Below the pieces are notes generated by a model. It made no database searches and had not been told where the DNA came from. It saw only the letters and a program-made list of their open reading frames with translations. Position numbers and translations under genes: made by a program. From Xenophilus aerolatus (lineage in GTDB: Bacteria > Pseudomonadota > Gammaproteobacteria > Burkholderiales > Burkholderiaceae_C), in assembly GCA_029968055.1 (NCBI GenBank), contig JASCNX010000008.1:62001-126000 (forward strand): a stretch of 64,000 bases of DNA, read 5' to 3'. Position 1 is the stretch's first letter. Each line of letters starts with the position of its first letter. Below are positions 1 through 64,000 of the stretch, piece by piece.

Positions 1-142
1 TGCTGTTGCATCCCTCGCAGTAGGCGCGCCCGCCAATGAGGGCTACTCGATGTCCATGGATGGTGAACTCGGGTCCGCTGTATGGGAGGACGTGACCGCC
101 GGGTACTGGCGGGTCTCCCACCACGAGGATTCTTCTGTGCAT
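1..142 (-). CDS. PAAR domain protein, 3' part cut by the window edge
   Basis: Reading leftward from the ATG at 142, the frame stays open to the edge and gives 47 residues starting MHRRILVVGDPPVPGG and later showing LIGGRAYCEGCNS. This is the N-terminal half of a short PAAR protein (glycine/proline-rich turns, VVGD start, IGGRAYCEGC late motif). PAAR proteins form the sharp tip on the VgrG spike of type VI secretion systems. A good ribosome site (AGGGAGAG, complement of 143-152) precedes the ATG. No other T6SS gene is visible in the window. A leftward terminator at 187-205 separates it from the transporter operon to the right. The family call is by motif resemblance and the C-terminus is not seen. 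Confidence 0.7.
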   Translation of the reverse strand, partial: MHRRILVVGDPPVPGGHVLPYSGPEFTIHGHRVALIGGRAYCEGCNS

Positions 143-186
143 CGCTCTCCCTTCGAAATTACGAGGCCGGTGACAGTCGGCCTATC

Positions 187-205
187 AAAAAGCCCCCTAG
201 GGGGC
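187..205 (-). terminator. Rho-independent terminator of the tauD/transporter operon
   Basis: A perfect 14-base palindrome (GCCCCCTAGGGGGC, 192-205) is followed on the minus strand by five T (AAAAA at 187-191). It lies about 125 bases beyond the stop of the leftward permease gene and just before the PAAR gene, so it probably ends the sulfonate-type operon. Confidence 0.75.
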
Positions 206-328
206 CGGAGGGCTGGGGCAGTTGAGCGAGGAGGCACCCTCTTCGCATCTTGCATATCCCCAGCGGGCGGAATTCTAAGTACCCGCTAGCGCACTTGTTC
301 CGGGAACGCCGGCGGGATCACGTGCCCG
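206..328. other. Intergenic spacer with no gene seen
   Basis: The first 328 bases contain only the partial PAAR gene (1-142), its leader and the terminator. The remainder up to the permease stop at 329 shows no coding signal, no ribosome site in front of a plausible frame, and no recognisable RNA. Confidence 0.5.
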
Positions 329-1212
329 TCAGCGCTGCTGCCCCCACCGCCGCACGGTGACGCGTTCCAGCGTCGCGAAGGCCAGGCTCTCCACCGCCAG
401 CCCGATCAGCACCACCAGCGCCAACCCCGCGAACACGCGGTCCGTGTAGAGCTCGTTGCGGTTCTGGAAGATGTACCACCCCAGCCCGCCCTTGCCCGAG
501 CTGGCGCCGAAGACGAGTTCGGCGGCGATGAGGGTGCGCCAGGCGAAGGCCCAGCCGATCTTCAGGCCCGAGAGGATGGCGGGCAGGGCGGCGGGGACCA
601 GGATCTGCAGCACGTAGCGCAGGCCGGTGAGGCCGTAGTTGCGGCCGGCCATGCGCAGCGTTTCGGGCACGCCCTGAAAGCCCGCGTACGTGTTCAGCGC
701 CAGCGGCCACAGCACCGAGTGGATGAGCACGAAGACGAGGCTGCCCTGGCCCAGGCCGAACCACAGCAGCGCCAGCGGCAGCAGCGCGATGGCGGGCAGG
801 GGGTTGAACATCGACGTGAGGGTGCTCAGCAGGTCGCGGCCGATCTGGGTCGACACGGCGAGGGTGGTGAGCGCGAAGGCGAGCAGCACGCCGGCCACGT
901 AGCCCTTGAGCAGCACCGACAGCGAGATCGCGGTCTTGGCGACGAGCTCGCCGCTGGCGATGCCCTGCACCAGCGCCTTGGCGGTGGCGGTGAAGGTGGG
1001 CAGCAGCAGGTCGTTGTCCTGCCAGCGCGCGAGCAGCTCCCACAGCACGGCGAGCACCACGAGGATCAAGCCCTTGCGCAGCCAGACTTGCGACCACAGG
1101 CGCGTGGTCCATGGCAGTTCGCGTTCTACGGCGTCGCCGGTCCAGGGCTCCAGGGGGCGTTCGTATTCGGGCCGCACGGGCGGCACCGACGGCGTGGGCG
1201 GCAGCACGGCGC

Positions 1213-1216
<4 letters not shown>
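329..1216 (-). CDS. ABC transporter permease, SsuC/TauC type
   Basis: This 295-residue inner-membrane protein belongs to the binding-protein-dependent permeases of the nitrate/sulfonate/taurine group. About six hydrophobic segments follow a 45-residue cytoplasmic N-terminus (first at about residues 49-64). The EAA loop that docks with the ATPase is visible near residues 187-215 (LRMAGRNYGLTG, then VPAALPAILSGLK). Its ATG (1216) overlaps the TGA of the upstream ATPase gene, so the two are translationally coupled. With the TauD-type enzyme and two binding proteins it forms an importer for a sulfonate-like compound; the exact substrate is inferred from context only. Confidence 0.9.
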
Positions 1217-2097
<881 letters not shown>

Positions 2098-2129
2098 GGC
2101 ATGGGTCCGATCGATGGGGTGGGGCAGGC

Positions 2130-3143
2130 TCAGCTGCCGGGCTGCGCGTAGGCCTCGGGGAAGAAGTAGTCCTTCCACGACGCGGCCTTGTTCTTGAGCA
2201 CGCCGAGCTTGTGCAGCTCGTCGGCGTACACCTGCGTGCGGTGTGGCGACACCGTGAAGTCGTTCTCGGGGTCTTCGATGATGCGGCGCACCAGCGCGGG
2301 GTCGAGCCTGGACTGCTGCACGCGGATGAAGATGTCGGCCGCCTTGGCCTTGTCGGCCTTCACGATCTGCGCGGCTTCGACCAGCGCGGCGTAGAAGGCG
2401 CGGTACACCTTGGGGTTCTCGTCGCGGTACTTCTGCGTGGTGTAGAGCACGTTGAAGGTCGCCGGCCCGCCCAGGATGTCGTAGCTGCTGATCACCTTGT
2501 GCACCGCCGGGTTGCCCGCCAGCGCCTGGTAGTAGAAGGGCGCGCTCGAGAAGTGGGTGTTGATCTCCGACCCGCCCTTGATGAGCGCTGCCGTCGCGTC
2601 GGGGTGCGGCAGGCTGACCGAGATGGTGTCGAAGCGCTTGAAGTCGGCGGCGCCGTAGAGCTTGGCCGTCTCGATCTGCAGCGTGCGCGACTGGAAGCCC
2701 ACGCCCGCGGCCGGCACCGCGATGCGGTCCTTGTCGCTCAGGTCCTTGAGCGTCTTGACGTTCGGGTTGTTGGTGATGAGGTAGTTGGGCAGCGAGCCCA
2801 GGGCCGCCACCGCCTTCACGTTCTGCTTGCCCTGCGTGCGGTCCCACAGCGTGAGCATGGGCGGCACGCCGGCCGAGACGATGTCGAGCGAGCCGGCCAG
2901 CAGCGCCTCGTTCATGCCCGTCGCGCCCGAGATGGCCGACCACTCGACCTCGACCACCGGCAGGCCCTGTGCCTTGGCGTGCTTCTCGATCAGCTTCTGG
3001 TCGCGCACCACGTCCAGCAGCAGATAACCGATGCCGAACTGCTGCGCGATGCGGATGCGCCCTTCGGCATGCGCCGCCAGCGAGGCCGCGGCCAGGCCCA
3101 GGGCGGTGAGGACGGCCGCGGTGCGGCGGGTGATGGGGGTCAT
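2130..3143 (-). CDS. ABC transporter substrate-binding protein, sulfonate/taurine type (copy 1)
   Basis: A 337-residue periplasmic protein of the SsuA/TauA (NMT1-like) family with a signal peptide ending near SLAAHAEG (residues 1-26). The ATG at 3143 directly precedes the signal sequence MTPITRRTAAVLTALGL; an in-frame extension upstream runs into an intergenic repeat and is rejected. It is clearly paralogous to the next gene upstream (3307-4329): both have the RIAQQFGI start of the mature protein, the (L/I)LDVV or LLNVA segment, DKDRIA/EKDRIA, and the NPNVK/NPSVK region. Two binding proteins serving one ATPase and permease suggest a broadened substrate range. Confidence 0.9.
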   Translation of the reverse strand: MTPITRRTAAVLTALGLAAASLAAHAEGRIRIAQQFGIGYLLLDVVRDQKLIEKHAKAQGLPVVEVEWSAISGATGMNEALLAGSLDIVSAGVPPMLTLWDRTQGKQNVKAVAALGSLPNYLITNNPNVKTLKDLSDKDRIAVPAAGVGFQSRTLQIETAKLYGAADFKRFDTISVSLPHPDATAALIKGGSEINTHFSSAPFYYQALAGNPAVHKVISSYDILGGPATFNVLYTTQKYRDENPKVYRAFYAALVEAAQIVKADKAKAADIFIRVQQSRLDPALVRRIIEDPENDFTVSPHRTQVYADELHKLGVLKNKAASWKDYFFPEAYAQPGS

Positions 3144-3179
3144 GGAGGAGGTTCGGGTGGTGGATTCAAATTCGGACAT

Positions 3180-3285
3180 CCGGACGCAGAGGACGCAAAG
3201 GTTTCGCAGAAGACGCAAAAGAAGAAGTTCTTTTTGGATGTCTTTTCTGCGACCTCTGCGAAACCTTTGCGACTTCTGCGTCCGG
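3180..3285. repeat. Inverted-repeat (hairpin) element, copy 1
   Basis: Two arms of about 41 bases (3180-3221 and 3244-3285), each built of short units like CGCAGAGGACGCAAAGG, are near-complementary around an AT-richer loop of about 20 bases. It lies in the gap between the two binding-protein genes. A second copy sits at 4369-4470, and the similarity continues about 25 bases past each right arm into the 3' end of the next gene. Confidence 0.85.
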
Positions 3286-3306
3286 AAGTTCGGCTTCAGG
3301 CAGCCT

Positions 3307-4329
3307 TCAGTTCGCCCCCGCCCCCACCACGTCGTCGAAGAAGTACTCCTTCACCGCCTTCGGTTCGTTCTTGATGGCGCCCACGCGGTGCATGAACTGG
3401 CCCAGCAGCAAGGTGTTCTGCGGCTCGGTCTTGAACTGCACCTCGGGGTTGTTGATGATCTTGAGCAGCAGGGCCTTGTCGGTCTTGGCGCCGCTCACCT
3501 TGAGGTAGATGTCGGCCGCCTGCTCCGGGTTCTTGCGGATGAACTGCGCGGCCTCGTCCAGCGCGGCGACGAAGGCCTTGTAGGTCTTCGGGTTCTCGGC
3601 GCGGAATTTCTCGGTCGCGTACAGCACGGTCGCCGACGAGGGGCCGCCCAGCACGTCGTACGAATTGAGCACGATGCGCGCATTCGGGTTGCCGGCGAGT
3701 TCCTGCTCCTGGAAGGGCGGGTTGCCGAAGTGGCCGGTGATCTCGGTGCCGCCCTTGATGATGGCGGCGGCCGCGTCGGGGTGCGGCACGGCGACGCTGA
3801 TCTTGTCGAGCTTGGCGAATTCCTTGTCGCCCCACAGCTTGGCCGACGCGAGCTGCAGCACGCGCGACTGCACCGACACGCCCACGGCCGGCAGCGCGAT
3901 GCGGTCCTTCTCGGTGAAGTCGGCAATCGTCTTCACCGACGGGTTGTTGGTCACCAGGTAGTACGGGAAGTTGCCCAGCGAGGCCACGCCCTTGACGTTC
4001 TGCCTGCCCTTGGTGCGGTCCCACAGCGTGAAGAGCGGGCCGACGCCGGCGCCCGCGATGTCGATGCTGCCCGACAGCAGCGCGTCGTTCACCGCCGAGC
4101 CGCCCGACAGCTGCAGGAACTCGACCTTGGCATCCACCCCCGCGGCCTTGGCGTGCTTCTCGATCAGCTTCTGCTCCTGCGCCACGTTGAGCAGCAGGTA
4201 GACGATGCCGAACTGCTGCGCGATGCGGATCTGCCCTTCAGCGTGGGCGGCGAGCGAGGCGGTGGCCAGGCCGAACGCGGTAAGTGAAGCGGTGACGAGC
4301 GCGGCGGCGCGGCGGGTGATGGGTTTCAT
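3307..4329 (-). CDS. ABC transporter substrate-binding protein, sulfonate/taurine type (copy 2)
   Basis: A 340-residue periplasmic binding protein paralogous to copy 1. The signal peptide (MKPITRRAAALVTASL... ending SLAAHAEG) is nearly the same as in copy 1. The mature part begins QIRIAQQFGIVYLLL and shares its order of motifs with copy 1. It lies between the TauD-like enzyme and copy 1 and is flanked on both sides by copies of the same hairpin repeat, consistent with tandem duplication of gene plus spacer. The substrate is probably a sulfonate or related organosulfur anion, inferred from the family and from TauD next door. Confidence 0.9.
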   Translation of the reverse strand: MKPITRRAAALVTASLTAFGLATASLAAHAEGQIRIAQQFGIVYLLLNVAQEQKLIEKHAKAAGVDAKVEFLQLSGGSAVNDALLSGSIDIAGAGVGPLFTLWDRTKGRQNVKGVASLGNFPYYLVTNNPSVKTIADFTEKDRIALPAVGVSVQSRVLQLASAKLWGDKEFAKLDKISVAVPHPDAAAAIIKGGTEITGHFGNPPFQEQELAGNPNARIVLNSYDVLGGPSSATVLYATEKFRAENPKTYKAFVAALDEAAQFIRKNPEQAADIYLKVSGAKTDKALLLKIINNPEVQFKTEPQNTLLLGQFMHRVGAIKNEPKAVKEYFFDDVVGAGAN

Positions 4330-4368
4330 GGGAGGGGCGATGGGGTAAGGGGGACAAATACGGATTGC

Positions 4369-4470
4369 CGGACGCAGAGGGCGCAGAGGTTTCGCAGAGG
4401 ACGCAAAAGGAGAGAAACTTGTAGGTTTCCTTTTGCGTCCTCTGCGTGCTTTTGCGACCTCTGCGTCCGG
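4369..4470. repeat. Inverted-repeat (hairpin) element, copy 2
   Basis: Arms 4369-4410 and 4429-4470 are near-complementary and made of the same CGCAGAGG/ACGCAAAAGG units as the copy at 3180-3285. It lies between the start of binding protein copy 2 and the stop of the TauD-like gene. Its transcript would fold into a long stem, possibly acting as an mRNA processing or stability element between operon genes (inference). Confidence 0.85.
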
Positions 4471-4491
4471 AAGTCCGCTTTCAGGCGGCCT

Positions 4492-5394
4492 TCAATACGG
4501 CACGTCGCCTTCGATCGTGGTGCGATACAGCTTGCGGCGCAGGTGGTCCGGGGTGCCGGCGGCCAGGTGCTGGACGGAGCGGTTGTCCCAGAACACCATG
4601 TCGTGCGGCTGCCAGGGGTGGCGGTACTGCAGCTCGGGCTTCACGGCCAGCGCGAAGAGTTCGGCCAGCACGGCGGCGCTCTCGTCCTCGGGCAGGTCGA
4701 CGATGCGGGTGGTGAAGTGCTCGCTGACGAACAGCGCCTTGCGGCCGGTCTCGGGGTGGGTGCGCACGATCGGGTGCACCACCGGCTTGACCTCGTCGAG
4801 CTGGGCCTGCGTGAGCTTCGGGCGCCAGGGGCTGCGGGCGCGCAGCTCCTCGTACTTGGCGAGATAGCTGTGCTCGGCGCGCAGCGGGGCGATCGTGGTC
4901 TTCAGCGCCTCGGGCAGCGCGTCGTACGCGGCGTGCTGGTTGGCGAAGAGCGTGTCGCCGCCCTCGGCGGGCAGTTCCTGCGCGTGCAGCAGCGAGCCGA
5001 GGCTGGGCTTGTCCTTGTACGACAGGTCCGAATGCCAGAAGTGGCCGGCATCGCCCAGGCCGATCGGCTCGCCGTTCTCCTTGATGTTCGAGACGACCAG
5101 CACCTCGGGGTGGCCCGCGAGCTGGAACTTCTTCTGCACGTGGATCTGCAGCGGCCCGAAGCGGCGGCTGAAAGCGACCTGCTGCGCGGGCGTGATGCGC
5201 TGGTCGCGAAACACGAGCACATGGTGGTCGAGGTGCGCGCGGTGGATGCGCGCGAAGTCCTCGTCGGCCAGCGGGCGGCTCAGGTCCAGGCCGATGACTT
5301 CGGCACCGAAGGGCGCGTCGAGGGTGCGGATGACGAGGCCCGCGCCGGACGCGGTGGATTCGGGACGGACGGGAGACGAGGCGAGGGCGGACAT
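4492..5394 (-). CDS. TauD/TfdA-family Fe(II)/2-oxoglutarate dioxygenase
   Basis: A 300-residue non-haem iron dioxygenase; relatives hydroxylate taurine or other alkanesulfonates next to the sulfonate, releasing sulfite, or act on aryloxyalkanoates. The iron triad is visible as the H-x-D motif in HFWHSDLSYKD (about residue 120) and the distal His in HPWQPHDMVFWDNR. The 2-oxoglutarate-binding Arg is in RRKLYRTTIEG near the C-terminus. The ATG at 5394 (MSALASSPV) is preferred over an upstream one that would add an Arg/Pro-rich stretch. It is first in the leftward operon with two binding proteins, ATPase and permease, behind a CysB-like regulator gene, so sulfonate-sulfur scavenging is the best reading. 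Confidence 0.88.
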   Translation of the reverse strand: MSALASSPVRPESTASGAGLVIRTLDAPFGAEVIGLDLSRPLADEDFARIHRAHLDHHVLVFRDQRITPAQQVAFSRRFGPLQIHVQKKFQLAGHPEVLVVSNIKENGEPIGLGDAGHFWHSDLSYKDKPSLGSLLHAQELPAEGGDTLFANQHAAYDALPEALKTTIAPLRAEHSYLAKYEELRARSPWRPKLTQAQLDEVKPVVHPIVRTHPETGRKALFVSEHFTTRIVDLPEDESAAVLAELFALAVKPELQYRHPWQPHDMVFWDNRSVQHLAAGTPDHLRRKLYRTTIEGDVPY

Positions 5395-5459
5395 GGTGCA
5401 GGCCGGCGGCGGGCGCCGCGTGGAAAGGACCTGCACTCTAGGCAGCGCATGCCGCCGAG

Positions 5460-5495
5460 GGAACGACTGATTTTTCGGTTGCTAACAACACAAAC
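5460..5495. promoter_or_regulatory. Conserved upstream element of the tauD-like operon (probable LysR/CysB-type site)
   Basis: The element starts GGAACGACTG and continues with GGTTGCT and ACAAAC. It recurs in closely similar form at 6567-6602 in front of the CysB-like gene. It lies 66-101 bases upstream of the tauD-like ATG in an AT-rich island of otherwise GC-rich DNA, where a promoter and activator site would be expected. Confidence 0.5.
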
Positions 5496-5552
5496 ATCTA
5501 AGCGCCCACACGCCCGTCCAGTGGGGGCGAGGGAGACATCGACTCGGGAGCA

Positions 5553-6491
5553 TCACGGCTCGGCCGCCAGATCGGCCTGCGCCAGCGCCTGCTCGATCAC
5601 TTCCTGCGTCAGCGTGGGGGCGAAGGACTCGATGAAGGCGTAGACGTACTTGCGCAGGTAGCCCCCGCGCCGCACCGCCAGCTTGGTCTCGTTGATGCCG
5701 AAGAGGTGGCCGGCATCGATGGCGCGCAGGGCCGTGTCGCGCTCGGTCTCGTAGGCCACGCTGGCGACGATGCCCACGCCCATGCCGAGCTGCACGTAGG
5801 TCTTGATGACGTCGGCGTCCATCGCGGCCAGCGTGATGTTCGGCTCCAGCCCGGCAGCGGCGAAGGCCGCGTCGATGCGCGTGCGGCCGGTGAAGCCGGC
5901 GTCGTAGGTGATGAGCGGGTGCGCGGCCAGCGTCTGGAGCGTGAGCGGCGCCTGCAGCAGCGCATGGCCCGGCGGCACGATCACCGCGTGCGTCCAGCGG
6001 TAGCAGGGCAGGGCCACGAGTTGCGGGATGTCGGCCAGCGCCTCGGTGGCGATGCCCACGTCCGCCTCGCCGTCGAGCAGCATCTGCGCGATCTGCCGCG
6101 GCGAGCCCTGGTGCAGGTTCAGCTTGACCTGCGGGAAGCGCTCCCAGAACTCCTGCACCGCCACCGGCAGCGCATAGCGCGCCTGCGAGTGCGTGGCCGC
6201 GATCGACAGCACGCCGGTCTGCTGCGCGGCGAACTCCTCGCCGGCCAGCCGCAGGTTGCTGCTTTCCATGAGCACGCGCTCGATGATGGGCAGCACGTGG
6301 CCGCCCGGCTCGGTCAGCCCGGTGAGCCGCTTGCCGGCGCGCACGAAGAGCTCGATGCCCAGCTCCTGCTCGAGCTCGCGGATCTGGCGGCTCACGCCGG
6401 GCTGCGAGGTGTGCAGGGCCTGGGCGACGTCGGTGAGGTTGAAGTTGCAGCGCACGGCCTCGCGGACCGAACGCAGCTGCTGGAAGTTCAT
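5553..6491 (-). CDS. LysR-family regulator, CysB/Cbl type
   Basis: A 312-residue transcription factor. The N-terminus MNFQQLRSVREAVRCNFNLT followed by VAQALHTSQPGVSRQIRELEQELG is the winged-helix signature of the CysB/Cbl subgroup, which activates genes for cysteine synthesis or for sulfonate use when sulfate is scarce. The rest is the periplasmic-binding-like effector domain (about residues 90-300). The ATG at 6491 is chosen for that signature. It lies immediately upstream of, and on the same strand as, the TauD operon, and near-identical elements precede both (5460, 6567), implying that it controls both. Confidence 0.9.
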   Translation of the reverse strand: MNFQQLRSVREAVRCNFNLTDVAQALHTSQPGVSRQIRELEQELGIELFVRAGKRLTGLTEPGGHVLPIIERVLMESSNLRLAGEEFAAQQTGVLSIAATHSQARYALPVAVQEFWERFPQVKLNLHQGSPRQIAQMLLDGEADVGIATEALADIPQLVALPCYRWTHAVIVPPGHALLQAPLTLQTLAAHPLITYDAGFTGRTRIDAAFAAAGLEPNITLAAMDADVIKTYVQLGMGVGIVASVAYETERDTALRAIDAGHLFGINETKLAVRRGGYLRKYVYAFIESFAPTLTQEVIEQALAQADLAAEP

Positions 6492-6566
6492 GGTGGCAAC
6501 GCAATCGACACGGCAGCGCAGGGCGCGGCTGCCGGGCCGCCATTGTGCGAAGCGGCGTCGTGCACG

Positions 6567-6602
6567 GGAACGACCGTTTCGCAGGTTGCTCATGAGCAAA
6601 CT
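6567..6602. promoter_or_regulatory. Conserved element upstream of the CysB-like gene
   Basis: GGAACGACCG, then GGTTGCT and a following GAGCAAAC match the element at 5460-5495 in order and spacing. It lies 76-111 bases upstream of the regulator's ATG. A shared site in front of regulator and target operon is typical of autoregulation by LysR proteins (inference). Confidence 0.45.
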
Positions 6603-6631
6603 GTCTTTGGGTGCGGAGCCTGCAGGAAGGC

Positions 6632-7843
6632 TCAGGGCGAACGCGCCGGCAGGCCCTTGAGGCGCTCGTAGCCGCTCAGCTCCAGGAAGCCCTGGCCGGT
6701 GAGCGCGCCGCCGACCTTCACGGCGCCTTCCCAATACACGTTGGCGCTGGTGATGCCGGCGTCGAACTCGGCATTGGGCACGAAGGGCTCCACGTCCAGC
6801 GTGCCGGCCGGCACGCTCACGCGCCAGGCCACCGGGTACTTGATGCCGGTCGCGGGGCTGGTCCATTGCCGCACCGGTTGCAGTTGCACGCTGTCGCGCG
6901 CGAGCGGGGTCGAGCTGCCGTCGGCCAGCGTGTGGGTGCCGGCGGTCAGCACCGGGCGGCCGGCGCGGTCGAACAGCTCGTAGATCATGAGGTCGGAGCC
7001 GTCCGAGAGGTGCAGCGCGAACCAGTTCCAGCCCAGCTCCAGCACGTCGAACTCGCCCCACTGGTGGTCGTACCACACCGTGCCCCGCACCTGCGTACTC
7101 CGCCCGCCGATCTCGACCATGCCGCTGGCCGGCAGCCGCGGGCGCGAGTAGTAGTAGCTGACGCCGCTGCTGCCGAAGTCGAGCAGCCCCGGCGTGTCCG
7201 AGCCGGCCGCACGGTGGGCCACCAGCGGCGGCGCGTCGGCGAGGTCGAGCGTGAAGGCGGCGCCGCCGTCGAGGTCGGCCTGCAGTGTGTGGGAGCCGGC
7301 CAGGCGGGCGAAGCGCCAGTTGGCCTGGCGGAAGTCGAAGCCCTCGCGCACCGACGCGGTCGCGACGCCGGCGGTCTTGTACTGGCCGTCGTAGCGCTTG
7401 CCGGTGCGCAGGTCGGTCAGTGCCACGTGCATCACCGTGTGCCGCACCAGGCTGCTGGCGACGAAGACCGCCACATGGAAGGCATAGCGCGGGCCGTCGT
7501 CGGCGTCGAGGATGCCGTTGTAGTACCACCATTCCATGGCCGAGCCGTGCGGCGCCTCGTCGGTGGGCAGGTTCAGCGGCGGCAGGGCGGCGGTGCGTTC
7601 GGCCGACGTGACCGCCGCCTTCACCGTGCGGGCCGGTGCATCGGCCTGCGCGAGGCGCGGCGCGCTGTCGGGCGGCGACTCCGCGAAATACCAGGCGATC
7701 GCGCCGATCGCGAGCACCAGCACCGCGAAGGCCACGCCCCGCACCAGCGCCCGGCGGCGGCTGCGCCGGCTGCGGTGGCGCCCGAAACGGCTGTAGCCCT
7801 CGCGCTTCCTGCCGAAGTACTTCAAAGCGGCTCCTTGAAACAA
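6632..7843 (-). CDS. Secreted lipocalin/CrtC-like (AttH family) protein
   Basis: A 403-residue protein with a basic N-terminus and one membrane segment (about residues 32-49, LVRGVAFAVLVLAIGAIAW), so anchored or exported. The rest resembles the AttH/CrtC-like family of predicted secreted hydrolases, two lipocalin-like beta barrels. Typical motifs are the early AMEWWYYNGILDADDG and the central GTVWYDHQWGEFD with LGWNWFALHLSDG. Enzymatic function in this family is poorly established; some members hydrate carotenoids. It is the last gene of a leftward run, 47 bases after a binding-protein gene. The function here is unknown. Confidence 0.75.
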   Translation of the reverse strand: MFQGAALKYFGRKREGYSRFGRHRSRRSRRRALVRGVAFAVLVLAIGAIAWYFAESPPDSAPRLAQADAPARTVKAAVTSAERTAALPPLNLPTDEAPHGSAMEWWYYNGILDADDGPRYAFHVAVFVASSLVRHTVMHVALTDLRTGKRYDGQYKTAGVATASVREGFDFRQANWRFARLAGSHTLQADLDGGAAFTLDLADAPPLVAHRAAGSDTPGLLDFGSSGVSYYYSRPRLPASGMVEIGGRSTQVRGTVWYDHQWGEFDVLELGWNWFALHLSDGSDLMIYELFDRAGRPVLTAGTHTLADGSSTPLARDSVQLQPVRQWTSPATGIKYPVAWRVSVPAGTLDVEPFVPNAEFDAGITSANVYWEGAVKVGGALTGQGFLELSGYERLKGLPARSP

Positions 7844-7890
7844 AAGGTTGCATGGAGCCTATCACCGACAGGGCCCGAATGGCGCCCGGA

Positions 7891-8865
7891 TCAGCCCGCG
7901 GTGACCGCGAACCCGGTATCGAAGGTATTGGCCACCTGCAGCGGTTGGCGGATCAGGCCCACCTCGCGGTAGAAGTCGGCCGTGCGCTGTTGGTCGGCGA
8001 CCACGGCGGCGTCGATCGGCACCCACTTCTGCTGGCGGCGCTCGAACTGCAGCTTGGCGGCCTCGGGCGGGATGCCGATGATGCGTGCCAGCGTGGCCGA
8101 GAACGCATCCACGTTGCGGTACGACCAGGCCTGGGCGCGCACCACGCGCTGCAGGAAGTCTTGCAGCACCGGCCGCTTGGCGGCGATGGCGGCGTCGGTC
8201 GCGGCCAGGTAGCTCAGGCCCGGCAGCAGGCCGCGGCCGCTGGCCAGCACGCGCGCATGGCCGCTGGTCTCGGCCAGCGCGGTGTAGGGCTCCCACGTGG
8301 CCCAGGCATCGACCGAGCCCTGCGTGAGCGCCAGCTTCGCATCGGCCGGCGCGAGGAAGCGCAGGTTCACGTCCTCCGGCTTCAGGCCGGCGGCGACCAC
8401 GGCCTTGAGCGTGACGAAGTGGCCGATCGAGCCGCGGTTGGTGGCCACACTGCGGCCCTTGAGGTCGGCGGCGGTCTTGAGCGGCGAGTCGGGCCGCACC
8501 AGCACCGCGGTGCCGTAGGCGTCGCTGCGATTCGCGCCGATGGCCTTGACCCGGGTGCCGGCCGCGAGCGCGAAGATCAGCGGCGCATCGCCGATGGGGC
8601 CGCTGTCCACCGCGTTGGCGTTCAGCGCCTCGGCCAGCGGCGCGGCGGCCGGGAACTCCGACCACTGGATGTCGTAGGCCAGGCCCTGCAGCGCATCGGC
8701 GGCCTCGAGCAGCGCGCGCAGGCCGCCCTTCTGGTCGCCGGCCTTGAGCAGGGGCCGGCCCTGGGCGTGCAGGCCGATGGCCGGGAGCGCCAGGCCGGCA
8801 GCGCCGAGGCCCACACCGGCGATCAGGCGGCGACGGCCGAGGGAAGAGGGTGGGCGAGAAATCAT
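7891..8865 (-). CDS. ABC transporter substrate-binding protein (SsuA-like), Tat-type signal
   Basis: A 324-residue periplasmic protein. The signal peptide contains a twin-arginine stretch (GRRRLIAGVGLGAAGLALP, residues 10-28), suggesting export in folded form. The mature protein shows SsuA-family features: GDQKGGLRALLEAA, the SVATNRGSIGHF ligand loop and DAWATWEPYTA. The start is the ATG at 8865; the frame is open upstream only because it overlaps the cytochrome gene in another frame. It resembles the protein at 16556-17521 across the divergent cluster (RGSI...GHF versus RGSISQYQ; AWATWEPYTAL versus AWATFDPYYTV). It lies downstream of an ABC importer that has its own binding protein. Confidence 0.88.
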   Translation of the reverse strand: MISRPPSSLGRRRLIAGVGLGAAGLALPAIGLHAQGRPLLKAGDQKGGLRALLEAADALQGLAYDIQWSEFPAAAPLAEALNANAVDSGPIGDAPLIFALAAGTRVKAIGANRSDAYGTAVLVRPDSPLKTAADLKGRSVATNRGSIGHFVTLKAVVAAGLKPEDVNLRFLAPADAKLALTQGSVDAWATWEPYTALAETSGHARVLASGRGLLPGLSYLAATDAAIAAKRPVLQDFLQRVVRAQAWSYRNVDAFSATLARIIGIPPEAAKLQFERRQQKWVPIDAAVVADQQRTADFYREVGLIRQPLQVANTFDTGFAVTAG

Positions 8866-8902
8866 GAAAGCTCCGGGTGTCGTGCGATGAAGAAGGAAGA
8901 GG

Positions 8903-10063
8903 TCAGTGGATGAAGCCGCCCTTGGCGAAGCGCACCGGCTGCGCATCCATGCGGGCGATGAGCGCGCCCAGGCCGTCCGCCGGTGCCGCTGCTGCCGCAG
9001 CGGAGGTCGGCGGCGCGTCGCTGCGGCACAGCAGGTCGTCGTCGGACCAGCCGGTGCGCGCGGGGCTGCTGCGCGCGCGCAGGTAGCCGTCGCGGTCGAC
9101 GATGAACTGCAGGCCGGCTGGCGAATCGGTCCCGGCCACCAGCGCCAGCGCCTGCCAGGCCTCGGGCGCACGGGCCACGCAGCCCTCGGCCACCGGCCCG
9201 TCGCCGGGGCGTACCTGCACCGTGACCAGGCGCGGGTCCTCCGGCGGCGGCGGCGCGCCGTCGGCCATCGCGACCAGCCGCAGGCGCTGGCCGCGCCAGC
9301 TCGACAGCAGCCGCGTGCGGCCATCGGCGCACTGCACCGGCGCATCGGCCAGGCGCACCGGCCGGCCCCACTGGCCGGTGGCGCGCAGCATCTCGCCGGC
9401 GGCCTGGGCCTTCATGGCGTCGATCAGCGCCCAGGCATCGGCGTCGCTCAGTTGCGTGCCGAAGCCCGGCATGGTGGGCCGACCCTGCGCGTCGCGCAGG
9501 CCGTGCTGCAGATGCCACAGCAGATCGCCGTCGGCGCGGCGCCAGAGCAGCGGACCCGCCAGGTTCGGCGGCCAGACGGCGAGCGACGCGGCCTGCGGCC
9601 CCTGGCCCCGCCCGTCCGCGCCGTGGCATTGCACGCAGTGCTGCGCATAGAGCGCCTGCCCGCGCACCACGCCGGCGGCGGTGGGCAGGCCGGGCGGCAC
9701 GTGGAAGCTGGCCGGTGTCGCGGGCACGCGCAGGGCCGACGCATCGGGCCAGGGCACGGCGATCGCCACCAGCGGCAGCGTGGCCAGCAGGTACCAGCGA
9801 CCGCGCCGCCACGCCCAGGCCACGGCCAATGCCAGCAGCGCGAAGGCGACGAAGGCCAGCGCCGCGGCCAGCCGCCGCGCCTGTCCGAATTCGATCAGCA
9901 GGTTCTCGCCCGACAGCCGCCACGCCCAGGGCCAGGCCGGCTGCCCGTGCACGTCGCCCACGAGGCCCAGCGCGTGCAGCGTCCGCAGCAGGGCCAGCTG
10001 TGCCGATTGCAGGCCGTCGATCAGCGCCTGCAGCCATTGCTGCGCCTCGGTCGCGGCATCCAC
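8903..10063 (-). CDS. Membrane-anchored c-type cytochrome
   Basis: A 386-residue protein with two adjacent hydrophobic segments (about residues 64-84 and 91-104) followed by a periplasmic domain with one haem-binding site C143-V-Q-C-H147 (AQHCVQCHGADGRG). A plausible sixth ligand Met is in RPTMPGFGTQLSD. The C-terminal 150 residues (from about 235) have no clear family but contain paired Cys. It probably passes electrons in the membrane. It starts 3 bases after the ATPase stop and precedes a binding-protein gene, an unexpected place for a cytochrome; it may serve a periplasmic oxidation of the imported organosulfur compound (inference). Confidence 0.75.
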   Translation of the reverse strand: MDAATEAQQWLQALIDGLQSAQLALLRTLHALGLVGDVHGQPAWPWAWRLSGENLLIEFGQARRLAAALAFVAFALLALAVAWAWRRGRWYLLATLPLVAIAVPWPDASALRVPATPASFHVPPGLPTAAGVVRGQALYAQHCVQCHGADGRGQGPQAASLAVWPPNLAGPLLWRRADGDLLWHLQHGLRDAQGRPTMPGFGTQLSDADAWALIDAMKAQAAGEMLRATGQWGRPVRLADAPVQCADGRTRLLSSWRGQRLRLVAMADGAPPPPEDPRLVTVQVRPGDGPVAEGCVARAPEAWQALALVAGTDSPAGLQFIVDRDGYLRARSSPARTGWSDDDLLCRSDAPPTSAAAAAAPADGLGALIARMDAQPVRFAKGGFIH

Positions 10064-10066
10064 CGC

Positions 10067-10942
10067 TCACCAGCTCGCGTCCAGCCCGAGGTGGCGCAGC
10101 GCTTCGTGGCGCAGTTCGGCCAGGCGCGGGTGGCCGCGGTGGCGCGGGTAAGGCAGGTCGACCGTGAGTTCGGCCACCACGCGGGCCGGGCGGGCGCTGA
10201 GCACGATCACGCGGTTGGCCAGGAACAGCGCCTCTTCCACGTCGTGCGTGACCAGCAGGGCCGAGAAGCCGCTGCGCTGCCACAACGCCACCAGCTCGCT
10301 CTGCATCGCGATGCGGGTGAGCGAGTCCAGCTTGCCCAGCGGCTCGTCGAGCACCAGCAGGCGCGGGTCGTTGACCAGCGCACGGGCCAGCGCCACGCGC
10401 TGCGCCATGCCGCCCGAGAGCTGGTGCGGGAAGGCCTTGTCGAAGTCGGCCAGGCCCACGCGCTGCAGGGCCTCGTCCACGCGGTGCCCCTGCGGACCGA
10501 CAGCCCCCAGGGCCGGGCTGCGCCTGGCCCGTCCCCCGAGGGGAGCAAGAAAACTTGGGGCGGCCCAGCGTTTTCTTGTCAGCACACCCCGCGCCTGCAG
10601 CCCCAGCGCCACGTTGTCGCGCACGCTGCGCCAGGGGTAGAGCGTCGGGTCCTGGAAGACGACGATGCGCGAGGGGTCCGGATGGGTGATCGGCGCGCCG
10701 TCCTGCGTCAGGCGGCCGGCCGTGGCCGGCTCCAGCCCCGCCACCAGCCGCAGCAGCGTGGACTTGCCGCAGCCGCTGGGTCCCAGCAGCGCGACGAACT
10801 CGCCCGGCGCGACCTCCAGGTCGATGTCATCGAGCACCTGCAGGGGCGCCGCCGCGCTGCCGAACCAGTGGCTCACGCCCTGGATGCCGATGCGCGCGCC
10901 CGTGGCGGCCGCGGCCGGCGCGGATTGCACGGGGTTCACCAT
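10067..10942 (-). CDS. ABC transporter ATP-binding protein with in-frame repeat insertion
   Basis: A 291-residue SsuB/TauB-type ATPase. Walker A (GPSGCGKSTLLR, from residue 54), Q-loop (VVFQDPTLYPWRSV), signature (LSGGMAQRVALARAL) and Walker B (LLVLDEPLGKLD) are intact. Residues about 121-154, between the Q-loop and the signature, are an Arg/Pro/Gly-rich insert (RKRWAAPSFLAPLGGRARR and more) absent from related subunits. At DNA level (10481-10582) it contains the same core as intergenic repeats elsewhere in the window. The reading frame survives, so the protein may still work, but the insert lies in the helical domain. The ATG at 10942 overlaps the permease stop. Confidence 0.88.
   Translation of the reverse strand: MVNPVQSAPAAAATGARIGIQGVSHWFGSAAAPLQVLDDIDLEVAPGEFVALLGPSGCGKSTLLRLVAGLEPATAGRLTQDGAPITHPDPSRIVVFQDPTLYPWRSVRDNVALGLQARGVLTRKRWAAPSFLAPLGGRARRSPALGAVGPQGHRVDEALQRVGLADFDKAFPHQLSGGMAQRVALARALVNDPRLLVLDEPLGKLDSLTRIAMQSELVALWQRSGFSALLVTHDVEEALFLANRVIVLSARPARVVAELTVDLPYPRHRGHPRLAELRHEALRHLGLDASW
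10481..10582. repeat. Intergenic-type GC-rich repeat inserted within an ABC ATPase gene
   Basis: The segment contains CCCCCGAGGGG and the core CTTGGGGCGGCCCAGCG (10554-10570), with short flanking inverted repeats (GAAAAC/GTTTTC around the core). The core recurs at 13925-13941 and 34205-34221 (one base different), both times between genes. Its length here (about 102 bases, 34 codons) keeps the reading frame. Confidence 0.75.
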
Positions 10943-11997
10943 TTCACCGTCCCCTTCTGCCACGACAGCACGCGGTCGCGCACCGTGAAGAGCAGCGTGA
11001 TCAGGCCCGAGCACAGCACCGCCATGACAAGCAGCGCCGCGTACATGTTGGCGTAGGCGGCCCAGCCCTGGGCCCACTGCAGGTACCAGCCGAGGCCGGC
11101 CTTCACGCCCATCATCTCGGCCGTCACCAACACCGAGAACGACGCGCCCAGCCCCATGAAGAGGCCGACGAAGACCTGCGGCAGCGCGGCCGGGACGGCC
11201 ACGCGCCACACCAGGAACCATTCGCTCGCGCCCAGCGTGCGCGCCACGTCGTAGTAGCTCTTGTGCACCGAGGCCACGCCCGACCACGCCAGCACGGCGA
11301 CCGGGAAGAAGGTCGCCAGGCCGATCAGGAACACCGCCGCCGCATAGCTCGACGGCGCGAAGAAGAAGGCCAGCGGCAGCAGCGCCGACGCCGGCACCGG
11401 CCCGAGGAAGCGCAGCACCGGGTGCACCCAGTAGCCGGCGATGCGCGACCAGCCGATCCACACGCCGGTCGCAAAGCCCACCAGCGCGCCGAGCACGAAG
11501 CCGTGCGCCAGCAGGCGCACCGAATGCGCCGTGGACAGGCCCAGGCGTGCCCAGTCCTCGTAGGCCACGTCGATCAGGCTCTGCGGCGGTGCGAAGAAGG
11601 GCGGCGGCAGCGCGCCCAGCTTGGCCGTCAGCAACTCCCACAGCGCCAGCAGCAGCGGCGCGGCGACCAGCCACTGGCCCGCGCGGTGCAGTGCCTGTGC
11701 GAGGCGGCCGGTGCGCGGGCCGGCCAGCGCCCAGGCCAGCACCGCCGCGGCGATGCCCAGCGCAAGCACACCGAATTCGGTGGTGAAGTTCCAGTCCGAG
11801 AAGCCCACCTCGCGGTTGGGCCAGGCGAGCGTGAGCGCGCCCAGGCCGGCCCAGGCGGCGGCGGAAACGATGCCGGTGCGCCAGATGCGCCGCGGCCGGG
11901 ATGCAGCCTCGGCCGCGATGGCCGGTGCGCGGTGCGCGCGGGGCGCCGCGGCGCTCGTGTCGTAGGTGCGCGCGAGCGTCCCGTCGATGGCGGTCAT
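10936..11997 (-). CDS. ABC transporter permease, SsuC/TauC type (long form)
   Basis: A 353-residue inner-membrane permease. It is longer than the usual 250-280 residues because two extra hydrophobic segments (about residues 45-61 and 73-92) precede the conserved part. The EAA loop lies near residues 245-275 (DVARTLGASEWFLVWRVAVP). The start is the ATG at 11997 (MTAIDGTLARTYD); the open frame beyond it overlaps the binding-protein gene. The stop overlaps the ATPase start (ATGGTGA). With the genes at 12011 and 10067 it forms a complete importer; the substrate is unknown, probably a sulfonate or similar anion. Confidence 0.88.
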   Translation of the reverse strand: MTAIDGTLARTYDTSAAAPRAHRAPAIAAEAASRPRRIWRTGIVSAAAWAGLGALTLAWPNREVGFSDWNFTTEFGVLALGIAAAVLAWALAGPRTGRLAQALHRAGQWLVAAPLLLALWELLTAKLGALPPPFFAPPQSLIDVAYEDWARLGLSTAHSVRLLAHGFVLGALVGFATGVWIGWSRIAGYWVHPVLRFLGPVPASALLPLAFFFAPSSYAAAVFLIGLATFFPVAVLAWSGVASVHKSYYDVARTLGASEWFLVWRVAVPAALPQVFVGLFMGLGASFSVLVTAEMMGVKAGLGWYLQWAQGWAAYANMYAALLVMAVLCSGLITLLFTVRDRVLSWQKGTVKW

Positions 11998-12010
11998 GCC
12001 TGCTGCTCCT

Positions 12011-13012
12011 TCAGGCCAGCACGTCCACCGACACGTGGTTCGCGAGGCGCGCCGGGTCGGTGGAGGACTTGAGCACGCCCACCGAGCGGAAGTCGCGCGC
12101 ATAGAACTCGACCTCATCGCGCAGGTTCCTGCCCACGGGATGGTGCTGGTGCGTCAGCGTGCCCAGCAATGCCTGCAGGTCCTCCACGGCCACCTTGGGC
12201 GAGTACTTGGCGAAGAGCTTCGCCGACTCGTTCGGGTTCTCGGCCACGTAGTCGGAAGCCTGCACGATCGATCGCACGAGCGCCGCGACGGTGGGCTTGT
12301 CCTTGCGCACCAGCTCGCCGCGTGCGCCGACGATGCAGCAGACCTTGTCCTTGTATTCGCCCGAGAGGTTGGTCGCCAGCTCGGTGAAGCGGCCCTTGTT
12401 GCGCTTCTCGATCAGGTAGAGGGTCGGGTCGCCGTCGGCGATCGCCTGGATCTCGCCCTTGTTCACGGCGACGTCGAGCAGGTCGGCCGGGTACTGGCGC
12501 CACTGCACGTCCTTGTCGGCGTCGATGCCGTTCTTCTTGAGCAGGATCGAGAAGAAGTTCTTGCCGGGGCTGGCGATGTCCGACACGCCGATGGTCTTGC
12601 CCTTGAGCTGCTGCAGGCTGGTCACGCCAGCCTCGTTGACGCCCACCATCCGCACGCAGCCGCCGTGCGAGCTGCCGACGATCTTGACGTCGAAGCCCGA
12701 CTCCAAGGGCTTGAGCCAGCGGTGGATCATGCCCACCGCGGCATCGGCCTTGGCGGTGGCCAGCGATTCGAGCAGCTGGTCGGTGGAGCCGGTGTAGTTG
12801 ATCAGGTCGACCTGCAGGCCGTTCTTCTCGAAGATGCCGCGCTCCTGCGCCACCACCACCGGCGACAGGCAGAAGGCGCTGGCGTTCCAGGCGAAGGTGA
12901 GCTTGCGCGGCTGCGACCAGGCGCGCGAGGCGAGCAGGCCGCTGGCGGCCACGGTGGCGGCGGCGCCGGCGATGCGCAGGGCGCCGCGGCGGTTGAGGGT
13001 CGGGTGGGTCAT
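12011..13012 (-). CDS. ABC transporter substrate-binding protein, NMT1/SsuA-like, Tat-type signal
   Basis: A 333-residue periplasmic binding protein. The signal peptide has a twin-arginine stretch (LNRRGALRIAGAAATVAASG) and ends near SRAWSQ. The mature protein starts RKLTFAWNASAFCLSPVVVA and includes IFEKNGLQVDLINYTG, typical of NMT1/THI5-like binding proteins, then GKTIGVSDIASPGKNFFSILL. The ATG at 13012 is favoured over an upstream frame that lacks a signal sequence. It is first of the binding protein-permease-ATPase set and follows the class II aldolase by 25 bases. Confidence 0.9.
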   Translation of the reverse strand: MTHPTLNRRGALRIAGAAATVAASGLLASRAWSQPRKLTFAWNASAFCLSPVVVAQERGIFEKNGLQVDLINYTGSTDQLLESLATAKADAAVGMIHRWLKPLESGFDVKIVGSSHGGCVRMVGVNEAGVTSLQQLKGKTIGVSDIASPGKNFFSILLKKNGIDADKDVQWRQYPADLLDVAVNKGEIQAIADGDPTLYLIEKRNKGRFTELATNLSGEYKDKVCCIVGARGELVRKDKPTVAALVRSIVQASDYVAENPNESAKLFAKYSPKVAVEDLQALLGTLTHQHHPVGRNLRDEVEFYARDFRSVGVLKSSTDPARLANHVSVDVLA

Positions 13013-13037
13013 GGTCGTGGGGCGAGAAGGGGGTGAA

Positions 13038-13886
13038 TCAATCCAGCAGTTCAGGCTCGGCCTGCACGAGGCCCTCGTACAGGCTCTCGAAGGCATGCAG
13101 CGCGCCCTCGGGGCCGCCGATCTGGCCGTGCGTGTGGCGGGCGGTCGCCTCGTCGATGGGCTGCGGCGTGCCGGCGGCCTGCGCCAGCAGCTGCGTGTGG
13201 CAGGCGTTGTCGAGCGCGATGTACCACCACGCCGCAGCCTCCACCGTCGGCCCCGCGGTGAGGATGCCGTGGTTCTTCAGGATCGCGCCCTTGGCCACGC
13301 CGACGTCCTTGGCCAGCGCCTGCGCGATGCGGTCGCCCTCGCTGGTGTCGACCACCATGCCGGTGAAGTCGTCGAACAGCGCCACGTCGCCGTGGAACAC
13401 GCAGCTGTCCTGCGTCAGCGTCGCCAGCGGCTGGCCCAGCGTGGAGAAGGCCTTGCCGAAGGTCGAGTGCGTGTGCGCGGCGGCGACCACGCCGGGGTGG
13501 CGCTCGTGGATCGCCGCATGGATCGCGAAGGCGGCCTTGTTGAGCGGGCGGTGCCCGATCACCGTCTCGCCGCGTGCATTGACCAGCAGCAGGTCCGACA
13601 CCTTGATGCGCGAGAAGTGCACGCCCAGCGGGTTGACCCAGAAGTGGTCGGTCAGCTCGGGGTCGCGCGCCGTGATGTGGCCGGCGAGCCCCTGCGCGAA
13701 GCCGAAGCGCGCGAAGAGACGGAAGGCACCGGCCAGGCGCTCCTGGCGGTGGCGGCGCTCGGCCTCCACGCTCGGGCGGGCCGGCGGGGCCTCGAACCAG
13801 TAGTGCTGGCGCGGGGCGGCGTTGAAGCGTTCGCGCAGGCCGCGCGGCGCGGCGGCCGGGCGCTCGATGGACAGGATGGCGGTCAA
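13038..13886 (-). CDS. Class II aldolase/adducin family protein
   Basis: A 282-residue cytoplasmic enzyme of the class II aldolase/adducin family, Zn-dependent lyases or epimerases that bind metal through His residues. Visible motifs are GLAGHITARDPE (early), AAHTHSTFGKAFS (metal-binding His pair), AILKNHGILTAGPTVEAA and a C-terminal His-rich segment. In sulfur clusters such enzymes may cleave or rearrange a sulfur-containing aldol; here the substrate is not known. It lies between the SsuD-like monooxygenase and the transporter genes in one leftward run, so a role in the same pathway is likely. Confidence 0.85.
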   Translation of the reverse strand: MTAILSIERPAAAPRGLRERFNAAPRQHYWFEAPPARPSVEAERRHRQERLAGAFRLFARFGFAQGLAGHITARDPELTDHFWVNPLGVHFSRIKVSDLLLVNARGETVIGHRPLNKAAFAIHAAIHERHPGVVAAAHTHSTFGKAFSTLGQPLATLTQDSCVFHGDVALFDDFTGMVVDTSEGDRIAQALAKDVGVAKGAILKNHGILTAGPTVEAAAWWYIALDNACHTQLLAQAAGTPQPIDEATARHTHGQIGGPEGALHAFESLYEGLVQAEPELLD

Positions 13887-13924
13887 TTGAAAACCTCCGT
13901 GCTTCGCACTGCGGTGCGAGCTTG

Positions 13925-13941
13925 CTTGGGGCGGCCCGGCG
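13925..13941. repeat. Core of GC-rich intergenic repeat
   Basis: The 17-base core CTTGGGGCGGCCCGGCG lies in the gap between the aldolase-family and flavin monooxygenase genes. The same core is at 34205-34221, and with one change at 10554-10570. Confidence 0.7.
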
Positions 13942-13985
13942 CGGCGCTCATGCGTGTCTTCCGTAGGGCTTGCGGGTGCACGGCT

Positions 13986-15095
13986 TCAGGCCGCGCGGCG
14001 CTGGCCGGCGATGCGCTGCGCGACCAGCTCGCGGGTGCGCGGGATCAGCGCGCGGCCGTAGTCGGTGGCGTCCTCCAGCGGGTCGAAACCGCGGATCAGG
14101 AAGGTGCTCACGCCCAGGTCCCAGTAGTCGAGCAGCGCGTCGGCCACCTGCTCGGGCGTGCCCACCAGCGCTGTGCTGTTGGAGCGGCCGCCGGTCTCCT
14201 GCGCGATCGCGGTCCACAGGCGCTTGTCCACGCGCGAGCCCTTCTCGGCCGCAGCCAGCAGGCGGCGCGCGCCCTCGCTCTGCTGCGGGCCGCCGCGTGC
14301 GTAGCCGGCCACCACGCGCAGGCGGCGCGTTTCTTCCAGGATGCTGTCGGCCCGCGCCCAGGCGGCCTCTTCGGTGTCGGCCAGGATGGGCCGGAACGAG
14401 ACCGAGAAGCGCACGCTGCGGCCGTGCCTGGCCGCCTCGGCGCGCACGCGGGCCGTGAGCTCGCGGGCCTGGTCGAGTGATTCGCCCCACAGCGCGTACA
14501 CGTCGGCATGCTTGCCGGCCACCGGGATGGCGGCCTCGGACGCGCCGCCGAAGTACACCGGCACGTGCGGCTTGCCACCCTGCGTCTGCAGCGGCTTGAT
14601 CTCGGAGAAGGCGCTCTGTGCGCGGTAGTGCGCGCCCTCGTGGTCGAAGGGCTTCTCGGCCGTCCAGACCTTGCGCAGCACGTCCAGGTACTCGTCGGTG
14701 CGGGCATAGCGCTGGTCGTGGTCCAGCCAGTCGCCGTCGCGGCGCTGCTCCTCGTCGGAGCCGCCCGAGATGTAGTGCACCGCCAGGCGCCCGCCGCTGA
14801 GCTGGTCGAGCGTGGCGAACTGCCGCGCCGCCAGCGTGGGCGCCACGAAGCCCGGCCGGTGCGCCAGCATGAAGTGGATGCGCTCGGTGACGGCCGCCGC
14901 ATGCGCCACGGTGAGCGTGGCGTCGGGGCTGGTCGAGTGGTGCGGCACCAGGATGCGGTCGAAGCCCGCCGCCTCGTGGGCCTGCGCGAAGGCGCGGATG
15001 TACGCGGGGTCGAACACCGGGCCGCGCGGGGCATGGATCTCCGAGACCTTCTGGCCCTGGATCATGCCGATGAATTCGACGTCGTTCTGGCTCAT
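13986..15095 (-). CDS. LLM-class FMN-dependent monooxygenase, SsuD-like
   Basis: A 369-residue flavin monooxygenase of the bacterial luciferase-like family. The closest recognisable relatives are alkanesulfonate and methanesulfonate monooxygenases, which use FMNH2 and O2 to release sulfite from a C-S bond. Supporting motifs are FDRILVPHHSTSPDATL, HFMLAHRPGFVAPTLAARQ, LDQLSGGRLAVHYISGG and DGDWLDHDQRYARTDEYL. No flavin reductase (SsuE-like) gene is in the window, so reduced flavin must come from elsewhere. The start is the ATG at 15095; a much longer open frame upstream is antisense to the next gene and rejected. It is divergent from a flavoprotein gene across a symmetric promoter region. Confidence 0.9.
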   Translation of the reverse strand: MSQNDVEFIGMIQGQKVSEIHAPRGPVFDPAYIRAFAQAHEAAGFDRILVPHHSTSPDATLTVAHAAAVTERIHFMLAHRPGFVAPTLAARQFATLDQLSGGRLAVHYISGGSDEEQRRDGDWLDHDQRYARTDEYLDVLRKVWTAEKPFDHEGAHYRAQSAFSEIKPLQTQGGKPHVPVYFGGASEAAIPVAGKHADVYALWGESLDQARELTARVRAEAARHGRSVRFSVSFRPILADTEEAAWARADSILEETRRLRVVAGYARGGPQQSEGARRLLAAAEKGSRVDKRLWTAIAQETGGRSNSTALVGTPEQVADALLDYWDLGVSTFLIRGFDPLEDATDYGRALIPRTRELVAQRIAGQRRAA

Positions 15096-15183
15096 GCTGT
15101 GTTCCTTGTGAATGAGGGGCCGGCGCGCGGCATGCGCAGACCGGGAGAAGCGGAGCGTCACCGTATCGGGCACGCGCCGCGGC

Positions 15184-15229
15184 GTGAACGTAGAAAAACG
15201 CGCTTGCATATGCGGCTTGCGTCGTTCAC
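15184..15229. promoter_or_regulatory. Divergent promoter region with inverted repeat
   Basis: GTGAACG (15184-15190) and CGTTCAC (15223-15229) are perfect inverted arms around an AT-richer centre that itself holds CTTGCATATGCGGCTTGC. It lies between the divergent flavin monooxygenase (15095) and acyl-CoA-dehydrogenase-like (15261) genes. The GAACG arms recall the GGAACGAC elements at 5460 and 6567, so one sulfur regulator may bind all three (inference). Confidence 0.5.
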
Positions 15230-15260
15230 CGCGCGGCGCCGCGCGCCTAAGGTGCGCGGC

Positions 15261-16487
15261 ATGCGTGTGCTTGCCCATTCCCTTCAACCTCCCTTCACGC
15301 CGGCGTCCGGCGCCGCCTGGCCCGACCGCGCGCTGCTCGATCGGCTGACGCGCGAGTTCGCCGCCACGGCCGACGCGCTCGACGCGAGCGGCGCCTTTCC
15401 GCATGCCAATTTCCGCGCCCTGCAGGCCGCGGGACTCGTGGCCCTCGTGGCACCGGGGGCCTGGGGCGGTGGCGGCGCCACGCTGGCGCAGGCGCGCGCG
15501 GTGATCGCGGCGGTGGCGCGCGGCGAGCCCGCCACCGCGCTCATCCTGGTCATGACCTACCTGCAGCACCAGGGCCTGGCCCGTCCTGGCAGCCGCTGGC
15601 CGCGCCACCTGGCCGAGCGCGTGGTGCGCGACGCGGTGGCGCACGGCGCGCTCATCAATTCGCTGCGCGTGGAGCCGGCGCTCGGTTCGCCAGCACGCGG
15701 CGGCCTGCCGGGCACGGTGGCACGGCGCGAGGGCGAGTCCTGGCTGATCTCGGGCCACAAGCTCTACACCACCGGCATCGAGGGCCTGAGCTGGCTGACG
15801 GTGTGGGGCCGGACCGACGAGCCCGCGCCGCGCACCGGCGTGTTCCTGGTGCCGCGCGAGGCCACCGGCCTGCGCATCATCGAGAGCTGGGACCACCTGG
15901 GCCTGCGGGCCTCGGGCAGCCACGAGGTGGTGTTCGAGGACGTGCGCATCCCCCTCGACCACGCCGTCGACCTGCGCGCGCCCGCCGACTGGGCCCCGGA
16001 CGCCGGCAGCCAGACCGACATCGATGCCCACGCGAACCAGCAGGCCTGGATGGTGACGCTGCTGGGCAGCCTCTACGACGCCGTGGCGCAGGCCGCGCGC
16101 GACTGGCTGCTGGACTTCCTGCGCACGCGCGCGCCCGGCAGCCTGGGCGCGCCGCTGGCCGGCCTGCCGCGTGTGCAGGAGGCCGTCGGCGAGATCGAGG
16201 CGCTGCTGCGCAGCAACCGCGTGCAACTCGATGCGCTCGCCGCCGATGTGGATGCCGGCCGCACGCCGCCGCCGGCCGACAGCGCATTGGTCAAGTACAG
16301 CGTCACCACCCAGGCCATCCGCGCCGTCGAGATCGCGCTGCAACTGAGCGGCAACCACGGCCTGTCGCGCCGCAACCCGCTGCAGCGGCACCACCGCGAC
16401 GTGCTGTGCAGCCGCATCCACACGCCGCAGAACGATGCGGTTCTGGTGGCGGCCGGCCGGCGTGCGCTGGCGGAGGTGGCGTCGTGA
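15261..16487 (+). CDS. Acyl-CoA-dehydrogenase-like flavin monooxygenase (SfnB/DszC group)
   Basis: A 408-residue member of the acyl-CoA dehydrogenase superfamily. Visible are the N-terminal helical domain (LDRLTREFAATADALD), a flavin segment (GHKLYTTGIEGLSWLTVWG), the DHLGLRASGSHEVVFEDV motif and the C-terminal helix region (ALQLSGNHGLSRRNPLQRH). In organosulfur clusters such proteins (SfnB, DszC) act as FMNH2-using monooxygenases on sulfones or thiophenes rather than on acyl-CoA. The neighbourhood of an SsuD-like enzyme, a thiol dioxygenase and a rhodanese supports that reading. The ATG at 15261 is the first giving the full N-terminal domain. Confidence 0.82.
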   Translation: MRVLAHSLQPPFTPASGAAWPDRALLDRLTREFAATADALDASGAFPHANFRALQAAGLVALVAPGAWGGGGATLAQARAVIAAVARGEPATALILVMTYLQHQGLARPGSRWPRHLAERVVRDAVAHGALINSLRVEPALGSPARGGLPGTVARREGESWLISGHKLYTTGIEGLSWLTVWGRTDEPAPRTGVFLVPREATGLRIIESWDHLGLRASGSHEVVFEDVRIPLDHAVDLRAPADWAPDAGSQTDIDAHANQQAWMVTLLGSLYDAVAQAARDWLLDFLRTRAPGSLGAPLAGLPRVQEAVGEIEALLRSNRVQLDALAADVDAGRTPPPADSALVKYSVTTQAIRAVEIALQLSGNHGLSRRNPLQRHHRDVLCSRIHTPQNDAVLVAAGRRALAEVAS

Positions 16488-16555
16488 GCCCCCGCGCGGC
16501 CGCTCCGAAGGGGGCTCGCACCGCAGGCGGAGCCGGAGGTGCTCGAAAGAATGGC

Positions 16556-17521
16556 GTGCGCTTCCGGGCGAGCCGCCGGCAATGGCTGCACGGCGGCGCG
16601 GCGCTCGCGGCCGCCTGGCTGCTGCCCACCGTGCAGGCCCAGGCCCGCACGGCGCTCGTGCTCGGCGACCAGGCACGCGGCCTCAGCGCGTTGTTCGAGG
16701 CGGCAGGCTCCCTGAAGGACGCGCCCTTCGAGTTCCGCTGGGCCAACTTCCAGGGCGCGGCGCCGCTCTTCGAGGCGCAGCGCAGCGGTGCCGTGGACAC
16801 GGCCGTGGCCGGCGACCTGCCGGTGCTCGCGGCGGCCGTCGGGCGCACGCCGCTGAAGATCGTCGCCACCCGCGCCGGCCGGCCCGAGTCGCTCGGCATC
16901 GTGGTGCAGCCCGACTCCGCGCTGCAGCGCGTGTCCGACCTGCGCGGCAAGACCGTGATCGTGTCGTCCGCGCGCGGCAGCATCTCGCAATACCAGCTCT
17001 ATGGCGCGCTGGAAGAGGCGGGCGTGCCGCTCGCCGAAGTCACGGTGCGCTTCGTGCTGCCGACCGACGCGGCGACGGCTTTCGCGTCGCGCCAGATCGA
17101 GGCCTGGGCCACCTTCGACCCCTACTACACGGTGGCGCGCCAGCATGGCGGCCGCGTGCTGCGCGACGGGCGGGGCATCAACACGGCGCTGGGCTTCATC
17201 ACCGCCAGCGAGCAGGCCCTGGCCGACCCGGCGCGGCGTGCCGCGATCGTGCAGTTCCTGGACCGGCTGGCGCGCGCCGGCGAATGGGCGCAGGCGCACG
17301 CCGAGGACTATGCGCAGGTCTACGCGGGCCTGTCGCGCCTGCCCATCGAGTCGGCCCGCGCCATCACCGCGAACGCCGCCGTCGCGGCGCGGCCGGTGAG
17401 CGAAGAGGACATCGTGGCGCTGCAGCGCGTGGCCGACCGCGCGGCGCGCGACGGCATCCTGCCCCAGCGCGTGGACGTGCGCGCCATCACCGACGCCACG
17501 CTGTGGCGCAGGCCGGCATGA
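16556..17521 (+). CDS. ABC-type substrate-binding protein (SsuA-like), Tat-type signal
   Basis: A 321-residue periplasmic binding protein in an organosulfur cluster without its own permease. The signal region SRRQWLHGGAALAAAWLLP is twin-arginine-like. The mature part shows ALVLGDQARGLSALFEAAGS, the ligand loop SSARGSISQYQ and EAWATFDPYYTVAR, closely parallel to the protein at 7891-8865. The GTG at 16556 has a weak GAAAGA ribosome site. A GTG at 16484 overlapping the previous stop is also in frame and would add 24 residues encoded by repeat-like GC-rich DNA, so I prefer the later start. The stop overlaps the next start. Confidence 0.8.
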   Translation: MRFRASRRQWLHGGAALAAAWLLPTVQAQARTALVLGDQARGLSALFEAAGSLKDAPFEFRWANFQGAAPLFEAQRSGAVDTAVAGDLPVLAAAVGRTPLKIVATRAGRPESLGIVVQPDSALQRVSDLRGKTVIVSSARGSISQYQLYGALEEAGVPLAEVTVRFVLPTDAATAFASRQIEAWATFDPYYTVARQHGGRVLRDGRGINTALGFITASEQALADPARRAAIVQFLDRLARAGEWAQAHAEDYAQVYAGLSRLPIESARAITANAAVAARPVSEEDIVALQRVADRAARDGILPQRVDVRAITDATLWRRPA

Positions 17522-18114
17522 CGCGGCCGCTGCGCGAGTTCGTCCATGCCTTCGGCCTGCTGCTGGACGGCCGCCCCGACGAGCCGCAACTGCTGGCGCA
17601 GGGCAGCGCACTGCTGCGCACGCTGGTCGCGCGCGACGACTGGCTGCCCGAGGCCTTTGCCCAGCCGCACCCCGAGCACTACCGGCAGTACCTGCTGCAT
17701 GCCGATTCGACCGAGCGCTTCTCGGTCGTGAGCTTCGTCTGGGGACCTGGGCAGGCCACGCCGGTGCACGACCACACGGTGTGGGGCCTGATCGGCATGC
17801 TGCGCGGCAGCGAGTACAGCCAGGGCTACGTGGAGCGCGACGGCGCCTGGGTGCCCGATGGCGAGGCGGTGCTGCTCGCGCCGGGCGGCGTGGAGGCGGT
17901 GTCGCCGCGCATCGGCGATGTGCACCGCGTGCGCAATGCGCATGACGACCGCGTGTCGATCAGCATCCACGTCTATGGCGCCAACATCGGCGCCGTGCGG
18001 CGCCATACTTACCCGCCCGAGGGGGGACGCCGTCCCTTCGTCTCGGGCTATTCCAACACCGTTCTGCCCAACCTCTGGGACCGCAGCGCCGAGCTGCGAT
18101 CCACCGCTGCATGA
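17518..18114 (+). CDS. Cysteine dioxygenase-type cupin (thiol dioxygenase)
   Basis: A 198-residue cupin of the cysteine dioxygenase/3-mercaptopropionate dioxygenase family, which oxidise a thiol to the sulfinate using Fe(II) and O2. The first cupin motif is in TPVHDHTVWGLIGMLRGSEYSQGY (two metal His at the H-x-H, about residues 83-85). The third His is in GDVHRVRNAHDDR, and the SISIHVYGANIG strand follows. Its ATG overlaps the stop of the binding-protein gene, and its stop overlaps the rhodanese start. Next to a sulfurtransferase this points to conversion of a thiol released from an organosulfur compound; which thiol is not decided by sequence. Confidence 0.88.
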   Translation: MTRPLREFVHAFGLLLDGRPDEPQLLAQGSALLRTLVARDDWLPEAFAQPHPEHYRQYLLHADSTERFSVVSFVWGPGQATPVHDHTVWGLIGMLRGSEYSQGYVERDGAWVPDGEAVLLAPGGVEAVSPRIGDVHRVRNAHDDRVSISIHVYGANIGAVRRHTYPPEGGRRPFVSGYSNTVLPNLWDRSAELRSTAA

Positions 18115-19760
18115 CCGACACCCTGCTCGCCACGCGCCCCGCCCCGCAGGCCGCGCCCGACCTCCCCACGTTCAGTGCCGCCCAGGTGCGTGCGCACCTG
18201 CTCGCGCGCGACACCGAGATCGCCCTGCTCGACGTGCGCGAGGAAGACCCCTACGCGCAGGCCCACCCCCTGTGGGCCGCCAACCTGCCGCTCTCGCGCA
18301 TCGAGCTGGAGGCCTGGCGCCGCATCCCGCGCCGCGACACGCGCATCGTGCTCTTCGGCGAACACGCGGGCGACGACCTCGCGCCGCGCGCCGCGGCCGT
18401 GCTGCGGCGCCTGGGCTACACGCAGGTGCATGCACTCGACGGCGGGCTGGACGGCTGGCGGGCCGCCGGCGGCGAACTCTTCCGCGACGTCAACGTGCCC
18501 AGCAAGGCCTTCGGCGAGCTGGTGGAGCACGAGCGGCACACGCCCTCGCTGCCGGCGGAGGAGGTCCAGGCGCTCATCGACGCGCAGGCCGACGTGGTCG
18601 TGCTCGACGCGCGCCGCTTCGACGAGTACCAGACGATGAGCATCCCCACCGCCACCAGCGTGCCGGGTGCCGAGCTGGTGCTGCGCGCGCGGGCGCTGGC
18701 GCCCGATCCGCGCACGCGCATCGTCGTCAACTGCGCCGGCCGCACGCGCAGCATCATCGGCACGCAGTCGCTGGTGAACGCGGGCCTGCCCAACCCCATC
18801 GCCGCGCTGCGCAACGGCACCATCGGCTGGACGCTGGCCGGCCAGGCGCTGGACCACGGCGCCGACCGCCGCGCGCCGGCGGAGGTCGACCCGGCCCTGC
18901 GCGTGCAGGCGCAGGCCGATGCACGCCGCGTGGCCGAGCGCGCCGGCGTGCGCTGGGTCGACGCGGGTGCGCTCGCTGCCTTGCGCGAGCCCGACCGCAC
19001 CGTGTACCGCTTCGACGTGCGCACGCCCGAGGAATACGCCGCCGGCCACCGGCCCGGCTTCGTCAGCGCGCCCGGCGGCCAGCTGGTGCAGGAGACCGAC
19101 CACCACGTGCCGGTGCGCGGCGCCCGCATCGTGCTGTCCGACGAGGGCGATGGCGTGCGCGCACCCATGACCGCCTCGTGGCTCGCGCAGATGGGCTGGG
19201 ACGTGCTCGTGCTGCAGGGCCCGCCCGATGGCAGCGAGGCCGGTGTGCCCCCTGCGCAGTTGCCGCCCCACCGCTACGAGGTCGACGGCATCGCGCCGGC
19301 CGCGCTCGCCGCGCTTCTGAAGGCGGGCGACGCGGTGCTGCTCGACGTCGGCGCCAGTGCGAACTACGTGAAGCGCCACATCCCGGGCGCGTGGTTCGCG
19401 GTGCGGGCCCAGCTGCCGCAGGCGCTGGCGCGGCTGCCGCGCACCGGCACGCTGGTGCTCACCTGCGGCAGCAGCCTGCTGGCGCGCCATGCGGCCGACG
19501 ACGTGCGCGAGTGGCTCGATGCGAACGGCGATGCGCGCGAAGTGCGTGTGCTCGATGGCGGCAACGCCGCCTGGTTCGCCGCCGGCCTGCCCGAGGAAGC
19601 CGGCGAGGCGCGCCTGGCCACCCCGCGCACCGACCGCTACCGCCGCCCCTACGAAGGCACCGACGCGCCGCGCGAGGCCATGCAGGCCTACCTGGACTGG
19701 GAGTTCGGGCTGGTCGCGCAGCTGGGGCGCGACGGCACGCACCACTTCCGCGTCATCTGA
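18111..19760 (+). CDS. Four-domain rhodanese-like sulfurtransferase
   Basis: A 549-residue protein with four rhodanese folds in tandem (roughly residues 15-125, 140-250, 265-375, 385-500). Catalytic-loop Cys are present in domain 2 (C208, VNCAGRTRS) and domain 4 (C452, LTCGSSLLAR). The equivalent loops of domain 1 (LFGEHAGDD) and domain 3 (LSDEGDGVR) have no Cys, so active and inactive domains alternate. Rhodaneses move sulfane sulfur onto acceptors such as cyanide, sulfite or protein thiols. It is coupled (ATGA overlap) to the thiol dioxygenase gene and is probably cytoplasmic, handling sulfur from the same pathway. Confidence 0.9.
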   Translation: MTDTLLATRPAPQAAPDLPTFSAAQVRAHLLARDTEIALLDVREEDPYAQAHPLWAANLPLSRIELEAWRRIPRRDTRIVLFGEHAGDDLAPRAAAVLRRLGYTQVHALDGGLDGWRAAGGELFRDVNVPSKAFGELVEHERHTPSLPAEEVQALIDAQADVVVLDARRFDEYQTMSIPTATSVPGAELVLRARALAPDPRTRIVVNCAGRTRSIIGTQSLVNAGLPNPIAALRNGTIGWTLAGQALDHGADRRAPAEVDPALRVQAQADARRVAERAGVRWVDAGALAALREPDRTVYRFDVRTPEEYAAGHRPGFVSAPGGQLVQETDHHVPVRGARIVLSDEGDGVRAPMTASWLAQMGWDVLVLQGPPDGSEAGVPPAQLPPHRYEVDGIAPAALAALLKAGDAVLLDVGASANYVKRHIPGAWFAVRAQLPQALARLPRTGTLVLTCGSSLLARHAADDVREWLDANGDAREVRVLDGGNAAWFAAGLPEEAGEARLATPRTDRYRRPYEGTDAPREAMQAYLDWEFGLVAQLGRDGTHHFRVI

Positions 19761-19800
19761 GGCCGACCGCTGGCTGCGGAGCCGACAGCCTGGTGCGTCG

Positions 19801-19824
19801 CTTCGACAGGCTCAGCGTGAATGG
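19801..19824. repeat. Half-copy of the CTTCGACAGGCTCAGC-type repeat
   Basis: CTTCGACAGGCTCAGCGTGA starts this segment, in the 91-base gap between the convergent rhodanese and MBL genes. It matches one arm of the inverted repeat at 53921-53993. Such arms are widespread intergenic repeats in GC-rich Gram-negative genomes and may act here as a bidirectional transcription-end hairpin. Confidence 0.55.
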
Positions 19825-19851
19825 TTCGAGGCGCTTGAGCGCGATGCGGCC

Positions 19852-20490
19852 TCAGGTCCCCGCCACGTAGGGATTGCTGCGCCGCTCGCGCCCGAAGCTG
19901 CTTTCGGGCCCGTGGCCGGGGATGAACACGGTTGCGTCGCCCATCGGCCACAGCCGCTCGGTGATGCTGGCGATCAGCTGGTCGTGGTTGCCGCCCGGGA
20001 AGTCGGTGCGGCCGATGCTCCCGGCGAAGAGCACGTCGCCGACGAAGGCGCGCCCGGCCGTGGCGGAGTGGAAGACCACGTGGCCCGGCGTGTGGCCGGG
20101 GCAGTGGCGCACGGTGAGCGTCTCGTCGCCCAACGTGACGGTGTCGCCGTCGTGCAGCCAGCGCGTCGGCGAGAAGGGCTCGGCCGGCGGAAAGCCGAAC
20201 ATCGCGCTCTGCTGCACCAGGCCGTCGATCCAGAACTGGTCGCCCGGGTGCGGGCCGACGATGGGCAGCGCGAGGCGCCGCGCCAGCTCGCCGGTGCCGC
20301 CCGCATGGTCGATGTGGGCATGGGTGAGCCAGATCTGTTCGAGCGACACGCCCAGCGCCTGTGCCGCCGCGATCAAACGGTCCAGCTCGCCGCCGGGATC
20401 GACCACGGCGGCCTTCATCGTCGCGTCGCACCAGAGGATAGAGCAGTTCTGCTGGAAGGCGGTGACGGGGACGGTCTGGTACTTCAGCAT
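19852..20490 (-). CDS. MBL-fold hydrolase, glyoxalase II-like (YcbL type)
   Basis: A 212-residue metallo-beta-lactamase-fold protein. The metal motif THAHIDHAGG (H-x-H-x-D-H), the later HCPGHTPGHVVFHS, FVGDVLFAGSIGRTDFPGG and a final PGHGP supply the usual Zn/Fe ligands. Length and motifs fit the short YcbL-type hydroxyacylglutathione hydrolases. Persulfide dioxygenases share the fold, and the rhodanese is a convergent neighbour, but nothing in the sequence favours that over a thioesterase role. It is the last gene of the leftward aromatic-type cluster, 78 bases after the FAH gene. Confidence 0.85.
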   Translation of the reverse strand: MLKYQTVPVTAFQQNCSILWCDATMKAAVVDPGGELDRLIAAAQALGVSLEQIWLTHAHIDHAGGTGELARRLALPIVGPHPGDQFWIDGLVQQSAMFGFPPAEPFSPTRWLHDGDTVTLGDETLTVRHCPGHTPGHVVFHSATAGRAFVGDVLFAGSIGRTDFPGGNHDQLIASITERLWPMGDATVFIPGHGPESSFGRERRSNPYVAGT

Positions 20491-20568
20491 GGCAAGGGGT
20501 CGCGGGAATCGAAGCCGACCATTGTCGCGATCGGCGCGGCCGCATGCGCGCGCCGCCGCGCGCTCGCC

Positions 20569-21417
20569 TCACTCGTCGCGGATGCCGTTGCGCAGCACGC
20601 CGATGGCGTCGACCTCGATCTCGCACACGTCGCCCGGCTTCATGAACACGGGCGGCGTGCGCTTGTTGCCCACGCCGCCGGGCGTGCCGGTGACGATCAC
20701 GTCGCCCGGCTCCAGCGGGATGAAGGTGGAGATGTAGGCGATCTGGCGCGGGATGCTGTGCACCATCATGTCGGTGGTGGCGCGCTGCATCTCCTGGCCG
20801 TTGAGCCGGGTGACCAGCGTCATCTTCCGGTCGGGCGTGATCTCGTCGGCCGTGACCATCCAGGGGCCGAAGGCGCCGGTCTTCCAGAAGTTCTTGCCCG
20901 GTGCCCACTGCGAGGTGTGCACCTGCCAGTCGCGCACGCTGCCGTCGTTGTAGCAGCTGTAGCCGGCGATGTGCGACCACGAATCCGCCTCGCTGATGTG
21001 GCGGCCGCCTTTGCCGATGACGATGGCGATCTCGCCTTCGTAGTCGAGGCGCTCGGAGGCCTGGGGCCGCACGATGTCCTCGCCATGGGCCAGCTGCGAG
21101 TCGGCCACGCGCAGGAAGATCACCGGCTTCTCGGTCTCGGTCTTGCCGGTCTCGCGGATGTGCTCGCCGTAGTTCAGGCCGATGCAGAAGATCTTGCCCG
21201 GGTTGGGGATCACCGGCAGCAGCTGCACCTCGGACAGCGGCAGCGCGGCACGTGCGGCCTCGACCTGCGCGGCGGCCTGCGATGCGAGGCCCGCGGCGAT
21301 GAAGGCCTTGAGGTCCGGCGCCTGCGCGCCGAACACCGCGCGCAGGTCGACCACGCGGTCGCCGACGACGGCGCCGTAGTCGTCCTGGCCGTTGTACTGG
21401 TAGCTGATGAGTCTCAT
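20569..21417 (-). CDS. Fumarylacetoacetate hydrolase family protein
   Basis: A 282-residue cytoplasmic enzyme of the FAH family, which hydrolyses or hydrates ring-cleavage products such as acylpyruvates and 2-hydroxy-dienoates using Mg2+. Typical motifs are FCIGLNYGEHIRETG, the metal triad region LDYEGEIAIVIGKGGRHIS and GPWMVTADEI, plus GDVIVTGTPGGVGNKR. It lies in the same leftward group as the FAD hydroxylase and the VOC dioxygenase, so it probably processes the ring-fission product. An IclR regulator gene separates it from the hydroxylase. Start ATG at 21417. Confidence 0.9.
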   Translation of the reverse strand: MRLISYQYNGQDDYGAVVGDRVVDLRAVFGAQAPDLKAFIAAGLASQAAAQVEAARAALPLSEVQLLPVIPNPGKIFCIGLNYGEHIRETGKTETEKPVIFLRVADSQLAHGEDIVRPQASERLDYEGEIAIVIGKGGRHISEADSWSHIAGYSCYNDGSVRDWQVHTSQWAPGKNFWKTGAFGPWMVTADEITPDRKMTLVTRLNGQEMQRATTDMMVHSIPRQIAYISTFIPLEPGDVIVTGTPGGVGNKRTPPVFMKPGDVCEIEVDAIGVLRNGIRDE

Positions 21418-21449
21418 GGGATTCCTTGGGAAGGGGAGGGGGGTGGGTG

Positions 21450-22205
21450 CTAGGCCAGCCGACCTCCGATCCGCGTCGCGGCCTCGGTGATCAGACGGAC
21501 CATCTTTTCAAGGTCGACGATCGCCAGGCGCGAGGTATCGAACACGAGGGAGATGGCGGCCCAGGCGCCGCCATCCGACTTGAGAACGGGCGCGGCCACG
21601 GCCGCCAGCTGGGGCTCCAGCTCGCCCTTGGAGACATAGTGGCCCGCCTTGCGGACGGCCGCGAAGTAGCGCCGGAATTCGGGCCAGTCGCCGGGCAGGC
21701 CGCAGCGCACGGCCTCGTCGCGGCGCGCGTCGAACACCTTCTTCAGCGGCACCGTGCCGAGCGTGGACAGCAGCACCTTGGGCGCCGCGCCCTGGAACAG
21801 CGGCCGTGGCCGCCCGCGTGTGTAGGCCAGCGTGGCGGGCGCGCCGCCCATCTCGCGGTGCGTGTCCAGCACCTGCTGGCCGAAGGCCTCGGTCACCACG
21901 CAGTCGAAGCCGGTGGCATCGACCAGCTCGCGCAGCACCGGCAGGCCCACCTTGAGCACCGGATCGGCGCGGCGGATGTAGTGGTCCAGCAGGATGATGC
22001 GCGGACCGAGCGCGTAGTGCGAGTCCTCCACGCGCTGCAGCAGCCCCACCTGCAGCAGCTGGCGCACGTAGCGGTAGCTGGTGGGCAGCGAGACCTCCAG
22101 CGCCTTGGCGATGTCTTCCGCGGTGCGGGTGATGTGGTGGTCGTCGAAGAGGTCGAGCACGCCCAGCATGCGTTCCAGGCTGGACGAGGACGAAGGTTCG
22201 GACAA
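21450..22205 (-). CDS. IclR-family transcriptional regulator
   Basis: A 251-residue regulator: N-terminal winged helix (about residues 8-75, with EDIAKALEVSLPTSYRYVRQL) and C-terminal GAF-like ligand domain. The C-terminal Cys/Gly pattern usual in IclR is only partly visible. Family members commonly control aromatic-acid and beta-ketoadipate-type pathways. It sits inside the cluster between the FAD hydroxylase and FAH genes. Tandem palindromes in the divergent promoter at 24345-24377 are the obvious candidate operator. Confidence 0.88.
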   Translation of the reverse strand: MSEPSSSSSLERMLGVLDLFDDHHITRTAEDIAKALEVSLPTSYRYVRQLLQVGLLQRVEDSHYALGPRIILLDHYIRRADPVLKVGLPVLRELVDATGFDCVVTEAFGQQVLDTHREMGGAPATLAYTRGRPRPLFQGAAPKVLLSTLGTVPLKKVFDARRDEAVRCGLPGDWPEFRRYFAAVRKAGHYVSKGELEPQLAAVAAPVLKSDGGAWAAISLVFDTSRLAIVDLEKMVRLITEAATRIGGRLA

Positions 22206-22229
22206 GGTGGGGCCCCGGGATGTGGGTCG

Positions 22230-23729
22230 TCATGGCGCCACCGGGAGGTACTGGGAGATGCGGTCCAGCTCGGAGCCCGTGCGCGCCACGCCGACGATGT
22301 AGCGGTCGGGCCGTAGTATCACGGCGCCCGCTTCGTGGCTGCGCAGCCAGTCCGCCAGCGGCGCATCGGGCTCGTCGATGACCAGGGCCTGGCTGCGGGC
22401 CCAGCGTTCGGCGGTGCCGGGCGCCGCGGTGGCCAGCAGCTCGCGCCGGCCGATCACGGCGCTGCGCCGGCCCAGCAACTCGTCCAGCAGCCGGCCGTCG
22501 GCCAGGCGCGGCTGGGGAAAGGGCCGGCCCGCCAGGTCCTGCTGCAGCACGTCGAAGGCGCCCGCGCCCAGCAGTTGCGGCGGCAGCTCGAAGACCTCGG
22601 GCGCGCCGCTGGCGAAGCGCGCATCGCGTTCGGCCGCCGCGGCCGGGTCGGTGGTCTGGATGATGCCGCCCAGGCGGACGGCTAGCTCGATCAGGGCACG
22701 CACGTGCGGCTTGCGCTCGGACTCGTAGGTGTCCAGCAGCGCCTCGGGCGCGCGGCCGGCCAGCACGGCGTCCAGCTTCCAGGCCAGGTTGGAGGCATCG
22801 CGGATGCCCGCGCACATGCCCTGGCCCAGGAAGGGCGGGGTCTGGTGGCAGGCATCGCCGGCCAGCAGCAGCCGGCCCTGGCGCCAGCCGTCGGCGATCA
22901 CGGAATGGAAGGTGTAGATGGCGGCGCGTTCCAGCCGGGCCTGATCGGGCCGCACCCAGGGCGCGACCAGCTTCCACAGGGTCTCGGGCCGCACCAGGGC
23001 GTCGCGGTCGTCGCCGGGCAGCACCATGATCTCCCAGCGTCGGCGATTGCCCACCACGTTGCAGTAGGTCATGGGCCGGCGCGGGTCGCAGTGCTGCACG
23101 GTGTGCGGCGGCAGGTCCACCGGCTCGGTCAGCACCACGTCGAACACCAGCCAGGGCTGGCGCAGGCCCAGGTCCACCATCGGGCTGCCCATGTGCTGGC
23201 GCACCGGCGAGCGGGCACCGTCGCAGCCCACCACCCAGCGGGCGCGGGCCTGGACGCGCGTGCCGTTGGCGGCGTGCTCACAGGACAAGGTGGCGCCTTC
23301 GGCATCCTGCTCGACGGCCGACACGGCGGTCTCGAGCCGAACGTCCACGTTCGGGAAGCGTGCCAGGCCCTCGCGCAGCACGGCCTCCAGCTCGGGCTGG
23401 TGGAAGTAGTAGTTGTTGGCGCCACCGTGCGGCCCGAGCGCGGCGGTGCCGCCGCGAATCAGCAGGGTCTGGCCGGCGGCATTGAGGAAATGCATGCCCT
23501 GCGTGCCAGGCCGCGAGATGGCCAGCACCTGCTCGCGCAGACCCGCCGCCTGGAAGATGCGCAGCACCTCGCCGTCGTAGTGGATGGCCCGCGGCAGCGC
23601 GAAGATGCCGGCCTCCTTCTCGACCACCAGCACCGACTGCCCGGCGGCGCCCAGCAGGTTGGCCAGCGTGGCGCCGGTGGGACCGAGGCCCACGATGGCC
23701 ACGTCGTAGACGGGCGCTCGCTCAGACAC
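22230..23729 (-). CDS. FAD-dependent aromatic monooxygenase (MhpA-like)
   Basis: A 499-residue class A flavoprotein hydroxylase that uses NAD(P)H and O2 to hydroxylate a phenolic ring. The N-terminal dinucleotide fold (VAIVGLGPTGATLANLLGAA, residues 11-30), the DG motif (VVGCDGARSPVRQ) and the GD motif (LLLAGDACHQTPPFLGQG) are present. A thioredoxin-like C-terminal domain follows from about residue 390. Relatives include 3-(3-hydroxyphenyl)propionate hydroxylase. The stop of the VOC dioxygenase gene overlaps its start (23722-23729), so ring hydroxylation followed by extradiol cleavage is likely; the substrate is not identified. Confidence 0.9.
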   Translation of the reverse strand: MSERAPVYDVAIVGLGPTGATLANLLGAAGQSVLVVEKEAGIFALPRAIHYDGEVLRIFQAAGLREQVLAISRPGTQGMHFLNAAGQTLLIRGGTAALGPHGGANNYYFHQPELEAVLREGLARFPNVDVRLETAVSAVEQDAEGATLSCEHAANGTRVQARARWVVGCDGARSPVRQHMGSPMVDLGLRQPWLVFDVVLTEPVDLPPHTVQHCDPRRPMTYCNVVGNRRRWEIMVLPGDDRDALVRPETLWKLVAPWVRPDQARLERAAIYTFHSVIADGWRQGRLLLAGDACHQTPPFLGQGMCAGIRDASNLAWKLDAVLAGRAPEALLDTYESERKPHVRALIELAVRLGGIIQTTDPAAAAERDARFASGAPEVFELPPQLLGAGAFDVLQQDLAGRPFPQPRLADGRLLDELLGRRSAVIGRRELLATAAPGTAERWARSQALVIDEPDAPLADWLRSHEAGAVILRPDRYIVGVARTGSELDRISQYLPVAP

Positions 23730-24279
23730 GCTGGTCTTCCTGCATGCGGCGGGCGACCTCGGCCTGCCATTGGGCGCGGCTCATGAACTTGGGCAGGCGC
23801 TTGGCGATGGCCTCGGCCTGCGCCAGGATGGCCTCGTCGCTGCGGGTCAGGTCGATGGGCTCGCGCAGGGGCTGGTCGCAGTACCAGGGCGTGTCCATGA
23901 ACAGCTCCAGCCGGTTGCCCTCCGGGTCGCGGCAGTAGACCGAGATGGCATTGCCGTGCGTCACCGGATTCATCTCGGTCGCGCCCTCCGCCAGCAGCCG
24001 GTCATGGAAGGCGCGCAGCGTGGCCAGGTCGGGCACGCGGAAGGACAGCTGGTTGACCACGTTGAAGGCCATGTCTGCCGGCCGGCCGGTGGCCAGCACC
24101 AGCTGGTGGTGCTCGTTCGGGTCGCGGCTCAGGAAGACCAGTTGCACCGGGCCCAGGTCGCCTGCGTCGGTCTGGGTGAAGCGCAGGGCGCGCCGGTAGA
24201 AGCCGGCCATGCGTTCGAGGTCGGTGACGTACAGGCCGATGTGGCTGAACTGCAGCTGCAAGGGGGGATGGGAATTCAA
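23722..24279 (-). CDS. VOC-family (extradiol dioxygenase-like) protein, TTG start
   Basis: A 185-residue single-domain vicinal-oxygen-chelate protein. Metal ligands are visible as His in FSHIGLYVTDLERM, His in PNEHHQLVLATG and Glu in NRLELFMDTPW, the triad of type I extradiol dioxygenases or glyoxalases. The TTG at 24279 is chosen because an AGGAGA ribosome site (complement of 24285-24290) sits just in front and the conserved part begins soon after. The only upstream ATG would add 17 residues overlapping the promoter. It is the first gene of the leftward aromatic-type operon. Ring-cleaving activity is inferred from the neighbouring FAD hydroxylase and FAH genes. Confidence 0.82.
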   Translation of the reverse strand: MNSHPPLQLQFSHIGLYVTDLERMAGFYRRALRFTQTDAGDLGPVQLVFLSRDPNEHHQLVLATGRPADMAFNVVNQLSFRVPDLATLRAFHDRLLAEGATEMNPVTHGNAISVYCRDPEGNRLELFMDTPWYCDQPLREPIDLTRSDEAILAQAEAIAKRLPKFMSRAQWQAEVARRMQEDQRV

Positions 24280-24344
24280 CTTTGTCTCCTGGCGACAACG
24301 AGGCGCATGGCGAACCCGTCGATGGATCAAATGTTATTGTGATT

Positions 24345-24380
24345 ATCGTATTTTGACAATATACGATGTATTCGTATGAT
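24345..24380 (+). promoter_or_regulatory. Sigma70-type promoter overlapped by tandem palindromes (probable IclR operator)
   Basis: TTGACA (24353-24358) and TATGAT (24375-24380), spaced by 16 bases, form a strong promoter reading right toward the TctC gene. Two inverted repeats overlap it: ATCGTAT-N9-ATACGAT (24345-24367) and ATACGA-N5-TCGTAT (24361-24377), sharing the middle half-site. The region is markedly AT-rich. A repressor or activator bound here could control both divergent transcripts. Confidence 0.75.
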
Positions 24381-24423
24381 TCAAGCCGGTGCAATTGGCA
24401 CGCGTTCGCAAACGGAGACATTC

Positions 24424-25413
24424 ATGACCATCCTCAAGAGGCTCGCCGCCGGCGTGTCTGCCCTGCCGCTCGTGGCGGCCCTGGCCCTGGCACCCACCTG
24501 GGCCGGCGCCCAGGCCGACTACCCCACCAAGCCGGTGCGCATCATTGCCCCCTTCCCGGCGGGCAGCGGCCCCGACGCCAACGCCCGCGAACTGGCCGCG
24601 GAACTGACGAAGATCCTGGGCCAGTCCTTCTATGTGGAGAACCGCCCGGGCGCCTCGAACATCATCGGCACCGAGGTGGCGGCCAAGGCGCCCAACGACG
24701 GCTACTCGCTCTACATCGGCACCACCAGCTCGCTGTCGGTCGTGCCGCACCTTTACGGCAAGCTGCCCTTCAATGCCGAGCGCGACTTCGCGCCCATCAG
24801 CCTGCTGGGCGTGCTCAACACGGGCCTCATCGCCACGCCTTCGGTGCCGGCCCGGGACGCGCGCGAACTGGTCGCTCAGCTCAAGGCCAAACCGGATTCG
24901 GTGACCGTGGCCACGGCGGGCATCGGCAGCTATTCGCACCTGTCGGCGGTGTGGTTCAACAGCGTGGCGGGCGTGAAGTCGAACCTGGTGCCCTACAACA
25001 GCAACAGCCCCTACGCCGACCTGCTGGCCGGCCAGATCCAGCTCATGTTCGACGGCCTGCCCGCGGCGGCCACCAACGTGCAGGCCGGCAAGCTCAAGCT
25101 GCTGGGCATCACCGGGCGCGAGCGGCATCCCAGCTTTCCCAACGTGCCCACCTTCGCCGAGCAGGGCCTGCCCGACTACACGCCCATCGCCTGGCAGGGC
25201 CTGCTGGCGCCGGCGGGCACGGCGCCGGCCATCCTGGAGAAGCTCAGCGGCGCCATGGCGAAGGTCTGCCAGTCGCCTGAACTGGCGAAGAAGTGGCGCG
25301 ACTACGGCGGCGAACTGCGCTGCAACACCCCGGCCGAGTTCACCGCCTTCATCCAGGCCGACCGCGCCATGTGGGGCAAGGTGGTCCGCGCCGCGGGCGT
25401 GAAGCTGGACTGA
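24424..25413 (+). CDS. TctC/Bug-family tricarboxylate-type substrate-binding protein
   Basis: A 329-residue periplasmic protein with a signal peptide ending at about residue 29 (LAPTWAGAQA). The Bug-family signature YPTKPVRIIAPFPAGSGPDANAR follows, then ENRPGASNIIGTEVAAKAPNDGYSL. These proteins bind carboxylates, often aromatic acids, usually with TctA/TctB membrane partners; none are here, so it is an orphan as is common in this bacterial group. A GGAGA ribosome site precedes the ATG at 24424. It is divergent from the aromatic-type operon and shares its promoter region, so it may capture that pathway's substrate. Confidence 0.9.
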   Translation: MTILKRLAAGVSALPLVAALALAPTWAGAQADYPTKPVRIIAPFPAGSGPDANARELAAELTKILGQSFYVENRPGASNIIGTEVAAKAPNDGYSLYIGTTSSLSVVPHLYGKLPFNAERDFAPISLLGVLNTGLIATPSVPARDARELVAQLKAKPDSVTVATAGIGSYSHLSAVWFNSVAGVKSNLVPYNSNSPYADLLAGQIQLMFDGLPAAATNVQAGKLKLLGITGRERHPSFPNVPTFAEQGLPDYTPIAWQGLLAPAGTAPAILEKLSGAMAKVCQSPELAKKWRDYGGELRCNTPAEFTAFIQADRAMWGKVVRAAGVKLD

Positions 25414-25549
25414 CCGCCGGCGCGGCGCCCGGCGTCCGGCACGCCCGGGCGCGCGCACCCCGAGGCGTGGCGGGGCGGCGCGTGCCCGGTGGCTCGGCGG
25501 GCTTCGTCGAAACGCAGCGCATGCCGATGGCACGCTGCTTGCATCGCAT

Positions 25550-25561
25550 CTTGTATCCAAG
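25550..25561. promoter_or_regulatory. Palindromic operator CTTGTATCCAAG upstream of atzF (site 1)
   Basis: CTTG-TATC-CAAG ends 15 bases before the atzF start codon. The identical 12 bases occur at 32934-32945 upstream of the BMP importer operon, both followed by T and, a few bases later, GATGC. The TTGTATnCAA-like form resembles sites of FCD-type GntR regulators, and one is encoded at 40442-41179. A TTGCAT (25539-25544) and a TATGGA (25562-25567) at 17 bases spacing could be the promoter, giving a very short or absent leader. Confidence 0.6.
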
Positions 25562-25576
25562 TATGGATGCTTTGAT

Positions 25577-27319
25577 ATGGTGCACGAAGTCCCTCTTTCC
25601 GATGCGACGCCGAGGCCTGCCTCGGTCCCTGTCCCCGACGTCCCCCGCGACGGCCGGCCCGAGGCGGCGTGGATCAGCCGGCCGGCGGCGCCCGTGGCCG
25701 GTGCCGCGGCCGGCCCGCTCGCCGGCCTGCGCTTCGGCGTCAAGGACAACATCGACGTCGCGGGCCTGCCCACCACGGCGGCGTGCCCGGCCTTCGCCTA
25801 CCACCCGCCGGCCCACGCCACCGTGGTGCAGCGGCTGCTGGCCGCCGGTGCATCGGTGGCCGGCAAGACCAACCTCGACCAGTTCGCCTGCGGCCTGAAC
25901 GGCACGCGCTCGCCCTACGGCGCGGTGCCCAACAGCTTCGACGCGCGCTACGTCTCGGGCGGCTCCAGTTCGGGCTCGGCCTACGTGGTCGCGACCGGCG
26001 AGGTCGACTTCGCGCTGGGCACCGACACGGCCGGCTCGGGCCGCGTGCCGGCGGGGCTGAACAACATCGTCGGCATCAAGCCCACGCGCGGCCTGCTGAG
26101 CGCGCGCGGCGTGGTGCCGGCGGCGCAGAGCGTGGACTGCGTGTCCATCTTCGCGCGCACCGTCGAGCTCGCCGCCCAGGTGCTGGCCGCGGCCCTGGGG
26201 CCCGATGCCGGCGATCCGTACTCGCGCACGCTGGCCCTGGCGCCGGCGCACTGGCCGGCGCGCTTCCGCTTCGGCGTGCCCTCGCTGCGCGCCTTCTTCG
26301 GCGACACGCAGGCCGAGGCGGCGTGGGACGCAGCGATCGAACAGCTGAAGGCGCTCGGCGGCACGCCGGTGGAGATCGACTACGCACCCCTGGCCGAGGC
26401 CGCCGCGCTGCTCTACGACAGCGCGCTGGTGGCCGAGCGCTACGCCGCCGTGCGCCCCTTCTTCGACGCGCACCCCGAGGCGGTGATGGAGCCGGTGCGC
26501 GGCATCCTCGCCCAGGGCACCGGCTACAGCGCCGCCGAGCACGTCGACGCGCTGACCCGCCTGCGGGCGCTGGGCCAGCGGGCCGCCGCCATGTGGGACG
26601 GCATCGACGTGCTGATGGTGCCGACCGCACCCACGCACTGCACCATCGCCGACATGCAGGCCGACCCGGTGGCGCGCAACAGCCGCATGGGCGTGTACAC
26701 GAACTTCGTGAACCTGCTGGACTACGCCGCCATCTCGGTGCCGTCCAGCCTGCGCTCCGACGGGCTGCCCTTCGGCGTGACCTTCATCGGCCCGTGCGGC
26801 AGCGACTTCGCGCTCGCCGCCCTGGGCCAGCGCTACCACCAGGCCAGCGCGCTGCCGCTGGGCGCCACCGGCCAGCCGCTGCCTGCGGCGCAGGCGCTGC
26901 CCCAGCCGCCGGGCACGGGGCCGACGGTGCGCGTGGCCGTGGTCGGCGCTCACCTGTCGGGCATGCCGCTGAACGTGCAGCTGCAGGAGCGCGGCGGCCG
27001 CCTGCTGCAGGCCACGCACACCGCGCCCGACTACCGCCTCTTCGCGCTGCCCGGCACCACGCCGCCCAAGCCCGGCCTGATCCGTGCTGCAGCGGGCGAG
27101 GGCGCCGCCATCGCGCTGGAGGTGTGGGAGCTGCCCGCCGCCCAGTACGGCAGCTTCGTCGCACTCATCCCGGCGCCGCTGGGCATCGGCACGCTGACGC
27201 TGGCCGACGGCTCGGCGGTGCAGGGCTTCCTCTGCGAGGCGCAGGCCCTGGCCGGCGCGCAGGACATCACCCACCACGGCGGCTGGCGCGCCTACATGGG
27301 CAGCCGCACTGCCGCCTGA
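25577..27319 (+). CDS. atzF: Allophanate hydrolase (amidase signature family)
   Basis: A 580-residue amidase-signature enzyme with the extra C-terminal domain found in allophanate hydrolases. It would hydrolyse allophanate, ending in ammonia and CO2. The Ser-cisSer-Lys triad is visible: K56 (FGVKDNID), S130 (GGSSSGSA), S154 (GTDTAGSGRVPAG). The C-terminal domain (from about residue 455) includes RVAVVGAHLSGMPLN and the late GFLCEAQALAG. The ATG at 25577 lies almost on top of the operator, leaving little leader. It is first of seven genes read together: atzF, binding protein, permease, ATPase, atzG, atzE, atzH. The urea amidolyase partner (urea carboxylase) is absent, so allophanate comes from another route, as in cyanuric acid or biuret catabolism. 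Confidence 0.9.
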   Translation: MVHEVPLSDATPRPASVPVPDVPRDGRPEAAWISRPAAPVAGAAAGPLAGLRFGVKDNIDVAGLPTTAACPAFAYHPPAHATVVQRLLAAGASVAGKTNLDQFACGLNGTRSPYGAVPNSFDARYVSGGSSSGSAYVVATGEVDFALGTDTAGSGRVPAGLNNIVGIKPTRGLLSARGVVPAAQSVDCVSIFARTVELAAQVLAAALGPDAGDPYSRTLALAPAHWPARFRFGVPSLRAFFGDTQAEAAWDAAIEQLKALGGTPVEIDYAPLAEAAALLYDSALVAERYAAVRPFFDAHPEAVMEPVRGILAQGTGYSAAEHVDALTRLRALGQRAAAMWDGIDVLMVPTAPTHCTIADMQADPVARNSRMGVYTNFVNLLDYAAISVPSSLRSDGLPFGVTFIGPCGSDFALAALGQRYHQASALPLGATGQPLPAAQALPQPPGTGPTVRVAVVGAHLSGMPLNVQLQERGGRLLQATHTAPDYRLFALPGTTPPKPGLIRAAAGEGAAIALEVWELPAAQYGSFVALIPAPLGIGTLTLADGSAVQGFLCEAQALAGAQDITHHGGWRAYMGSRTAA

Positions 27320-27367
27320 GGCGCCGCCTTCTTCCCTTCCATACACAGACGTACAGGAGTCCTTGCC

Positions 27368-28354
27368 ATGTCCCTTTCGAGCCCCTCGCGCCGGCAGCTG
27401 CTGCAGGGCGGCAGCGCCGCACTGGCCGTGCTGGCCGCGCCCGCCATCGTTCGCGCGCAGACGACCAAGATCCGCATCGGCTACTGGCCGGTGGCCGCGG
27501 GCCTGCCCTTCTTCGCCGCGGTCGAGAAGGGCTTCTTCAAGGAGGCGGGCCTGGACGTCGAGCCGCTGAAGTTCGCCGGCGCACAGCAGGTCATGGAGGC
27601 GATGCTCTCCGGCCGCGGCGACGGCAGTGCCAACGGCACCGGCTCGGCCAACCTCGCCATCGGCGAGATCGCGCAGCCGGGCCTGTTCAAGATCTTCTGC
27701 ACCAACCCGAGCAATGCCAAGTTCGTGCTGGAGGAGTTCCTGGTGCCGAAGGACAGCCCCATCAAGAGCGTGGCCGAGCTCAAGGGCAAGAAGGTCGCCT
27801 CCGGTCCCGGCATCCAGAACGTGACGCTGGCCAAGACCATGCTGGAGCGTGCCGGTGCGGGCACCATCGCCGTGACCGAGCTGCCCATCGGCCAGCACGT
27901 GGCCGCGCTGGCAGCCGGCCAGGTCGATGCCGTCTACACGCTGGAACCCACCGGCACCGTGGGCCGCCTGAACGGCACCACCCGCCTGCTGGAAGCGGGC
28001 GTGGTGGCGCACTACATCCTGGGCGACCCGATGGCGCCGTGGCACGGCGGCGCCGCCAGCCTCACGACCGACTTCATCAAGAAGAACCCGGAGCTCGCGA
28101 AGAAGTACATCGCCGCCTACGCCAAGGGCGTCGAGTTCGTGCGCACGCAGCCGGCCGAGGCGCGGCAGTACATGAAGGGCTACACCGCCATCGAGGGCGC
28201 GCTCACCAACGAGGTGCCGCTGGCCTCGTACATGCTCTTCAACGAGTTCAAGGCCAGCGACGCGGCCTACTTCCAGAAGTTCTACGACCTGTTCACCGAG
28301 AAGGGCATCTTCGAGAAGAAGGTGACGGTGGACGGCCTTCTCTACAGGGGCTGA
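27368..28354 (+). CDS. ABC transporter substrate-binding protein (NMT1-like) of the atz operon
   Basis: A 328-residue periplasmic protein with a twin-arginine-type signal (PSRRQLLQGGSAALAVLAAP, then IVRAQ). The mature part starts KIRIGYWPVAAGLPFFAAVE and shows FFKEAGLDVEPLKFAG, a pattern of NMT1/THI5-like proteins that bind sulfonates, nitrate, pyrimidines or other N-compounds. A CAGGAG ribosome site lies 9 bases before the ATG. Its position inside an allophanate/biuret-type operon suggests the ligand is a nitrogenous compound feeding AtzG-E-H-F. Confidence 0.88.
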   Translation: MSLSSPSRRQLLQGGSAALAVLAAPAIVRAQTTKIRIGYWPVAAGLPFFAAVEKGFFKEAGLDVEPLKFAGAQQVMEAMLSGRGDGSANGTGSANLAIGEIAQPGLFKIFCTNPSNAKFVLEEFLVPKDSPIKSVAELKGKKVASGPGIQNVTLAKTMLERAGAGTIAVTELPIGQHVAALAAGQVDAVYTLEPTGTVGRLNGTTRLLEAGVVAHYILGDPMAPWHGGAASLTTDFIKKNPELAKKYIAAYAKGVEFVRTQPAEARQYMKGYTAIEGALTNEVPLASYMLFNEFKASDAAYFQKFYDLFTEKGIFEKKVTVDGLLYRG

Positions 28355-28357
28355 GCC

Positions 28358-29185
28358 ATGGCCGACGCGAGCACCACCACCGCCACGCCCTGGACGCCCC
28401 CGGCCGCCACCGCGAGCGCCGTGCCGAAGACGCCGCTCCTGGAGCGCCTGCTGCCGGCCATCGGGCCGGTGGCCCTGTTCATCGTCTGGGACCTGGTCGT
28501 GCGGCTGGGCTTCATCAAGCCCATCCTGCTGCCGGCGCCGGCCGACACGGTGAGCACACTGGTCACCGGCCTGGCCGGCGGGCCGCTGCTGTCGGATTTC
28601 CTGGTGACGGTGTGGCGCACGCTGCAGGCCTTCCTGATCGCCGCCGTCGTCGGCGTGCCGCTGGGCGTGCTGCTGGGCAGCAACGAGAAGGCGTACCGCA
28701 GCGTGGAGTTCCTGATCGACTTCTTCCGCTCCACGCCGAGTTCGGCGCTGATCCCGCTGTTCCTGATGATCTTCGGCACCTCCGACGTCAACAAGGTGGC
28801 CATCGCGGCCTTCGGCGCGCTGCTGATCGTGGTGTTCAACAGCGCCTACGGCGTCATCAACGCGCGCAAGCAGCGCGTGATGGCGGCCAAGGTGATGGGC
28901 GCCACCCGCTGGCAGACCTTTCGCGACGTGCTGGTGTGGGAGAGCCTGCAGCCCAGCTTCGTCGGGCTGCGCTCGGCGGTGTCGATGGCGCTGGTGATCG
29001 TGATCGTGGCCGAGATGTTCATCGGCGCCGACTCGGGCCTGGGCAACCGCATCATCAACTCGCAGCAGGTGCTCAACGTCAAGAGCATGTACGCCTCGAT
29101 CCTCGCGGCCGGGGCGCTGGGCTATGCGCTGAACATCCTGTTCCTCGTCGCGGAACGCAAGATCGTCCACTGGAGCGGAAGATGA
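28358..29185 (+). CDS. ABC transporter permease of the atz operon
   Basis: A 275-residue inner-membrane permease of the SsuC/TauC group with about six hydrophobic segments (first near residues 32-47, VALFIVWDLVVRLGF). The EAA loop is near residues 175-195 (VMGATRWQTFRDVLVWESLQ). It starts 3 bases after the binding-protein stop, and its stop overlaps the ATPase ATG. It forms an importer with its two neighbours. Confidence 0.9.
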   Translation: MADASTTTATPWTPPAATASAVPKTPLLERLLPAIGPVALFIVWDLVVRLGFIKPILLPAPADTVSTLVTGLAGGPLLSDFLVTVWRTLQAFLIAAVVGVPLGVLLGSNEKAYRSVEFLIDFFRSTPSSALIPLFLMIFGTSDVNKVAIAAFGALLIVVFNSAYGVINARKQRVMAAKVMGATRWQTFRDVLVWESLQPSFVGLRSAVSMALVIVIVAEMFIGADSGLGNRIINSQQVLNVKSMYASILAAGALGYALNILFLVAERKIVHWSGR

Positions 29186-30015
29186 AAATGGCGGCAGACA
29201 TCGTGTTGAACGGTCCGGTCTACGCGGACGTCCCCAAGCCGAAGTTCGCGCCCGGCCCCGCCGGCACGCACATCACCATCCGCGGCCTGACCAAGTACTT
29301 CGCCGGCTGGCCGCTGTACGAGAACTTCGACCTCGACATCCCCAAGCACGCGATCGTCTCGGTCTTCGGGCCCAACGGCTGCGGCAAGTCGACGCTGATC
29401 AACATGATCGCGGGGCTGATCCCCATCGACCGCGGCGAGATCCTGTTCGACGGCAAGAGCCTGAAGGACACCAAGATCGGCTACGTGTTCCAGAACTACC
29501 GCGAAGCGATGTTCCCGTGGATGCGCACCATCGACAACATCGCCTACCCGCTCAAGCTCGAAGGCCGCAGCAAGGCCGAGGTGGACCGCCGCATGGCCGA
29601 GCTGGTGGCCAGCTTCGACGTCAAGTTCGACCTCAACCGCTACCCCTACGAGCTCTCGGGCGGGCAGCAGCAGACGGCATCGATCATGCGGGCCCTCGCG
29701 CCCAACCCCGAGGTGCTGTTCCTCGACGAGCCCTTCTCGGCGCTCGACTTCGAGATGACGCTCTTCATCCGCGAGAAGCTGCAGGAGGTCTTCATGCAGA
29801 CCGGCACCACCATGCTGCTGGTCTCGCACGACCTGGAGGAGGCGGTGTACCTCGCCGACCAGGTGCTGCTGCTGACCAAGCGGCCGACCAAGGTGGCCGA
29901 GATCCTCAGCTACACCGACGCGCGCCCGCGCACCCTCGAGACGCTCAGCTCGCCCAGCTTCGTCGCGATGAAGAAGCTGAGCCTGGAGATCTTCCAGCGC
30001 GAGGTGCGCCGATGA
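29182..30015 (+). CDS. ABC transporter ATP-binding protein of the atz operon
   Basis: A 277-residue ATPase. Walker A GPNGCGKSTLINMIAG, Q-loop VFQNYREAMFPWMRT and Walker B VLFLDEPFSALD are standard. The signature LSGG is followed by QQQTASIMRAL instead of the usual QRVAIARAL, a variation seen in part of this family but distinct from the other ATPases in the window. An N-terminal extension of about 30 residues precedes the first strand. It overlaps the permease by ATGA and is followed by atzG after 82 bases containing GC-rich repeat-like DNA. Confidence 0.9.
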   Translation: MKMAADIVLNGPVYADVPKPKFAPGPAGTHITIRGLTKYFAGWPLYENFDLDIPKHAIVSVFGPNGCGKSTLINMIAGLIPIDRGEILFDGKSLKDTKIGYVFQNYREAMFPWMRTIDNIAYPLKLEGRSKAEVDRRMAELVASFDVKFDLNRYPYELSGGQQQTASIMRALAPNPEVLFLDEPFSALDFEMTLFIREKLQEVFMQTGTTMLLVSHDLEEAVYLADQVLLLTKRPTKVAEILSYTDARPRTLETLSSPSFVAMKKLSLEIFQREVRR

Positions 30016-30097
30016 GCGCCGCGCCGGGCCGCGCCCGTCGAGCTTGCGTCCCCTCTGGCGGCAGCGGCGGCACGCGGTGCGAAGCATGGGGGCACCC

Positions 30098-30301
30098 ATG
30101 ACACCGCAGGAGGCAGAGAAGTACGTCGACGCGACCGCTGCCGCGCTGGGCCTGCCGCTGCGCAGCGACCACCGCCCCGGCGTGCTGCGCTACTTCGGCC
30201 TGGCCGCCGGCTTCGCCGCCCTGGTCGAGGCGGTGCCGCTCGAGCCGCACCACGAGAGCGCGATCAGCTTCACGCCGGTGTCGCCGGAGCCGGCCGAATG
30301 A
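30098..30301 (+). CDS. atzG: AtzG-like small subunit (DUF4089)
   Basis: A 67-residue protein: [20 protein letters not shown], then [25 protein letters not shown]. It matches the small DUF4089 proteins of which AtzG is the studied case; AtzG is structurally related to GatC and is needed for a stable complex with the amidase AtzE. Its stop overlaps the atzE ATG, as expected for an obligate partner. The ATG at 30098 is chosen because the conserved part starts there; upstream codons are repeat-like. Confidence 0.88.
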
Positions 30302-31737
30302 CGCCCGCGGAGTGGCTGCGCCAGGATGCGGCCGCCATGGCCGAGGCGGTGCGCAGCGGCACGCTCAGCGCCGTGGCGCTGGCCGAGGCGGCGCTCTCGC
30401 GCATCGACACGACCGACGCACGCGTCAATGCCTTCACCGACGTGGTCGGGCCGCGTGCGCTGCGTCGCGCCGCGCAGGTCGATGCCGCGCTGGCCGGCCC
30501 CTTGGCCGAGCGGGCGCGCGCGCTGCCGCTGCTGGGTGTGCCCTTCGCGGTGAAGAACCTGTTCGACGTCGCGGGCCTGCCCACGCTGGCCGGCTCGAAG
30601 ATCGAACGCACCGCGGCGCCCGCGCGCACCGACGGCCTGCTGGTGCGGCGGCTGGAGCAGGCCGGCGCGGTGCTGGTCGGCGCGCTCAACATGGACGAGT
30701 ACGCCTACGGCTTCACCACCGAGAACAGCCACGCCGGGCCCTGCCGCAACCCGCACGACCTGTCGCGCACGGCAGGCGGCTCCTCGGGCGGCTCGGGCGC
30801 CGCGGTGGCGGCGGGGCAGGTGCCGCTGGCCCTGGGCTCCGACACCAACGGCTCGATCCGCGTGCCGGCCTCGCTCAACGGCGTGTACGGCCTCAAGCCC
30901 ACCTTCGGCCGGCTGCCGCGCACCGGCAGCTACCCCTTCGTCGCCAGCCTCGACCACCTGGGCCCCTTCGCCCGCTCGGTGCGCGACCTGGCGCTGTGCT
31001 ACGACGCGCTGCAGGGCCCGGAGATGCGCGCCCCGCGCGACCCCGGCTGCGCGCAGCGGCCGGTCGAGGCCGTCGCACCGCTGCTCGAACGCGGCGCAGA
31101 GGGGCTGCGCATCGGCGTGCTCGGCGGCTGGTTCCGCCAGTGGGCGCAGCCCGAGGCCATCGCCGCCGTCGACACCGTGGCGCAGGCGCTGGGCGCCCGG
31201 CAGATGGTCGAGCTGCCGCTGGTGGAGGCCGGGCGCGCTGCGGCCTTCCTCATCACCAACGCCGAAGGCGCCGCGCTGCACCTGCCCGACCTGCGCCGCC
31301 GGCCGCAGGATTTCGAGCCGCTGTCGCGCGACCGCTTCCTGGCCGGCGCGCTGCTGCCCGCGGCCTGGGTGGCGCGCGCCCAGCGCGTGCGCCAGCGCTA
31401 TGCCGAAGAGGCGGCACGTGTCTTCGGCCGTTTCGACATCCTGCTGGCGCCGGCCACGCCCTGCGCCGCCACACCGCTGGGCACCGAGTTCTTCGAGCTC
31501 GACGGCCAGCGCCTGCCGCTGCGCCCCAACGTGGGTGTGATGACGCAGCCCATCTCGTGCATCGGGCTGCCGGTCGCCGCGGTGCCGGTGTGGGGCGCCC
31601 ATGCCACGCTGCCCATCGGCGTGCAGGTGATCGCCGCGCCCTGGCGCGAAGACCTCGCGCTGCGCGTCGCCGCCGTGCTGGAGCGTGCCGGCATCACCCA
31701 GGCGCCGGTCGCCGACCTGGAAGAGAGCCCGACATGA
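30298..31737 (+). CDS. atzE: AtzE-like amidase (1-carboxybiuret amidohydrolase)
   Basis: A 479-residue amidase-signature enzyme. The catalytic Lys is in [16 protein letters not shown], the cis-Ser in [13 protein letters not shown] and the nucleophilic Ser in [13 protein letters not shown]. The [18 protein letters not shown] segment is characteristic of AtzE. The studied AtzE, with AtzG, removes ammonia from 1-carboxybiuret to give 1,3-dicarboxyurea in cyanuric acid breakdown. Start and stop overlap atzG and atzH respectively. The physiological substrate here may differ, because atzG-E-H sets also occur without cyanuric acid hydrolase. Confidence 0.9.
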
Positions 31738-32120
31738 TCGACATCGCCGACATCAACCTGCCCGACGTGGTGGCCGAGGTGCGCGGCGCCTTCGCGCTGT
31801 ACGAGGACGCGCTGGTGCACAACAAGGTCGAGATCCTCGACGCCCTGTTCTGGAACAGCCCGCACACCCTGCGCTACGGCGCGACCGAGAACCTCTATGG
31901 CTACGAGGCCATCGCCGCCTTCCGCGCCGCGCGGCCCTCGCAAGGCCTGATGCGCGACCTGCTGCGCGTGGAGATCACCACCTACGGCCGCGACTGCGCC
32001 ACCGCCAACTGCGAGTTCCGCCGCGAAGGCAGCACCCGAACGGGGCGCCAGAGCCAGACCTGGATGCGCACCGCACAAGGCTGGCGCGTGGTGGCGGCGC
32101 ATGTGAGCCTGCTGGACTGA
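31734..32120 (+). CDS. atzH: AtzH-like NTF2-fold protein (DUF3225), 1,3-dicarboxyurea amidase
   Basis: A 128-residue NTF2-superfamily protein. In Pseudomonas ADP, AtzH was reported to convert 1,3-dicarboxyurea to allophanate, with Tyr22 and Arg46 needed for catalysis (recalled from the literature). Here Y23 (FALYEDALV) and R47 ([16 protein letters not shown]) occupy the matching places, so the enzyme looks intact. It overlaps atzE by ATGA and ends the rightward operon that began with atzF. Together AtzG-E-H-F form a complete route from a carboxybiuret-like compound to ammonia and CO2. Confidence 0.9.
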
Positions 32121-32150
32121 CGGCCAACAGGACGAAGCAGGTCTGCAGTG

Positions 32151-32570
32151 TCACGCCTTGAACGGGTTGAAGAGCGGCACGCCGAAGCTCTTGAAGTCGG
32201 CGACGTTGCGCGTGGCCACGGTGAGCCCATGCGCCTTCGCGGTCGCTGCGATCATGGCGTCCTCGTAGAGGGTGTCGGATTGGCGGTGCATCAATTGCGC
32301 CCAGCCCCGGAAGGCCGTGCCGTCCATCGCGAGCACGTTGTACGTGCCCGCCACGGCATCGAGCCACGCCTCGAGGGCGGCCGCCTTCTCGCGGTCCTGC
32401 TCCCGGGTGATCTCGATGCCCGCCTGGATCTCCCCGATCGTGACGGCGCTCAGGTGGATCTGCCGTTCGTCCAGCGCCGCGAACCAGCCCGTCACCGCGC
32501 CATGCGGCTTGGGCCGGCGCAGTTCGGAGATGACGTTGGTGTCCAGCAGGTACATCGCCAGGCTGCTCAT
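32151..32570 (-). CDS. PIN-domain toxin (VapC/FitB type)
   Basis: A 139-residue PIN-domain ribonuclease, the toxin of a type II toxin-antitoxin pair. The first acidic residue is in MYLLDTNVISELRRPKP, the middle Glu in SAVTIGEIQAGIE and the later Asp in YEDAMIAATAKAHG, giving the usual acidic site for Mg2+. Its ATG (32570) overlaps the antitoxin stop. The gene is convergent with atzH, with 30 bases between the stops. No mobile-element genes flank it. Confidence 0.9.
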   Translation of the reverse strand: MSSLAMYLLDTNVISELRRPKPHGAVTGWFAALDERQIHLSAVTIGEIQAGIEITREQDREKAAALEAWLDAVAGTYNVLAMDGTAFRGWAQLMHRQSDTLYEDAMIAATAKAHGLTVATRNVADFKSFGVPLFNPFKA

Positions 32571-32824
32571 TCGGCGACGGGGGCCGAGCGGCGGCGGGCA
32601 TGGCCGCGAGGCGGCACCACGAGTTCGGTGCGCGCCGCGTCGGACAGCAGCAGTTGCTTGATCGATGGGCGCGCAGAGGCCTGGAGCCTGCGCCATTCGT
32701 CGACCGACACCAGGACGGCCGCTTCGGTGCCGCGCCGCGTCACCATCTGGGGCCCCTCGGCCAGACAGATTTCCAGGAACTCGCTGAAGCGCGCCTTTGC
32801 GTCCTGCACGGGCCATGTCTGCAT
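32567..32824 (-). CDS. Phd/YefM-type antitoxin
   Basis: An 85-residue DNA-binding antitoxin: WPVQDAKARFSEFLEICLAEGPQMVTRRGTEAAVLVS is the Phd/YefM fold. The C-terminal part (RPSIKQLLLSDAARTELVVP) would wrap the toxin. It overlaps the PIN toxin by ATGA. A direct repeat just upstream (32840-32860) is the likely operator for autoregulation. Confidence 0.88.
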   Translation of the reverse strand: MQTWPVQDAKARFSEFLEICLAEGPQMVTRRGTEAAVLVSVDEWRRLQASARPSIKQLLLSDAARTELVVPPRGHARRRSAPVAE

Positions 32825-32839
32825 GACAACTCTCCAAAT

Positions 32840-32860
32840 GACTAGTTATCTGACTAGTTT
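32840..32860. promoter_or_regulatory. Toxin-antitoxin operator with direct repeats
   Basis: TGACTAGTT occurs twice (32840-32848 and 32852-32860), 12 bases apart, each holding the palindrome ACTAGT. It lies 16-36 bases upstream of the antitoxin ATG in AT-rich DNA, as expected for a Phd-type autoregulated promoter. Confidence 0.65.
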
Positions 32861-32933
32861 ACAGCAGCGCTCCACACCGCGTCCGGCGGCCCGCACCTCA
32901 CCGGCTTCCTCGGGCATGCTTTATGCGTACGCA

Positions 32934-32945
32934 CTTGTATCCAAG
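32934..32945. promoter_or_regulatory. Palindromic operator CTTGTATCCAAG upstream of the BMP importer operon (site 2)
   Basis: This is the same 12 bases as at 25550-25561, here 75 bases before the ATG of the BMP binding protein. A short AT-rich region follows. Together the two sites tie the atz operon and this operon into one regulon, probably under the GntR protein encoded at the end of this operon. Confidence 0.6.
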
Positions 32946-33019
32946 TTGAGATGCATGTCTCGTGCACCAAGGCGGACCGTTTCGCCGACTTCCATCGAAC
33001 CTTCTGGAGCCACCCACCC

Positions 33020-34132
33020 ATGAGCCAGTTCAACCGCCGCGATTCCCTCAAGTCCCTGGCCGCCCTCGGCGCTGCCGGCAGCCTCGGCATGCTCAGCCCG
33101 CTCGCGCGGGCGCAGAAGCCGCTCACCGTCGGCGTGATCTACGTCGGCCCGCGCGACGACTACGGCTACAACCAGGCGCACGCGCAGGCGGCCGCCGAGG
33201 TCAAGAAGATGCCCGGCGTGAAGGTGGTCGAGGAAGAGAACGTGCCCGAGACCGCGGCCGTGCAGAAGACGATGAGCGGGATGATCCAGCAGGACGGCGC
33301 GTCGCTGCTGTTCCCCACCTCCTTCGGCTACTTCGACCCGCACATCCTCGCCGTGGCGCCGAAGAACCCCGACGTGCGCTTCTCGCACTGCGGCGGGCTG
33401 TGGACCGAGAAGAATCCCAAGAACGTGGGCAGCTTCTTCGGCTACATCGACGAGTGCCAGTTCCTCAACGGTGTGGTCGCCGCGCACATGACCAAGAGCA
33501 ACAAGATCGCCTTCGTGGCCGCCAAGCCGATCCCGCAGGTGCTGCGCAACATCAACGCCTTCACCCTGGGCGCGCGCTCGGTCAAGCCCGGCATCACCTG
33601 CAGCGTGATCTTCACCGGCGACTGGTCGATGGCGGTGAAGGAGGCCGAGGCCACCAACAGCCTGGCCGACCAGGGCTGCGACGTCTTCACCATGCACGTG
33701 GACGGCCCCAAGGTGGTGGTCGAGACGGCGGCCAAGCGCGGCAAGATGGTGTGCGGCTACCACGCCAGCCAGGCCAAGCTCGCACCCAACGCCTACCTCA
33801 CCGGGGCCGAGTGGAACTGGCTCACCGCCTACAAGACCATCATCGACGCGGCGCGCGCCGGCAAGCCGCACCCGAACTTCCTGCGCGGCGGCCTGAAGGA
33901 AGGCTACGTGAAGACCTCCGCCTATGGCGCCATGGTGACCGACGCGGCGAAGAAGCAGGCCGACGACATCAAGGCCAAGATGATCGCGGGCAGCTTCGAC
34001 ATCTTCAAGGGTCCGCTCAAGGACAACAAGGGCAAGGAAGTGGTCGCCGCGGGCCAGGTGCAGAAGCAGACCGACATCGAGCTGGAAAAAATGAACTACC
34101 TCGTCGAAGGCGTGATGGGCTCGATCGGTTAG
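33020..34132 (+). CDS. BMP-family ABC transporter substrate-binding protein
   Basis: A 370-residue periplasmic protein of the basic-membrane-protein family, which typically binds nucleosides, purines or related ring compounds. It has a Tat-type signal (FNRRDSLKSLAALGAAGSLG... ending LARAQ). The mature start KPLTVGVIYVGPRDDYGYNQAHAQAA is the BMP motif, with LLFPTSFGYFDPHILAVA and GFFGYID-like segments after. The ATG at 33020 fits the signal. With two permeases and a double ATPase downstream it forms a nucleoside-type importer. The ligand is likely an N-rich ring compound, inferred from the amide hydrolases in the operon. Confidence 0.92.
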   Translation: MSQFNRRDSLKSLAALGAAGSLGMLSPLARAQKPLTVGVIYVGPRDDYGYNQAHAQAAAEVKKMPGVKVVEEENVPETAAVQKTMSGMIQQDGASLLFPTSFGYFDPHILAVAPKNPDVRFSHCGGLWTEKNPKNVGSFFGYIDECQFLNGVVAAHMTKSNKIAFVAAKPIPQVLRNINAFTLGARSVKPGITCSVIFTGDWSMAVKEAEATNSLADQGCDVFTMHVDGPKVVVETAAKRGKMVCGYHASQAKLAPNAYLTGAEWNWLTAYKTIIDAARAGKPHPNFLRGGLKEGYVKTSAYGAMVTDAAKKQADDIKAKMIAGSFDIFKGPLKDNKGKEVVAAGQVQKQTDIELEKMNYLVEGVMGSIG

Positions 34133-34139
34133 TCATGTC

Positions 34140-34225
34140 GGCCCCTCGGCTTTTCACTCCCTGCGGTCGTGTAACGCCATCCCCCGGGGGGAGGGCGCGG
34201 CCCGCTTGGGGCGGCCCGGCGCTGG
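34140..34225. repeat. GC-rich intergenic repeat
   Basis: The segment contains CCCCCGGGGGG and the core CTTGGGGCGGCCCGGCG (34205-34221), followed by CTGGGCCGC. It is the same family as 13925-13941 and the insertion at 10481-10582. It lies between the binding-protein and first permease genes, where a structured spacer could lower downstream expression. Confidence 0.7.
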
Positions 34226-34244
34226 GCCGCATCACCGCGTCGGA

Positions 34245-35405
34245 ATGACCGGGATGCGCGCCGCCCTGCGTGAAGCCCTGCTGCCGGTGCTGGCCATCGC
34301 GGCCGCGCTGCTGATCTTCGGCATCTTCGTGGCCATCGCCGCGGGCGCCGATCCGGTGGAGGCCTGGTCGGTGCTGTTCCAGGGCGCCTTCGGCAGCTGG
34401 TTCTCGTGGCAGAACACGCTGCAGCGCGCGGCGCCGCTGATGCTCACGGCGCTGTGCGTCGTCATCCCGGCGCGCGCGGGGCTGGTCATCATCGGCGGCG
34501 AAGGGGCGCTGGTGCTGGGCGGGCTGGCCTGCGCGGCGGCGGCCTACCTGGTGCCGCTGCCCGCGAACATCGCCGGCACGGCCGCGGTCTGCCTCGCCGG
34601 CGCCGTGGCGGGGGCGCTGTGGATCATGCTGGCCGGCTGGCTGCGGCAGTACCGCGGCATCAACGAGACCATCAGCAGCCTGCTGCTGGCCTACATCGCC
34701 ATCGGCATCTTCAAGCACCTGGTCGAAGGCGTGCTGCGCGATCCGGCCAGCCTCAACAAGCCCTCCACCTATGCGCTGGCCGAGGGCCTGCGCATCGGCG
34801 GCATCGCCGGCTCGGACGTGCACTGGGGCCTGGTGCTGGGCGTGCTGGCCTGCATCGGCCTCGGGCTGTGGCTGCGGGTCACGGCCTCGGGCTTCTCGAT
34901 CCGCGTGGTGGGCGGCAACCCGCGCACCGCGCAGCTGGTGGGCCTGCCGGCCAACCGCCTGATCCTGCTGGCGTGCGCGCTGGGCGGGGCCTGCGCGGGC
35001 CTGGCCGGTGCCGTGGAGGTGGCGGCGGTGCATACCAACGCGAATGCCTCGCTGATCGCGGGCTACGGCTATGCGGGCATCCTGGTGGCGTTCATCGCGC
35101 GGCAGAACCCGCTGGCCGTCATCCCGGTGGCCATCCTCTTCGGCGGCTTCGGCGCTGCCGGCAGCCTGCTGCAGCGCCGGCTGGGGCTGCCCGACGCGTC
35201 GGTGCAGGTGCTGCAGGGCATCGCCTTCGTGCTGATCCTGGCCAGCGAGGCATTGCGCGGCACCACGGGCAAGGCCGTCGCCACCAAGCTCTTCGCGCGG
35301 CCCTTCGAAGAACTGGAACAGCTGCCGGTGCGCGCGGCCGAGCCCGGGGCCCACACGCCGCAGCGGCGCGACGCGCCCTCGGCAGGCAAGGAGGTGTTCG
35401 CATGA
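34245..35405 (+). CDS. BMP-type ABC transporter permease 1 (YufP/NupP-like)
   Basis: A 386-residue inner-membrane permease of the branched-chain/BMP group with about nine or ten hydrophobic segments. Motifs include the RAAPLMLTALCVVIPARAGL entry helix, GGEGALVLGGLACAAAAY and YGYAGILVAFIARQNPLAVI. ATGs at 34245 and 34254 are both possible; neither has a strong ribosome site. The C-terminal tail of about 40 residues (from FARPFEELEQLP) is hydrophilic and longer than usual. The stop overlaps the start of permease 2. Confidence 0.88.
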   Translation: MTGMRAALREALLPVLAIAAALLIFGIFVAIAAGADPVEAWSVLFQGAFGSWFSWQNTLQRAAPLMLTALCVVIPARAGLVIIGGEGALVLGGLACAAAAYLVPLPANIAGTAAVCLAGAVAGALWIMLAGWLRQYRGINETISSLLLAYIAIGIFKHLVEGVLRDPASLNKPSTYALAEGLRIGGIAGSDVHWGLVLGVLACIGLGLWLRVTASGFSIRVVGGNPRTAQLVGLPANRLILLACALGGACAGLAGAVEVAAVHTNANASLIAGYGYAGILVAFIARQNPLAVIPVAILFGGFGAAGSLLQRRLGLPDASVQVLQGIAFVLILASEALRGTTGKAVATKLFARPFEELEQLPVRAAEPGAHTPQRRDAPSAGKEVFA

Positions 35406-36322
35406 CGGCGGACCAATGGGTGGCGCTGGTCGCCGCGATCGTCGGCGGCGCGCTGCGCGTGGGCGCGCCCTTCCTGTTCGTGAGCCTGGGGGAGTGCCTG
35501 ACTGAGAAGTCGGGCCGCATCAACCTCGGCCTCGAAGGCGTGCTGGTGCTGTCGGCCATGGCCGCGTTCGGCGGCGCCTACTGGAGCGGTTCGCCCTGGA
35601 TCGGCGTGCTGGTGGGCGCCTTCGCGGGCGCGATGCTGGCGCTGCTGCACGGGCTGCTGTGCTCGCTCAACGGCGTCAACGACGTGGCCACCGGCATCGC
35701 GCTGATGCTGCTGGGCACCGGGCTGGCCTTCTACCTGGGCAAGCCGCTGATCCAGCCGCAGGCGCCGCAGCTGCCGGCCATCGCGCTGGGCAACTGGAGC
35801 GACAACAGCGCGGTGCGCGCGGCGCTGCAGGTCAATGCGCTGGTGCCCATCGGCCTGCTGCTGGCGCTGGGCCTGTGGTGGGGCTTCGCACGCACGCGCG
35901 CCGGCCTGCTGGTGCGCATGGCGGGCGACTCGGCCAACGCCACGCGGGCGCTGGGCTACTCGGTGTCGGGCCTGCGCATCGCGGCCACCACCGCCGGCGG
36001 CGCCATCGCCGGGCTGGGCGGTGCGTCGCTCACGCTCTTCTACCCCGGCAGCTGGAACGAGGGCATCTCCAGCGGCCAGGGCCTGATCGCCGTGGCGCTG
36101 GTGATCTTCGCGCGCTGGAGCCCGCTGCGCTGCGTCTATGCGGCGCTGCTCTTCGGCGGCGCCGGCGCCATCGGGCCAGCCCTGCAGTCCATCGGCGTGG
36201 GCTGGGGCTACCACCTCTTCAACACCGTGCCGTACGTGCTCACGCTGGTCATCCTCGTGGCCACCTGCCGGCCGGGCAAGGTCGCGGCGGGCAGCCCGGG
36301 CGAGCTGTCGTCGACGCGATGA
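35402..36322 (+). CDS. BMP-type ABC transporter permease 2 (YufQ/NupQ-like)
   Basis: A 306-residue inner-membrane permease, the partner of permease 1. It includes LGECLTEKSGRINLGLEG, a near-signature of this family, then NDVATGIALMLLGTGLAFYLG and YPGSWNEGISSGQGLIAVALV. Its ATG overlaps permease 1 by ATGA; a formamidase gene follows after 22 bases. Confidence 0.9.
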   Translation: MTADQWVALVAAIVGGALRVGAPFLFVSLGECLTEKSGRINLGLEGVLVLSAMAAFGGAYWSGSPWIGVLVGAFAGAMLALLHGLLCSLNGVNDVATGIALMLLGTGLAFYLGKPLIQPQAPQLPAIALGNWSDNSAVRAALQVNALVPIGLLLALGLWWGFARTRAGLLVRMAGDSANATRALGYSVSGLRIAATTAGGAIAGLGGASLTLFYPGSWNEGISSGQGLIAVALVIFARWSPLRCVYAALLFGGAGAIGPALQSIGVGWGYHLFNTVPYVLTLVILVATCRPGKVAAGSPGELSSTR

Positions 36323-36344
36323 ACACAACACAAGGAATGCATCC

Positions 36345-37409
36345 ATGAGCGGCCTGGGCGGTCTCAACAAATCGGCGAACGGCGTGGTGGTGGGGCTGGT
36401 GCAGCTGCAGCTGCCGGTGGTCGCCACGCGCGAGCAGCTCGCGGCGCAGACGCAGCGCATCTGCGAACTGGTGGGCAAGGCCCGGCGCAACCAGCAGACG
36501 ATGGACCTGGTGGTCTTTCCCGAGTATTCGCTGCACGGCCTCTCGATGGACACCAACCCCGAGATCATGTGCAGCCTGGACGGCCCCGAGGTGGCGGCCT
36601 TCCGCGCGGCCTGCGTGGAGCACCGCATCTGGGGGTGCTTCTCCATCATGGAGGCCAACCCCGGCGGCAACCCGTACAACAGCGGCCTCGTCATCGACGA
36701 CCAGGGCGCCCTCCGCCTGTACTACCGCAAGCTGCACCCCTGGGTGCCGGTGGAACCGTGGGAGCCCGGCAACCTGGGCGTGCCTGTGTGCGACGGCCCC
36801 AACGGCAGCAAGCTGGCGCTCGTCATCTGCCACGACGGCATGTTCCCCGAAATGGCGCGCGAGGCCGCATACAAGGGCGCCGAGATCATCCTGCGCACCG
36901 CCGGCTACACGGCGCCCATCCGCCACGCCTGGAAGATCACCAACCAGGCCAACGCCTTCTGCAACCTGGCCTACACCGCGAGCGTGTGCATGTGCGGCAG
37001 CGACGGCACCTTCGACTCCATGGGCGAGGGCATGTTCTGCAGCTTTGACGGCACCGTGATGGTGGAAGGCGGCGGCCGGCCCGACGAGATCATCACGGCC
37101 GAGCTGCGGCCCGACCTGGTGCGCGAGGCGCGCACCGGCTGGGGCGTGGAGAACAACATCTACCAGCTCTACCACCGCGGCTACGTGGCGGTGAAGGGCG
37201 GCGCCCAGGACTGCCCCTACACCTACATGCAGGACATGGCGACCGGCCGCTACCGGCTGCCGTGGAGCGACAAGGTGCAGGTCACCGACGGCACGTCCTG
37301 CGGCTTCCCGGCGCCGGTGCGGCTGTACGGTGGGGCAGGCTCGCACCCGCTGGTGCCGCCGCCCGCGCCCGACGTGCCCGAGAAGGAACGGCTCAAGACG
37401 CTGGACTGA
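36345..37409 (+). CDS. amiF: AmiF-like formamidase (nitrilase superfamily)
   Basis: A 354-residue nitrilase-superfamily amidase, closest in appearance to formamidase AmiF, which cleaves formamide to formate and ammonia. The Glu-Lys-Cys triad is E60 ([10 protein letters not shown]), K129 (LYYRKLHPW) and C162 ([12 protein letters not shown]). Other AmiF features are the start [37 protein letters not shown] and the late [12 protein letters not shown]. Within an importer operon for a nitrogenous compound, it may release ammonia from formamide or a short amide made further down the pathway (inference). Confidence 0.88.
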
Positions 37410-37413
37410 AACG

Positions 37414-38136
37414 ATGGACGCCACGACGACACCGACCCCCGCCGCGCCGCGTTTCGCCGCCGCCGAACCCTACCGCTGGCCCTACGACGGCGACCTGCGG
37501 CCCGACAACACGGCCCTCGTCGTCATCGACATGCAGACCGACTTCTGCGGCAAGGGCGGGTACGTCGACGTGATGGGCTACGACATCTCGCTCACGCAGG
37601 CGCCCATCGAACCCATCCGACGGCTGCTCGCCGCGATGCGGCCGCTGGGCTACACCATCATCCACACCCGCGAGGGCCACCGGCCCGACCTGTCGGACCT
37701 GCCGGCCAACAAGCGCTGGCGCTCGCGCCAGATCGGTCAGGACGGCGTGGGCATCGGCGACGACGGGCCGTGCGGGCGCATCCTCATCCGCGGCGAGCCG
37801 GGCTGGGAGATCATCCCCGAGCTGGCGCCCATCGAGGGCGAGGTGGTGATCGACAAGCCGGGCAAGGGCTCCTTCTACGCCACCGACCTGGAGATGATCC
37901 TGCGCACTCGCGGCATCCGCAACATCGTGCTCACGGGCATCACCACCGACGTGTGCGTGCACACGACGATGCGCGACGCCAACGACCGCGGCTTCGAGTG
38001 CCTGCTGCTGTCGGACTGCACGGCCGCGACCGACCCGGGCAACCATGCGGCGGCGCTGAAGATGATCACCATGCAGGGCGGGGTGTTCGGCGCGCATGCG
38101 ACTTCGGACGCGCTGATCGAGGCTCTGCGGCCATGA
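37414..38136 (+). CDS. Cysteine hydrolase, biuret/triuret hydrolase-like (isochorismatase family), copy 1
   Basis: A 240-residue enzyme of the isochorismatase-like cysteine hydrolases. The triad is D39 ([11 protein letters not shown]), K148 ([14 protein letters not shown]) and C181 ([12 protein letters not shown]). The segments [14 protein letters not shown] and [20 protein letters not shown] are typical of the group containing biuret hydrolase BiuH and triuret hydrolase TrtA, which remove ammonia from linear urea polymers. It begins 4 bases after amiF, and its stop overlaps the importer ATPase start. Assignment to biuret, triuret or another ureide cannot be made from sequence. Confidence 0.85.
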
Positions 38137-39761
38137 TCGCCCCCGTCGCCGCCCCCGCACGCGCCGCCGGCGCGCTCGCGCTCGACACCTACGAACTGAC
38201 CAAGCGCTTCGGCAGCTTCACCGCGATGGACCGCGTCACGATGCGCGTGGAGCCCGGCACGGTGCACGCGCTGCTGGGCGAGAACGGCGCGGGCAAGAGC
38301 ACGCTGGTCAAGTGCGTGGCCGGCTTCCAGCGCGCGGAGGAGGGCAGCATCCTCATCGACGGGCGCGAGCAGGACATCGCCAACCCCATCGTCGCGCGCC
38401 AGCTGGGCATCGGCATGGTCTACCAGCACTTCACGCTGGCGCCGGGCATGACGGTGGCCGAGAACCTGCTGCTCGCCGGCGGCAGGACGCCGGCCCTGAT
38501 CGACTGGAAGGCGCAGCGCGCGGGGCTCGAGCAGTTCCTCGCGACCACGCCTTTCTCGCTCGACCTCGACGCCCGGCCGGCCGAACTCGCGGCGGGCGAG
38601 AAGCAGAAGCTCGAACTGCTCAAGCAGCTCTACCTCAAGCCGCGCCTGCTGATCCTGGACGAGCCGACCTCGGTGCTGACGCCGCAGGAGGCCGACGAGG
38701 TGCTGGGCCACGTGCGCGAGTTCGCGCGCAGCGGGCTGTGCACCGTGCTCATCATCACGCACAAGTTCCGCGAGGTGATGGGCTACGCCGACGCCGTGAC
38801 CGTGCTGCGCCGGGGCAAGGCGGTGCACCATGCCCGCGTGGCCGACACCGACCCGCGCCGCCTGGCGCAGGCCATGATGGGCGAGGGCATCGCGCCGCCG
38901 CCCGAGGGCGAGACGGCGGCCGAGCATCACCCCGCGGGCACCGGGCCCGCGCAGGCTGCGGCGCGCGCCGTGGCTGCGCCGGCGGCCGGCGCATCGCGGG
39001 CCGGCGGCGCCGCTGCCCCCGCGCTGGACGTGCAGGGCCTGAAGGCCGAGGGCGACCGCGGCACCCTGGCCGTCGACGGCCTCAGCCTCGCGGTGCGGCC
39101 GGGCGAGATCCTCGGCGTGGCGGGCGTGTCGGGCAACGGCCAGCGCGAGCTGGTCGAGGCCCTGGTGGGCCAGCGCCCGCGCGCCGGCGGCACGGTGCGC
39201 GTCATGGGCCAGCCGTACAGCGCCAGGCGTGGCGAGAACCGCGCGCTCAAGGTGCGCAGCCTGCCCGAGGAGCCGCTGCGCAACGCCTGCGTGGGCGACT
39301 TGAGCGTGGCCGAGAACATGGCGCTGCGCGACTTCGACCAGCCGCCGCTGGCCTCGGGCGGCCTGCTGCGCTTCGGCCAGTGGAAGCGCCGCGCGCGCGA
39401 ATGGATCGCCGAGTACGGCGTGAAGACGCAGGGCGAGGGCGCGCCGATCAAGAGCCTGTCGGGCGGCAACGTGCAGCGCGCGGTGCTGGCGCGCGAGCTG
39501 GCCGGCGAGATCAACGTGCTCATCGCCGCCAACCCGGTGTTCGGCCTGGACTTCGCGGCCGTGGCCGAGATCCACGGCCGCATCGTGCAGGTGCGCAACC
39601 AGGGCGGCGCGGTGCTGCTGGTGAGCGAGGACCTGGACGAATTGCTGGAGCTGTCGGACCGCATCGTGGTGATGAGCGAGGGCCGCATCGTGCACGAGAC
39701 GGCCGCCGCGACCGCCGACCGGCACGAACTCGGCGCCTTCATGGGCGGCGGAGCGCACTGA
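38133..39761 (+). CDS. BMP-type ABC transporter ATPase (two nucleotide-binding domains)
   Basis: A 542-residue fused ATPase like those of nucleoside and ribose importers. Domain 1 (residues 17-245) has Walker [17 protein letters not shown] and Walker [13 protein letters not shown]; its signature reads [15 protein letters not shown] rather than LSGGQ. Domain 2 (from about 300) has a modified Walker A ([14 protein letters not shown]) but a canonical signature [15 protein letters not shown] and [12 protein letters not shown] in place of Walker B, as usual in this group. An Ala/Gly-rich linker (about 255-295) joins them. It lies between two cysteine hydrolase genes, touching both. Confidence 0.9.
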
Positions 39762-40427
39762 ATGAAGATCGACGCCCAACCCTTCGCCTACGAATTCGAG
39801 TTGCCGCACGCAGCGTTGGTGCTGATCGACATGCAGCGCGACTTCATCGAGCCCGGCGGCTTCGGCGAGACGCTGGGCAACGACGTGTCGCTGCTCGAGG
39901 CCATCGTGCCCGCCACGCAGGCCGTGCTCGCGGCCTGGCGCGCGGCCGGCGGGCTGGTCGTGCACACGCGCGAGGCACACCGGCCCGACCTGTCGGACTG
40001 CCCGCCCGCCAAGCGCGATCGCGGCAACCCCAGCCTGCGCATCGGCGACGTCGGCCCCATGGGCCGCATCCTGGTGGCCGGCGAGCCGGGCAACCAGATC
40101 ATCGACGCGCTGGCGCCCATCGACGGCGAACTCGTCATCGACAAGCCGGGCAAGGGCATGTTCTACGCCACCGGCCTGCACGAGACGCTGCGCTCGCGCG
40201 GCATCACGCACCTGCTGTTCGGCGGCGTGACGACCGAGGTGTGCGTGCAGACCTCCATGCGCGAGGCCAACGACCGCGGCTACGAGGGCCTGCTGCTGGA
40301 GGACTGCACCGAGAGCTACTTCCCGCGCTTCAAGGCGGCGGCCATCGAGATGATCCGTGCGCAGGGCGCGATCGTCGGCTGGACGGCACCCAGCGCCGCG
40401 CTGCACGCGGCCTTGGCCGCGGGCTGA
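39762..40427 (+). CDS. Cysteine hydrolase, biuret/triuret hydrolase-like, copy 2
   Basis: A 221-residue paralog of the protein at 37414. The triad is D23 ([14 protein letters not shown]), K128 ([14 protein letters not shown]) and C161 ([12 protein letters not shown]). [17 protein letters not shown] and [20 protein letters not shown] align with the first copy, but the N-terminus is shorter and the tail ([21 protein letters not shown]) is closer to known biuret-hydrolase-type sequences. The ATG follows the ATPase stop directly. Two related but distinct hydrolases in one operon suggest successive steps, for example triuret-like then biuret-like substrates (inference). Confidence 0.86.
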
Positions 40428-40441
40428 GCGCGTACCATTCC

Positions 40442-41179
40442 GTGGTGTCCACCGTCCTGCGCCCTCCCCGCCGATCGACCCCGGACGACAGCGGCGCCTT
40501 CCGCTCGCGCGCCGACGAGGTCCATGCCCAGCTCAAGCGCGACATCGCCGAGTTCACGCTCGTGCCCGGCGACCGCTTCACCGAGAACGAGATCAGCGAA
40601 CGCCTGGGCGTCTCGCGCACGCCGGTGCGCCAGGCGCTCTTCCGGCTGCAGCAGGAGGGCTTCGTCGAGGTGCTGTTCCGCAGCGGCTGGCGCGTGCTGC
40701 CCTTCGACTTCGACCAGTTCGAGCAGCTCTACGACCTGCGCATGGTGCTGGAGACCACCGCCGTGCGCCGGCTGTGCGAGAACGACCGCCGCATCGACCG
40801 TGCGCTGCTCGATTCGCTCATGGGCATCTGGCTGGTGCCCGCGGCCGAGCGCCACACCGACGGCGCGCAGGTCGCGCAGTGGGACGAGGCCTTCCACTGC
40901 GCGCTGGTCGAGGCCGCCGGCAACGCCGAGATGGCGCGTGTGCACCGCGAGGTGACCGAGCGCATCCGCATCATCCGCCGGCTCGACTTTACGCAGCAGC
41001 CGCGCATCGACGCCACCTACGACGAGCACGCCAAGATCCTCAAGGCCGTGCGCGCGAACCGGGGCGACCAGGCCGCCATGATGCTGCGCGCCCACATCGA
41101 GACCAGCCAGGCCGAGGTGCGCAAGATCACGCTGCACCAGGTCTACCTGGCGCGCCGCCAGCAGCAGCCGGGCGCCTGA
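40442..41179 (+). CDS. GntR-family regulator, FCD type, GTG start
   Basis: A 245-residue regulator: winged helix at about residues 20-85 (FTENEISERLGVSRTPVRQALFRLQQEGFV), then an FCD effector domain with its metal-binding His residues (DEAFHCALVEAAGNAEM, YDEHAKILKAV). GTG codons at 40442 and 40445 are the only sensible starts. It ends the importer operon. The palindromes CTTGTATCCAAG at 25550 and 32934 are its most likely targets, which would make it the shared regulator of the atz and BMP operons. Confidence 0.88.
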   Translation: MVSTVLRPPRRSTPDDSGAFRSRADEVHAQLKRDIAEFTLVPGDRFTENEISERLGVSRTPVRQALFRLQQEGFVEVLFRSGWRVLPFDFDQFEQLYDLRMVLETTAVRRLCENDRRIDRALLDSLMGIWLVPAAERHTDGAQVAQWDEAFHCALVEAAGNAEMARVHREVTERIRIIRRLDFTQQPRIDATYDEHAKILKAVRANRGDQAAMMLRAHIETSQAEVRKITLHQVYLARRQQQPGA

Positions 41180-41409
41180 GCGCCGCCGCGCCGGGCTGGC
41201 GCAGCACCGCCTACGGCCCTTGCGCCGACGTCCTACACGGCGGCCGCCGCAGGCCGCGAGGATGGGCTTCGACCCCGACGCCCACCGCATGCGGCACCGC
41301 ATGCGCAACCCGTGTGCATTTCCCACCCCGATGGCATCGGCGTCCGTTCGCACGGCATCCGGGCGCCGGCGCGTGGACGCGGCTCTGCCACCTCACCGAG
41401 GACCTTCCC
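41180..41409. other. Intergenic region without a recognisable gene
   Basis: Between the GntR stop and the alcohol dehydrogenase ATG there is a near-direct repeat (CACCGCATGCGG at 41284-41295, then CACCGCATGCGC at 41296-41307). No coding frame with a ribosome site or family resemblance is seen. A GAGGACC ribosome site lies at its end. Confidence 0.5.
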
Positions 41410-42564
41410 ATGCTTGCCATGAACTACCGCGGCCCGTACCGGGTGCGCCTCGACGAACGCCCCGAGCCCGAGATCGAACACCCGAACGACGCCATCGTGC
41501 GCGTCACCCGCAGCTGCATCTGCGGCTCCGACCTGCACCTCTACCACGGCCTGGTGCCCGACACCCGCGTGGGCACCACCTTCGGCCACGAGTTCACCGG
41601 CGTGGTCGAGCGCGTGGGGCCCGGCGTGCAGCGGCTGAAGGCCGGCGACCGGGTGCTGGTGCCCTTCAACATCTTCTGCGGCACCTGCTTCTTCTGCAGC
41701 CGCGAGCTGTTCAGCAACTGCCACAACGTCAACCCCGAAGCCACCGCCGTGGGCGGCATCTACGGCTATTCGCACACCACCGGCGGCTACGCCGGCGGGC
41801 AGGCCGAGTACGTGCGCGTGCCCATGGCCGACATCGGCCCCACGGTGCTGCCGCCGGACCTGGACGAGGACGACGCGGTGCTGCTGACCGATGTCTTTCC
41901 CACCGGCTACCAGGCCGCGGAGATGGGCAGCATCCGCGAAGGCGACACGGTGGTCGTCTTCGGCGCCGGGCCGGTGGGCCTGTTCGCGGCGCGCTCGGCC
42001 TGGTTCATGGGCGCGGGCCGGGTGATCGTGGTCGACCATGTGGAGTACCGCCTGGCCTTCGCGCGCGAGTTCGCGCACTGCGAGACGGTGGACTTCAAGT
42101 CGGTGCGCGACATGGCGATCCACATCAAGAAGATGACCGACGGCCTGGGTGCCGACGTGTGCATCGACTGCGTGGGCGCCGAGGCCGCGGGCAGCTTCGC
42201 CCAGACGCTGACCGGCGTGAAGCTCAAGCTGCAGGGCGGTGCGGCCACGGTGCTGCACTGGGCCATCAACTCGGTGCGCAAGGGCGGGCACGTGTCCATC
42301 GTGGGCGTGTACGGGCCCACCTTCAATGCGCTGCCCATCGGCAACGCGGTCAACAAGGGGCTGACGCTGCGGATGAACCAGGCCTCGGTCAAGCGCCACC
42401 TGCCCAAGCTCATCGAGCACGTCCAGGCCGGCCGCATCCGCCCGAGCGACATCATCACCCACCGCCTGCCGCTGGAGGAGGTGGCCGAGGGCTACCACCT
42501 GTTCAGCAGCAAGCTGGACAACTGCATCAAGGTCGTGCTGCTGCCGCCCTCGGCGCGCGCCTGA
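41410..42564 (+). CDS. Zinc-dependent alcohol dehydrogenase (formaldehyde-dehydrogenase-like)
   Basis: A 384-residue medium-chain dehydrogenase. Catalytic Zn ligands are in SCICGSDLHLYHG and TTFGHEFTGVVERVG; structural Zn Cys are in CGTCFFCSRELFSNC. The NAD(P) fold is VVVFGAGPVGLFAARSAWFMG. Length and the TDVFPTGYQAAEMGSI segment fit the group with glutathione-independent formaldehyde dehydrogenases. The ATG at 41410 follows GAGGACC. A small membrane-type protein gene follows on the same strand. A role in removing an aldehyde by-product is possible but not shown. Confidence 0.88.
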   Translation: MLAMNYRGPYRVRLDERPEPEIEHPNDAIVRVTRSCICGSDLHLYHGLVPDTRVGTTFGHEFTGVVERVGPGVQRLKAGDRVLVPFNIFCGTCFFCSRELFSNCHNVNPEATAVGGIYGYSHTTGGYAGGQAEYVRVPMADIGPTVLPPDLDEDDAVLLTDVFPTGYQAAEMGSIREGDTVVVFGAGPVGLFAARSAWFMGAGRVIVVDHVEYRLAFAREFAHCETVDFKSVRDMAIHIKKMTDGLGADVCIDCVGAEAAGSFAQTLTGVKLKLQGGAATVLHWAINSVRKGGHVSIVGVYGPTFNALPIGNAVNKGLTLRMNQASVKRHLPKLIEHVQAGRIRPSDIITHRLPLEEVAEGYHLFSSKLDNCIKVVLLPPSARA

Positions 42565-42587
42565 ACGCACACACACGGAGGCTTTCC

Positions 42588-43127
42588 ATGGCAGACACCG
42601 ACACCCCGCCGGACGACGCGTCGTCCGCCACCACCGCATCCTCGCGCCATGCCCACATTCCCGGCTGGGGCGTGGACCGCGACCGCGCCAGCCGACCCGC
42701 CGTGCCGATGGAGCGCACGCCGCCGCGGCTGGAGGGCGTGCATTGGACGCAGCCCGCCCAGCAGCCGCAGACGGTGGAGGTGCTGTGCTCCACCGAGCGC
42801 GACGGCACGATCACGCCCGTCTTCGGCAGCACGCTGCCGCCGCAGGGCGCGAGCGGTGGCCTGCGCCGCGCGGCCTTCCGCTTCAGCGAGAACGACCTGC
42901 GCCACTGGCTGATCCTGCTGCTGGCCGACCGCACCGACATGGTCGAGGGCGTGATCGACGACCTGCGACGCGGCCATGTGCCCAACCTGGTGGCCGAGAT
43001 GGGCCTGGGCGCCGCCTGGAAGCACGACCGCCCGCGCCTGCTGCGCAAGCTGGCCTGGGCCGCGGGCACGTCGGTGCTGCTGGGCCTGCTGCTGAGCCGC
43101 CGGCGCACGCGGGTGCGGCGCTCGTGA
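42588..43127 (+). CDS. Hypothetical protein with C-terminal membrane segment
   Basis: A 179-residue protein I do not recognise. The N-terminal 40 residues are Ser/Ala/Asp-rich and probably disordered. The middle (LRRAAFRFSENDLRHWLILLLADRTDMVEGVIDDLRRG) looks helical. One short hydrophobic segment near the end (about residues 157-171, LAWAAGTSVLLGLLL) is followed by a strongly basic tail RRRTRVRRS, suggesting a tail-anchored inner-membrane protein. A CGGAGG ribosome site precedes the ATG, and codon use matches its neighbours. It follows the alcohol dehydrogenase by 23 bases and is probably co-transcribed. Confidence 0.7.
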   Translation: MADTDTPPDDASSATTASSRHAHIPGWGVDRDRASRPAVPMERTPPRLEGVHWTQPAQQPQTVEVLCSTERDGTITPVFGSTLPPQGASGGLRRAAFRFSENDLRHWLILLLADRTDMVEGVIDDLRRGHVPNLVAEMGLGAAWKHDRPRLLRKLAWAAGTSVLLGLLLSRRRTRVRRS

Positions 43128-43143
43128 AGGCCGGCGCAGGGAC

Positions 43144-44052
43144 TCAGGCCGCTGCGGTCCCGGCCAGCTCGGCGAGCCGCCCGCGCAGGAACTCGGCGAA
43201 GGCGTAGGCAATCACCGGCAACTGGCGCCCGCGCAGGCAGCCGAGCACCAGTTCGCCCTGCGGAAAGGCCCGGTCCTCGATGGTGCGGGCCACCAGGTCG
43301 GCGTCGCCCACCTCGGTGCCCACCGCCATCTGGAAGGTGATGGACCGGCGGTCGGCCAGGCAGCCGCGAAGGAACTCGAAGCTGTTGCTCTCGACCATGG
43401 GCTGGAAGCGCGTGGAGCTGCGTGCCAGGAAGCGCTCCAGCAGCTGCCGCCCGCCGATGTCGCGGTTGGGCAGCACCACCGGGTAGTCGGCGCAATCGCG
43501 CAGCCGCAGGGCCGGGCGGCCGGCGAGCGGGTGCGCCGCATGCATCATGGCCATCAGCCGCTGGCCGGCGACGTCCAGCCGCTGGATGTCCGACTCGGCC
43601 GGCAGGTTGAAGACCAGGACCAGGTCGGTGTCGAGGTTGCGCAGGGCTTCGGCGGCGTGCACGTGGTCGCCGATGCGCGCGTCGAAGGCCACGAGCGGGT
43701 GCGTCTCGCGAAAGGCCGCGATGGCCGCGGGCAGGAAGCGTGGCGCGAGCGCCTGGCTCGCCACCACGCGCACCCGGCCGCGGCGCAGGCCCTGCAGCTC
43801 CTCGATCTCGGAGCGCACGCGCTCCAGCTCGGCGCCGCGGTCGCGGATGTAGCGCACGAACAGCTCGCCCGCGGCCGTCAGCCGCATGCCGCGCGGCAGG
43901 CGCTCGAAGATCGGCGTGCCCAGCTCCTCCTCGATGTCCTGGATGCGGCGGTTGACGGCCGAGGGCGCGACGTGCAGCCGCTCGGCGGCCTGGCGGATGG
44001 AGCCGATGCGCGCCACTTCGTCGACGTAGCGCAGCAGGCGCAGGTGGTTCAT
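43144..44052 (-). CDS. LysR-family transcriptional regulator
   Basis: A 302-residue regulator: winged helix at residues 1-60 (LRLLRYVDEVARIGSIRQAAERLHVAPSAVNRRIQDIEEELG), then the effector domain. Its ATG overlaps the stop of the XRE-type regulator, so both are made from one message. The pair is divergent from the block C catabolic operon beginning at 45054 and is the natural candidate to control it. The start ATG is at 44052; a longer frame upstream is only the shadow of the XRE gene. Confidence 0.9.
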   Translation of the reverse strand: MNHLRLLRYVDEVARIGSIRQAAERLHVAPSAVNRRIQDIEEELGTPIFERLPRGMRLTAAGELFVRYIRDRGAELERVRSEIEELQGLRRGRVRVVASQALAPRFLPAAIAAFRETHPLVAFDARIGDHVHAAEALRNLDTDLVLVFNLPAESDIQRLDVAGQRLMAMMHAAHPLAGRPALRLRDCADYPVVLPNRDIGGRQLLERFLARSSTRFQPMVESNSFEFLRGCLADRRSITFQMAVGTEVGDADLVARTIEDRAFPQGELVLGCLRGRQLPVIAYAFAEFLRGRLAELAGTAAA

Positions 44053-44948
44053 GCGTCCATTGTGGTGTCTGCCTGCGCGTGCAGCAGCCGCGCCACCTCG
44101 GCGCTGGCGGCGGCGCCCTTCAGGGCCGATGCCCACAGGGTCGCGGCGAGCGTCTCGTGCAGGCGCAGGACCTCCTCGTCCTCGCTGATCATCGCCACGC
44201 CGTAGTGCAGGTTGGTCGGCTCGACGATGCGAAAGGGGCTCGTCGCCAGCACGCGGCGCCCGTGCGGCAGCTGAAGCAGCTGGAAGCCGCTGGTCGGCAG
44301 CGGCTGGGTGGTCAGCACGATCTGCACGCCCATCGGCGGCGAGGCGATCAGGCCGGCCAGGCGTTGCACCTCGCGCCGCGCCGCGAGCCGCCGGGTGGCG
44401 CGGTCGGCCGCCGGCAGCAAGGGATGCCCGCCCAGGCCATGCGTGAGGTAGCGCTCGATGTCCGCCACCGGCACGATGTTGACGAGCGCCGGCCGGTTGC
44501 GCGCAAAGGCGGCCTTGCGCTTGGCCAGCAGGTGCATCAGGCGGTCGGCCTCGGCCGGGCTCAGGGCGGTCTGGTCGCTGCGCCGCTCGACCAGGCGCTC
44601 GGCCAGTGCGGTGTCGTAGGCGTCGGAGCTCAGCACGTACGCCTGCGGCCCGAACACCACGGTCATCTGCGTGGCCTCGGCCTCCAGCCGCTGCTGGCGG
44701 TCGAAGAACAGCATGCCGTGGGTGATGTACTCGTTGCCCAGGCCGAGCAGCGCGCCGGTCGAGGTCTCGTACAGCCGGGCCAGCCTTTCCAGCACCTCGA
44801 GCTTGACCACGTCGCCCGATTCGTAGCGGTAGAGCAGGGCGCGCGAGATGCCCGCCGCGCGCGCCACCTGCTCGGTGCTCAGGCGGGCGTTCTGGCGCCG
44901 GCTGCGCAGGCGCTCCCCGATGTGGGCGTAGTGGTGGGTGGTGGCCAT
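44049..44948 (-). CDS. XRE-type helix-turn-helix regulator with effector domain
   Basis: A 299-residue regulator with an N-terminal Cro/CI-type HTH (about residues 8-65: IGERLRSRRQNARLSTEQVARAAGISRALLYRYESG). A C-terminal region of about 220 residues of unrecognised fold follows, too long for a simple XRE protein, so it probably senses a ligand. It is coupled by ATGA overlap to a LysR gene, an unusual pairing. Its start (44948) faces the catabolic operon across 105 bases. Confidence 0.85.
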   Translation of the reverse strand: MATTHHYAHIGERLRSRRQNARLSTEQVARAAGISRALLYRYESGDVVKLEVLERLARLYETSTGALLGLGNEYITHGMLFFDRQQRLEAEATQMTVVFGPQAYVLSSDAYDTALAERLVERRSDQTALSPAEADRLMHLLAKRKAAFARNRPALVNIVPVADIERYLTHGLGGHPLLPAADRATRRLAARREVQRLAGLIASPPMGVQIVLTTQPLPTSGFQLLQLPHGRRVLATSPFRIVEPTNLHYGVAMISEDEEVLRLHETLAATLWASALKGAAASAEVARLLHAQADTTMDA

Positions 44949-45053
44949 GGGGCTGCCGTCTCGTTAATGAGTCAGTTCGCGAAATTGCACGTTGTGACGC
45001 CGGTCGGGCCGGCCTACGCTGACCCGGCCATCGCAACAGGTCACGCAACGAAC
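44949..45053. promoter_or_regulatory. Divergent control region of the block C operon
   Basis: These 105 bases separate the XRE regulator (leftward) from the alpha/beta hydrolase (rightward). They contain a locally AT-richer stretch (about 44960-44993, with TTCGCGAA at 44977-44984, a perfect palindrome) that could be operator and promoter. No clear -35/-10 pair was found by eye. Confidence 0.4.
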
Positions 45054-45821
45054 ATGCCCACCATCTCCGTCGACGGGATGCCCGTCCACTACATCGAGTC
45101 CGGCCGCGGCGAGCGCGCCATCGTCTTCCTGCACGGGGGCTTCGGCAGCTCCTCGGAGCTCTGGGAACGCACGCTGCAGGCGCTGCCGCCCGGCTGGCGC
45201 GGCTACGCCATCGACAACTTCCTGCGCTCGGCCGCGCCGCCCGACGGCTACAGCGTGCAGTCGCTGGCCCGGCGCGTGCGCGGCTTCGTCGATGCGCTGG
45301 ACCTCCACAGGCCGGTGATCGGCGGCCATTCGATGGGCGGCGTGGTGTGCCAGATCGCCGCGTCGAACGACCCCGGGCGCTACGGCGGCGTGGTGCTGGT
45401 GTGCACCGGCGCGGTGATGACCAACCACACCCTGGGCCGCGTGCTGCTGCAGGACCTGCGCGACAAGGGCCACGCCAGCCTGCGCGAGATCAGCACCCAC
45501 TGGTTCCGCGCGCTGCCCGAAGGCTTCTTCGAGGGCTACGTGGCACGCGCCGAAACGGCGCCGCTGGGCGCCATGATCGACGTCCAGCAGAGCCTGCTCG
45601 ACACCGACTGCCGGCCGCTGCTGCCGAAGATCGCGGCGCCGACGCTGGTGGTGTTCGGCGCGCACGACGCGGGCCGCACCATCGATCACGCCAACACGCT
45701 GCTGGCCGGCATCCCGGACAGCCGCCTGGCCCGCATGCCCGACAGCGGGCACACGCCGATGGTCGAGACGCCCGCGGCCTTCGATGCCGCACTGCACGCC
45801 TTCCTGCTCGAAACCCGATGA
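45054..45821 (+). CDS. Alpha/beta-fold hydrolase
   Basis: A 255-residue cytoplasmic hydrolase. The nucleophile elbow is G-H-S93-M-G-G; the oxyanion HGG is at residues 27-29; the acid is probably in LVVFGAHDAGRTID and the His in MPDSGHTPMVE. Such enzymes cleave esters, amides or C-C bonds. As first gene of the catabolic operon with ring-opening hydrolases, it may work on an entry or late intermediate. The ATG at 45054 (MPTISVDGMPVHYIE) is preferred; upstream codons have no conserved content. Confidence 0.85.
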   Translation: MPTISVDGMPVHYIESGRGERAIVFLHGGFGSSSELWERTLQALPPGWRGYAIDNFLRSAAPPDGYSVQSLARRVRGFVDALDLHRPVIGGHSMGGVVCQIAASNDPGRYGGVVLVCTGAVMTNHTLGRVLLQDLRDKGHASLREISTHWFRALPEGFFEGYVARAETAPLGAMIDVQQSLLDTDCRPLLPKIAAPTLVVFGAHDAGRTIDHANTLLAGIPDSRLARMPDSGHTPMVETPAAFDAALHAFLLETR

Positions 45822-45832
45822 GGACCCCCACC

Positions 45833-46615
45833 ATGCTCCGACGCTCCATCCTTGCCCTGGCCATGGCGGCCTGCGGCTCCCTGCTCGCGATGCCGGCCGC
45901 GCAGGCCGACACGCTCGACGACGTGCAGAAGGCCGGCGTGCTGCGCGTCGCCATCACGCTCGACTACCCGCCCTTCGGTTCGGTCGACGCCAGCATGAGT
46001 CCGCAGGGCTACGACGTGGAGTTCGCCAACCTGATGGCCGCCGCGCTGGGCGTCAAGGCCGAGCTGGTGCGGGTGACGGCGCAGTCCAAGATCCCGACCA
46101 TGGCCACGCGCAAGGCCGACCTGCTGCTCAACATCGGCCGCAACGAGGAGCGCGCCAAGGTGGTGGACTTCACGCAGCCTTACGCGCCTTACTACATCGG
46201 CGTGTTCGGCCCGGTCGACCAGACCGCCACGGGCGTGTCCGACCTGGCCGGCAAGAAGATCGCGGTGACGCGCGGCACGCTCGAGGACCAGCTGCTCACC
46301 AGGATGGCGCCGCCGGAGGCCGCCATCCAGCGCTACGAGGACCACAGCAACACCATCAGCTCGTTCCTGAGCGGGCAGAGCGACCTGATGTCGGTCGGCA
46401 ACATCGTGGCCGCCGCCATCATGGAGAAGAACCCGCCGCGCAAGCCGGAGCAGAAGTTCCTGCTGATGAACTCGCCCGTGTGCGCGGCCGTCACCAAGGG
46501 CGAGCAGCGCCTGCTCGATCGGATCAACGCCGCCATCGCCGAGATCAAGGGCAACGGCCGCCTCGCCGGCATGGCCACGCGCTGGCTCAAGCAGCCGCTG
46601 CCGGCCAACCTCTGA
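45833..46615 (+). CDS. Amino-acid-type ABC substrate-binding protein (SBP_bac_3)
   Basis: A 260-residue periplasmic protein with a signal peptide ending AMPAAQADT and the family-3 pattern: VLRVAITLDYPPFGSVD, GYDVEFANLMAAAL, LLLNIGRNEERAKVVDFTQPY and the C-terminal AIAEIKGNGRLAGMATRWL. No polar amino-acid permease or ATPase is nearby, so it either shares the block C importer or works with a distant partner. An AGGAC ribosome site favours the ATG at 45833; an ATG at 45818 overlapping the hydrolase stop is possible. Two hairpins follow the stop. Confidence 0.87.
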   Translation: MLRRSILALAMAACGSLLAMPAAQADTLDDVQKAGVLRVAITLDYPPFGSVDASMSPQGYDVEFANLMAAALGVKAELVRVTAQSKIPTMATRKADLLLNIGRNEERAKVVDFTQPYAPYYIGVFGPVDQTATGVSDLAGKKIAVTRGTLEDQLLTRMAPPEAAIQRYEDHSNTISSFLSGQSDLMSVGNIVAAAIMEKNPPRKPEQKFLLMNSPVCAAVTKGEQRLLDRINAAIAEIKGNGRLAGMATRWLKQPLPANL

Positions 46616-46629
46616 CGCGGCCGCGAAGT

Positions 46630-46668
46630 GTTGCCGTTACGGCAACGCCGCTAGCGCGATAAAGCGGC
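46630..46668 (+). other. Two consecutive intergenic hairpins after the binding-protein gene
   Basis: GTTGCCG-TTA-CGGCAAC (46630-46646) is a perfect 7-base stem; GCCGCT...AGCGGC (46647-46668) follows directly. There is no T-run, so not a classical terminator. Such stems after a binding-protein gene often protect the upstream mRNA and reduce read-through, or the first palindrome may be an operator (inference). Confidence 0.5.
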
Positions 46669-46711
46669 AAAGAAGAGCGCTCGGTGGCACGTCGGCTGCG
46701 TGTGTGCCGGC

Positions 46712-47569
46712 ATGACCGCCTCCAGACGCTCCCCGCGCCCCAGCATGGCGCAGACGCCGCCCGATACCGCCGCATCGTTCGGCCCGGCGGTGCACAACGC
46801 CTGGCGCCTGCAGGCCGACGGCCAGCGCGTGAGCTTCGTGCGCCGGGCCCGCAGGCCGCGGCCCCTGCTGCTGGCCGACGCGACGCCGCAGGCGGTCGAG
46901 ATCGACCTGGCGCGCAGCGCGCTGATCGTGGTCGACATGCAGAACGACTTCTGCCATCCCGAGGGCTGGTTCGGGCAGAAGGGCCTGGGCACCCGGGCCG
47001 CGCGCCGGCCGATCCCGGTGCTGCAGAAGCTGCTGCCGGCGTGGCGCGAGGCCGGCGGTTCGGTGGTCTGGCTCAACTGGGGCATCCGCGGCGACCGGCG
47101 CAACCTCTCGCCGACGGTGCAGTTCAAGGGCAAGCGCACGGCCGGGGCCGTGGGCTATGGCGAGCACTCGCCGATCGACCACGGCCCGTCGCTGGTGCAG
47201 GGCAGCTGGGGCGCGGCCGTGGTCGACGAGCTCGCCGTGGCGCCCACCGACATCACGGTGCACAAGCACCGCCTGAGCGGCTTCTGGGACAACGAACTCG
47301 ACACCCTGCTGCGCCAGCAGGGCGTCACCACCCTGCTGTTCGCGGGCATCAACACCGACCGCTGCGTGTTCTCCACGCTGCAGGACGCCAACTTCCTCGG
47401 CTACGACTGCGTGCTGCTGCAGGACGCCTGCGCCACGCCTTCGCCCGCCTACGTCACGAAGGGCGTGCTCTACATCGTGCAGCTGCTGCACGGCTTCGTC
47501 GCCACCGCCGCGGGACTGCTTTCCTCGCTCACCCCTTCATCCACCGCTTCCAGAACCCAGGAGTCCTGA
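46712..47569 (+). CDS. Cysteine hydrolase (isochorismatase family), divergent third member
   Basis: A 285-residue enzyme with the isochorismatase-like triad: Asp in LIVVDMQNDFCHPEG, Lys in ITVHKHRLSGFWDNE, Cys in GINTDRCVFSTLQDANFLGYD. It is longer than the two copies at 37414 and 39762, with an extra N-terminal 60 residues and a WGIRGDRRNLSPTVQFKG segment, placing it in a different subgroup (ureidoacrylate/N-carbamoyl amide hydrolases are possible). Possible starts are 46712 and 46745, neither with a clear ribosome site. Located 3 bases before a binding-protein gene in block C. Confidence 0.83.
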   Translation: MTASRRSPRPSMAQTPPDTAASFGPAVHNAWRLQADGQRVSFVRRARRPRPLLLADATPQAVEIDLARSALIVVDMQNDFCHPEGWFGQKGLGTRAARRPIPVLQKLLPAWREAGGSVVWLNWGIRGDRRNLSPTVQFKGKRTAGAVGYGEHSPIDHGPSLVQGSWGAAVVDELAVAPTDITVHKHRLSGFWDNELDTLLRQQGVTTLLFAGINTDRCVFSTLQDANFLGYDCVLLQDACATPSPAYVTKGVLYIVQLLHGFVATAAGLLSSLTPSSTASRTQES

Positions 47570-47572
47570 CCC

Positions 47573-48595
47573 ATGAAATCCCTGCTCGCCGCCTGCGGCC
47601 TCGCGCTGGCCGTCGTCGCCGCACCTGCCGCCGCGCAAACGCCCATCAAGATGGTGCTGAACTGGAAGTACGAAGGCGCGCAAGCCTGGTTCTTCCTCGC
47701 CCAGGACAAGGGCTACTTCAAGGAAGAGGGCCTGGACGTCACCATCGACCAGGGCGAAGGCTCGGCCGCGTCGATCCCCAAGGTGGCGGCCGGTGCCTAC
47801 CAGGCCGGCTTCGGCGACATCAATGCGCTGGTCGACCTGGCCTCGCGGCGGCCGGCCGACGCGCCGGTGGCCGTGTACATGCTCTACAACACGCCGCCGT
47901 TCACGCTGGTGGTCAAGAGCGACAGCCCGATCCGCACGCCCAAGGACCTCGAGGGCAAGACCATCGGCGGCCCGGCCAACGACGGCGCCCTGAAGCTGTT
48001 CCCGGCCTTCGCGAAGCTCGCCAAGGTCGACGCCGGCAAGGTCACCATCACCAACATGGCGCCGAACCTGCGCGAGCAGATGCTCATGCGCGGGCAGATC
48101 GACGCGGGCTTCGGCTACGTCACCACCGTGAGCTTCAGCGCCAAGGGCATGGGACTCGATCCGGCCAAGGACCTGCGCTTCATCCGCTACGGCGACTACG
48201 GCATGGACCTCTATGCCAACACCGTGTTCTTCGCCAGGAGCTTCGTCAAGGAGAACCCGAAGGCCGTGGCCGGCTTCGTGAAGGCGCTGAACCGCGCGGT
48301 GAAGGAGGTCATCGCCAACCCCGACGCCGGTGTCGACTTCGCGATCAAGCGCGAGCCGCTGCTCAAACGCGAGGTCGAGAAGGAGAAGCTGCTCGCCACG
48401 CTCAAGAACGACATGAGCCACCCCGAGATCGCGCGCATCGGCCTGGGCGACGTGGACGACGCACGCCTGGCCAAGGACATCGCGATCGTGGTGGAGGCCA
48501 ACGCGCTGCCCCGCACGCCGGCCGTGGGCGAGATCTTCGACCGCAGCTTCCTGCCGGCGCGCGCCGACCGGCCCGCCAGCACCACCTCCAACTGA
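47573..48595 (+). CDS. ABC substrate-binding protein (NMT1-like), block C copy 1
   Basis: A 340-residue periplasmic protein with a signal peptide ending APAAAQT. The mature start is PIKMVLNWKYEGAQAWFFLAQ, then GYFKEEGLDVTIDQGEGSAA and GAYQAGFGDINALVD, typical of NMT1/THI5-like pyrimidine-precursor or N-compound binders. It is strongly similar throughout to the protein at 54052-55113 (IDQGxGSAA, AGAYQAGFGD, VYMLYN, IRTPKDL, RYGDYG/HYGDYG). The two paralogs bracket the permease/ATPase pair and the ring-cleaving enzymes, implying two ligands for one importer. Confidence 0.9.
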   Translation: MKSLLAACGLALAVVAAPAAAQTPIKMVLNWKYEGAQAWFFLAQDKGYFKEEGLDVTIDQGEGSAASIPKVAAGAYQAGFGDINALVDLASRRPADAPVAVYMLYNTPPFTLVVKSDSPIRTPKDLEGKTIGGPANDGALKLFPAFAKLAKVDAGKVTITNMAPNLREQMLMRGQIDAGFGYVTTVSFSAKGMGLDPAKDLRFIRYGDYGMDLYANTVFFARSFVKENPKAVAGFVKALNRAVKEVIANPDAGVDFAIKREPLLKREVEKEKLLATLKNDMSHPEIARIGLGDVDDARLAKDIAIVVEANALPRTPAVGEIFDRSFLPARADRPASTTSN

Positions 48596-48616
48596 CAGGA
48601 CGACCGAGGCATCGAC

Positions 48617-49408
48617 ATGGATCTGCAACTCAAGGACAAGGTGACCCTGATCACCGGCCCCGCCAAGGGCATGGGCGCCGCCATCACGCTGGCCTTCGCG
48701 CGCGAAGGCGCCAGGCTGGTGCTGGCGGGGCGCGACACCGCCGCGATCGAACCGGTGGCCGCCGCGGCGCGCGCGCTGGATGTGGAGGCGATCGTGGTGC
48801 CTTGCGACCTCACGGTGGCCGCGCAGACCGAGGCACTGGCGGCCCGGGCCATCGAGGCCTTCGGCCAGGTCGACGTGCTCGTCAACGTCGCCGGCGGCTC
48901 GGGCCCGATCGGCAAGACGGGCTGGGAGACCACGGCCGAGGAGTTCGACGAGATCGTGCAGCTCAACATGACTGGCTGCTTCAACACCATCCATGCGGTG
49001 CTGCCCGCGATGATCGCGCGGCGCAGCGGCAAGATCGTCAACGTCGGCGGCACCTTCGGGCTGCGCGGCCGGGCCGGGCGCCTGGCCTATTCGGCTTCCA
49101 AGTGGGGCCTGCGCGGCATCACGAAGAGCTTCGCGCTCGAGGCCGGGCCGTACAACATCAACGTCAACAACGTCGCGCCCGGCATGGTCGACGGCCCGCG
49201 CTTTCGCGAGAAGGTGTGCGCCAACATGGCCGAGAAGCTCGGCATCACGCTCGAGGAAGCGATGACGCGCCACGCCGCCGACTACGCGCTCAAGCGCGTG
49301 TCGACCGACGCCGACATCGCCAACGCCTGCCTCTTCATGGCGAGCGAGGTGTCCAGGCAGATCACCGGCGTCGACCTGCCCGTCGACGGCGGCTGGGCCG
49401 CCCTCTGA
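48617..49408 (+). CDS. Short-chain dehydrogenase/reductase
   Basis: A 263-residue SDR. The cofactor motif is TGPAKGMGAAITLAF, the NAG-like strand is VNVAGGSG and the catalytic Tyr-Lys is in YSASKWGLRGITKS; a substrate-loop region (DGPRFREKVCANMAEKLGI) follows. The residue after the second strand (GRD) suggests some NADP preference, not certain. As a member of the block C operon it probably oxidises or reduces an alcohol/keto group on the pathway compound. Confidence 0.9.
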   Translation: MDLQLKDKVTLITGPAKGMGAAITLAFAREGARLVLAGRDTAAIEPVAAAARALDVEAIVVPCDLTVAAQTEALAARAIEAFGQVDVLVNVAGGSGPIGKTGWETTAEEFDEIVQLNMTGCFNTIHAVLPAMIARRSGKIVNVGGTFGLRGRAGRLAYSASKWGLRGITKSFALEAGPYNINVNNVAPGMVDGPRFREKVCANMAEKLGITLEEAMTRHAADYALKRVSTDADIANACLFMASEVSRQITGVDLPVDGGWAAL

Positions 49409-49428
49409 CCCGCAACGAAGGAATCCCC

Positions 49429-50901
49429 ATGAGCAAGGACGTCGACCTCGTCATCCGCGGCGCACAGGTGGTGTCGCCCGATCGCATCATCGAAGCCTCG
49501 GTCGCCATTGCGGGCGAGCACATCGTCGCGGTGGGCCACGACGACACCATGCCGCCGGCGCGCAACGAGATGCGCGCCGATGGCCTGTACCTGCTGCCCG
49601 GCGCGATCGACAGCCACGTGCACTTCCGCGACCCGGGCTATCCGAACAAGGAGACGTGGAAGACGGGCTCGGCCGCGGCCGCGCTCGGCGGCGTGACCAC
49701 CGTGTTCGAGATGCCGAACACGAATCCGCCCACCGGCACCGTGGAGGCGCTGAAGATCAAGCTCAAGGCGGCCGAATCCTCGTACTGCGACTTCGGCATC
49801 CACGGGCTGCTCGGCGACGACAGCATCGACAGGCTCGAGGAGCTGCTCGACGCGGGCGTGACGAGCTTCAAGGCCTTCGTGGGCAACACCTTCGGCAACC
49901 TGCCGGCGCCGACCGACGGCGCGCTGCTCGAAGGCTTCGAGATCCTCGCGCCGCGGGGCATCCGCACGGTGGTGCATGCCGAGAACTCGTCGATCCTGTT
50001 CCGCCGGCAGAAGAAGATGCAGGAGGCCGGCCGCATCGACGCCATGGCCCACCTGGCGGCGCGGCCCGCCGTGGCCGAGATCGAGGCCATCGGCCGCGTG
50101 CTGACGCTGGCCGAATGGACCGGCGCGCGGGTGCACATCGCGCACCACAGCGCGGCGGATTCGCTCTTCCTGCTGCGCGAGGCCAAGCGCCGCGGCGTGG
50201 ACGTGACGGCCGAAACCTGCCCGCAGTACCTGCTGCTCAACACCGAGCACATGCGCACGCTCGGCGGCGTGATGCGGCTGAACCCGCCCATCCGCGAGCC
50301 GCGGCACAACCAGCCGCTGTGGGACGCGCTGATGGACGGCACGCTGGACATGATCGCCACCGACCATGCGCCGCACGCCCCCGAGGAAAAGACGCGCGAG
50401 AGCATCTGGGACTGCGACTGCGGCTTTCCGGGCGTGGAGACGCAGATGCCGCTGATGCTCACCGAGGTCAACCGCGGCCGCGCCACGCTGATGGACTACG
50501 TGCGCTGGAGCGCCGTGGCGCCGGCCAAGGCCTGGGGCCTGTACGGCACCAAGGGCGTGATCGCGCCCGGCGCCCATGCCGACATCGCCATCGTCGACAT
50601 GGCGCGCCAGGGCGTGCTGTCGCAGAACAGGCTGCAGAGCATCAGCCGCATCTCGCCCTGGAACGGCCGGCCGGTGCAGGGCTATCCGCTGCACACGCTG
50701 CTGCGCGGGCGCTTCGTCATGCGCGACGGTCGGCTGGTGGAAGACGCAGTGGGCTGGGGCCGCTCGGTCAAGGCGGTGCAGAAGATGCCCACGCCCCGGC
50801 CGCGCAACACCGAGCACTACAGCCGCGCCATCCTCGAGACGCCGCCCGGCGTGCCGCCCACCGCCGTGCCGGTGGGCGAGGTGGACTGGAGCGCTTCATG
50901 A
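49429..50901 (+). CDS. Dihydroorotase/allantoinase/hydantoinase-like cyclic amidohydrolase
   Basis: A 490-residue metal-dependent hydrolase of the cyclic-amidase group. Metal ligands are visible in AIDSHVHFRDPGYPNKE (H-x-H), SFKAFVGNTFG (bridging Lys of the carboxylated site), VVHAENSS, VHIAHHSAADS and MIATDHAPHAPEEK (catalytic Asp). Substrates of relatives are five- or six-membered cyclic ureides such as dihydroorotate, allantoin and hydantoins. A C-terminal extension (from about residue 455) is Pro-rich. Its stop overlaps the AtzD-family gene, so both ring-opening enzymes are co-translated. Dihydroorotase for pyrimidine synthesis is unlikely given the context. Confidence 0.87.
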   Translation: MSKDVDLVIRGAQVVSPDRIIEASVAIAGEHIVAVGHDDTMPPARNEMRADGLYLLPGAIDSHVHFRDPGYPNKETWKTGSAAAALGGVTTVFEMPNTNPPTGTVEALKIKLKAAESSYCDFGIHGLLGDDSIDRLEELLDAGVTSFKAFVGNTFGNLPAPTDGALLEGFEILAPRGIRTVVHAENSSILFRRQKKMQEAGRIDAMAHLAARPAVAEIEAIGRVLTLAEWTGARVHIAHHSAADSLFLLREAKRRGVDVTAETCPQYLLLNTEHMRTLGGVMRLNPPIREPRHNQPLWDALMDGTLDMIATDHAPHAPEEKTRESIWDCDCGFPGVETQMPLMLTEVNRGRATLMDYVRWSAVAPAKAWGLYGTKGVIAPGAHADIAIVDMARQGVLSQNRLQSISRISPWNGRPVQGYPLHTLLRGRFVMRDGRLVEDAVGWGRSVKAVQKMPTPRPRNTEHYSRAILETPPGVPPTAVPVGEVDWSAS

Positions 50902-52025
50902 GCGCTGGCGCCCCCCAGCATGTCGATGCCCATGTGGTGCCCTGCCGCGGCCCCGGCGACCTGAGCGGCGTGCAGGCGCTGGTCGAGGCCGGCACGCTGG
51001 ATCCGCGCCACATCGTCGCCGTGATTGGCAAGACCGAGGGCAACGGCTGCGTCAACGACCACACGCGCGACTTCGCCACCCTGGCCTGGTGCCACTTCCT
51101 CGCGCCCTGGCGCGATTGCACGCCGCAGGCGGTGCATGCGCAGGTGGCACTGGTGATGTCCGGCGGCACCGAGGGGGTGCTGTCGCCGCACTTCACCGTC
51201 TTCACCCGCCGCCCGGCCTTGCCGCACGAGGTGGTCGAGGGCGAGAAGCGGCTGGTGGTCGGCATCGCCCACACGCGCGACTTCGCGCCGGAGGAGATGG
51301 GCCGCCAGGCGCAGATCGCCGCCACGGCCGAGGCGGTGCAGGCCGCCATGCGCGACGCCGGCATCGACAGCGCTGCCGACGTGCACTTCGTGCAGGTCAA
51401 GTGCCCGCTGCTCACCTCGGCCAAGGTGGACGACGCCTTGCGCCGCGGGCAGGACACCGTCACCCGCGACACCTACGAGTCGATGGGCTATTCGCGCGGC
51501 GCCTCGGCCCTGGGCGTGGGCGTGGCGCTGGGCGAGATCGACCCGGCGCGCGCCACCGATGCGGCCGTGCTGCACGACGCCACGCTGCATTCGGCACGGG
51601 CCTCCGTGTCGGCCGGCATCGAGCTGGAGGGCAATGTGGTCATCGTGCTGGGCGAGGCCACGGGCAGCGCCTCGCCGCTGCGCATCGGCCATGCGCTGAT
51701 GCGCGACGCCATCGACACGGCCGGCCTGCGCACGCTGCTGCGCGAGCACTTCGGCCTGGACCCGGAGGCCGATGCCGGCCGCATTGCGCAGCGGCTGGTC
51801 AACCTGCTGGCCAAGGCCGAGGCGAGCCCCGACGGCCGGGTGCGCGGCCTGCGCCACACCATGCTGAACGACTCGGACATCCACTCCACCCGCCACGCGC
51901 GCGCCGCCGTCGGCGCGGTGCTGGCGTCGGTGGTGGGCCGCGCCGCGCTGTACGTCTCGGGCGGTGCCGAGCATCAGGGACCGCCCGGCGGCGGCCCGGT
52001 GGCCGCGCTCGTGCGCGTGGCCTGA
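50898..52025 (+). CDS. Cyanuric acid hydrolase/barbiturase family ring-opening amidohydrolase
   Basis: A 375-residue member of the small AtzD/TrzD/barbiturase family, which opens cyanuric acid or barbituric acid rings. Family signatures are IGKTEGNGCVND, VMSGGTEGVLSPH, VQVKCPLLTSAK, ESMGYSRGASALG and YVSGGAEHQGPPGGGPVA. Three Lys-Ser pairs expected for the threefold active site are present: K45 with S88, K168 with S236 or S238, K306 with S354. The residue that discriminates cyanuric acid hydrolase from barbiturase cannot be assigned without alignment. It lies between the cyclic amidohydrolase (overlap) and an ABC importer. Confidence 0.9.
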   Translation: MSAGAPQHVDAHVVPCRGPGDLSGVQALVEAGTLDPRHIVAVIGKTEGNGCVNDHTRDFATLAWCHFLAPWRDCTPQAVHAQVALVMSGGTEGVLSPHFTVFTRRPALPHEVVEGEKRLVVGIAHTRDFAPEEMGRQAQIAATAEAVQAAMRDAGIDSAADVHFVQVKCPLLTSAKVDDALRRGQDTVTRDTYESMGYSRGASALGVGVALGEIDPARATDAAVLHDATLHSARASVSAGIELEGNVVIVLGEATGSASPLRIGHALMRDAIDTAGLRTLLREHFGLDPEADAGRIAQRLVNLLAKAEASPDGRVRGLRHTMLNDSDIHSTRHARAAVGAVLASVVGRAALYVSGGAEHQGPPGGGPVAALVRVA

Positions 52026-52053
52026 GCTTCCATTCTTTTTGCTGGAACATCCC

Positions 52054-52926
52054 ATGAGCCAGAGCTTCATCCAACTCTCCAACGTGATGCTGCGCTACGG
52101 CGGCGGCACCATCGCCCTGGACCACACCACGCTGGGCATCGACCGCGGCGACTTCGTCGCGCTGGTCGGCCCGAGCGGCTGCGGCAAGTCGACCATCCTC
52201 AAGCTGCTGGCCGGCCTGCTGCGCCCCACCTCGGGCGCAGTGATCGCCGGCGGCCGCGAGGTCGGGCCGGCCGGCGCACGCCCGGTGGTGGCCGGCCGGC
52301 CGGCGCTGCGCATCGGCCTGGCCTTCCAGAACCCGACCATGCTGCCGTGGCTCACGATCCGGGAGAACGTGATGATCCCGCTGAAGATCGTCGAGCCCTT
52401 CCGGCAGGACTACGCCCGCAAGAAGCGCGGCGAGTACGCCGAGCGCGCCGACGCGCTGCTGGCCCAGGTGGGCCTGCGCGGCTTCGGCGACAAGCGGCCC
52501 TGGCAGCTGTCGGGCGGCATGCTGCAGCGCGCCTCGCTGTGCCGGGCGCTGGTGCACGAGCCCGAGCTGCTGCTGCTGGACGAGCCCTTCGGCGCCCTCG
52601 ACCAGTTCACCCGCGAGGAGCTGTGGGACATCATGCAGACGCTGTGGATGACCCAGCGGCCCACCGTGCTGCTGGTGACGCACGACCTGCGCGAGTCGGC
52701 CTACCTCGCCAACCGCATCTGCGTGATGAGCGCGCGGCCCGGCCGCATCCTGGAGACGCGCGACGTGGACTTCGCCCGCCCGCGCACGCTGCAGTCCAGC
52801 TACGACCCGGCCTTCGGCGCGCTGGTGCAGCAGTTGCGCATGCGCATCGCCGAGGCGCGCTGCGAGAGCGACACGGCCGCCGTGGCCGCTGCCGTGCCCG
52901 CTGCGCTGCAGGGGGTGGCGGCATGA
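52054..52926 (+). CDS. ABC transporter ATP-binding protein, block C importer
   Basis: A 290-residue SsuB/NrtD-type ATPase: Walker A GPSGCGKSTILKLLAG, Q-loop AFQNPTMLPWLTI, signature LSGGMLQRASLCRAL, Walker B LLLLDEPFGALD. A GC-rich insert of about 12 residues (GPAGARPVVAGR) precedes the Q-loop. The C-terminal tail after residue 265 is Ala-rich. It is coupled to the permease by ATGA overlap and follows the AtzD-family gene by 28 bases. Confidence 0.9.
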   Translation: MSQSFIQLSNVMLRYGGGTIALDHTTLGIDRGDFVALVGPSGCGKSTILKLLAGLLRPTSGAVIAGGREVGPAGARPVVAGRPALRIGLAFQNPTMLPWLTIRENVMIPLKIVEPFRQDYARKKRGEYAERADALLAQVGLRGFGDKRPWQLSGGMLQRASLCRALVHEPELLLLDEPFGALDQFTREELWDIMQTLWMTQRPTVLLVTHDLRESAYLANRICVMSARPGRILETRDVDFARPRTLQSSYDPAFGALVQQLRMRIAEARCESDTAAVAAAVPAALQGVAA

Positions 52927-53774
52927 ACGCGCGCGTGAACGTCGCGGACGGGGTCGAACCCGCCGTCGAAGCCGCCGCGCCCGCGGTGCTGCGGCTGTCC
53001 CCGGTGGTGCGCCAGCGCCTGCTCTCCGGCCTCGCGCTGGTGGGCTTCTTCGTGGTCTGGGAACTCGTGTGCCTGGCCAGCGGCATCTCGGACCTGGTGC
53101 TGCCGCGCCCCAGCCAGATCGCCCGCGTGCTGATCGAGCGCATGCCGCTCCTGTGGCCGCACACGGTGCAGACGCTCTACACCACGCTGCTGGGCTTCGC
53201 GCTCGGCGTGGCGGCGGGCATCGTCATCGGCGTGGGCATCGGCTCGTCGCGCCTGGCCTACGACGTCACCTATCCGCTGCTGGTGGGCTTCTCCAGCATC
53301 CCGAAGGTGGCGGTGGTGCCGCTGTTCGTCGTGTGGTTCGGCGCGGGCACCGTGCCGGCGGTGCTGACCTCGATGGTCATCAGCATCTTTCCGGTGGTGG
53401 TCAACGTGGCCACGGGCCTGGCCAGCACCGAGCCCGAGCTGGAGGACGTGCTGCGCGTGCTGGGCGCGCGCAAGCGCGACATCCTCTGGAACGTGGGCCT
53501 GCCACGCGCCATGCCCTACCTGTTCGCCTCGCTCAAGATCGCCATCACGCTGTCCTTCGTGGGCACGGTGCTGGCCGAGACCGTGGCCTCCAACCGCGGC
53601 ATCGGCACCGTGATGATGATCGCCAGCGGCAACTTCGACGTGCCGATGGTGTTCGCCGGGCTCTTCCTGCTGGCGGCCATGGGCGTGGTGCTCTATGCGC
53701 TGTCGGCGCTGGTGGAGCGGCGCGTGACCGGCTGGTCGCAGCGCAAGACCGACCTGGCGGCGACCGGCGCTTGA
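52923..53774 (+). CDS. ABC transporter permease, block C importer
   Basis: A 283-residue inner-membrane permease of the SsuC type with about six hydrophobic segments (first at about residues 35-53, SGLALVGFFVVWELVCLAS). The EAA loop is at about residues 178-205 (VLRVLGARKRDILWNVGLPRAMP). With its ATPase and one of the two paralogous binding proteins (47573 and 54052) it forms the block C importer, probably for the heterocycle that the operon degrades. Confidence 0.9.
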   Translation: MNARVNVADGVEPAVEAAAPAVLRLSPVVRQRLLSGLALVGFFVVWELVCLASGISDLVLPRPSQIARVLIERMPLLWPHTVQTLYTTLLGFALGVAAGIVIGVGIGSSRLAYDVTYPLLVGFSSIPKVAVVPLFVVWFGAGTVPAVLTSMVISIFPVVVNVATGLASTEPELEDVLRVLGARKRDILWNVGLPRAMPYLFASLKIAITLSFVGTVLAETVASNRGIGTVMMIASGNFDVPMVFAGLFLLAAMGVVLYALSALVERRVTGWSQRKTDLAATGA

Positions 53775-53890
53775 GATGCGGCGGCGGCTGGTGCCTGAGC
53801 CCCAGTGCCGGATTCAGGCACCGCGCCCCCTCAATGCAATGCGGGTCAGTGGACCCAGCACCGTTCTGGTCACCCCGTCCCCGCTCGGAT

Positions 53891-53993
53891 CAACCCACAG
53901 CCGTCCGGTTCAACCAACAGCCGTTCGGGCTGAGCCTGTCGAAGCCGGGGCACGCAGGCGTGCAAGCCCTTCGACAAGCGCAGGGCGAACGGG
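53891..53993. repeat. Tandem repeat plus inverted repeat of the CTTCGACAGGCTCAGC type
   Basis: Two similar 18-19-base units with a 20-base period (53891-53908, 53911-53928; CAACCMACAGCCGTYCGG) lead into an imperfect inverted repeat: CCGTTCGGGCTGAGCCTGTC... (53921-53945) and GCCCTTCGACAAGCGCAGGG... (53966-53993). It lies in the 277-base gap between the permease and the second binding protein, the largest gap inside block C. Confidence 0.7.
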
Positions 53994-54051
53994 CAACCCG
54001 GTGCGGACCGGCGCACGGATGCCGTTCTTCTTCCCCTTTCAAGGAGCTTCC

Positions 54052-55113
54052 ATGTCCCGCTTCCTCTCCCGTCGCGCCGCCCGCCTGGCGCTGTCGGCCC
54101 TGTCCCTGCTGATGGCCCTGGGCGCCGCGCTGGCGCCCGCACCGGCCGCCGCCCAGACCGACACCCCGATCAAGTTCGTCCTCGACTGGAAGCTGCAGGG
54201 CGTGCATGCCTGGTACTACCTCGCGCAGGACCGCGGCTACTTCGCCCGCGAGAAGCTGGCCGTGACCATCGACCAGGGCGACGGCTCGGCCGCCACCGTC
54301 ACGAAGATCATGGCCGGTGCCTACCAGGCCGGCTTCGGCGATGTGAACGCCATCGTGCAAAACGCCACCGCCAAACCCGGCCAGGCGCCAGTGATGGTCT
54401 ACATGCTCTACAACCGCGCGCCCTTCGCGCTGATCGCCAAGGCGGGCGGACCCATCCGCACCCCCAAGGACCTGCAGGGCCGCACCGTCGGCACGCCGGC
54501 CGGCGGGGCGGCGGCCCGCATGTTCCCCGTGATCGCGGCGCGCACTGGCATCGACGCCGCCAAGGTCGCCTGGACCAACGTCGCGCCGAACCTGCAGGAG
54601 CAACTGCTGCTCAAGGACCATGTGGACGCCGCGGCCGTGTTCTCGGTCACCAGCTACATGAACCTCGTGGCGCAGGGCATCGACCCCGACAAGGACATCC
54701 GCTGGTTCCACTACGGCGACTATGGCGTCGAGCTCTACGGCAACGGCGTGATGGTGTCGCAGCAGCTGCTGCGCGAGCGGCCCGAGGCCGTGGCCGGCCT
54801 GGTGCGGGCGATCCACCACGCGGTGCGCGACACCATCGCCGATCCCGACGCGGCCATCGCCGCGCTGGTCAAGCGCGAGCCGCTGCTCAACAAGGACCTG
54901 GAGAAACGCCGCCTGCTCTACACGCTCAAGACCGTCATGCTCACCCCGGAAGTGGCCACCCAGGGCCTGGGCGATGTGAGCGATGCCCGCTTCGCCCGCG
55001 CCTTCCTGCAGCTCAAGGAGGCCTTCGACCTGCCGCGCGTGCCCACGGCGGCCGAGGTATTCGATCGCCGCTTCCTGCCGCCGCTGGCCGAGCGGACGGT
55101 GGCCAGGCGATGA
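54052..55113 (+). CDS. ABC substrate-binding protein (NMT1-like), block C copy 2
   Basis: A 353-residue periplasmic protein paralogous to that at 47573. The signal peptide is MSRFLSRRAARLALSALSLL with cleavage near PAAAQT. The mature part begins PIKFVLDWKLQGVHAWYYLAQ, with GYFAREKLAVTIDQGDGSAA and MAGAYQAGFGDVNAIVQ. An AAGGAG ribosome site lies just before the ATG at 54052. Its stop overlaps the amidohydrolase start. Ligand-lining regions differ between copies (ASRRPADAP versus ATAKPGQAP; ANDGALKLF versus AGGAAARMF), hinting at different ligands. Confidence 0.9.
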   Translation: MSRFLSRRAARLALSALSLLMALGAALAPAPAAAQTDTPIKFVLDWKLQGVHAWYYLAQDRGYFAREKLAVTIDQGDGSAATVTKIMAGAYQAGFGDVNAIVQNATAKPGQAPVMVYMLYNRAPFALIAKAGGPIRTPKDLQGRTVGTPAGGAAARMFPVIAARTGIDAAKVAWTNVAPNLQEQLLLKDHVDAAAVFSVTSYMNLVAQGIDPDKDIRWFHYGDYGVELYGNGVMVSQQLLRERPEAVAGLVRAIHHAVRDTIADPDAAIAALVKREPLLNKDLEKRRLLYTLKTVMLTPEVATQGLGDVSDARFARAFLQLKEAFDLPRVPTAAEVFDRRFLPPLAERTVARR

Positions 55114-56573
55114 GCGACGCAGCGGCCTCTGCCGCCATCGACTGCGCCTGGCTGCTGGCCGAGCCGGGTGCAGCGCCCGCGCAGCGCGACCGGCGCATCC
55201 GCATCGAAGGCGGCCGCGTCGCCGTCATCGAGGCGCTGTCCGCCCCGGTGCCCGGCCGCCGACGTCTGGCGCTGCCGGCGCTGGCCAATGCGCACGACCA
55301 TGCGCGCACCGTGCGCAGTGCCACGCTGGGCGCCTTCGGCCAGCCGCTCGAAAGCTGGCTGCCCTTCCTGGGCGTGGTGCCGGGCATGGACCCGTACCTG
55401 TGCGCCGCGACCTCCTTCGCCCGATCGCTGCGCAACGGCGTGGTGGACCTGATGGTGCACTACACCCGCGTGCAGGGCGGCTTGCCCTACGTCGACGAGG
55501 CAGTCGCCGTGGGCCGGGCCGCACGCGACGTGGGCGTGCGCATCGGCTTCGCCGTCGCCATGCGCGACCGCCACGGGCTGGGCTATGCGGATGATGCGAC
55601 GGTGCTGGCCGCGCTGCGCCCGGCGATCCGCGACGACATCGCCCGCCGGCTGTCGGCGCCGTCGGCGGCGCCCGCGCAGCAGCTCGCGCTGGTGGAGGAG
55701 GTTGCGCAGCGCTTCGCCGACGAAGGGCTCGACGCCCACGCGGACCTGCAGTACGGCCCCACCGGCGTGCAGTGGTGCAGCACGCCGCTGCTCGAAGCCA
55801 TTGCGCAGGCGTCCGCCGACACCGGCCGCCGCGTGCACATGCACCTGCTGGAGACGCAGTACCAGCGTGCCTGGGCCGATGCCGTGCATCCGGGCGGCAT
55901 CGTGCGCTTCCTGGACGACATCGGCCTGCTCGGCCCGCGCCTCACCCTGGCGCACTGCACCTGGGCGCGGCCGGAGGAACTGGCCCTGATCGCCGAGCGC
56001 GGCGCGACCATCGCGGTCAACACCAGCTCCAACCTGGGCCTCCAATCGGGCATCGCGCCCCTCGCGCAGATGCTGGCGCAGGGCTGCCGTGTCGCCATGG
56101 GGCTGGACGGCATGGCCTTCGACGAGGACGACGACGCCCTGCGCGAGGCGCGCCTGGCCTATGCGCTGCACCGCGGCTGGGGCTACGACACCACCATGAC
56201 GGCGGCCCAGCTCTGGCGCTTTGCCTCGCGCGGGCGCATCGCGCCGGGGGAGCCGGCGGACCTGGTGCTGCTCGACTGGGACGCGCTGGACGACGACGCC
56301 CTGTTCGACGATGTCGATCCGCTGGATCTGCTGCTCGCCCGCGGCACCGGCCGGCACGTGCACACCGTCATCGCCGGCGGGCGCACGGTGGTCGAGGCAG
56401 GGCGCGTCCTGGGCGTGGACGAGGTGGCCCTGCAGGTCGAGCTGCGGGCCCGCATGCGGGCGGCCCTTGCGGCGGACACGGCCCATGCGGGCTGGCGCCG
56501 CACCGTGCAGGCCTTCGCCGAGGACATGGCCCCCTTCTGCCGCGACGGCCGCTTCCTGGGTGGCTGCTGCTGA
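55110..56573 (+). CDS. Amidohydrolase, cytosine deaminase/s-triazine deaminase-like
   Basis: A 487-residue metal-dependent hydrolase of the deaminase-type amidohydrolases (cytosine/guanine deaminase, AtzA/TrzN, chlorohydrolase group). Visible are an N-terminal beta domain, the first metal motif LANAHDHARTVRS (H-x-H), VHMHLLETQYQRA, LAHCTWARPEEL and the catalytic Asp in VAMGLDGMAFDEDDD. In this family it would strip an amino or similar group from a ring before opening. It is the last gene of block C, coupled to the second binding protein. Substrate unknown; a role upstream of the AtzD-family enzyme is the natural guess. Confidence 0.85.
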   Translation: MSDAAASAAIDCAWLLAEPGAAPAQRDRRIRIEGGRVAVIEALSAPVPGRRRLALPALANAHDHARTVRSATLGAFGQPLESWLPFLGVVPGMDPYLCAATSFARSLRNGVVDLMVHYTRVQGGLPYVDEAVAVGRAARDVGVRIGFAVAMRDRHGLGYADDATVLAALRPAIRDDIARRLSAPSAAPAQQLALVEEVAQRFADEGLDAHADLQYGPTGVQWCSTPLLEAIAQASADTGRRVHMHLLETQYQRAWADAVHPGGIVRFLDDIGLLGPRLTLAHCTWARPEELALIAERGATIAVNTSSNLGLQSGIAPLAQMLAQGCRVAMGLDGMAFDEDDDALREARLAYALHRGWGYDTTMTAAQLWRFASRGRIAPGEPADLVLLDWDALDDDALFDDVDPLDLLLARGTGRHVHTVIAGGRTVVEAGRVLGVDEVALQVELRARMRAALAADTAHAGWRRTVQAFAEDMAPFCRDGRFLGGCC

Positions 56574-56589
56574 TCCGTCGGATCAGCAG
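56567..56589 (+). terminator. Perfect hairpin spanning the end of the block C operon
   Basis: CTGCTGATCCG-T-CGGATCAGCAG: 11-base perfect arms around one base, overlapping the TGA (56571-56573) of the amidohydrolase. There is no T-run after it, so it is a weak terminator candidate or an mRNA 3'-end stabiliser for the operon. Confidence 0.45.
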
Positions 56590-56678
56590 GTCGGCAGGGC
56601 ACCGGGCAGGGCCTTCGGAGTGCCTCGGGGAGCGATCCCGGGTTCGGCGAGGTGCGTCCAGCGCCCCTGCGGGCGGCG

Positions 56679-57563
56679 TCAGTGCTTGCGCGTCAGCGCC
56701 TGCTGCACCGCGCGCACCTCGTCGTAAGCCTGGCGCACCACCTGCGCCGCCTCGCCGCGCTCGAGCACCTCGTCCAGGTCGATGCCGCACTGCGCCGGGT
56801 CGCGCGAGAACTCCTCGAAGGGCGACTGCGTCTGCGCCATCAGGTTGGCCAGCTGCAGCACGTCGCCCAGCGTCTCGGGCGGCGCCATGACGTAGCCGCG
56901 CCAGAGCGTTTCCATGGCGTCGGACAGCTCGTCGGGCACGTTCAGCGCCGACAGCAGGCGCCGGGTGCCGACCGCCAGCACGGACTGGCTGCGCTCGGGC
57001 GCTTCGACGCCGCCCCCCTGCGCGCGTCCGGCCAGGTCGATGCTGAGCGTCGGCACCTGGTCCTGCGCCTTGGCCAGCACGTAGAAGCCGGCGATGTCGT
57101 GCAGCATGCCTGCGAACAATGCGGTCTCGGGGGCGACGTGGGTGAAGCGCCGCGCCAGCACCGCGGCCAGTGCCGCCACTTCGGTGCTGTGCGCCCACAG
57201 GCGCCCGACGGCCGGCTGGTTGACCTGCGCGGCGCGGTCGGCCAGCTGGGCGGTGACGAGGGCGGCGGCCACGGCGCGCAGCATCTTCAGCCCGAGGATG
57301 TTCAGCGCCTCGCGCGCGTTCGTGACCACGCGGCCGGGCCGGCCGTAGGCGGCGCTGTTGGCCATCGCGACCATCTTGGCCGAGACCAGCGGCTCGCTGT
57401 GCACCAGCCGGGCCACGTCGTCGATGGTGCAGTCGTCGCTGCTCGCACGGTCGATCAGCTGGATCAGTCCCGTGGACGAGGTGAGAAAGGTCAGCGACTC
57501 TTTCTCGATGCCGCCGAACAGCCTCTCCTGAAGGTCCAGCCGGCGTGTCAACTCCAACCGCAT
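56679..57563 (-). CDS. HDOD-domain protein
   Basis: A 294-residue protein with an HDOD domain (about residues 25-225: STGLIQLIDRASSDDCTIDDVARLVHSEPLVSAKMVAMAN), a degenerate relative of HD phosphohydrolases found in bacterial signalling proteins. FAGMLHDIAGFYVLAKAQ retains an HD-like His-Asp pair, but full metal binding is uncertain. Members modulate c-di-GMP, motility or stress responses. It stands alone on the minus strand, convergent with block C, and is probably unrelated to it. Confidence 0.85.
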   Translation of the reverse strand: MRLELTRRLDLQERLFGGIEKESLTFLTSSTGLIQLIDRASSDDCTIDDVARLVHSEPLVSAKMVAMANSAAYGRPGRVVTNAREALNILGLKMLRAVAAALVTAQLADRAAQVNQPAVGRLWAHSTEVAALAAVLARRFTHVAPETALFAGMLHDIAGFYVLAKAQDQVPTLSIDLAGRAQGGGVEAPERSQSVLAVGTRRLLSALNVPDELSDAMETLWRGYVMAPPETLGDVLQLANLMAQTQSPFEEFSRDPAQCGIDLDEVLERGEAAQVVRQAYDEVRAVQQALTRKH

Positions 57564-57659
57564 GGCGCTCTTTCCTGTCTCGTTGTGCGCATCGCTGCGC
57601 CGTGGATCTCGAAGCGGGAATTTTCACCAGCGGGGGAGCGAATGTAGGCAGTTGGTATC
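57564..57659. other. Spacer upstream of the HDOD gene
   Basis: This is the leader and probable promoter region of the leftward HDOD gene. It is locally AT-richer (GGGAATTTTCACC near 57616-57628), but no convincing -35/-10 pair was identified by eye. Confidence 0.35.
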
Positions 57660-57699
57660 AAAAAATCCGATTCGTGCCCCCGGCTGTTGGGCGGGCACG
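57660..57699 (-). terminator. Rho-independent terminator of the leftward LigI-like operon
   Basis: On the minus strand CGTGCCC (from 57699) and GGGCACG (ending 57673) pair around a 13-base loop. Six T (A-run 57660-57665) follow after a short spacer. It lies 89 bases beyond the stop of the amidohydrolase at 57788 and in front of the HDOD gene. Confidence 0.65.
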
Positions 57700-57787
57700 A
57701 CGGTTCGGCGCATCCGTGCCGCGATGCGCTTCGGCGTGAAGGTCTGCCAGCGCCACCACGCCCTCCGGTGCTGCTGCCGTGTCGCGT

Positions 57788-58654
57788 TCAGAATCCGTAC
57801 AGCATCTTCGGGGTGTCGACCAGCACGCGGCGACGCCGTTCGGGCGTGGCCAGCCACGCACGGCACGAGGTCGCAAGTTCCTCGCTGCGTATGAAGCGGT
57901 ACGGGCTCACCTCCAGCGGGCCCAGGCCGGGCTGGCGCGCCGTGTGCGGCCAGTCGCTGCCCCACAGCACGCGCTCGGGTGCGGCGTCCAGGAAGGCATC
58001 GGCCCAGGCTCGGGCCGCATCGGGCACGGCCAGCCGGTAGGGTGCGGACAGCTTCACGCTGACGCGGCCCGTGCGCAGCAGGTCCACGCAGAACGCGGTG
58101 GCACTGGCGCCAGGCACGCCGTCGACCAGTGCGAAGTGGTCGAGCACCACGGGTGCCGGAAGCCGCACCAGGTGCTCGGACAACGCTTGCAGGACCGGGG
58201 CAGAGGCATACAGCTGCAGGTGCCAGCCCAGATCCGCAACGCGCGCCGCCCAGCGTTGCGCCGGCGCGGCTGCGGCATCGGCCGCCCGCGTGCCGGCGCT
58301 TTCGAGGTTGATGCGCACCCCGCGCACACCGCGCGCATGCATGTCGCGAAGCTCGCGCGAGGAGACATCGTCCGGCGGCACGGCGACGCCTCGGCCGCGA
58401 CCCTGCAACTGGTCCAGGCTGTCGAGCAGGCACCGGTTGTCGTTGCCGTAGACGCTGGGCTGGACGATGACCGCGCGTTCGAGGCCGAGGGCCGTCATGT
58501 GGGCCTGCAATGCGGGCAGCGGCGCCGGACCCGGCGTGTAGTGCCGGTCCGCGACCATGGGATAGCGTTCGGGCGGGCCGATGACGTGGACGTGGCAGTC
58601 GCACGCACCGGGTGGAAGGAGCGGCTCGCGCTCAGGCGGCGACGGGCTCACCAT
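57788..58654 (-). CDS. Amidohydrolase 2 family (2-pyrone-4,6-dicarboxylate hydrolase-like)
   Basis: A 288-residue TIM-barrel hydrolase. The start of the fold is GACDCHVHVIGPPERYPM (H-x-H metal motif), with RGVRINLES and VVLDHFALVDG in the middle and VLWGSDWPHTARQPG (catalytic Asp region) late, as in LigI-like lactonases that open 2-pyrone-4,6-dicarboxylate or related lactones. The ATG at 58654 overlaps the 3' end of the upstream dehydrogenase gene by 23 bases. In a group with a dehydrogenase and two TctC binding proteins, it probably acts on a dicarboxylic-acid lactone. Confidence 0.85.
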   Translation of the reverse strand: MVSPSPPEREPLLPPGACDCHVHVIGPPERYPMVADRHYTPGPAPLPALQAHMTALGLERAVIVQPSVYGNDNRCLLDSLDQLQGRGRGVAVPPDDVSSRELRDMHARGVRGVRINLESAGTRAADAAAAPAQRWAARVADLGWHLQLYASAPVLQALSEHLVRLPAPVVLDHFALVDGVPGASATAFCVDLLRTGRVSVKLSAPYRLAVPDAARAWADAFLDAAPERVLWGSDWPHTARQPGLGPLEVSPYRFIRSEELATSCRAWLATPERRRRVLVDTPKMLYGF

Positions 58655-59711
58655 GGCGCGCCAGGCGTTGCGCGAATGCGCGGCCGGTGGCGGCCGTGCC
58701 GAGCCGGCCGCCCACATCGCGCGTGGCCTCGCCGTCCGCGATGGCGTCGGCCGCGGCCTGCTCGATGGCCAGCGCCGCCGCATTGAAGGCCGGCAGGCCG
58801 CGCCGCTGCCCGTGCCAGCCCAGCAGCTGCGCCGCCGAGAGGATCAGCGAGAAGGGATTGGCAATGTCCTGGCCGGCGATGTCGGGCGCCGATCCGTGCG
58901 CGGCCTGGCCCATGGCGTGCGCGCTGCCAGCATTGAGCGAGCCGCCGAGCCCCAGACTGCCCGAGAGTTCGGCCGTCAGGTCCGACAGGATGTCGCCGAA
59001 CATGTTGGTCGTCACGATCACGTCGAAGCGACGGGGCGCCCGCACCACATGCGCCATCATGGCGTCGACGATGAAGTCGTCGACCTGCACGTCGGGGAAC
59101 TCCTGCGCCACGCGCCGGCATTCGTCGATGAACATGCCGTCGCCGATCTTGAGGACGTTGGCCTTGTGCACGATGCTCACGTGGCGCTTGCGCGTCGCGG
59201 CCAGCTGGAAGGCGGAGCGTGCGATGCGCTCGCAGCATGCGCGGGTGATCCGCCGCAGCGAGACCACCACATCCCGCGTGACGAGCATCTCGCTGCTGCC
59301 CGATTCGATGTTGCGGTCCGCGTAGAAGCCTTCGGTGTTCTCGCGCACCACCACCAGGTCGAACTCGCCCACCTTCTGGGGCAGGCCGCTCCAGGTCCGC
59401 GCGGGCCGGATGTTCGCGAACAGGTCGAGTTCCTTGCGAAAGAACTTGGACGGGTTGATCTCGCCCTTGGCCTCGTCCTTGAAGTCGTAGGTGGCCATCG
59501 GCCCGAGCATCAGGCCGTCGGCGGCCTTGACCTTGTCCAGCAGCGCCGGCGTCACGGTGGCGCCGTGGCGCCTGAGGCTTTCGTGCCCTGCCACGTCGTG
59601 CTCGAAGACCAGGCCGAGATCGAAGCGCGACGACGCGGCCTCCAGCACCTGGACCGTGGCCTGCATGGTTTCGGGCCCGATGCCGTCGCCGGGGAGAACG
59701 ATGATTTTCAT
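58632..59711 (-). CDS. Isopropylmalate/tartrate dehydrogenase-family enzyme
   Basis: A 359-residue NAD-dependent oxidative decarboxylase of the beta-hydroxyacid family (3-isopropylmalate, tartrate or homoisocitrate type). Typical residues are IVLPGDGIGPETM at the start, the ENTEGFYADR loop, KANVLKIGDGMF and the metal-binding TTNMFGDILSDLTAEL. The ENTEGFYADR form and the catabolic context favour tartrate- or malate-like 2-hydroxyacid substrates over leucine synthesis. It lies 23 bases after the TctC gene at 59735. Confidence 0.87.
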   Translation of the reverse strand: MKIIVLPGDGIGPETMQATVQVLEAASSRFDLGLVFEHDVAGHESLRRHGATVTPALLDKVKAADGLMLGPMATYDFKDEAKGEINPSKFFRKELDLFANIRPARTWSGLPQKVGEFDLVVVRENTEGFYADRNIESGSSEMLVTRDVVVSLRRITRACCERIARSAFQLAATRKRHVSIVHKANVLKIGDGMFIDECRRVAQEFPDVQVDDFIVDAMMAHVVRAPRRFDVIVTTNMFGDILSDLTAELSGSLGLGGSLNAGSAHAMGQAAHGSAPDIAGQDIANPFSLILSAAQLLGWHGQRRGLPAFNAAALAIEQAAADAIADGEATRDVGGRLGTAATGRAFAQRLARHGEPVAA

Positions 59712-59734
59712 GAGATCGCCTGTGTGGAAGTGGT

Positions 59735-60721
59735 TCAGTCGAGCGCGGCACCGGTGGCTTTCACCAGCCGCGCGTATTTGTCGGCGTCGTCGCGGACCCG
59801 CCGCTCGAAGCTCTCCGGGCTGCCCGGCGCCACGGCGCTGCCGTCGGCCTCCAGCCGCTGGCGCAATTCGGGGTCGGCCAGGATGCGGCCGATCTCCGAA
59901 GACAGCCGTTGCACCACCGCATCGGGGGTCGCGCGCGGTGCGAAGAATCCGCCCCACAGGCTGAAGTCGAAGCCCGGGACCGTGTCGGCCACCGAAGGCA
60001 CCCTCGGCAGGCTCGCCAGCCTGCCCGGCTTCGACACGGCCAGGGCGCGGACGCGCCCGCCCTGCACGTGGGCCATGATTGACGAGGCGCTGGCGAAGAA
60101 GAACTGCACCTGGCCGCCGATCAGGTCGGTGATGGCCTGTCCCGCGCCCTTGTACGGGACGTGGGTCATCTCCGTCTTGGTGGCCGAGGCCAATGCCACC
60201 GCGGCCAGATGGCCGGGCGTCGCGGTGCCCGACGACGCGTAGGCGACGCCGCCCGGCAGGGCCCTTGCAGCCTGGATCAGGTCACCCAGGCTCTTGAACG
60301 GCGAGTTGGCCGGCACCGCGAGCACGAGCGGTGCGTCGCCCACCAGTGCCACGGCGCGGAAGTCTCTCACCGTGTCGTAGCCGGGGTTCTTCATGGCGCT
60401 GAGGTTGATCGCCATCTCGCCCGTCTGCCCCAGCAGGAGCGTGTACCCGTCGGCGGGGGCCTTCGCCACGAGCCGGGCACCGAGCGCGCCGCTGGCACCC
60501 GGCCGGTTGTCCACGATCACGGGCTGCCCCAGTGCGCGAGCGAGCCGGTCGGCCACGAGGCGGGCGAAGACGTCGCCCTGGCCGCCCGGGGCATAGGGCA
60601 CGACGACGGTCAGCGTGCGTTCGGGCCAGTTGGCAGCGTGCGTGCCGTTCGTCATGGCCAGGGCGGCGAGCCATGCGCCGGCTTGGATGAAGCGGCGCCT
60701 GTTCGATGTGGGGGCGTGCAT
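59735..60721 (-). CDS. TctC/Bug-family substrate-binding protein, copy A
   Basis: A 328-residue periplasmic protein with a Tat-like signal (SNRRRFIQAGAWLAALAM... ending THAA). The Bug pattern is RTLTVVVPYAPGGQGDVFAR, VIVDNRPGASGALGARLVAKAPADGYTL and MTHVPYKGAGQAITDLIGG. The start is the ATG at 60721; upstream in-frame codons lack a signal. No TctA/TctB genes are present. It is adjacent to a second, related TctC gene (60750) in the same leftward operon, so the pair may bind related carboxylates. Confidence 0.9.
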   Translation of the reverse strand: MHAPTSNRRRFIQAGAWLAALAMTNGTHAANWPERTLTVVVPYAPGGQGDVFARLVADRLARALGQPVIVDNRPGASGALGARLVAKAPADGYTLLLGQTGEMAINLSAMKNPGYDTVRDFRAVALVGDAPLVLAVPANSPFKSLGDLIQAARALPGGVAYASSGTATPGHLAAVALASATKTEMTHVPYKGAGQAITDLIGGQVQFFFASASSIMAHVQGGRVRALAVSKPGRLASLPRVPSVADTVPGFDFSLWGGFFAPRATPDAVVQRLSSEIGRILADPELRQRLEADGSAVAPGSPESFERRVRDDADKYARLVKATGAALD

Positions 60722-60749
60722 GTGGGGTCTCCGTGTCGGCTTGGCAGCT

Positions 60750-61724
60750 TCAGCGCAGTTGCATGCCCGGCTGCTGCGCAACGCCGCGCCAGAGGGCAAG
60801 TTCCTTGCGGAGTTCCTCGCCGAAGGCCGCGGGCGCAAGGCGCACGGGGTCCGCGCCCTCGTGCTGGAGCCGACCCTTGACCGGCTCCGCGGCCGCGGCG
60901 TCGTTGACGGCCTGGTTCAAGGCGTTGACGACGGACTGCGGCGTCTTCGCCGGCGCGAGCACGCCCCACCAGGTCGTGACGTCGAAGCCGGTGACGCCGG
61001 CTTCGTTCAGCGTCGGCAGGTCGGGATACAGCCGCGAGCGCCTGGCGCTCGTGACGGCCAGCAGGCTCAGCTTGTTGTCCTTCAGGTGCGACTGGATCGT
61101 GGGCACGGTGGCGAAGAAAAGGTCCACGCGGCCGGCCAGCAGTTCGACGGTCGCGGGAGCGCTGCCCTTGAATGGCACGTGCGTGAGGTTCAGCCCCGTC
61201 TTCTGGCGGAACATCTCGCCCGACAGGTGGTTGATGCTCCCATTGCCGGCCGAGCAGTAGTTCAGGCCCTCGGGCCTGCCCTTGGCCGCTGCGATCAACT
61301 CGGCCACGTTCTTGACGTGCAGGCCCGGGCTGGCGACGACCAGCAGCGGGCCGCGCCCGATCATCGCCACCGGCGCGAAATCCTTCTGCGGGTCGAAGGG
61401 CAACCTGGGTTCGACGGCGGCGTTGGTCGCGAAGGTCGACGTGGCGAACAGCAGCGTGTACCCGTCGGCCGGCGCCTTGGCGACGGCGGTCGCACCGATC
61501 GCGCCGCCGGCGCCCCCGCGGTTGTCCACGACGACCGGCTGCCCGAGCCGGTCGGACATGCCCTTGGCGATGTCGCGCGCGATGCTGTCGGTGCCGCCGC
61601 CCGCGGCGAAGGGCACGATCAGGGTGATCGGCCTTGTGGGCCAGGGGCCCTGCGCGATGGCCATCGCGGGCAGGGCGGCGAGCGTGGCGAGCAGCGCGCG
61701 TCGGGCGGGGGTGAATTTCGGCAT
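60750..61724 (-). CDS. TctC/Bug-family substrate-binding protein, copy B
   Basis: A 324-residue periplasmic protein: signal MPKFTPARRALLATLAALPAM, then RPITLIVPFAAGGGTDSIAR, VVVDNRGGAGGAIGATAVAKA and LTHVPFKGSAPATVELLAG. It is the first gene of the leftward group and divergent from a LysR gene with 116 bases between. It is likely induced by that regulator when its carboxylate ligand is present. Similar to but clearly distinct from copy A. Confidence 0.9.
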   Translation of the reverse strand: MPKFTPARRALLATLAALPAMAIAQGPWPTRPITLIVPFAAGGGTDSIARDIAKGMSDRLGQPVVVDNRGGAGGAIGATAVAKAPADGYTLLFATSTFATNAAVEPRLPFDPQKDFAPVAMIGRGPLLVVASPGLHVKNVAELIAAAKGRPEGLNYCSAGNGSINHLSGEMFRQKTGLNLTHVPFKGSAPATVELLAGRVDLFFATVPTIQSHLKDNKLSLLAVTSARRSRLYPDLPTLNEAGVTGFDVTTWWGVLAPAKTPQSVVNALNQAVNDAAAAEPVKGRLQHEGADPVRLAPAAFGEELRKELALWRGVAQQPGMQLR

Positions 61725-61840
61725 GTCTGTCTCCGTCGGGTCTTGGCCGCGCCGCCAGTGCGGTTCGGGCTGCAGGAATCATCGAGGGACGCCGTTGCGC
61801 TGTGAATTGCAAATAACCGTTCGATTGATACTCTTCGCGC
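61725..61840. promoter_or_regulatory. Divergent control region between TctC copy B and LysR
   Basis: The 116 bases include an AT-rich stretch nearest the LysR gene (ATTGCAAATAACCGTTCGAT, 61806-61825) of the sort LysR proteins bind and where both promoters would overlap. Exact promoter elements are not resolved. Confidence 0.45.
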
Positions 61841-62728
61841 ATGAATTTCGACTTGTCGGACTTGCGTGCCTTCGTCATGGTGGCGGACCTGGCCAGCTTC
61901 CGAGCGGCTGCGGACGCGCTGCACCTGTCCCAGCCGGCGCTGTCGCGGCGGGTGGAGAAGCTGGAGCAGGCCCTGGGCTTTCGCCTCCTGGAGCGCACCA
62001 CCCGGAAGGTGGAACTCAACGCCATGGGGCGCGCCTTCCTGCCGCGGGCGCGGCATGTGCTGGGCGAACTCGAGAGCGCGCTGCTGGGCATGGTCGAGCT
62101 GTCCGACCGCATCCGGGGGCTGGTCACCGTGGCGTGCATCCCTTCGGCAGTGAACAATTTCGTGGCCGGCGTCGTGCGCGAATTCCACCGGCGCTTCCCC
62201 GCCATCCGCGTGCGGCTGCTCGACCAGTCGGCCACCGAGATCCTCCTGTCCGTTGCCCGTGCCGAAGCGGACTTCGGCATCACCTACCTCGGGGCGCAGG
62301 AGCCCGACCTGGAATTCGAGCAACTGGCGGTCGAGCCCTTCGTGCTGGCATGCCGGCCCGACCACCCGCTGGCCACGAGAAAGCGCGTGCGATGGTCGGA
62401 ACTGGCGGACTACGAATGCGTGGTGCTGGCGCCAGGCAGTGGGAACCGGCTGCTGATCGACCAGGGACTTGCACACACCGGGGTGCCGACCCGATGGACC
62501 TGCGAGGTCCAGCACGTGCCGGCCCAGCTCAGCCTGATCGAGGCCGGCGTGGGGGTGGGCGCCGTTCCGCGCCTGGCCCTGGCCGGCGGTGCAGGCGCGT
62601 CGCTCGTGAGCGTGCCGCTGGTGGAGCCGGCCCTGAGCCGCCGCGTCGGTACCGTTCGCCTGCGCGGCCGGCCGTTGGCGGGTGGTGTCCAGGCCTTTCA
62701 CGACGCCCTGTTCGAGGCCCAGGCCTGA
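61841..62728 (+). CDS. LysR-family transcriptional regulator
   Basis: A 295-residue regulator: helix-turn-helix DLSDLRAFVMVADLASFRAAADALHLSQPALSRRVEKLEQ at residues 4-43 and a LysR effector domain from about residue 90. It is divergent from the TctC/dehydrogenase/amidohydrolase operon, which it most likely controls. A longer antisense frame over the same DNA is rejected. Confidence 0.92.
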   Translation: MNFDLSDLRAFVMVADLASFRAAADALHLSQPALSRRVEKLEQALGFRLLERTTRKVELNAMGRAFLPRARHVLGELESALLGMVELSDRIRGLVTVACIPSAVNNFVAGVVREFHRRFPAIRVRLLDQSATEILLSVARAEADFGITYLGAQEPDLEFEQLAVEPFVLACRPDHPLATRKRVRWSELADYECVVLAPGSGNRLLIDQGLAHTGVPTRWTCEVQHVPAQLSLIEAGVGVGAVPRLALAGGAGASLVSVPLVEPALSRRVGTVRLRGRPLAGGVQAFHDALFEAQA

Positions 62729-62800
62729 AGCGCCCCCGGGCCGCTCGATCGCGAAGCACAAGCCCACGGGCGTGCTGCGCGTTGCGCGGGCCCAGCCGGT

Positions 62801-63604
62801 CTACAGCTGCATGTCGTAGTCCACCGTGATCGGCGCGTGGTCGCTGAACTTGATGGTCTTGAAGATGTGCTCGCTGCGCGCGAGCTGCGCCAGGGCCGGG
62901 GTTGCGAGGTGGTAGTCCAGCCGCCAGCCCACGTTCTTCGCGTAGGCCTGGCCGCGGTTGCTCCACCACGTGTAGCAGGCGTCGGTGGTGTCGGGCTGCA
63001 GGTGGCGGTACACGTCGACCAGGCCGGCGCCTTCGGCACCGGCGTCGAGCAGCCGCGTCATCCAGGCACGCTCCTCGGGCAGGAAGCCGCTGTTCTTCTG
63101 GTTGCCCTTCCAGTTCTTCAGGTCGGCCTCCTTGTGAGCGATGTTGATGTCGCCGCACAGGATGAACTCGCGGTCTTTCTTGAGCGCGACGAGATAGGGC
63201 ATGAAGCCGGCCAGGAAGCGGAACTTGGCGGCCTGCCGCTCCTCGCCCGAGCTGCCGCTGGGGAAGTAGCAGCTGATGATCGACAGCTTGCGCTGCGGCG
63301 TGTCGAAGCGCAGTTCCAGGTAGCGGCCCTCGGCGTCGAACTCCGCGTCGCCCCAGCCGACGACGACGTCGCTGGGTGCATGCCTGGTGTAGATCGCCGT
63401 GCCCGCGTAGCCTTTCTTCTCGGCGAAGTGGAAGTGCCCCTTGAGCCCGGCCATTTCCTCGAAGCGGCCCTCGACATCGCTGGCCGAGACGCGGATCTCC
63501 TGCATGCAAATACAATCCGGCGCCGTTTCGGCGACCCAGTCGGCCACCCCCTTGGTGGCGGCCGAGCGCAGGCCGTTGAGGTTGAGGCTGGTCAGTTTGA
63601 ACAC
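62801..63604 (-). CDS. xth: Exodeoxyribonuclease III, GTG start
   Basis: A 267-residue DNA-repair nuclease (AP endonuclease, 3'-5' exonuclease) of the Xth/ExoA family. Catalytic motifs are LNLNGLRSA (N), CICMQEIRV (E), YFPSGSSG (Y), [10 protein letters not shown] (D-x-N), [22 protein letters not shown] and [10 protein letters not shown] (D-H). The GTG at 63604 gives the canonical start [14 protein letters not shown]. The open frame continues upstream but there overlaps pyrE on the other strand and is not coding. Only 15 bases separate the divergent starts of xth and pyrE. Confidence 0.92.
63511..63516 (+). promoter_or_regulatory. Possible -10 element for pyrE inside xth
   Basis: TACAAT, in an ATGCAAATACAAT AT-rich patch within the 5' part of xth, is the only promoter-like hexamer near pyrE. 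The divergent start codons are just 15 bases apart, so the pyrE promoter must lie within xth. No good -35 hexamer was found. Confidence 0.35.
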
Positions 63605-63619
63605 GACGAGGAATTCCCG

Positions 63620-64000
63620 ATGGCTGAGGTGAGAACGGATGGCGCGCTGGCGCAGGACTTCGTGCAGTTCGCGCTCGATGCCGGCGTGTTGCGCTTCGGC
63701 CAGTTCAAGACCAAGGCCGGGCGCATCAGCCCCTACTTCTTCAATGCGGGGCTCTTCAACGATGGCGCCCGCATCGCGCGGCTGGCGGAATTCTATGCAG
63801 CGCGCCTGATCGATTCGGGGCTCGAGTTCGACATGATCTTCGGCCCCGCGTACAAGGGCATCCCGCTGGGCGCCACCGTGGCGGCCGAGCTGGCGCGGCG
63901 CGGCCGCAACGTGCCCTTCGCCTACAACCGCAAAGAGGCCAAGGACCACGGCGAGGGCGGCTCGCTGGTCGGTGCCCCGCTCGCCGGCCGGGTGCTGATC
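63620..64000 (+). CDS. pyrE: Orotate phosphoribosyltransferase, 5' part cut by the window edge
   Basis: An open frame from the ATG at 63620 to the edge gives 127 residues beginning [41 protein letters not shown] and [19 protein letters not shown] are PyrE signatures, and [19 protein letters not shown] carries the flexible-loop Lys/His that bind PRPP. It makes orotidine 5'-phosphate in UMP synthesis. The C-terminal part, including the PRPP-binding motif, lies outside the window. Confidence 0.92.

Follow-up and report, generated by a model that had tools for sequence, protein, structure and literature searches.

A putative three-block island for cyanurate, triuret and biuret nitrogen in Xenophilus aerolatus, with an AtzD operon as a candidate further entry arm

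Three adjacent gene blocks, together about 31 kb in a 5.1-Mb genome, probably supply Xenophilus aerolatus with nitrogen from cyanuric acid, triuret and biuret under ammonia shortage, with the third block adding an entry arm, as judged from gene families and gene order. Blocks 1 and 2 are known modules. The operon of block 3 (CysH, SDR, DHO, NMT1 importer and AHY) is the new part, and no published description of it was found in the literature surveyed.

The window, which is the whole 64,000-nucleotide stretch of DNA that was analysed, carries the island at 25550-56589, with genes running from atzF (ATG at 25577) through AHY (stop at 56573). This agrees with the interval and gene inventory given by a first-pass annotation, whose two biuret-hydrolase-like enzymes in block 2 correspond to BiuH and a TrtA-like enzyme and whose third cysteine hydrolase is CysH. 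Genes beyond that inventory encode a PIN-domain protein, GntR, LysR and XRE-type regulators, an ADH, an alpha/beta hydrolase, the SDR and a family-3 binding protein. Block 1 consists of atzF, an ABC importer and atzG-atzE-atzH; block 2 of a BMP importer, AmiF, BiuH and the TrtA-like hydrolase; and block 3 of the operon named above together with the only atzD of the genome. A single ATPase and a single permease serve the block 3 importer, for which there are three candidate binding proteins. The features are as follows.

25528-25543, plus strand: sigma-54-type promoter TGGCACG-N4-TTGCA, a perfect match 33 bp 5' of the atzF ATG
25577-27319, plus: atzF, allophanate hydrolase, block 1; TIGR02713 767 bits (cut-off 511), scored from 25694; 54% to pADP-1 AtzF
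27368-30015, plus: NMT1/SsuA-type ABC importer (binding protein, permease, ATPase), block 1
30098-30301, plus: atzG, carboxybiuret hydrolase small subunit; PF13318 47 bits (cut-off 24)
30298-31737, plus: atzE, 1-carboxybiuret hydrolase; NF006631 690 bits (cut-off 461); 59% to AtzE of pADP-1
31734-32120, plus: atzH/HpxZ family; NF033625 204 bits (cut-off 135); 67% to pADP-1 AtzH, there a dicarboxyurea decarboxylase
32151-32824, minus: PIN-domain gene with a small upstream ORF
32951-36322, plus: BMP-type importer (binding protein, two permeases), block 2; 58-64% to R. leguminosarum, binding protein 39% to AtzT
36345-37409, plus: AmiF-type formamidase, block 2; NF009803 573 bits (cut-off 406)
37414-38136, plus: biuH, biuret hydrolase, block 2; NF050097 423 bits (cut-off 370); 76% to R. 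leguminosarum
38133-39761, plus: ATPase of the BMP importer, block 2
39762-40427, plus: trtA-like triuret hydrolase, block 2; best PDB match 6xix, 316 bits versus 223 for the best biuret hydrolase
40457-41179, plus: GntR/FCD regulator
43144-44052, minus: AtzR-like LysR regulator, block 3; 51% to AtzR
44049-44948, minus: XRE-type regulator
46685-46700, plus: sigma-54-like -24/-12 site (10/12) 5' of CysH
46745-47569, plus: CysH, isochorismatase-fold hydrolase, nearest RutB, block 3
47573-48595, plus: SBPc, NMT1 binding protein (PF09084), block 3
48617-49408, plus: SDR oxidoreductase (PF00106), block 3; 73% to Azospirillum and Skermanella
49429-50901, plus: DHO, hydantoinase/allantoinase/dihydroorotase-like cyclic amidohydrolase, block 3
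50898-52025, plus: atzD, cyanuric acid hydrolase, block 3; NF052395 527 bits (cut-off 360); 59% to pADP-1 AtzD
52054-53774, plus: importer ATPase and permease, block 3
54019-55113, plus: SBPd, second NMT1 binding protein (PF09084), block 3
55110-56573, plus: AHY, TRZ/ATZ-type deaminase-like amidohydrolase, block 3; below all NCBIfam cut-offs

Measured against curated cut-offs, AtzF, AtzE, AtzH, AmiF, BiuH and AtzD exceed those of NCBIfam and AtzG exceeds that of Pfam. As in the pADP-1-type carboxybiuret pathway, atzG, atzE and atzH are contiguous and atzF is present; the position of atzD, which starts at 50898 and thus outside the atzGEH operon that ends at 32120, departs from that type. BiuH, a TrtA-like enzyme and AtzF occur together, as in the triuret/biuret pathway, with TrtA assigned by its best solved relative; one diagnostic residue differs, the position of TrtA Ala134 being Met in the window enzyme. 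Beta-proteobacterial atzF-(ABC)-atzGEH clusters followed by ABC and amidase genes have already been published (cluster section of PMC6219798), as has the triuret pathway of TrtA, BiuH and AtzF (pathway account of PMC7948467). The first-pass view that no described pathway has this combination therefore fails for blocks 1 and 2, given these two sources and the R. leguminosarum operon discussed below. Together with AtzD, the two blocks appear to form a complete set for taking cyanurate, triuret and biuret to ammonia, so no larger ring is required for those steps. The extra hydrolases of blocks 1 and 2 are of the BiuH and TrtA types, and these blocks can be explained without the larger or different ring compound that had been proposed as the real substrate, whereas for block 3 the analysis strengthens the proposal of an additional ring compound.

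AtzD is the sole PF09663 match in the 5.1-Mb genome (E up to 0.001), with no second one found across it, which leaves blocks 1 and 2 without any other ring opener of the AtzD family. The AtzD of Pseudacidovorax intermedius DSM 21352 is 94% identical to it. All nine active-site positions are kept (three Ser/Lys pairs and three Arg; roles as given in the active-site account of PMC4051656), and Lys156, Arg188, Ser226 and Glu230 of the Azorhizobium enzyme align with residues of the window AtzD. That the enzyme is instead a barbiturase, and the island one for oxidative pyrimidine breakdown, is highly improbable. Both enzymes belong to one Pfam family, a RutB-like hydrolase (CysH) is encoded nearby, and the scores with barbiturase (295 bits) and with the Azorhizobium cyanuric acid hydrolase (307 bits) are near each other, but pADP-1 AtzD scores 417 bits. 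Barbiturases have Gln at the position of Azorhizobium Arg188, a criterion taken from the same account in PMC4051656; Arg stands there in the window AtzD and in 91/91 aligned sequences, and barbiturase identity was rejected on the residues.

The other enzymes of block 3 are less sharply placed. CysH scores 120 bits with RutB against 81-90 with BiuH and TrtA (154 versus 115 with a family profile of 16 sequences), but reaches only 131 bits with the RutB model, for which the cut-off is 378, unlike an enzyme of the Rut pyrimidine pathway. DHO has its top scores with L-hydantoinase and allantoinase; it falls below the equivalog cut-offs for named enzymes (allantoinase 353.8 versus 357.9, dihydropyrimidinase 302 versus 393) and above that of the broad pyrC_multi model (319 versus 279). 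In alignments it keeps HxH, Lys, His, His and Asp, which we take to be its metal ligands. The best named-deaminase model for AHY, PRK12393, gives 116 bits against a cut-off of 543, although its HxH, HxHxxE, His and Asp motifs, presumably with the roles that they have in TRZ/ATZ deaminases, are invariant across 14 sequences. Seven loci without AHY have an AtzC/cytosine-deaminase-like enzyme in its stead. In G056, the AHY is a 45% paralogue. The operons of relatives often carry DUF3830 and LOG-family genes; tblastn gave no match to either in the 64-kb window, and the genome has one DUF3830 gene outside it.

The predicted regulation of block 3 resembles that of the atz system. The best match to AtzR in the genome is the block 3 LysR at 298 bits, the next of the 43 matches reaching 147, and sigma-54-type promoters, as judged by sequence, are present as in pADP-1, weaker before CysH. 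The site upstream of atzF is the only match in the window at one mismatch or fewer, and similar sites precede atzF in some relatives: after removal of doubled contigs (L102=L016, L115=L049, L116=L045), 5 of 10 have at least 10/12 positions, 4 of them perfectly. Upstream of CysH, a site of at least 10/12 occurs in 27 of 41 related regions, against 1.2% of shuffles that preserve base composition only, and in 0/43 regions before the internal gene SBPc. The remaining 14/41 regions have no such site before CysH, and the one in the window is itself a weaker 10/12.

The distribution of the blocks was surveyed in a family sample of 250 genomes, with relatives counted as separate genomes and counts taken by eye from score tables. 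AtzH occurs in 80 genomes, a BiuH-family gene in 75 (63 above cut-off), AtzD in 11 and DHO in 6. All 11 AtzD genomes also have AtzH, which is found in 69 of the 239 without AtzD, and 10/11 have a BiuH-family gene. Nine genomes of the genus, that of the window included, have the block 3 LysR, and in 7 of them a single contig carries it together with BiuH at a distance of 5-11.3 kb. These figures support the earlier proposal that the blocks belong together functionally. Independence among relatives, which would have told against that proposal, holds for blocks 1 and 2, which are found without block 3 (80 and 75 versus 6 of 250), but not for the DHO genomes, 6/6 of which have AtzH and an AtzD next to DHO. 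Blocks 1 and 2 are so common without AtzD (75 to 80 versus 11) that they need not serve cyanurate, and a capacity to serve triuret and biuret may be the reason. The block 3 operon is found again in Burkholderiales and, partially, in Alphaproteobacteria. The place that AtzD takes in such operons varies, and the association occurs on several branches of the AtzD tree. In two Rhodoferax loci AtzD lies between atzH and BMP.

In the route that we propose, with underlying reactions drawn from the pathway parts of PMC6219798 and PMC7948467, AtzD would convert cyanuric acid, and TrtA triuret, to 1-carboxybiuret. AtzEG would turn this into 1,3-dicarboxyurea and AtzH the latter into allophanate; spontaneous CO2 loss from carboxybiuret would give biuret, which BiuH would also convert to allophanate, and AtzF would release ammonia and CO2. 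From its place in block 3, AtzD would feed blocks 1 and 2, so that this AtzR-type, sigma-54-type operon would act as the extra entry arm. AHY, or the AtzC-like enzyme of some relatives, may convert an amino-substituted ring to the keto form for AtzD, and SDR, DHO and CysH may act on a related cyclic ureide, opening its ring and stripping it. These last three have no task in the cyanurate route, which counts against our explanation, as does the lack of AtzD in the record of the related operon on the Azospirillum TSH58 plasmid. Also, in G244 AHY adjoins TrtA-BiuH-AmiF with neither AtzD nor DHO above the cut-offs used, hence AHY need not make the substrate of AtzD.

Block 3 could also comprise two unrelated arms under a common importer and regulator, AtzD-AHY acting on triazines and SBPc-SDR-DHO-CysH acting on a hydantoin or dihydropyrimidine unrelated to cyanurate, a reading that we hold to be a real possibility though not the expected one. 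It would account for the hydantoinase and allantoinase scores of DHO, for L022 and L066, which in the stretch examined have AtzD and AHY but lack DHO, for L062, where AtzD-SBPd-AHY is oriented away from a DHO operon that is complete, for DHO with SDR but no AtzD in Azospirillum TSH58 and Novosphingobium records, and for L072, where an M20 hydrolase follows SDR-DHO-AtzD and no CysH was found. (No DHO is visible in L058 and L059, but their contig ends are too near for absence to count.) It does not sit well with the adjoining AtzD and DHO in all six DHO genomes, with the recurrence of this pairing across AtzD branches and positions, or with an AtzR-like regulator before CysH.

Guanine oxidation yields cyanuric acid and hydantoins, and the island might scavenge such leftovers of urate and guanine oxidation, namely triuret, biuret and cyanuric acid, along with hydantoin-type products for AHY, DHO and CysH. 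We regard this as quite unlikely: the AtzH model is named HpxZ, for oxalurate catabolism, and with the 8-oxoguanine deaminase model the enzyme that replaces AHY in L072 reaches 398 bits, short of the 532 cut-off, but AHY itself is below every NCBIfam cut-off and no island gene matches the uricase or xanthine dehydrogenase families. Less probable still is the first-pass idea of a single larger ring compound processed through all three blocks in turn. All enzyme types are present and the blocks are contiguous both here and in G177, yet many genomes have blocks 1 and 2 but no block 3, and G071, of the same genus, has them at 94-99% identity (compared from the block 1 permease to GntR) and no AtzD in its genome. 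In G177, atzH lies outside block 1; we rejected a reading of that block as unlinked, with atzF, atzG and atzE in place.

Returning to the entry-arm reading, block 3 may point to a natural origin of cyanuric acid. A stronger version, which we consider unlikely, is that the deaminase (AHY or AtzC-like), SDR and hydantoinase-like enzyme convert a natural nitrogen ring to cyanuric acid and ureides, and that the AtzD-AtzR pair evolved here and not for herbicides. The ring may be an amino- or aza-pyrimidine (of the 5-azacytosine, 5-azauracil or oxonate kind) or an oxidised purine product. In the parts of the literature surveyed, we found nothing on point on AtzD gene neighbourhoods and no account of bacterial breakdown of oxonate, azauracil or formylbiuret. 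A conserved AtzR-type operon in which AtzD goes together with deaminase, SDR and hydantoinase-like genes offers a short gene list for seeking the natural precursor, and suggests that environmental bacteria already had the components of the atrazine-era pathway in modular form.

Among known systems, the Skermanella pSR-2 and Azospirillum TSH58_p05 clusters share LysR, SBPc, SDR, DHO, ATPase, permease, SBPd and AHY with block 3; AtzD is present in the former, as here, and absent from the latter plasmid record, and both have no CysH in the stretch and add an FmdA-type amidase and DUF3830. The beta-proteobacterial clusters of PMC6219798 have the gene order of blocks 1 and 2, although the text of its cluster section mentions no adjoining AtzD/DHO operon. 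The triuret pathway, as described in the pathway account of PMC7948467, shares the TrtA-like enzyme, BiuH and AtzF, to which AtzEGH are additional here. Block 2 matches the BMP-permeases-formamidase-BiuH-AtzD-ATPase-TrtA operon of R. leguminosarum bv. viciae 248 at 50-76% identity per gene, but there AtzD lies inside the operon, between BiuH and the ATPase, and here in block 3; BiuH of strain 3841 is treated in the biuret hydrolase part of PMC5806882. In Pseudomonas sp. ADP, pADP-1 has an amidohydrolase gene beside the atz transporter. Its atzDGEHF and atzRSTUVW genes share with the island AtzD (59%), AtzE (59%), AtzH (67%), AtzF (54%), AtzR (51%), the BMP binding protein (39% identity) and sigma-54-type sites, whereas here AtzD lies about 19 kb from atzGEH in a separate operon, and BiuH, TrtA, AmiF, DHO, SDR, CysH and AHY are added.

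Judged from its gene content, the island is predicted to be a coherent nitrogen-scavenging unit in function; the window has a G+C content of about 71% and the host genome is 5.1 Mb. Gene calls and family matches bear out the genes named in the first-pass annotation, including two biuret-hydrolase-like enzymes in block 2, and the layout is as follows.

25577-32120: block 1, with atzF, an NMT1-type importer, atzG, atzE and atzH
within 32151-32824, minus strand: PIN-domain (VapC-like) gene between blocks 1 and 2
32951-41179: block 2, with a BMP-type importer, AmiF, BiuH, a TrtA-like hydrolase and a GntR regulator
43144-56573 (whole of block 3), minus-strand part: LysR regulator (43144-44052) and XRE-type regulator
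43144-56573 (whole of block 3), plus-strand part: alpha/beta hydrolase, family-3 binding protein, isochorismatase-fold hydrolase (CysH, 46745-47569), NMT1 binding protein (SBPc), oxidoreductase (SDR), hydantoinase/allantoinase/dihydroorotase-like enzyme (DHO, 49429-50901), AtzD, ATPase, permease, NMT1 binding protein (SBPd) and TRZ/ATZ-type deaminase-like amidohydrolase (AHY, 55110-56573)

A small ORF (32567-32824) upstream of the PIN-domain gene resembles an antitoxin, and the spot between blocks 1 and 2 is the AtzD position in two Rhodoferax loci.

AtzD is a predicted cyanuric acid hydrolase: it exceeds the curated cut-off (527 versus 360 bits), shares 59% identity with AtzD of Pseudomonas sp. 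ADP plasmid pADP-1 and retains all nine active-site Ser, Lys and Arg residues. Barbiturases have Gln at the position of Azorhizobium Arg188 (PMC4051656, partial text), where the window's AtzD, like all 91 of the 91 aligned sequences, has Arg. Its score with the solved barbiturase (295 bits) is near that with the Azorhizobium enzyme (307), though well under that with pADP-1 AtzD (417). The genome search gave no other member of this family, hence the ring opener comes from block 3. Divergent AtzD-family paralogues in two relatives (L014 and L015, in G177 and G056), without two of three active-site Ser and one Arg, would represent either a third type of ring-opening enzyme or proteins with no enzyme function.

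The three blocks are contiguous in this genome and in G177 of the same genus, whose block 1 is without atzH. The block 3 LysR has matches at E ≤1e-75 in 14 of 199 relatives. Within the genus (15 genomes, including its own) LysR occurs in nine and BiuH in 13; all nine LysR genomes have BiuH, on one contig and 5-11.3 kb apart in seven and on separate draft contigs in two. Another genome of the genus, G071, has blocks 1 and 2 at 94-99% identity over the part compared and no AtzD. A family sample of 250 genomes contained AtzH in 80, the BiuH family in 75 (63 above cut-off), AtzD in 11, AHY in seven and DHO in six. AtzH was present in 11/11 AtzD genomes versus 69/239 others (Fisher p 2e-6) and the BiuH family in 10/11 (one of them, G183, below cut-off only) versus 65/239 (p 3e-5), both statistics ignoring kinship. 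AtzD thus comes with AtzH and BiuH, which often occur without it, so block 3 accompanies blocks 1 and 2 and not vice versa. The three-block superlocus of the first-pass annotation stands in one direction; blocks 1 and 2 are frequent without AtzD or DHO.

DHO lies near AtzD in 40 of the best 80 of at least 520 confirmed AtzD loci, a set biased to the window's type; in 36 of these the two are on the same strand and ≤200 bp apart, and in four on opposite strands about 4 kb apart. DHO-seeded searches are without this selection bias. DHO adjoined AtzD in all six of the 250 family genomes with DHO, and in a class sample (n = 321) it occurred only in the own genome and in G419, whose AtzD lies about 5 kb from it. 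Plasmid matches comprised seven records at 55-58% identity and 12 haloarchaeal ones at about 40%. Three of the former were inspected, the other four being further Azospirillum records: that of Skermanella has AtzD inside the DHO cluster, and AtzD is absent from those of Azospirillum TSH58 and Novosphingobium; the block 3 operon was not found in the one haloarchaeal record inspected. On the AtzD tree (branch support left aside), DHO-associated AtzDs are spread over several branches, with that of Skermanella beside that of R. leguminosarum and that of G419 next to enzymes from Paenibacillus; those of L072, of L062 and of the L056/L057/L060 group fall outside the main clade. That AtzD has joined the DHO operon on several branches and at different places favours a functional connection between the two.

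Two further genes recur at these loci. Of 88 loci examined, 33, ranging from Burkholderiales to Azospirillum, have a DUF3830-type gene within the operon or close to it (for example L018 15747-16169); the window has none, and one lies elsewhere in the genome (C5:212241). A LOG-family (TIGR00730) gene is found inside the operon or next to it at 16 of the 88 (L066 11965-12531, L100 15372-15947, L062 1735-2346 and 13 more). LOG-family enzymes free a base from its nucleotide, and their presence might mean that the substrate is trappable as a nucleotide.

In its regulation, block 3 resembles an AtzR system. The LysR shares 51% identity with AtzR and gave 298 bits when the genome was queried with AtzR, the second of 43 matches giving 147. 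The two pADP-1 operons are both sigma-54-dependent, with cyanuric acid as the signal for AtzR (PMC6834077, partial text). The -24/-12 site before atzF is perfect and is the sole window match with ≤1 mismatch (2.4 expected at that threshold), and a sigma-54-type site before CysH matches at 10/12. Among relatives, a site of ≥10/12 precedes CysH in 27 of 41 regions (one a duplicate, L102 being the contig of L016) versus 1.2% of shuffles; the internal gene SBPc, as a comparison point, has one upstream in 0 of 43. Across 27 distinct sequences, that of the window among them, information was 1.64 and 1.43 bits in the two boxes and 0.4-0.5 in the spacer and flanking bases; the box values are inflated because the scan itself picked the sites. 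An ATG about 11 nt past the -12 box and in frame with CysH (window 46685-46715) recurs in many relatives; the true CysH start may be 46712, close to the expected transcript start. G056 has a second AtzR-like LysR (L109 15913-19901), which faces an SDR gene, a paralogue of AHY (43%) and a fragment of a Rieske-type oxygenase.

The extra block 3 enzymes fit a route in which a ring would be deaminated, opened by DHO and relieved of a carbamoyl group. AHY carries the TRZ/ATZ-deaminase motifs HxH, HxHxxE, His and Asp, all invariant in 14 sequences, but falls under the cut-off of every named model in a curated search. Seven loci without AHY in the examined stretch have one amidohydrolase family adjoining SBPd instead, whose sole member compared (L026) is closest to AtzC, with 185 bits versus 138 for cytosine deaminase, and L072 has an 8-oxoguanine-deaminase-like amidohydrolase in place of AHY. 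CysH is closest to RutB, whose products are aminoacrylate and carbamate (PMC5806882, partial text). Loci in which no CysH was found have other hydrolases: an M20 one downstream of AtzD in L072, and an FmdA-type amidase in the clusters of Skermanella and Azospirillum. In G244 (L112 2736-10201), with no AtzD or DHO above the cut-offs used, AHY has TrtA-BiuH-AmiF on one side and, on the other, preA and dihydropyrimidinase of the reductive pyrimidine route. This setting suggests a substrate that resembles a pyrimidine or a triazine. In a Sulfuriferula locus (L066 5246-6274), atzE is separated from an AtzD-AHY pair by genes for an adenosine deaminase, a GntR regulator and a BMP binding protein.

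The block 2 enzyme at 39762-40427 has as its nearest solved relative TrtA, a triuret hydrolase, at 316 bits versus 223 for the best biuret hydrolase. Carboxybiuret is the meeting point of the triuret and cyanuric acid routes (PMC7948467, partial text) and, given the enzyme set present, AtzD, TrtA, AtzEG, AtzH, BiuH and AtzF would form a full funnel ending in ammonia.

The first-pass annotation knew of no described pathway with this combination. That holds for block 3, a conserved AtzR-type operon that is apparently undescribed, with no account found in the open-access papers searched, but not for blocks 1 and 2, which are already known. In beta-proteobacterial clusters, atzG-atzE-atzH is preceded by an allophanate hydrolase gene, with an intervening ABC transporter in roughly half of the cases, and followed by ABC transporters and amidases (PMC6219798, partial text). 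Block 2 has its counterpart, gene by gene at 50-76% identity, in an operon of R. leguminosarum bv. viciae 248 that, unlike block 2, contains AtzD.
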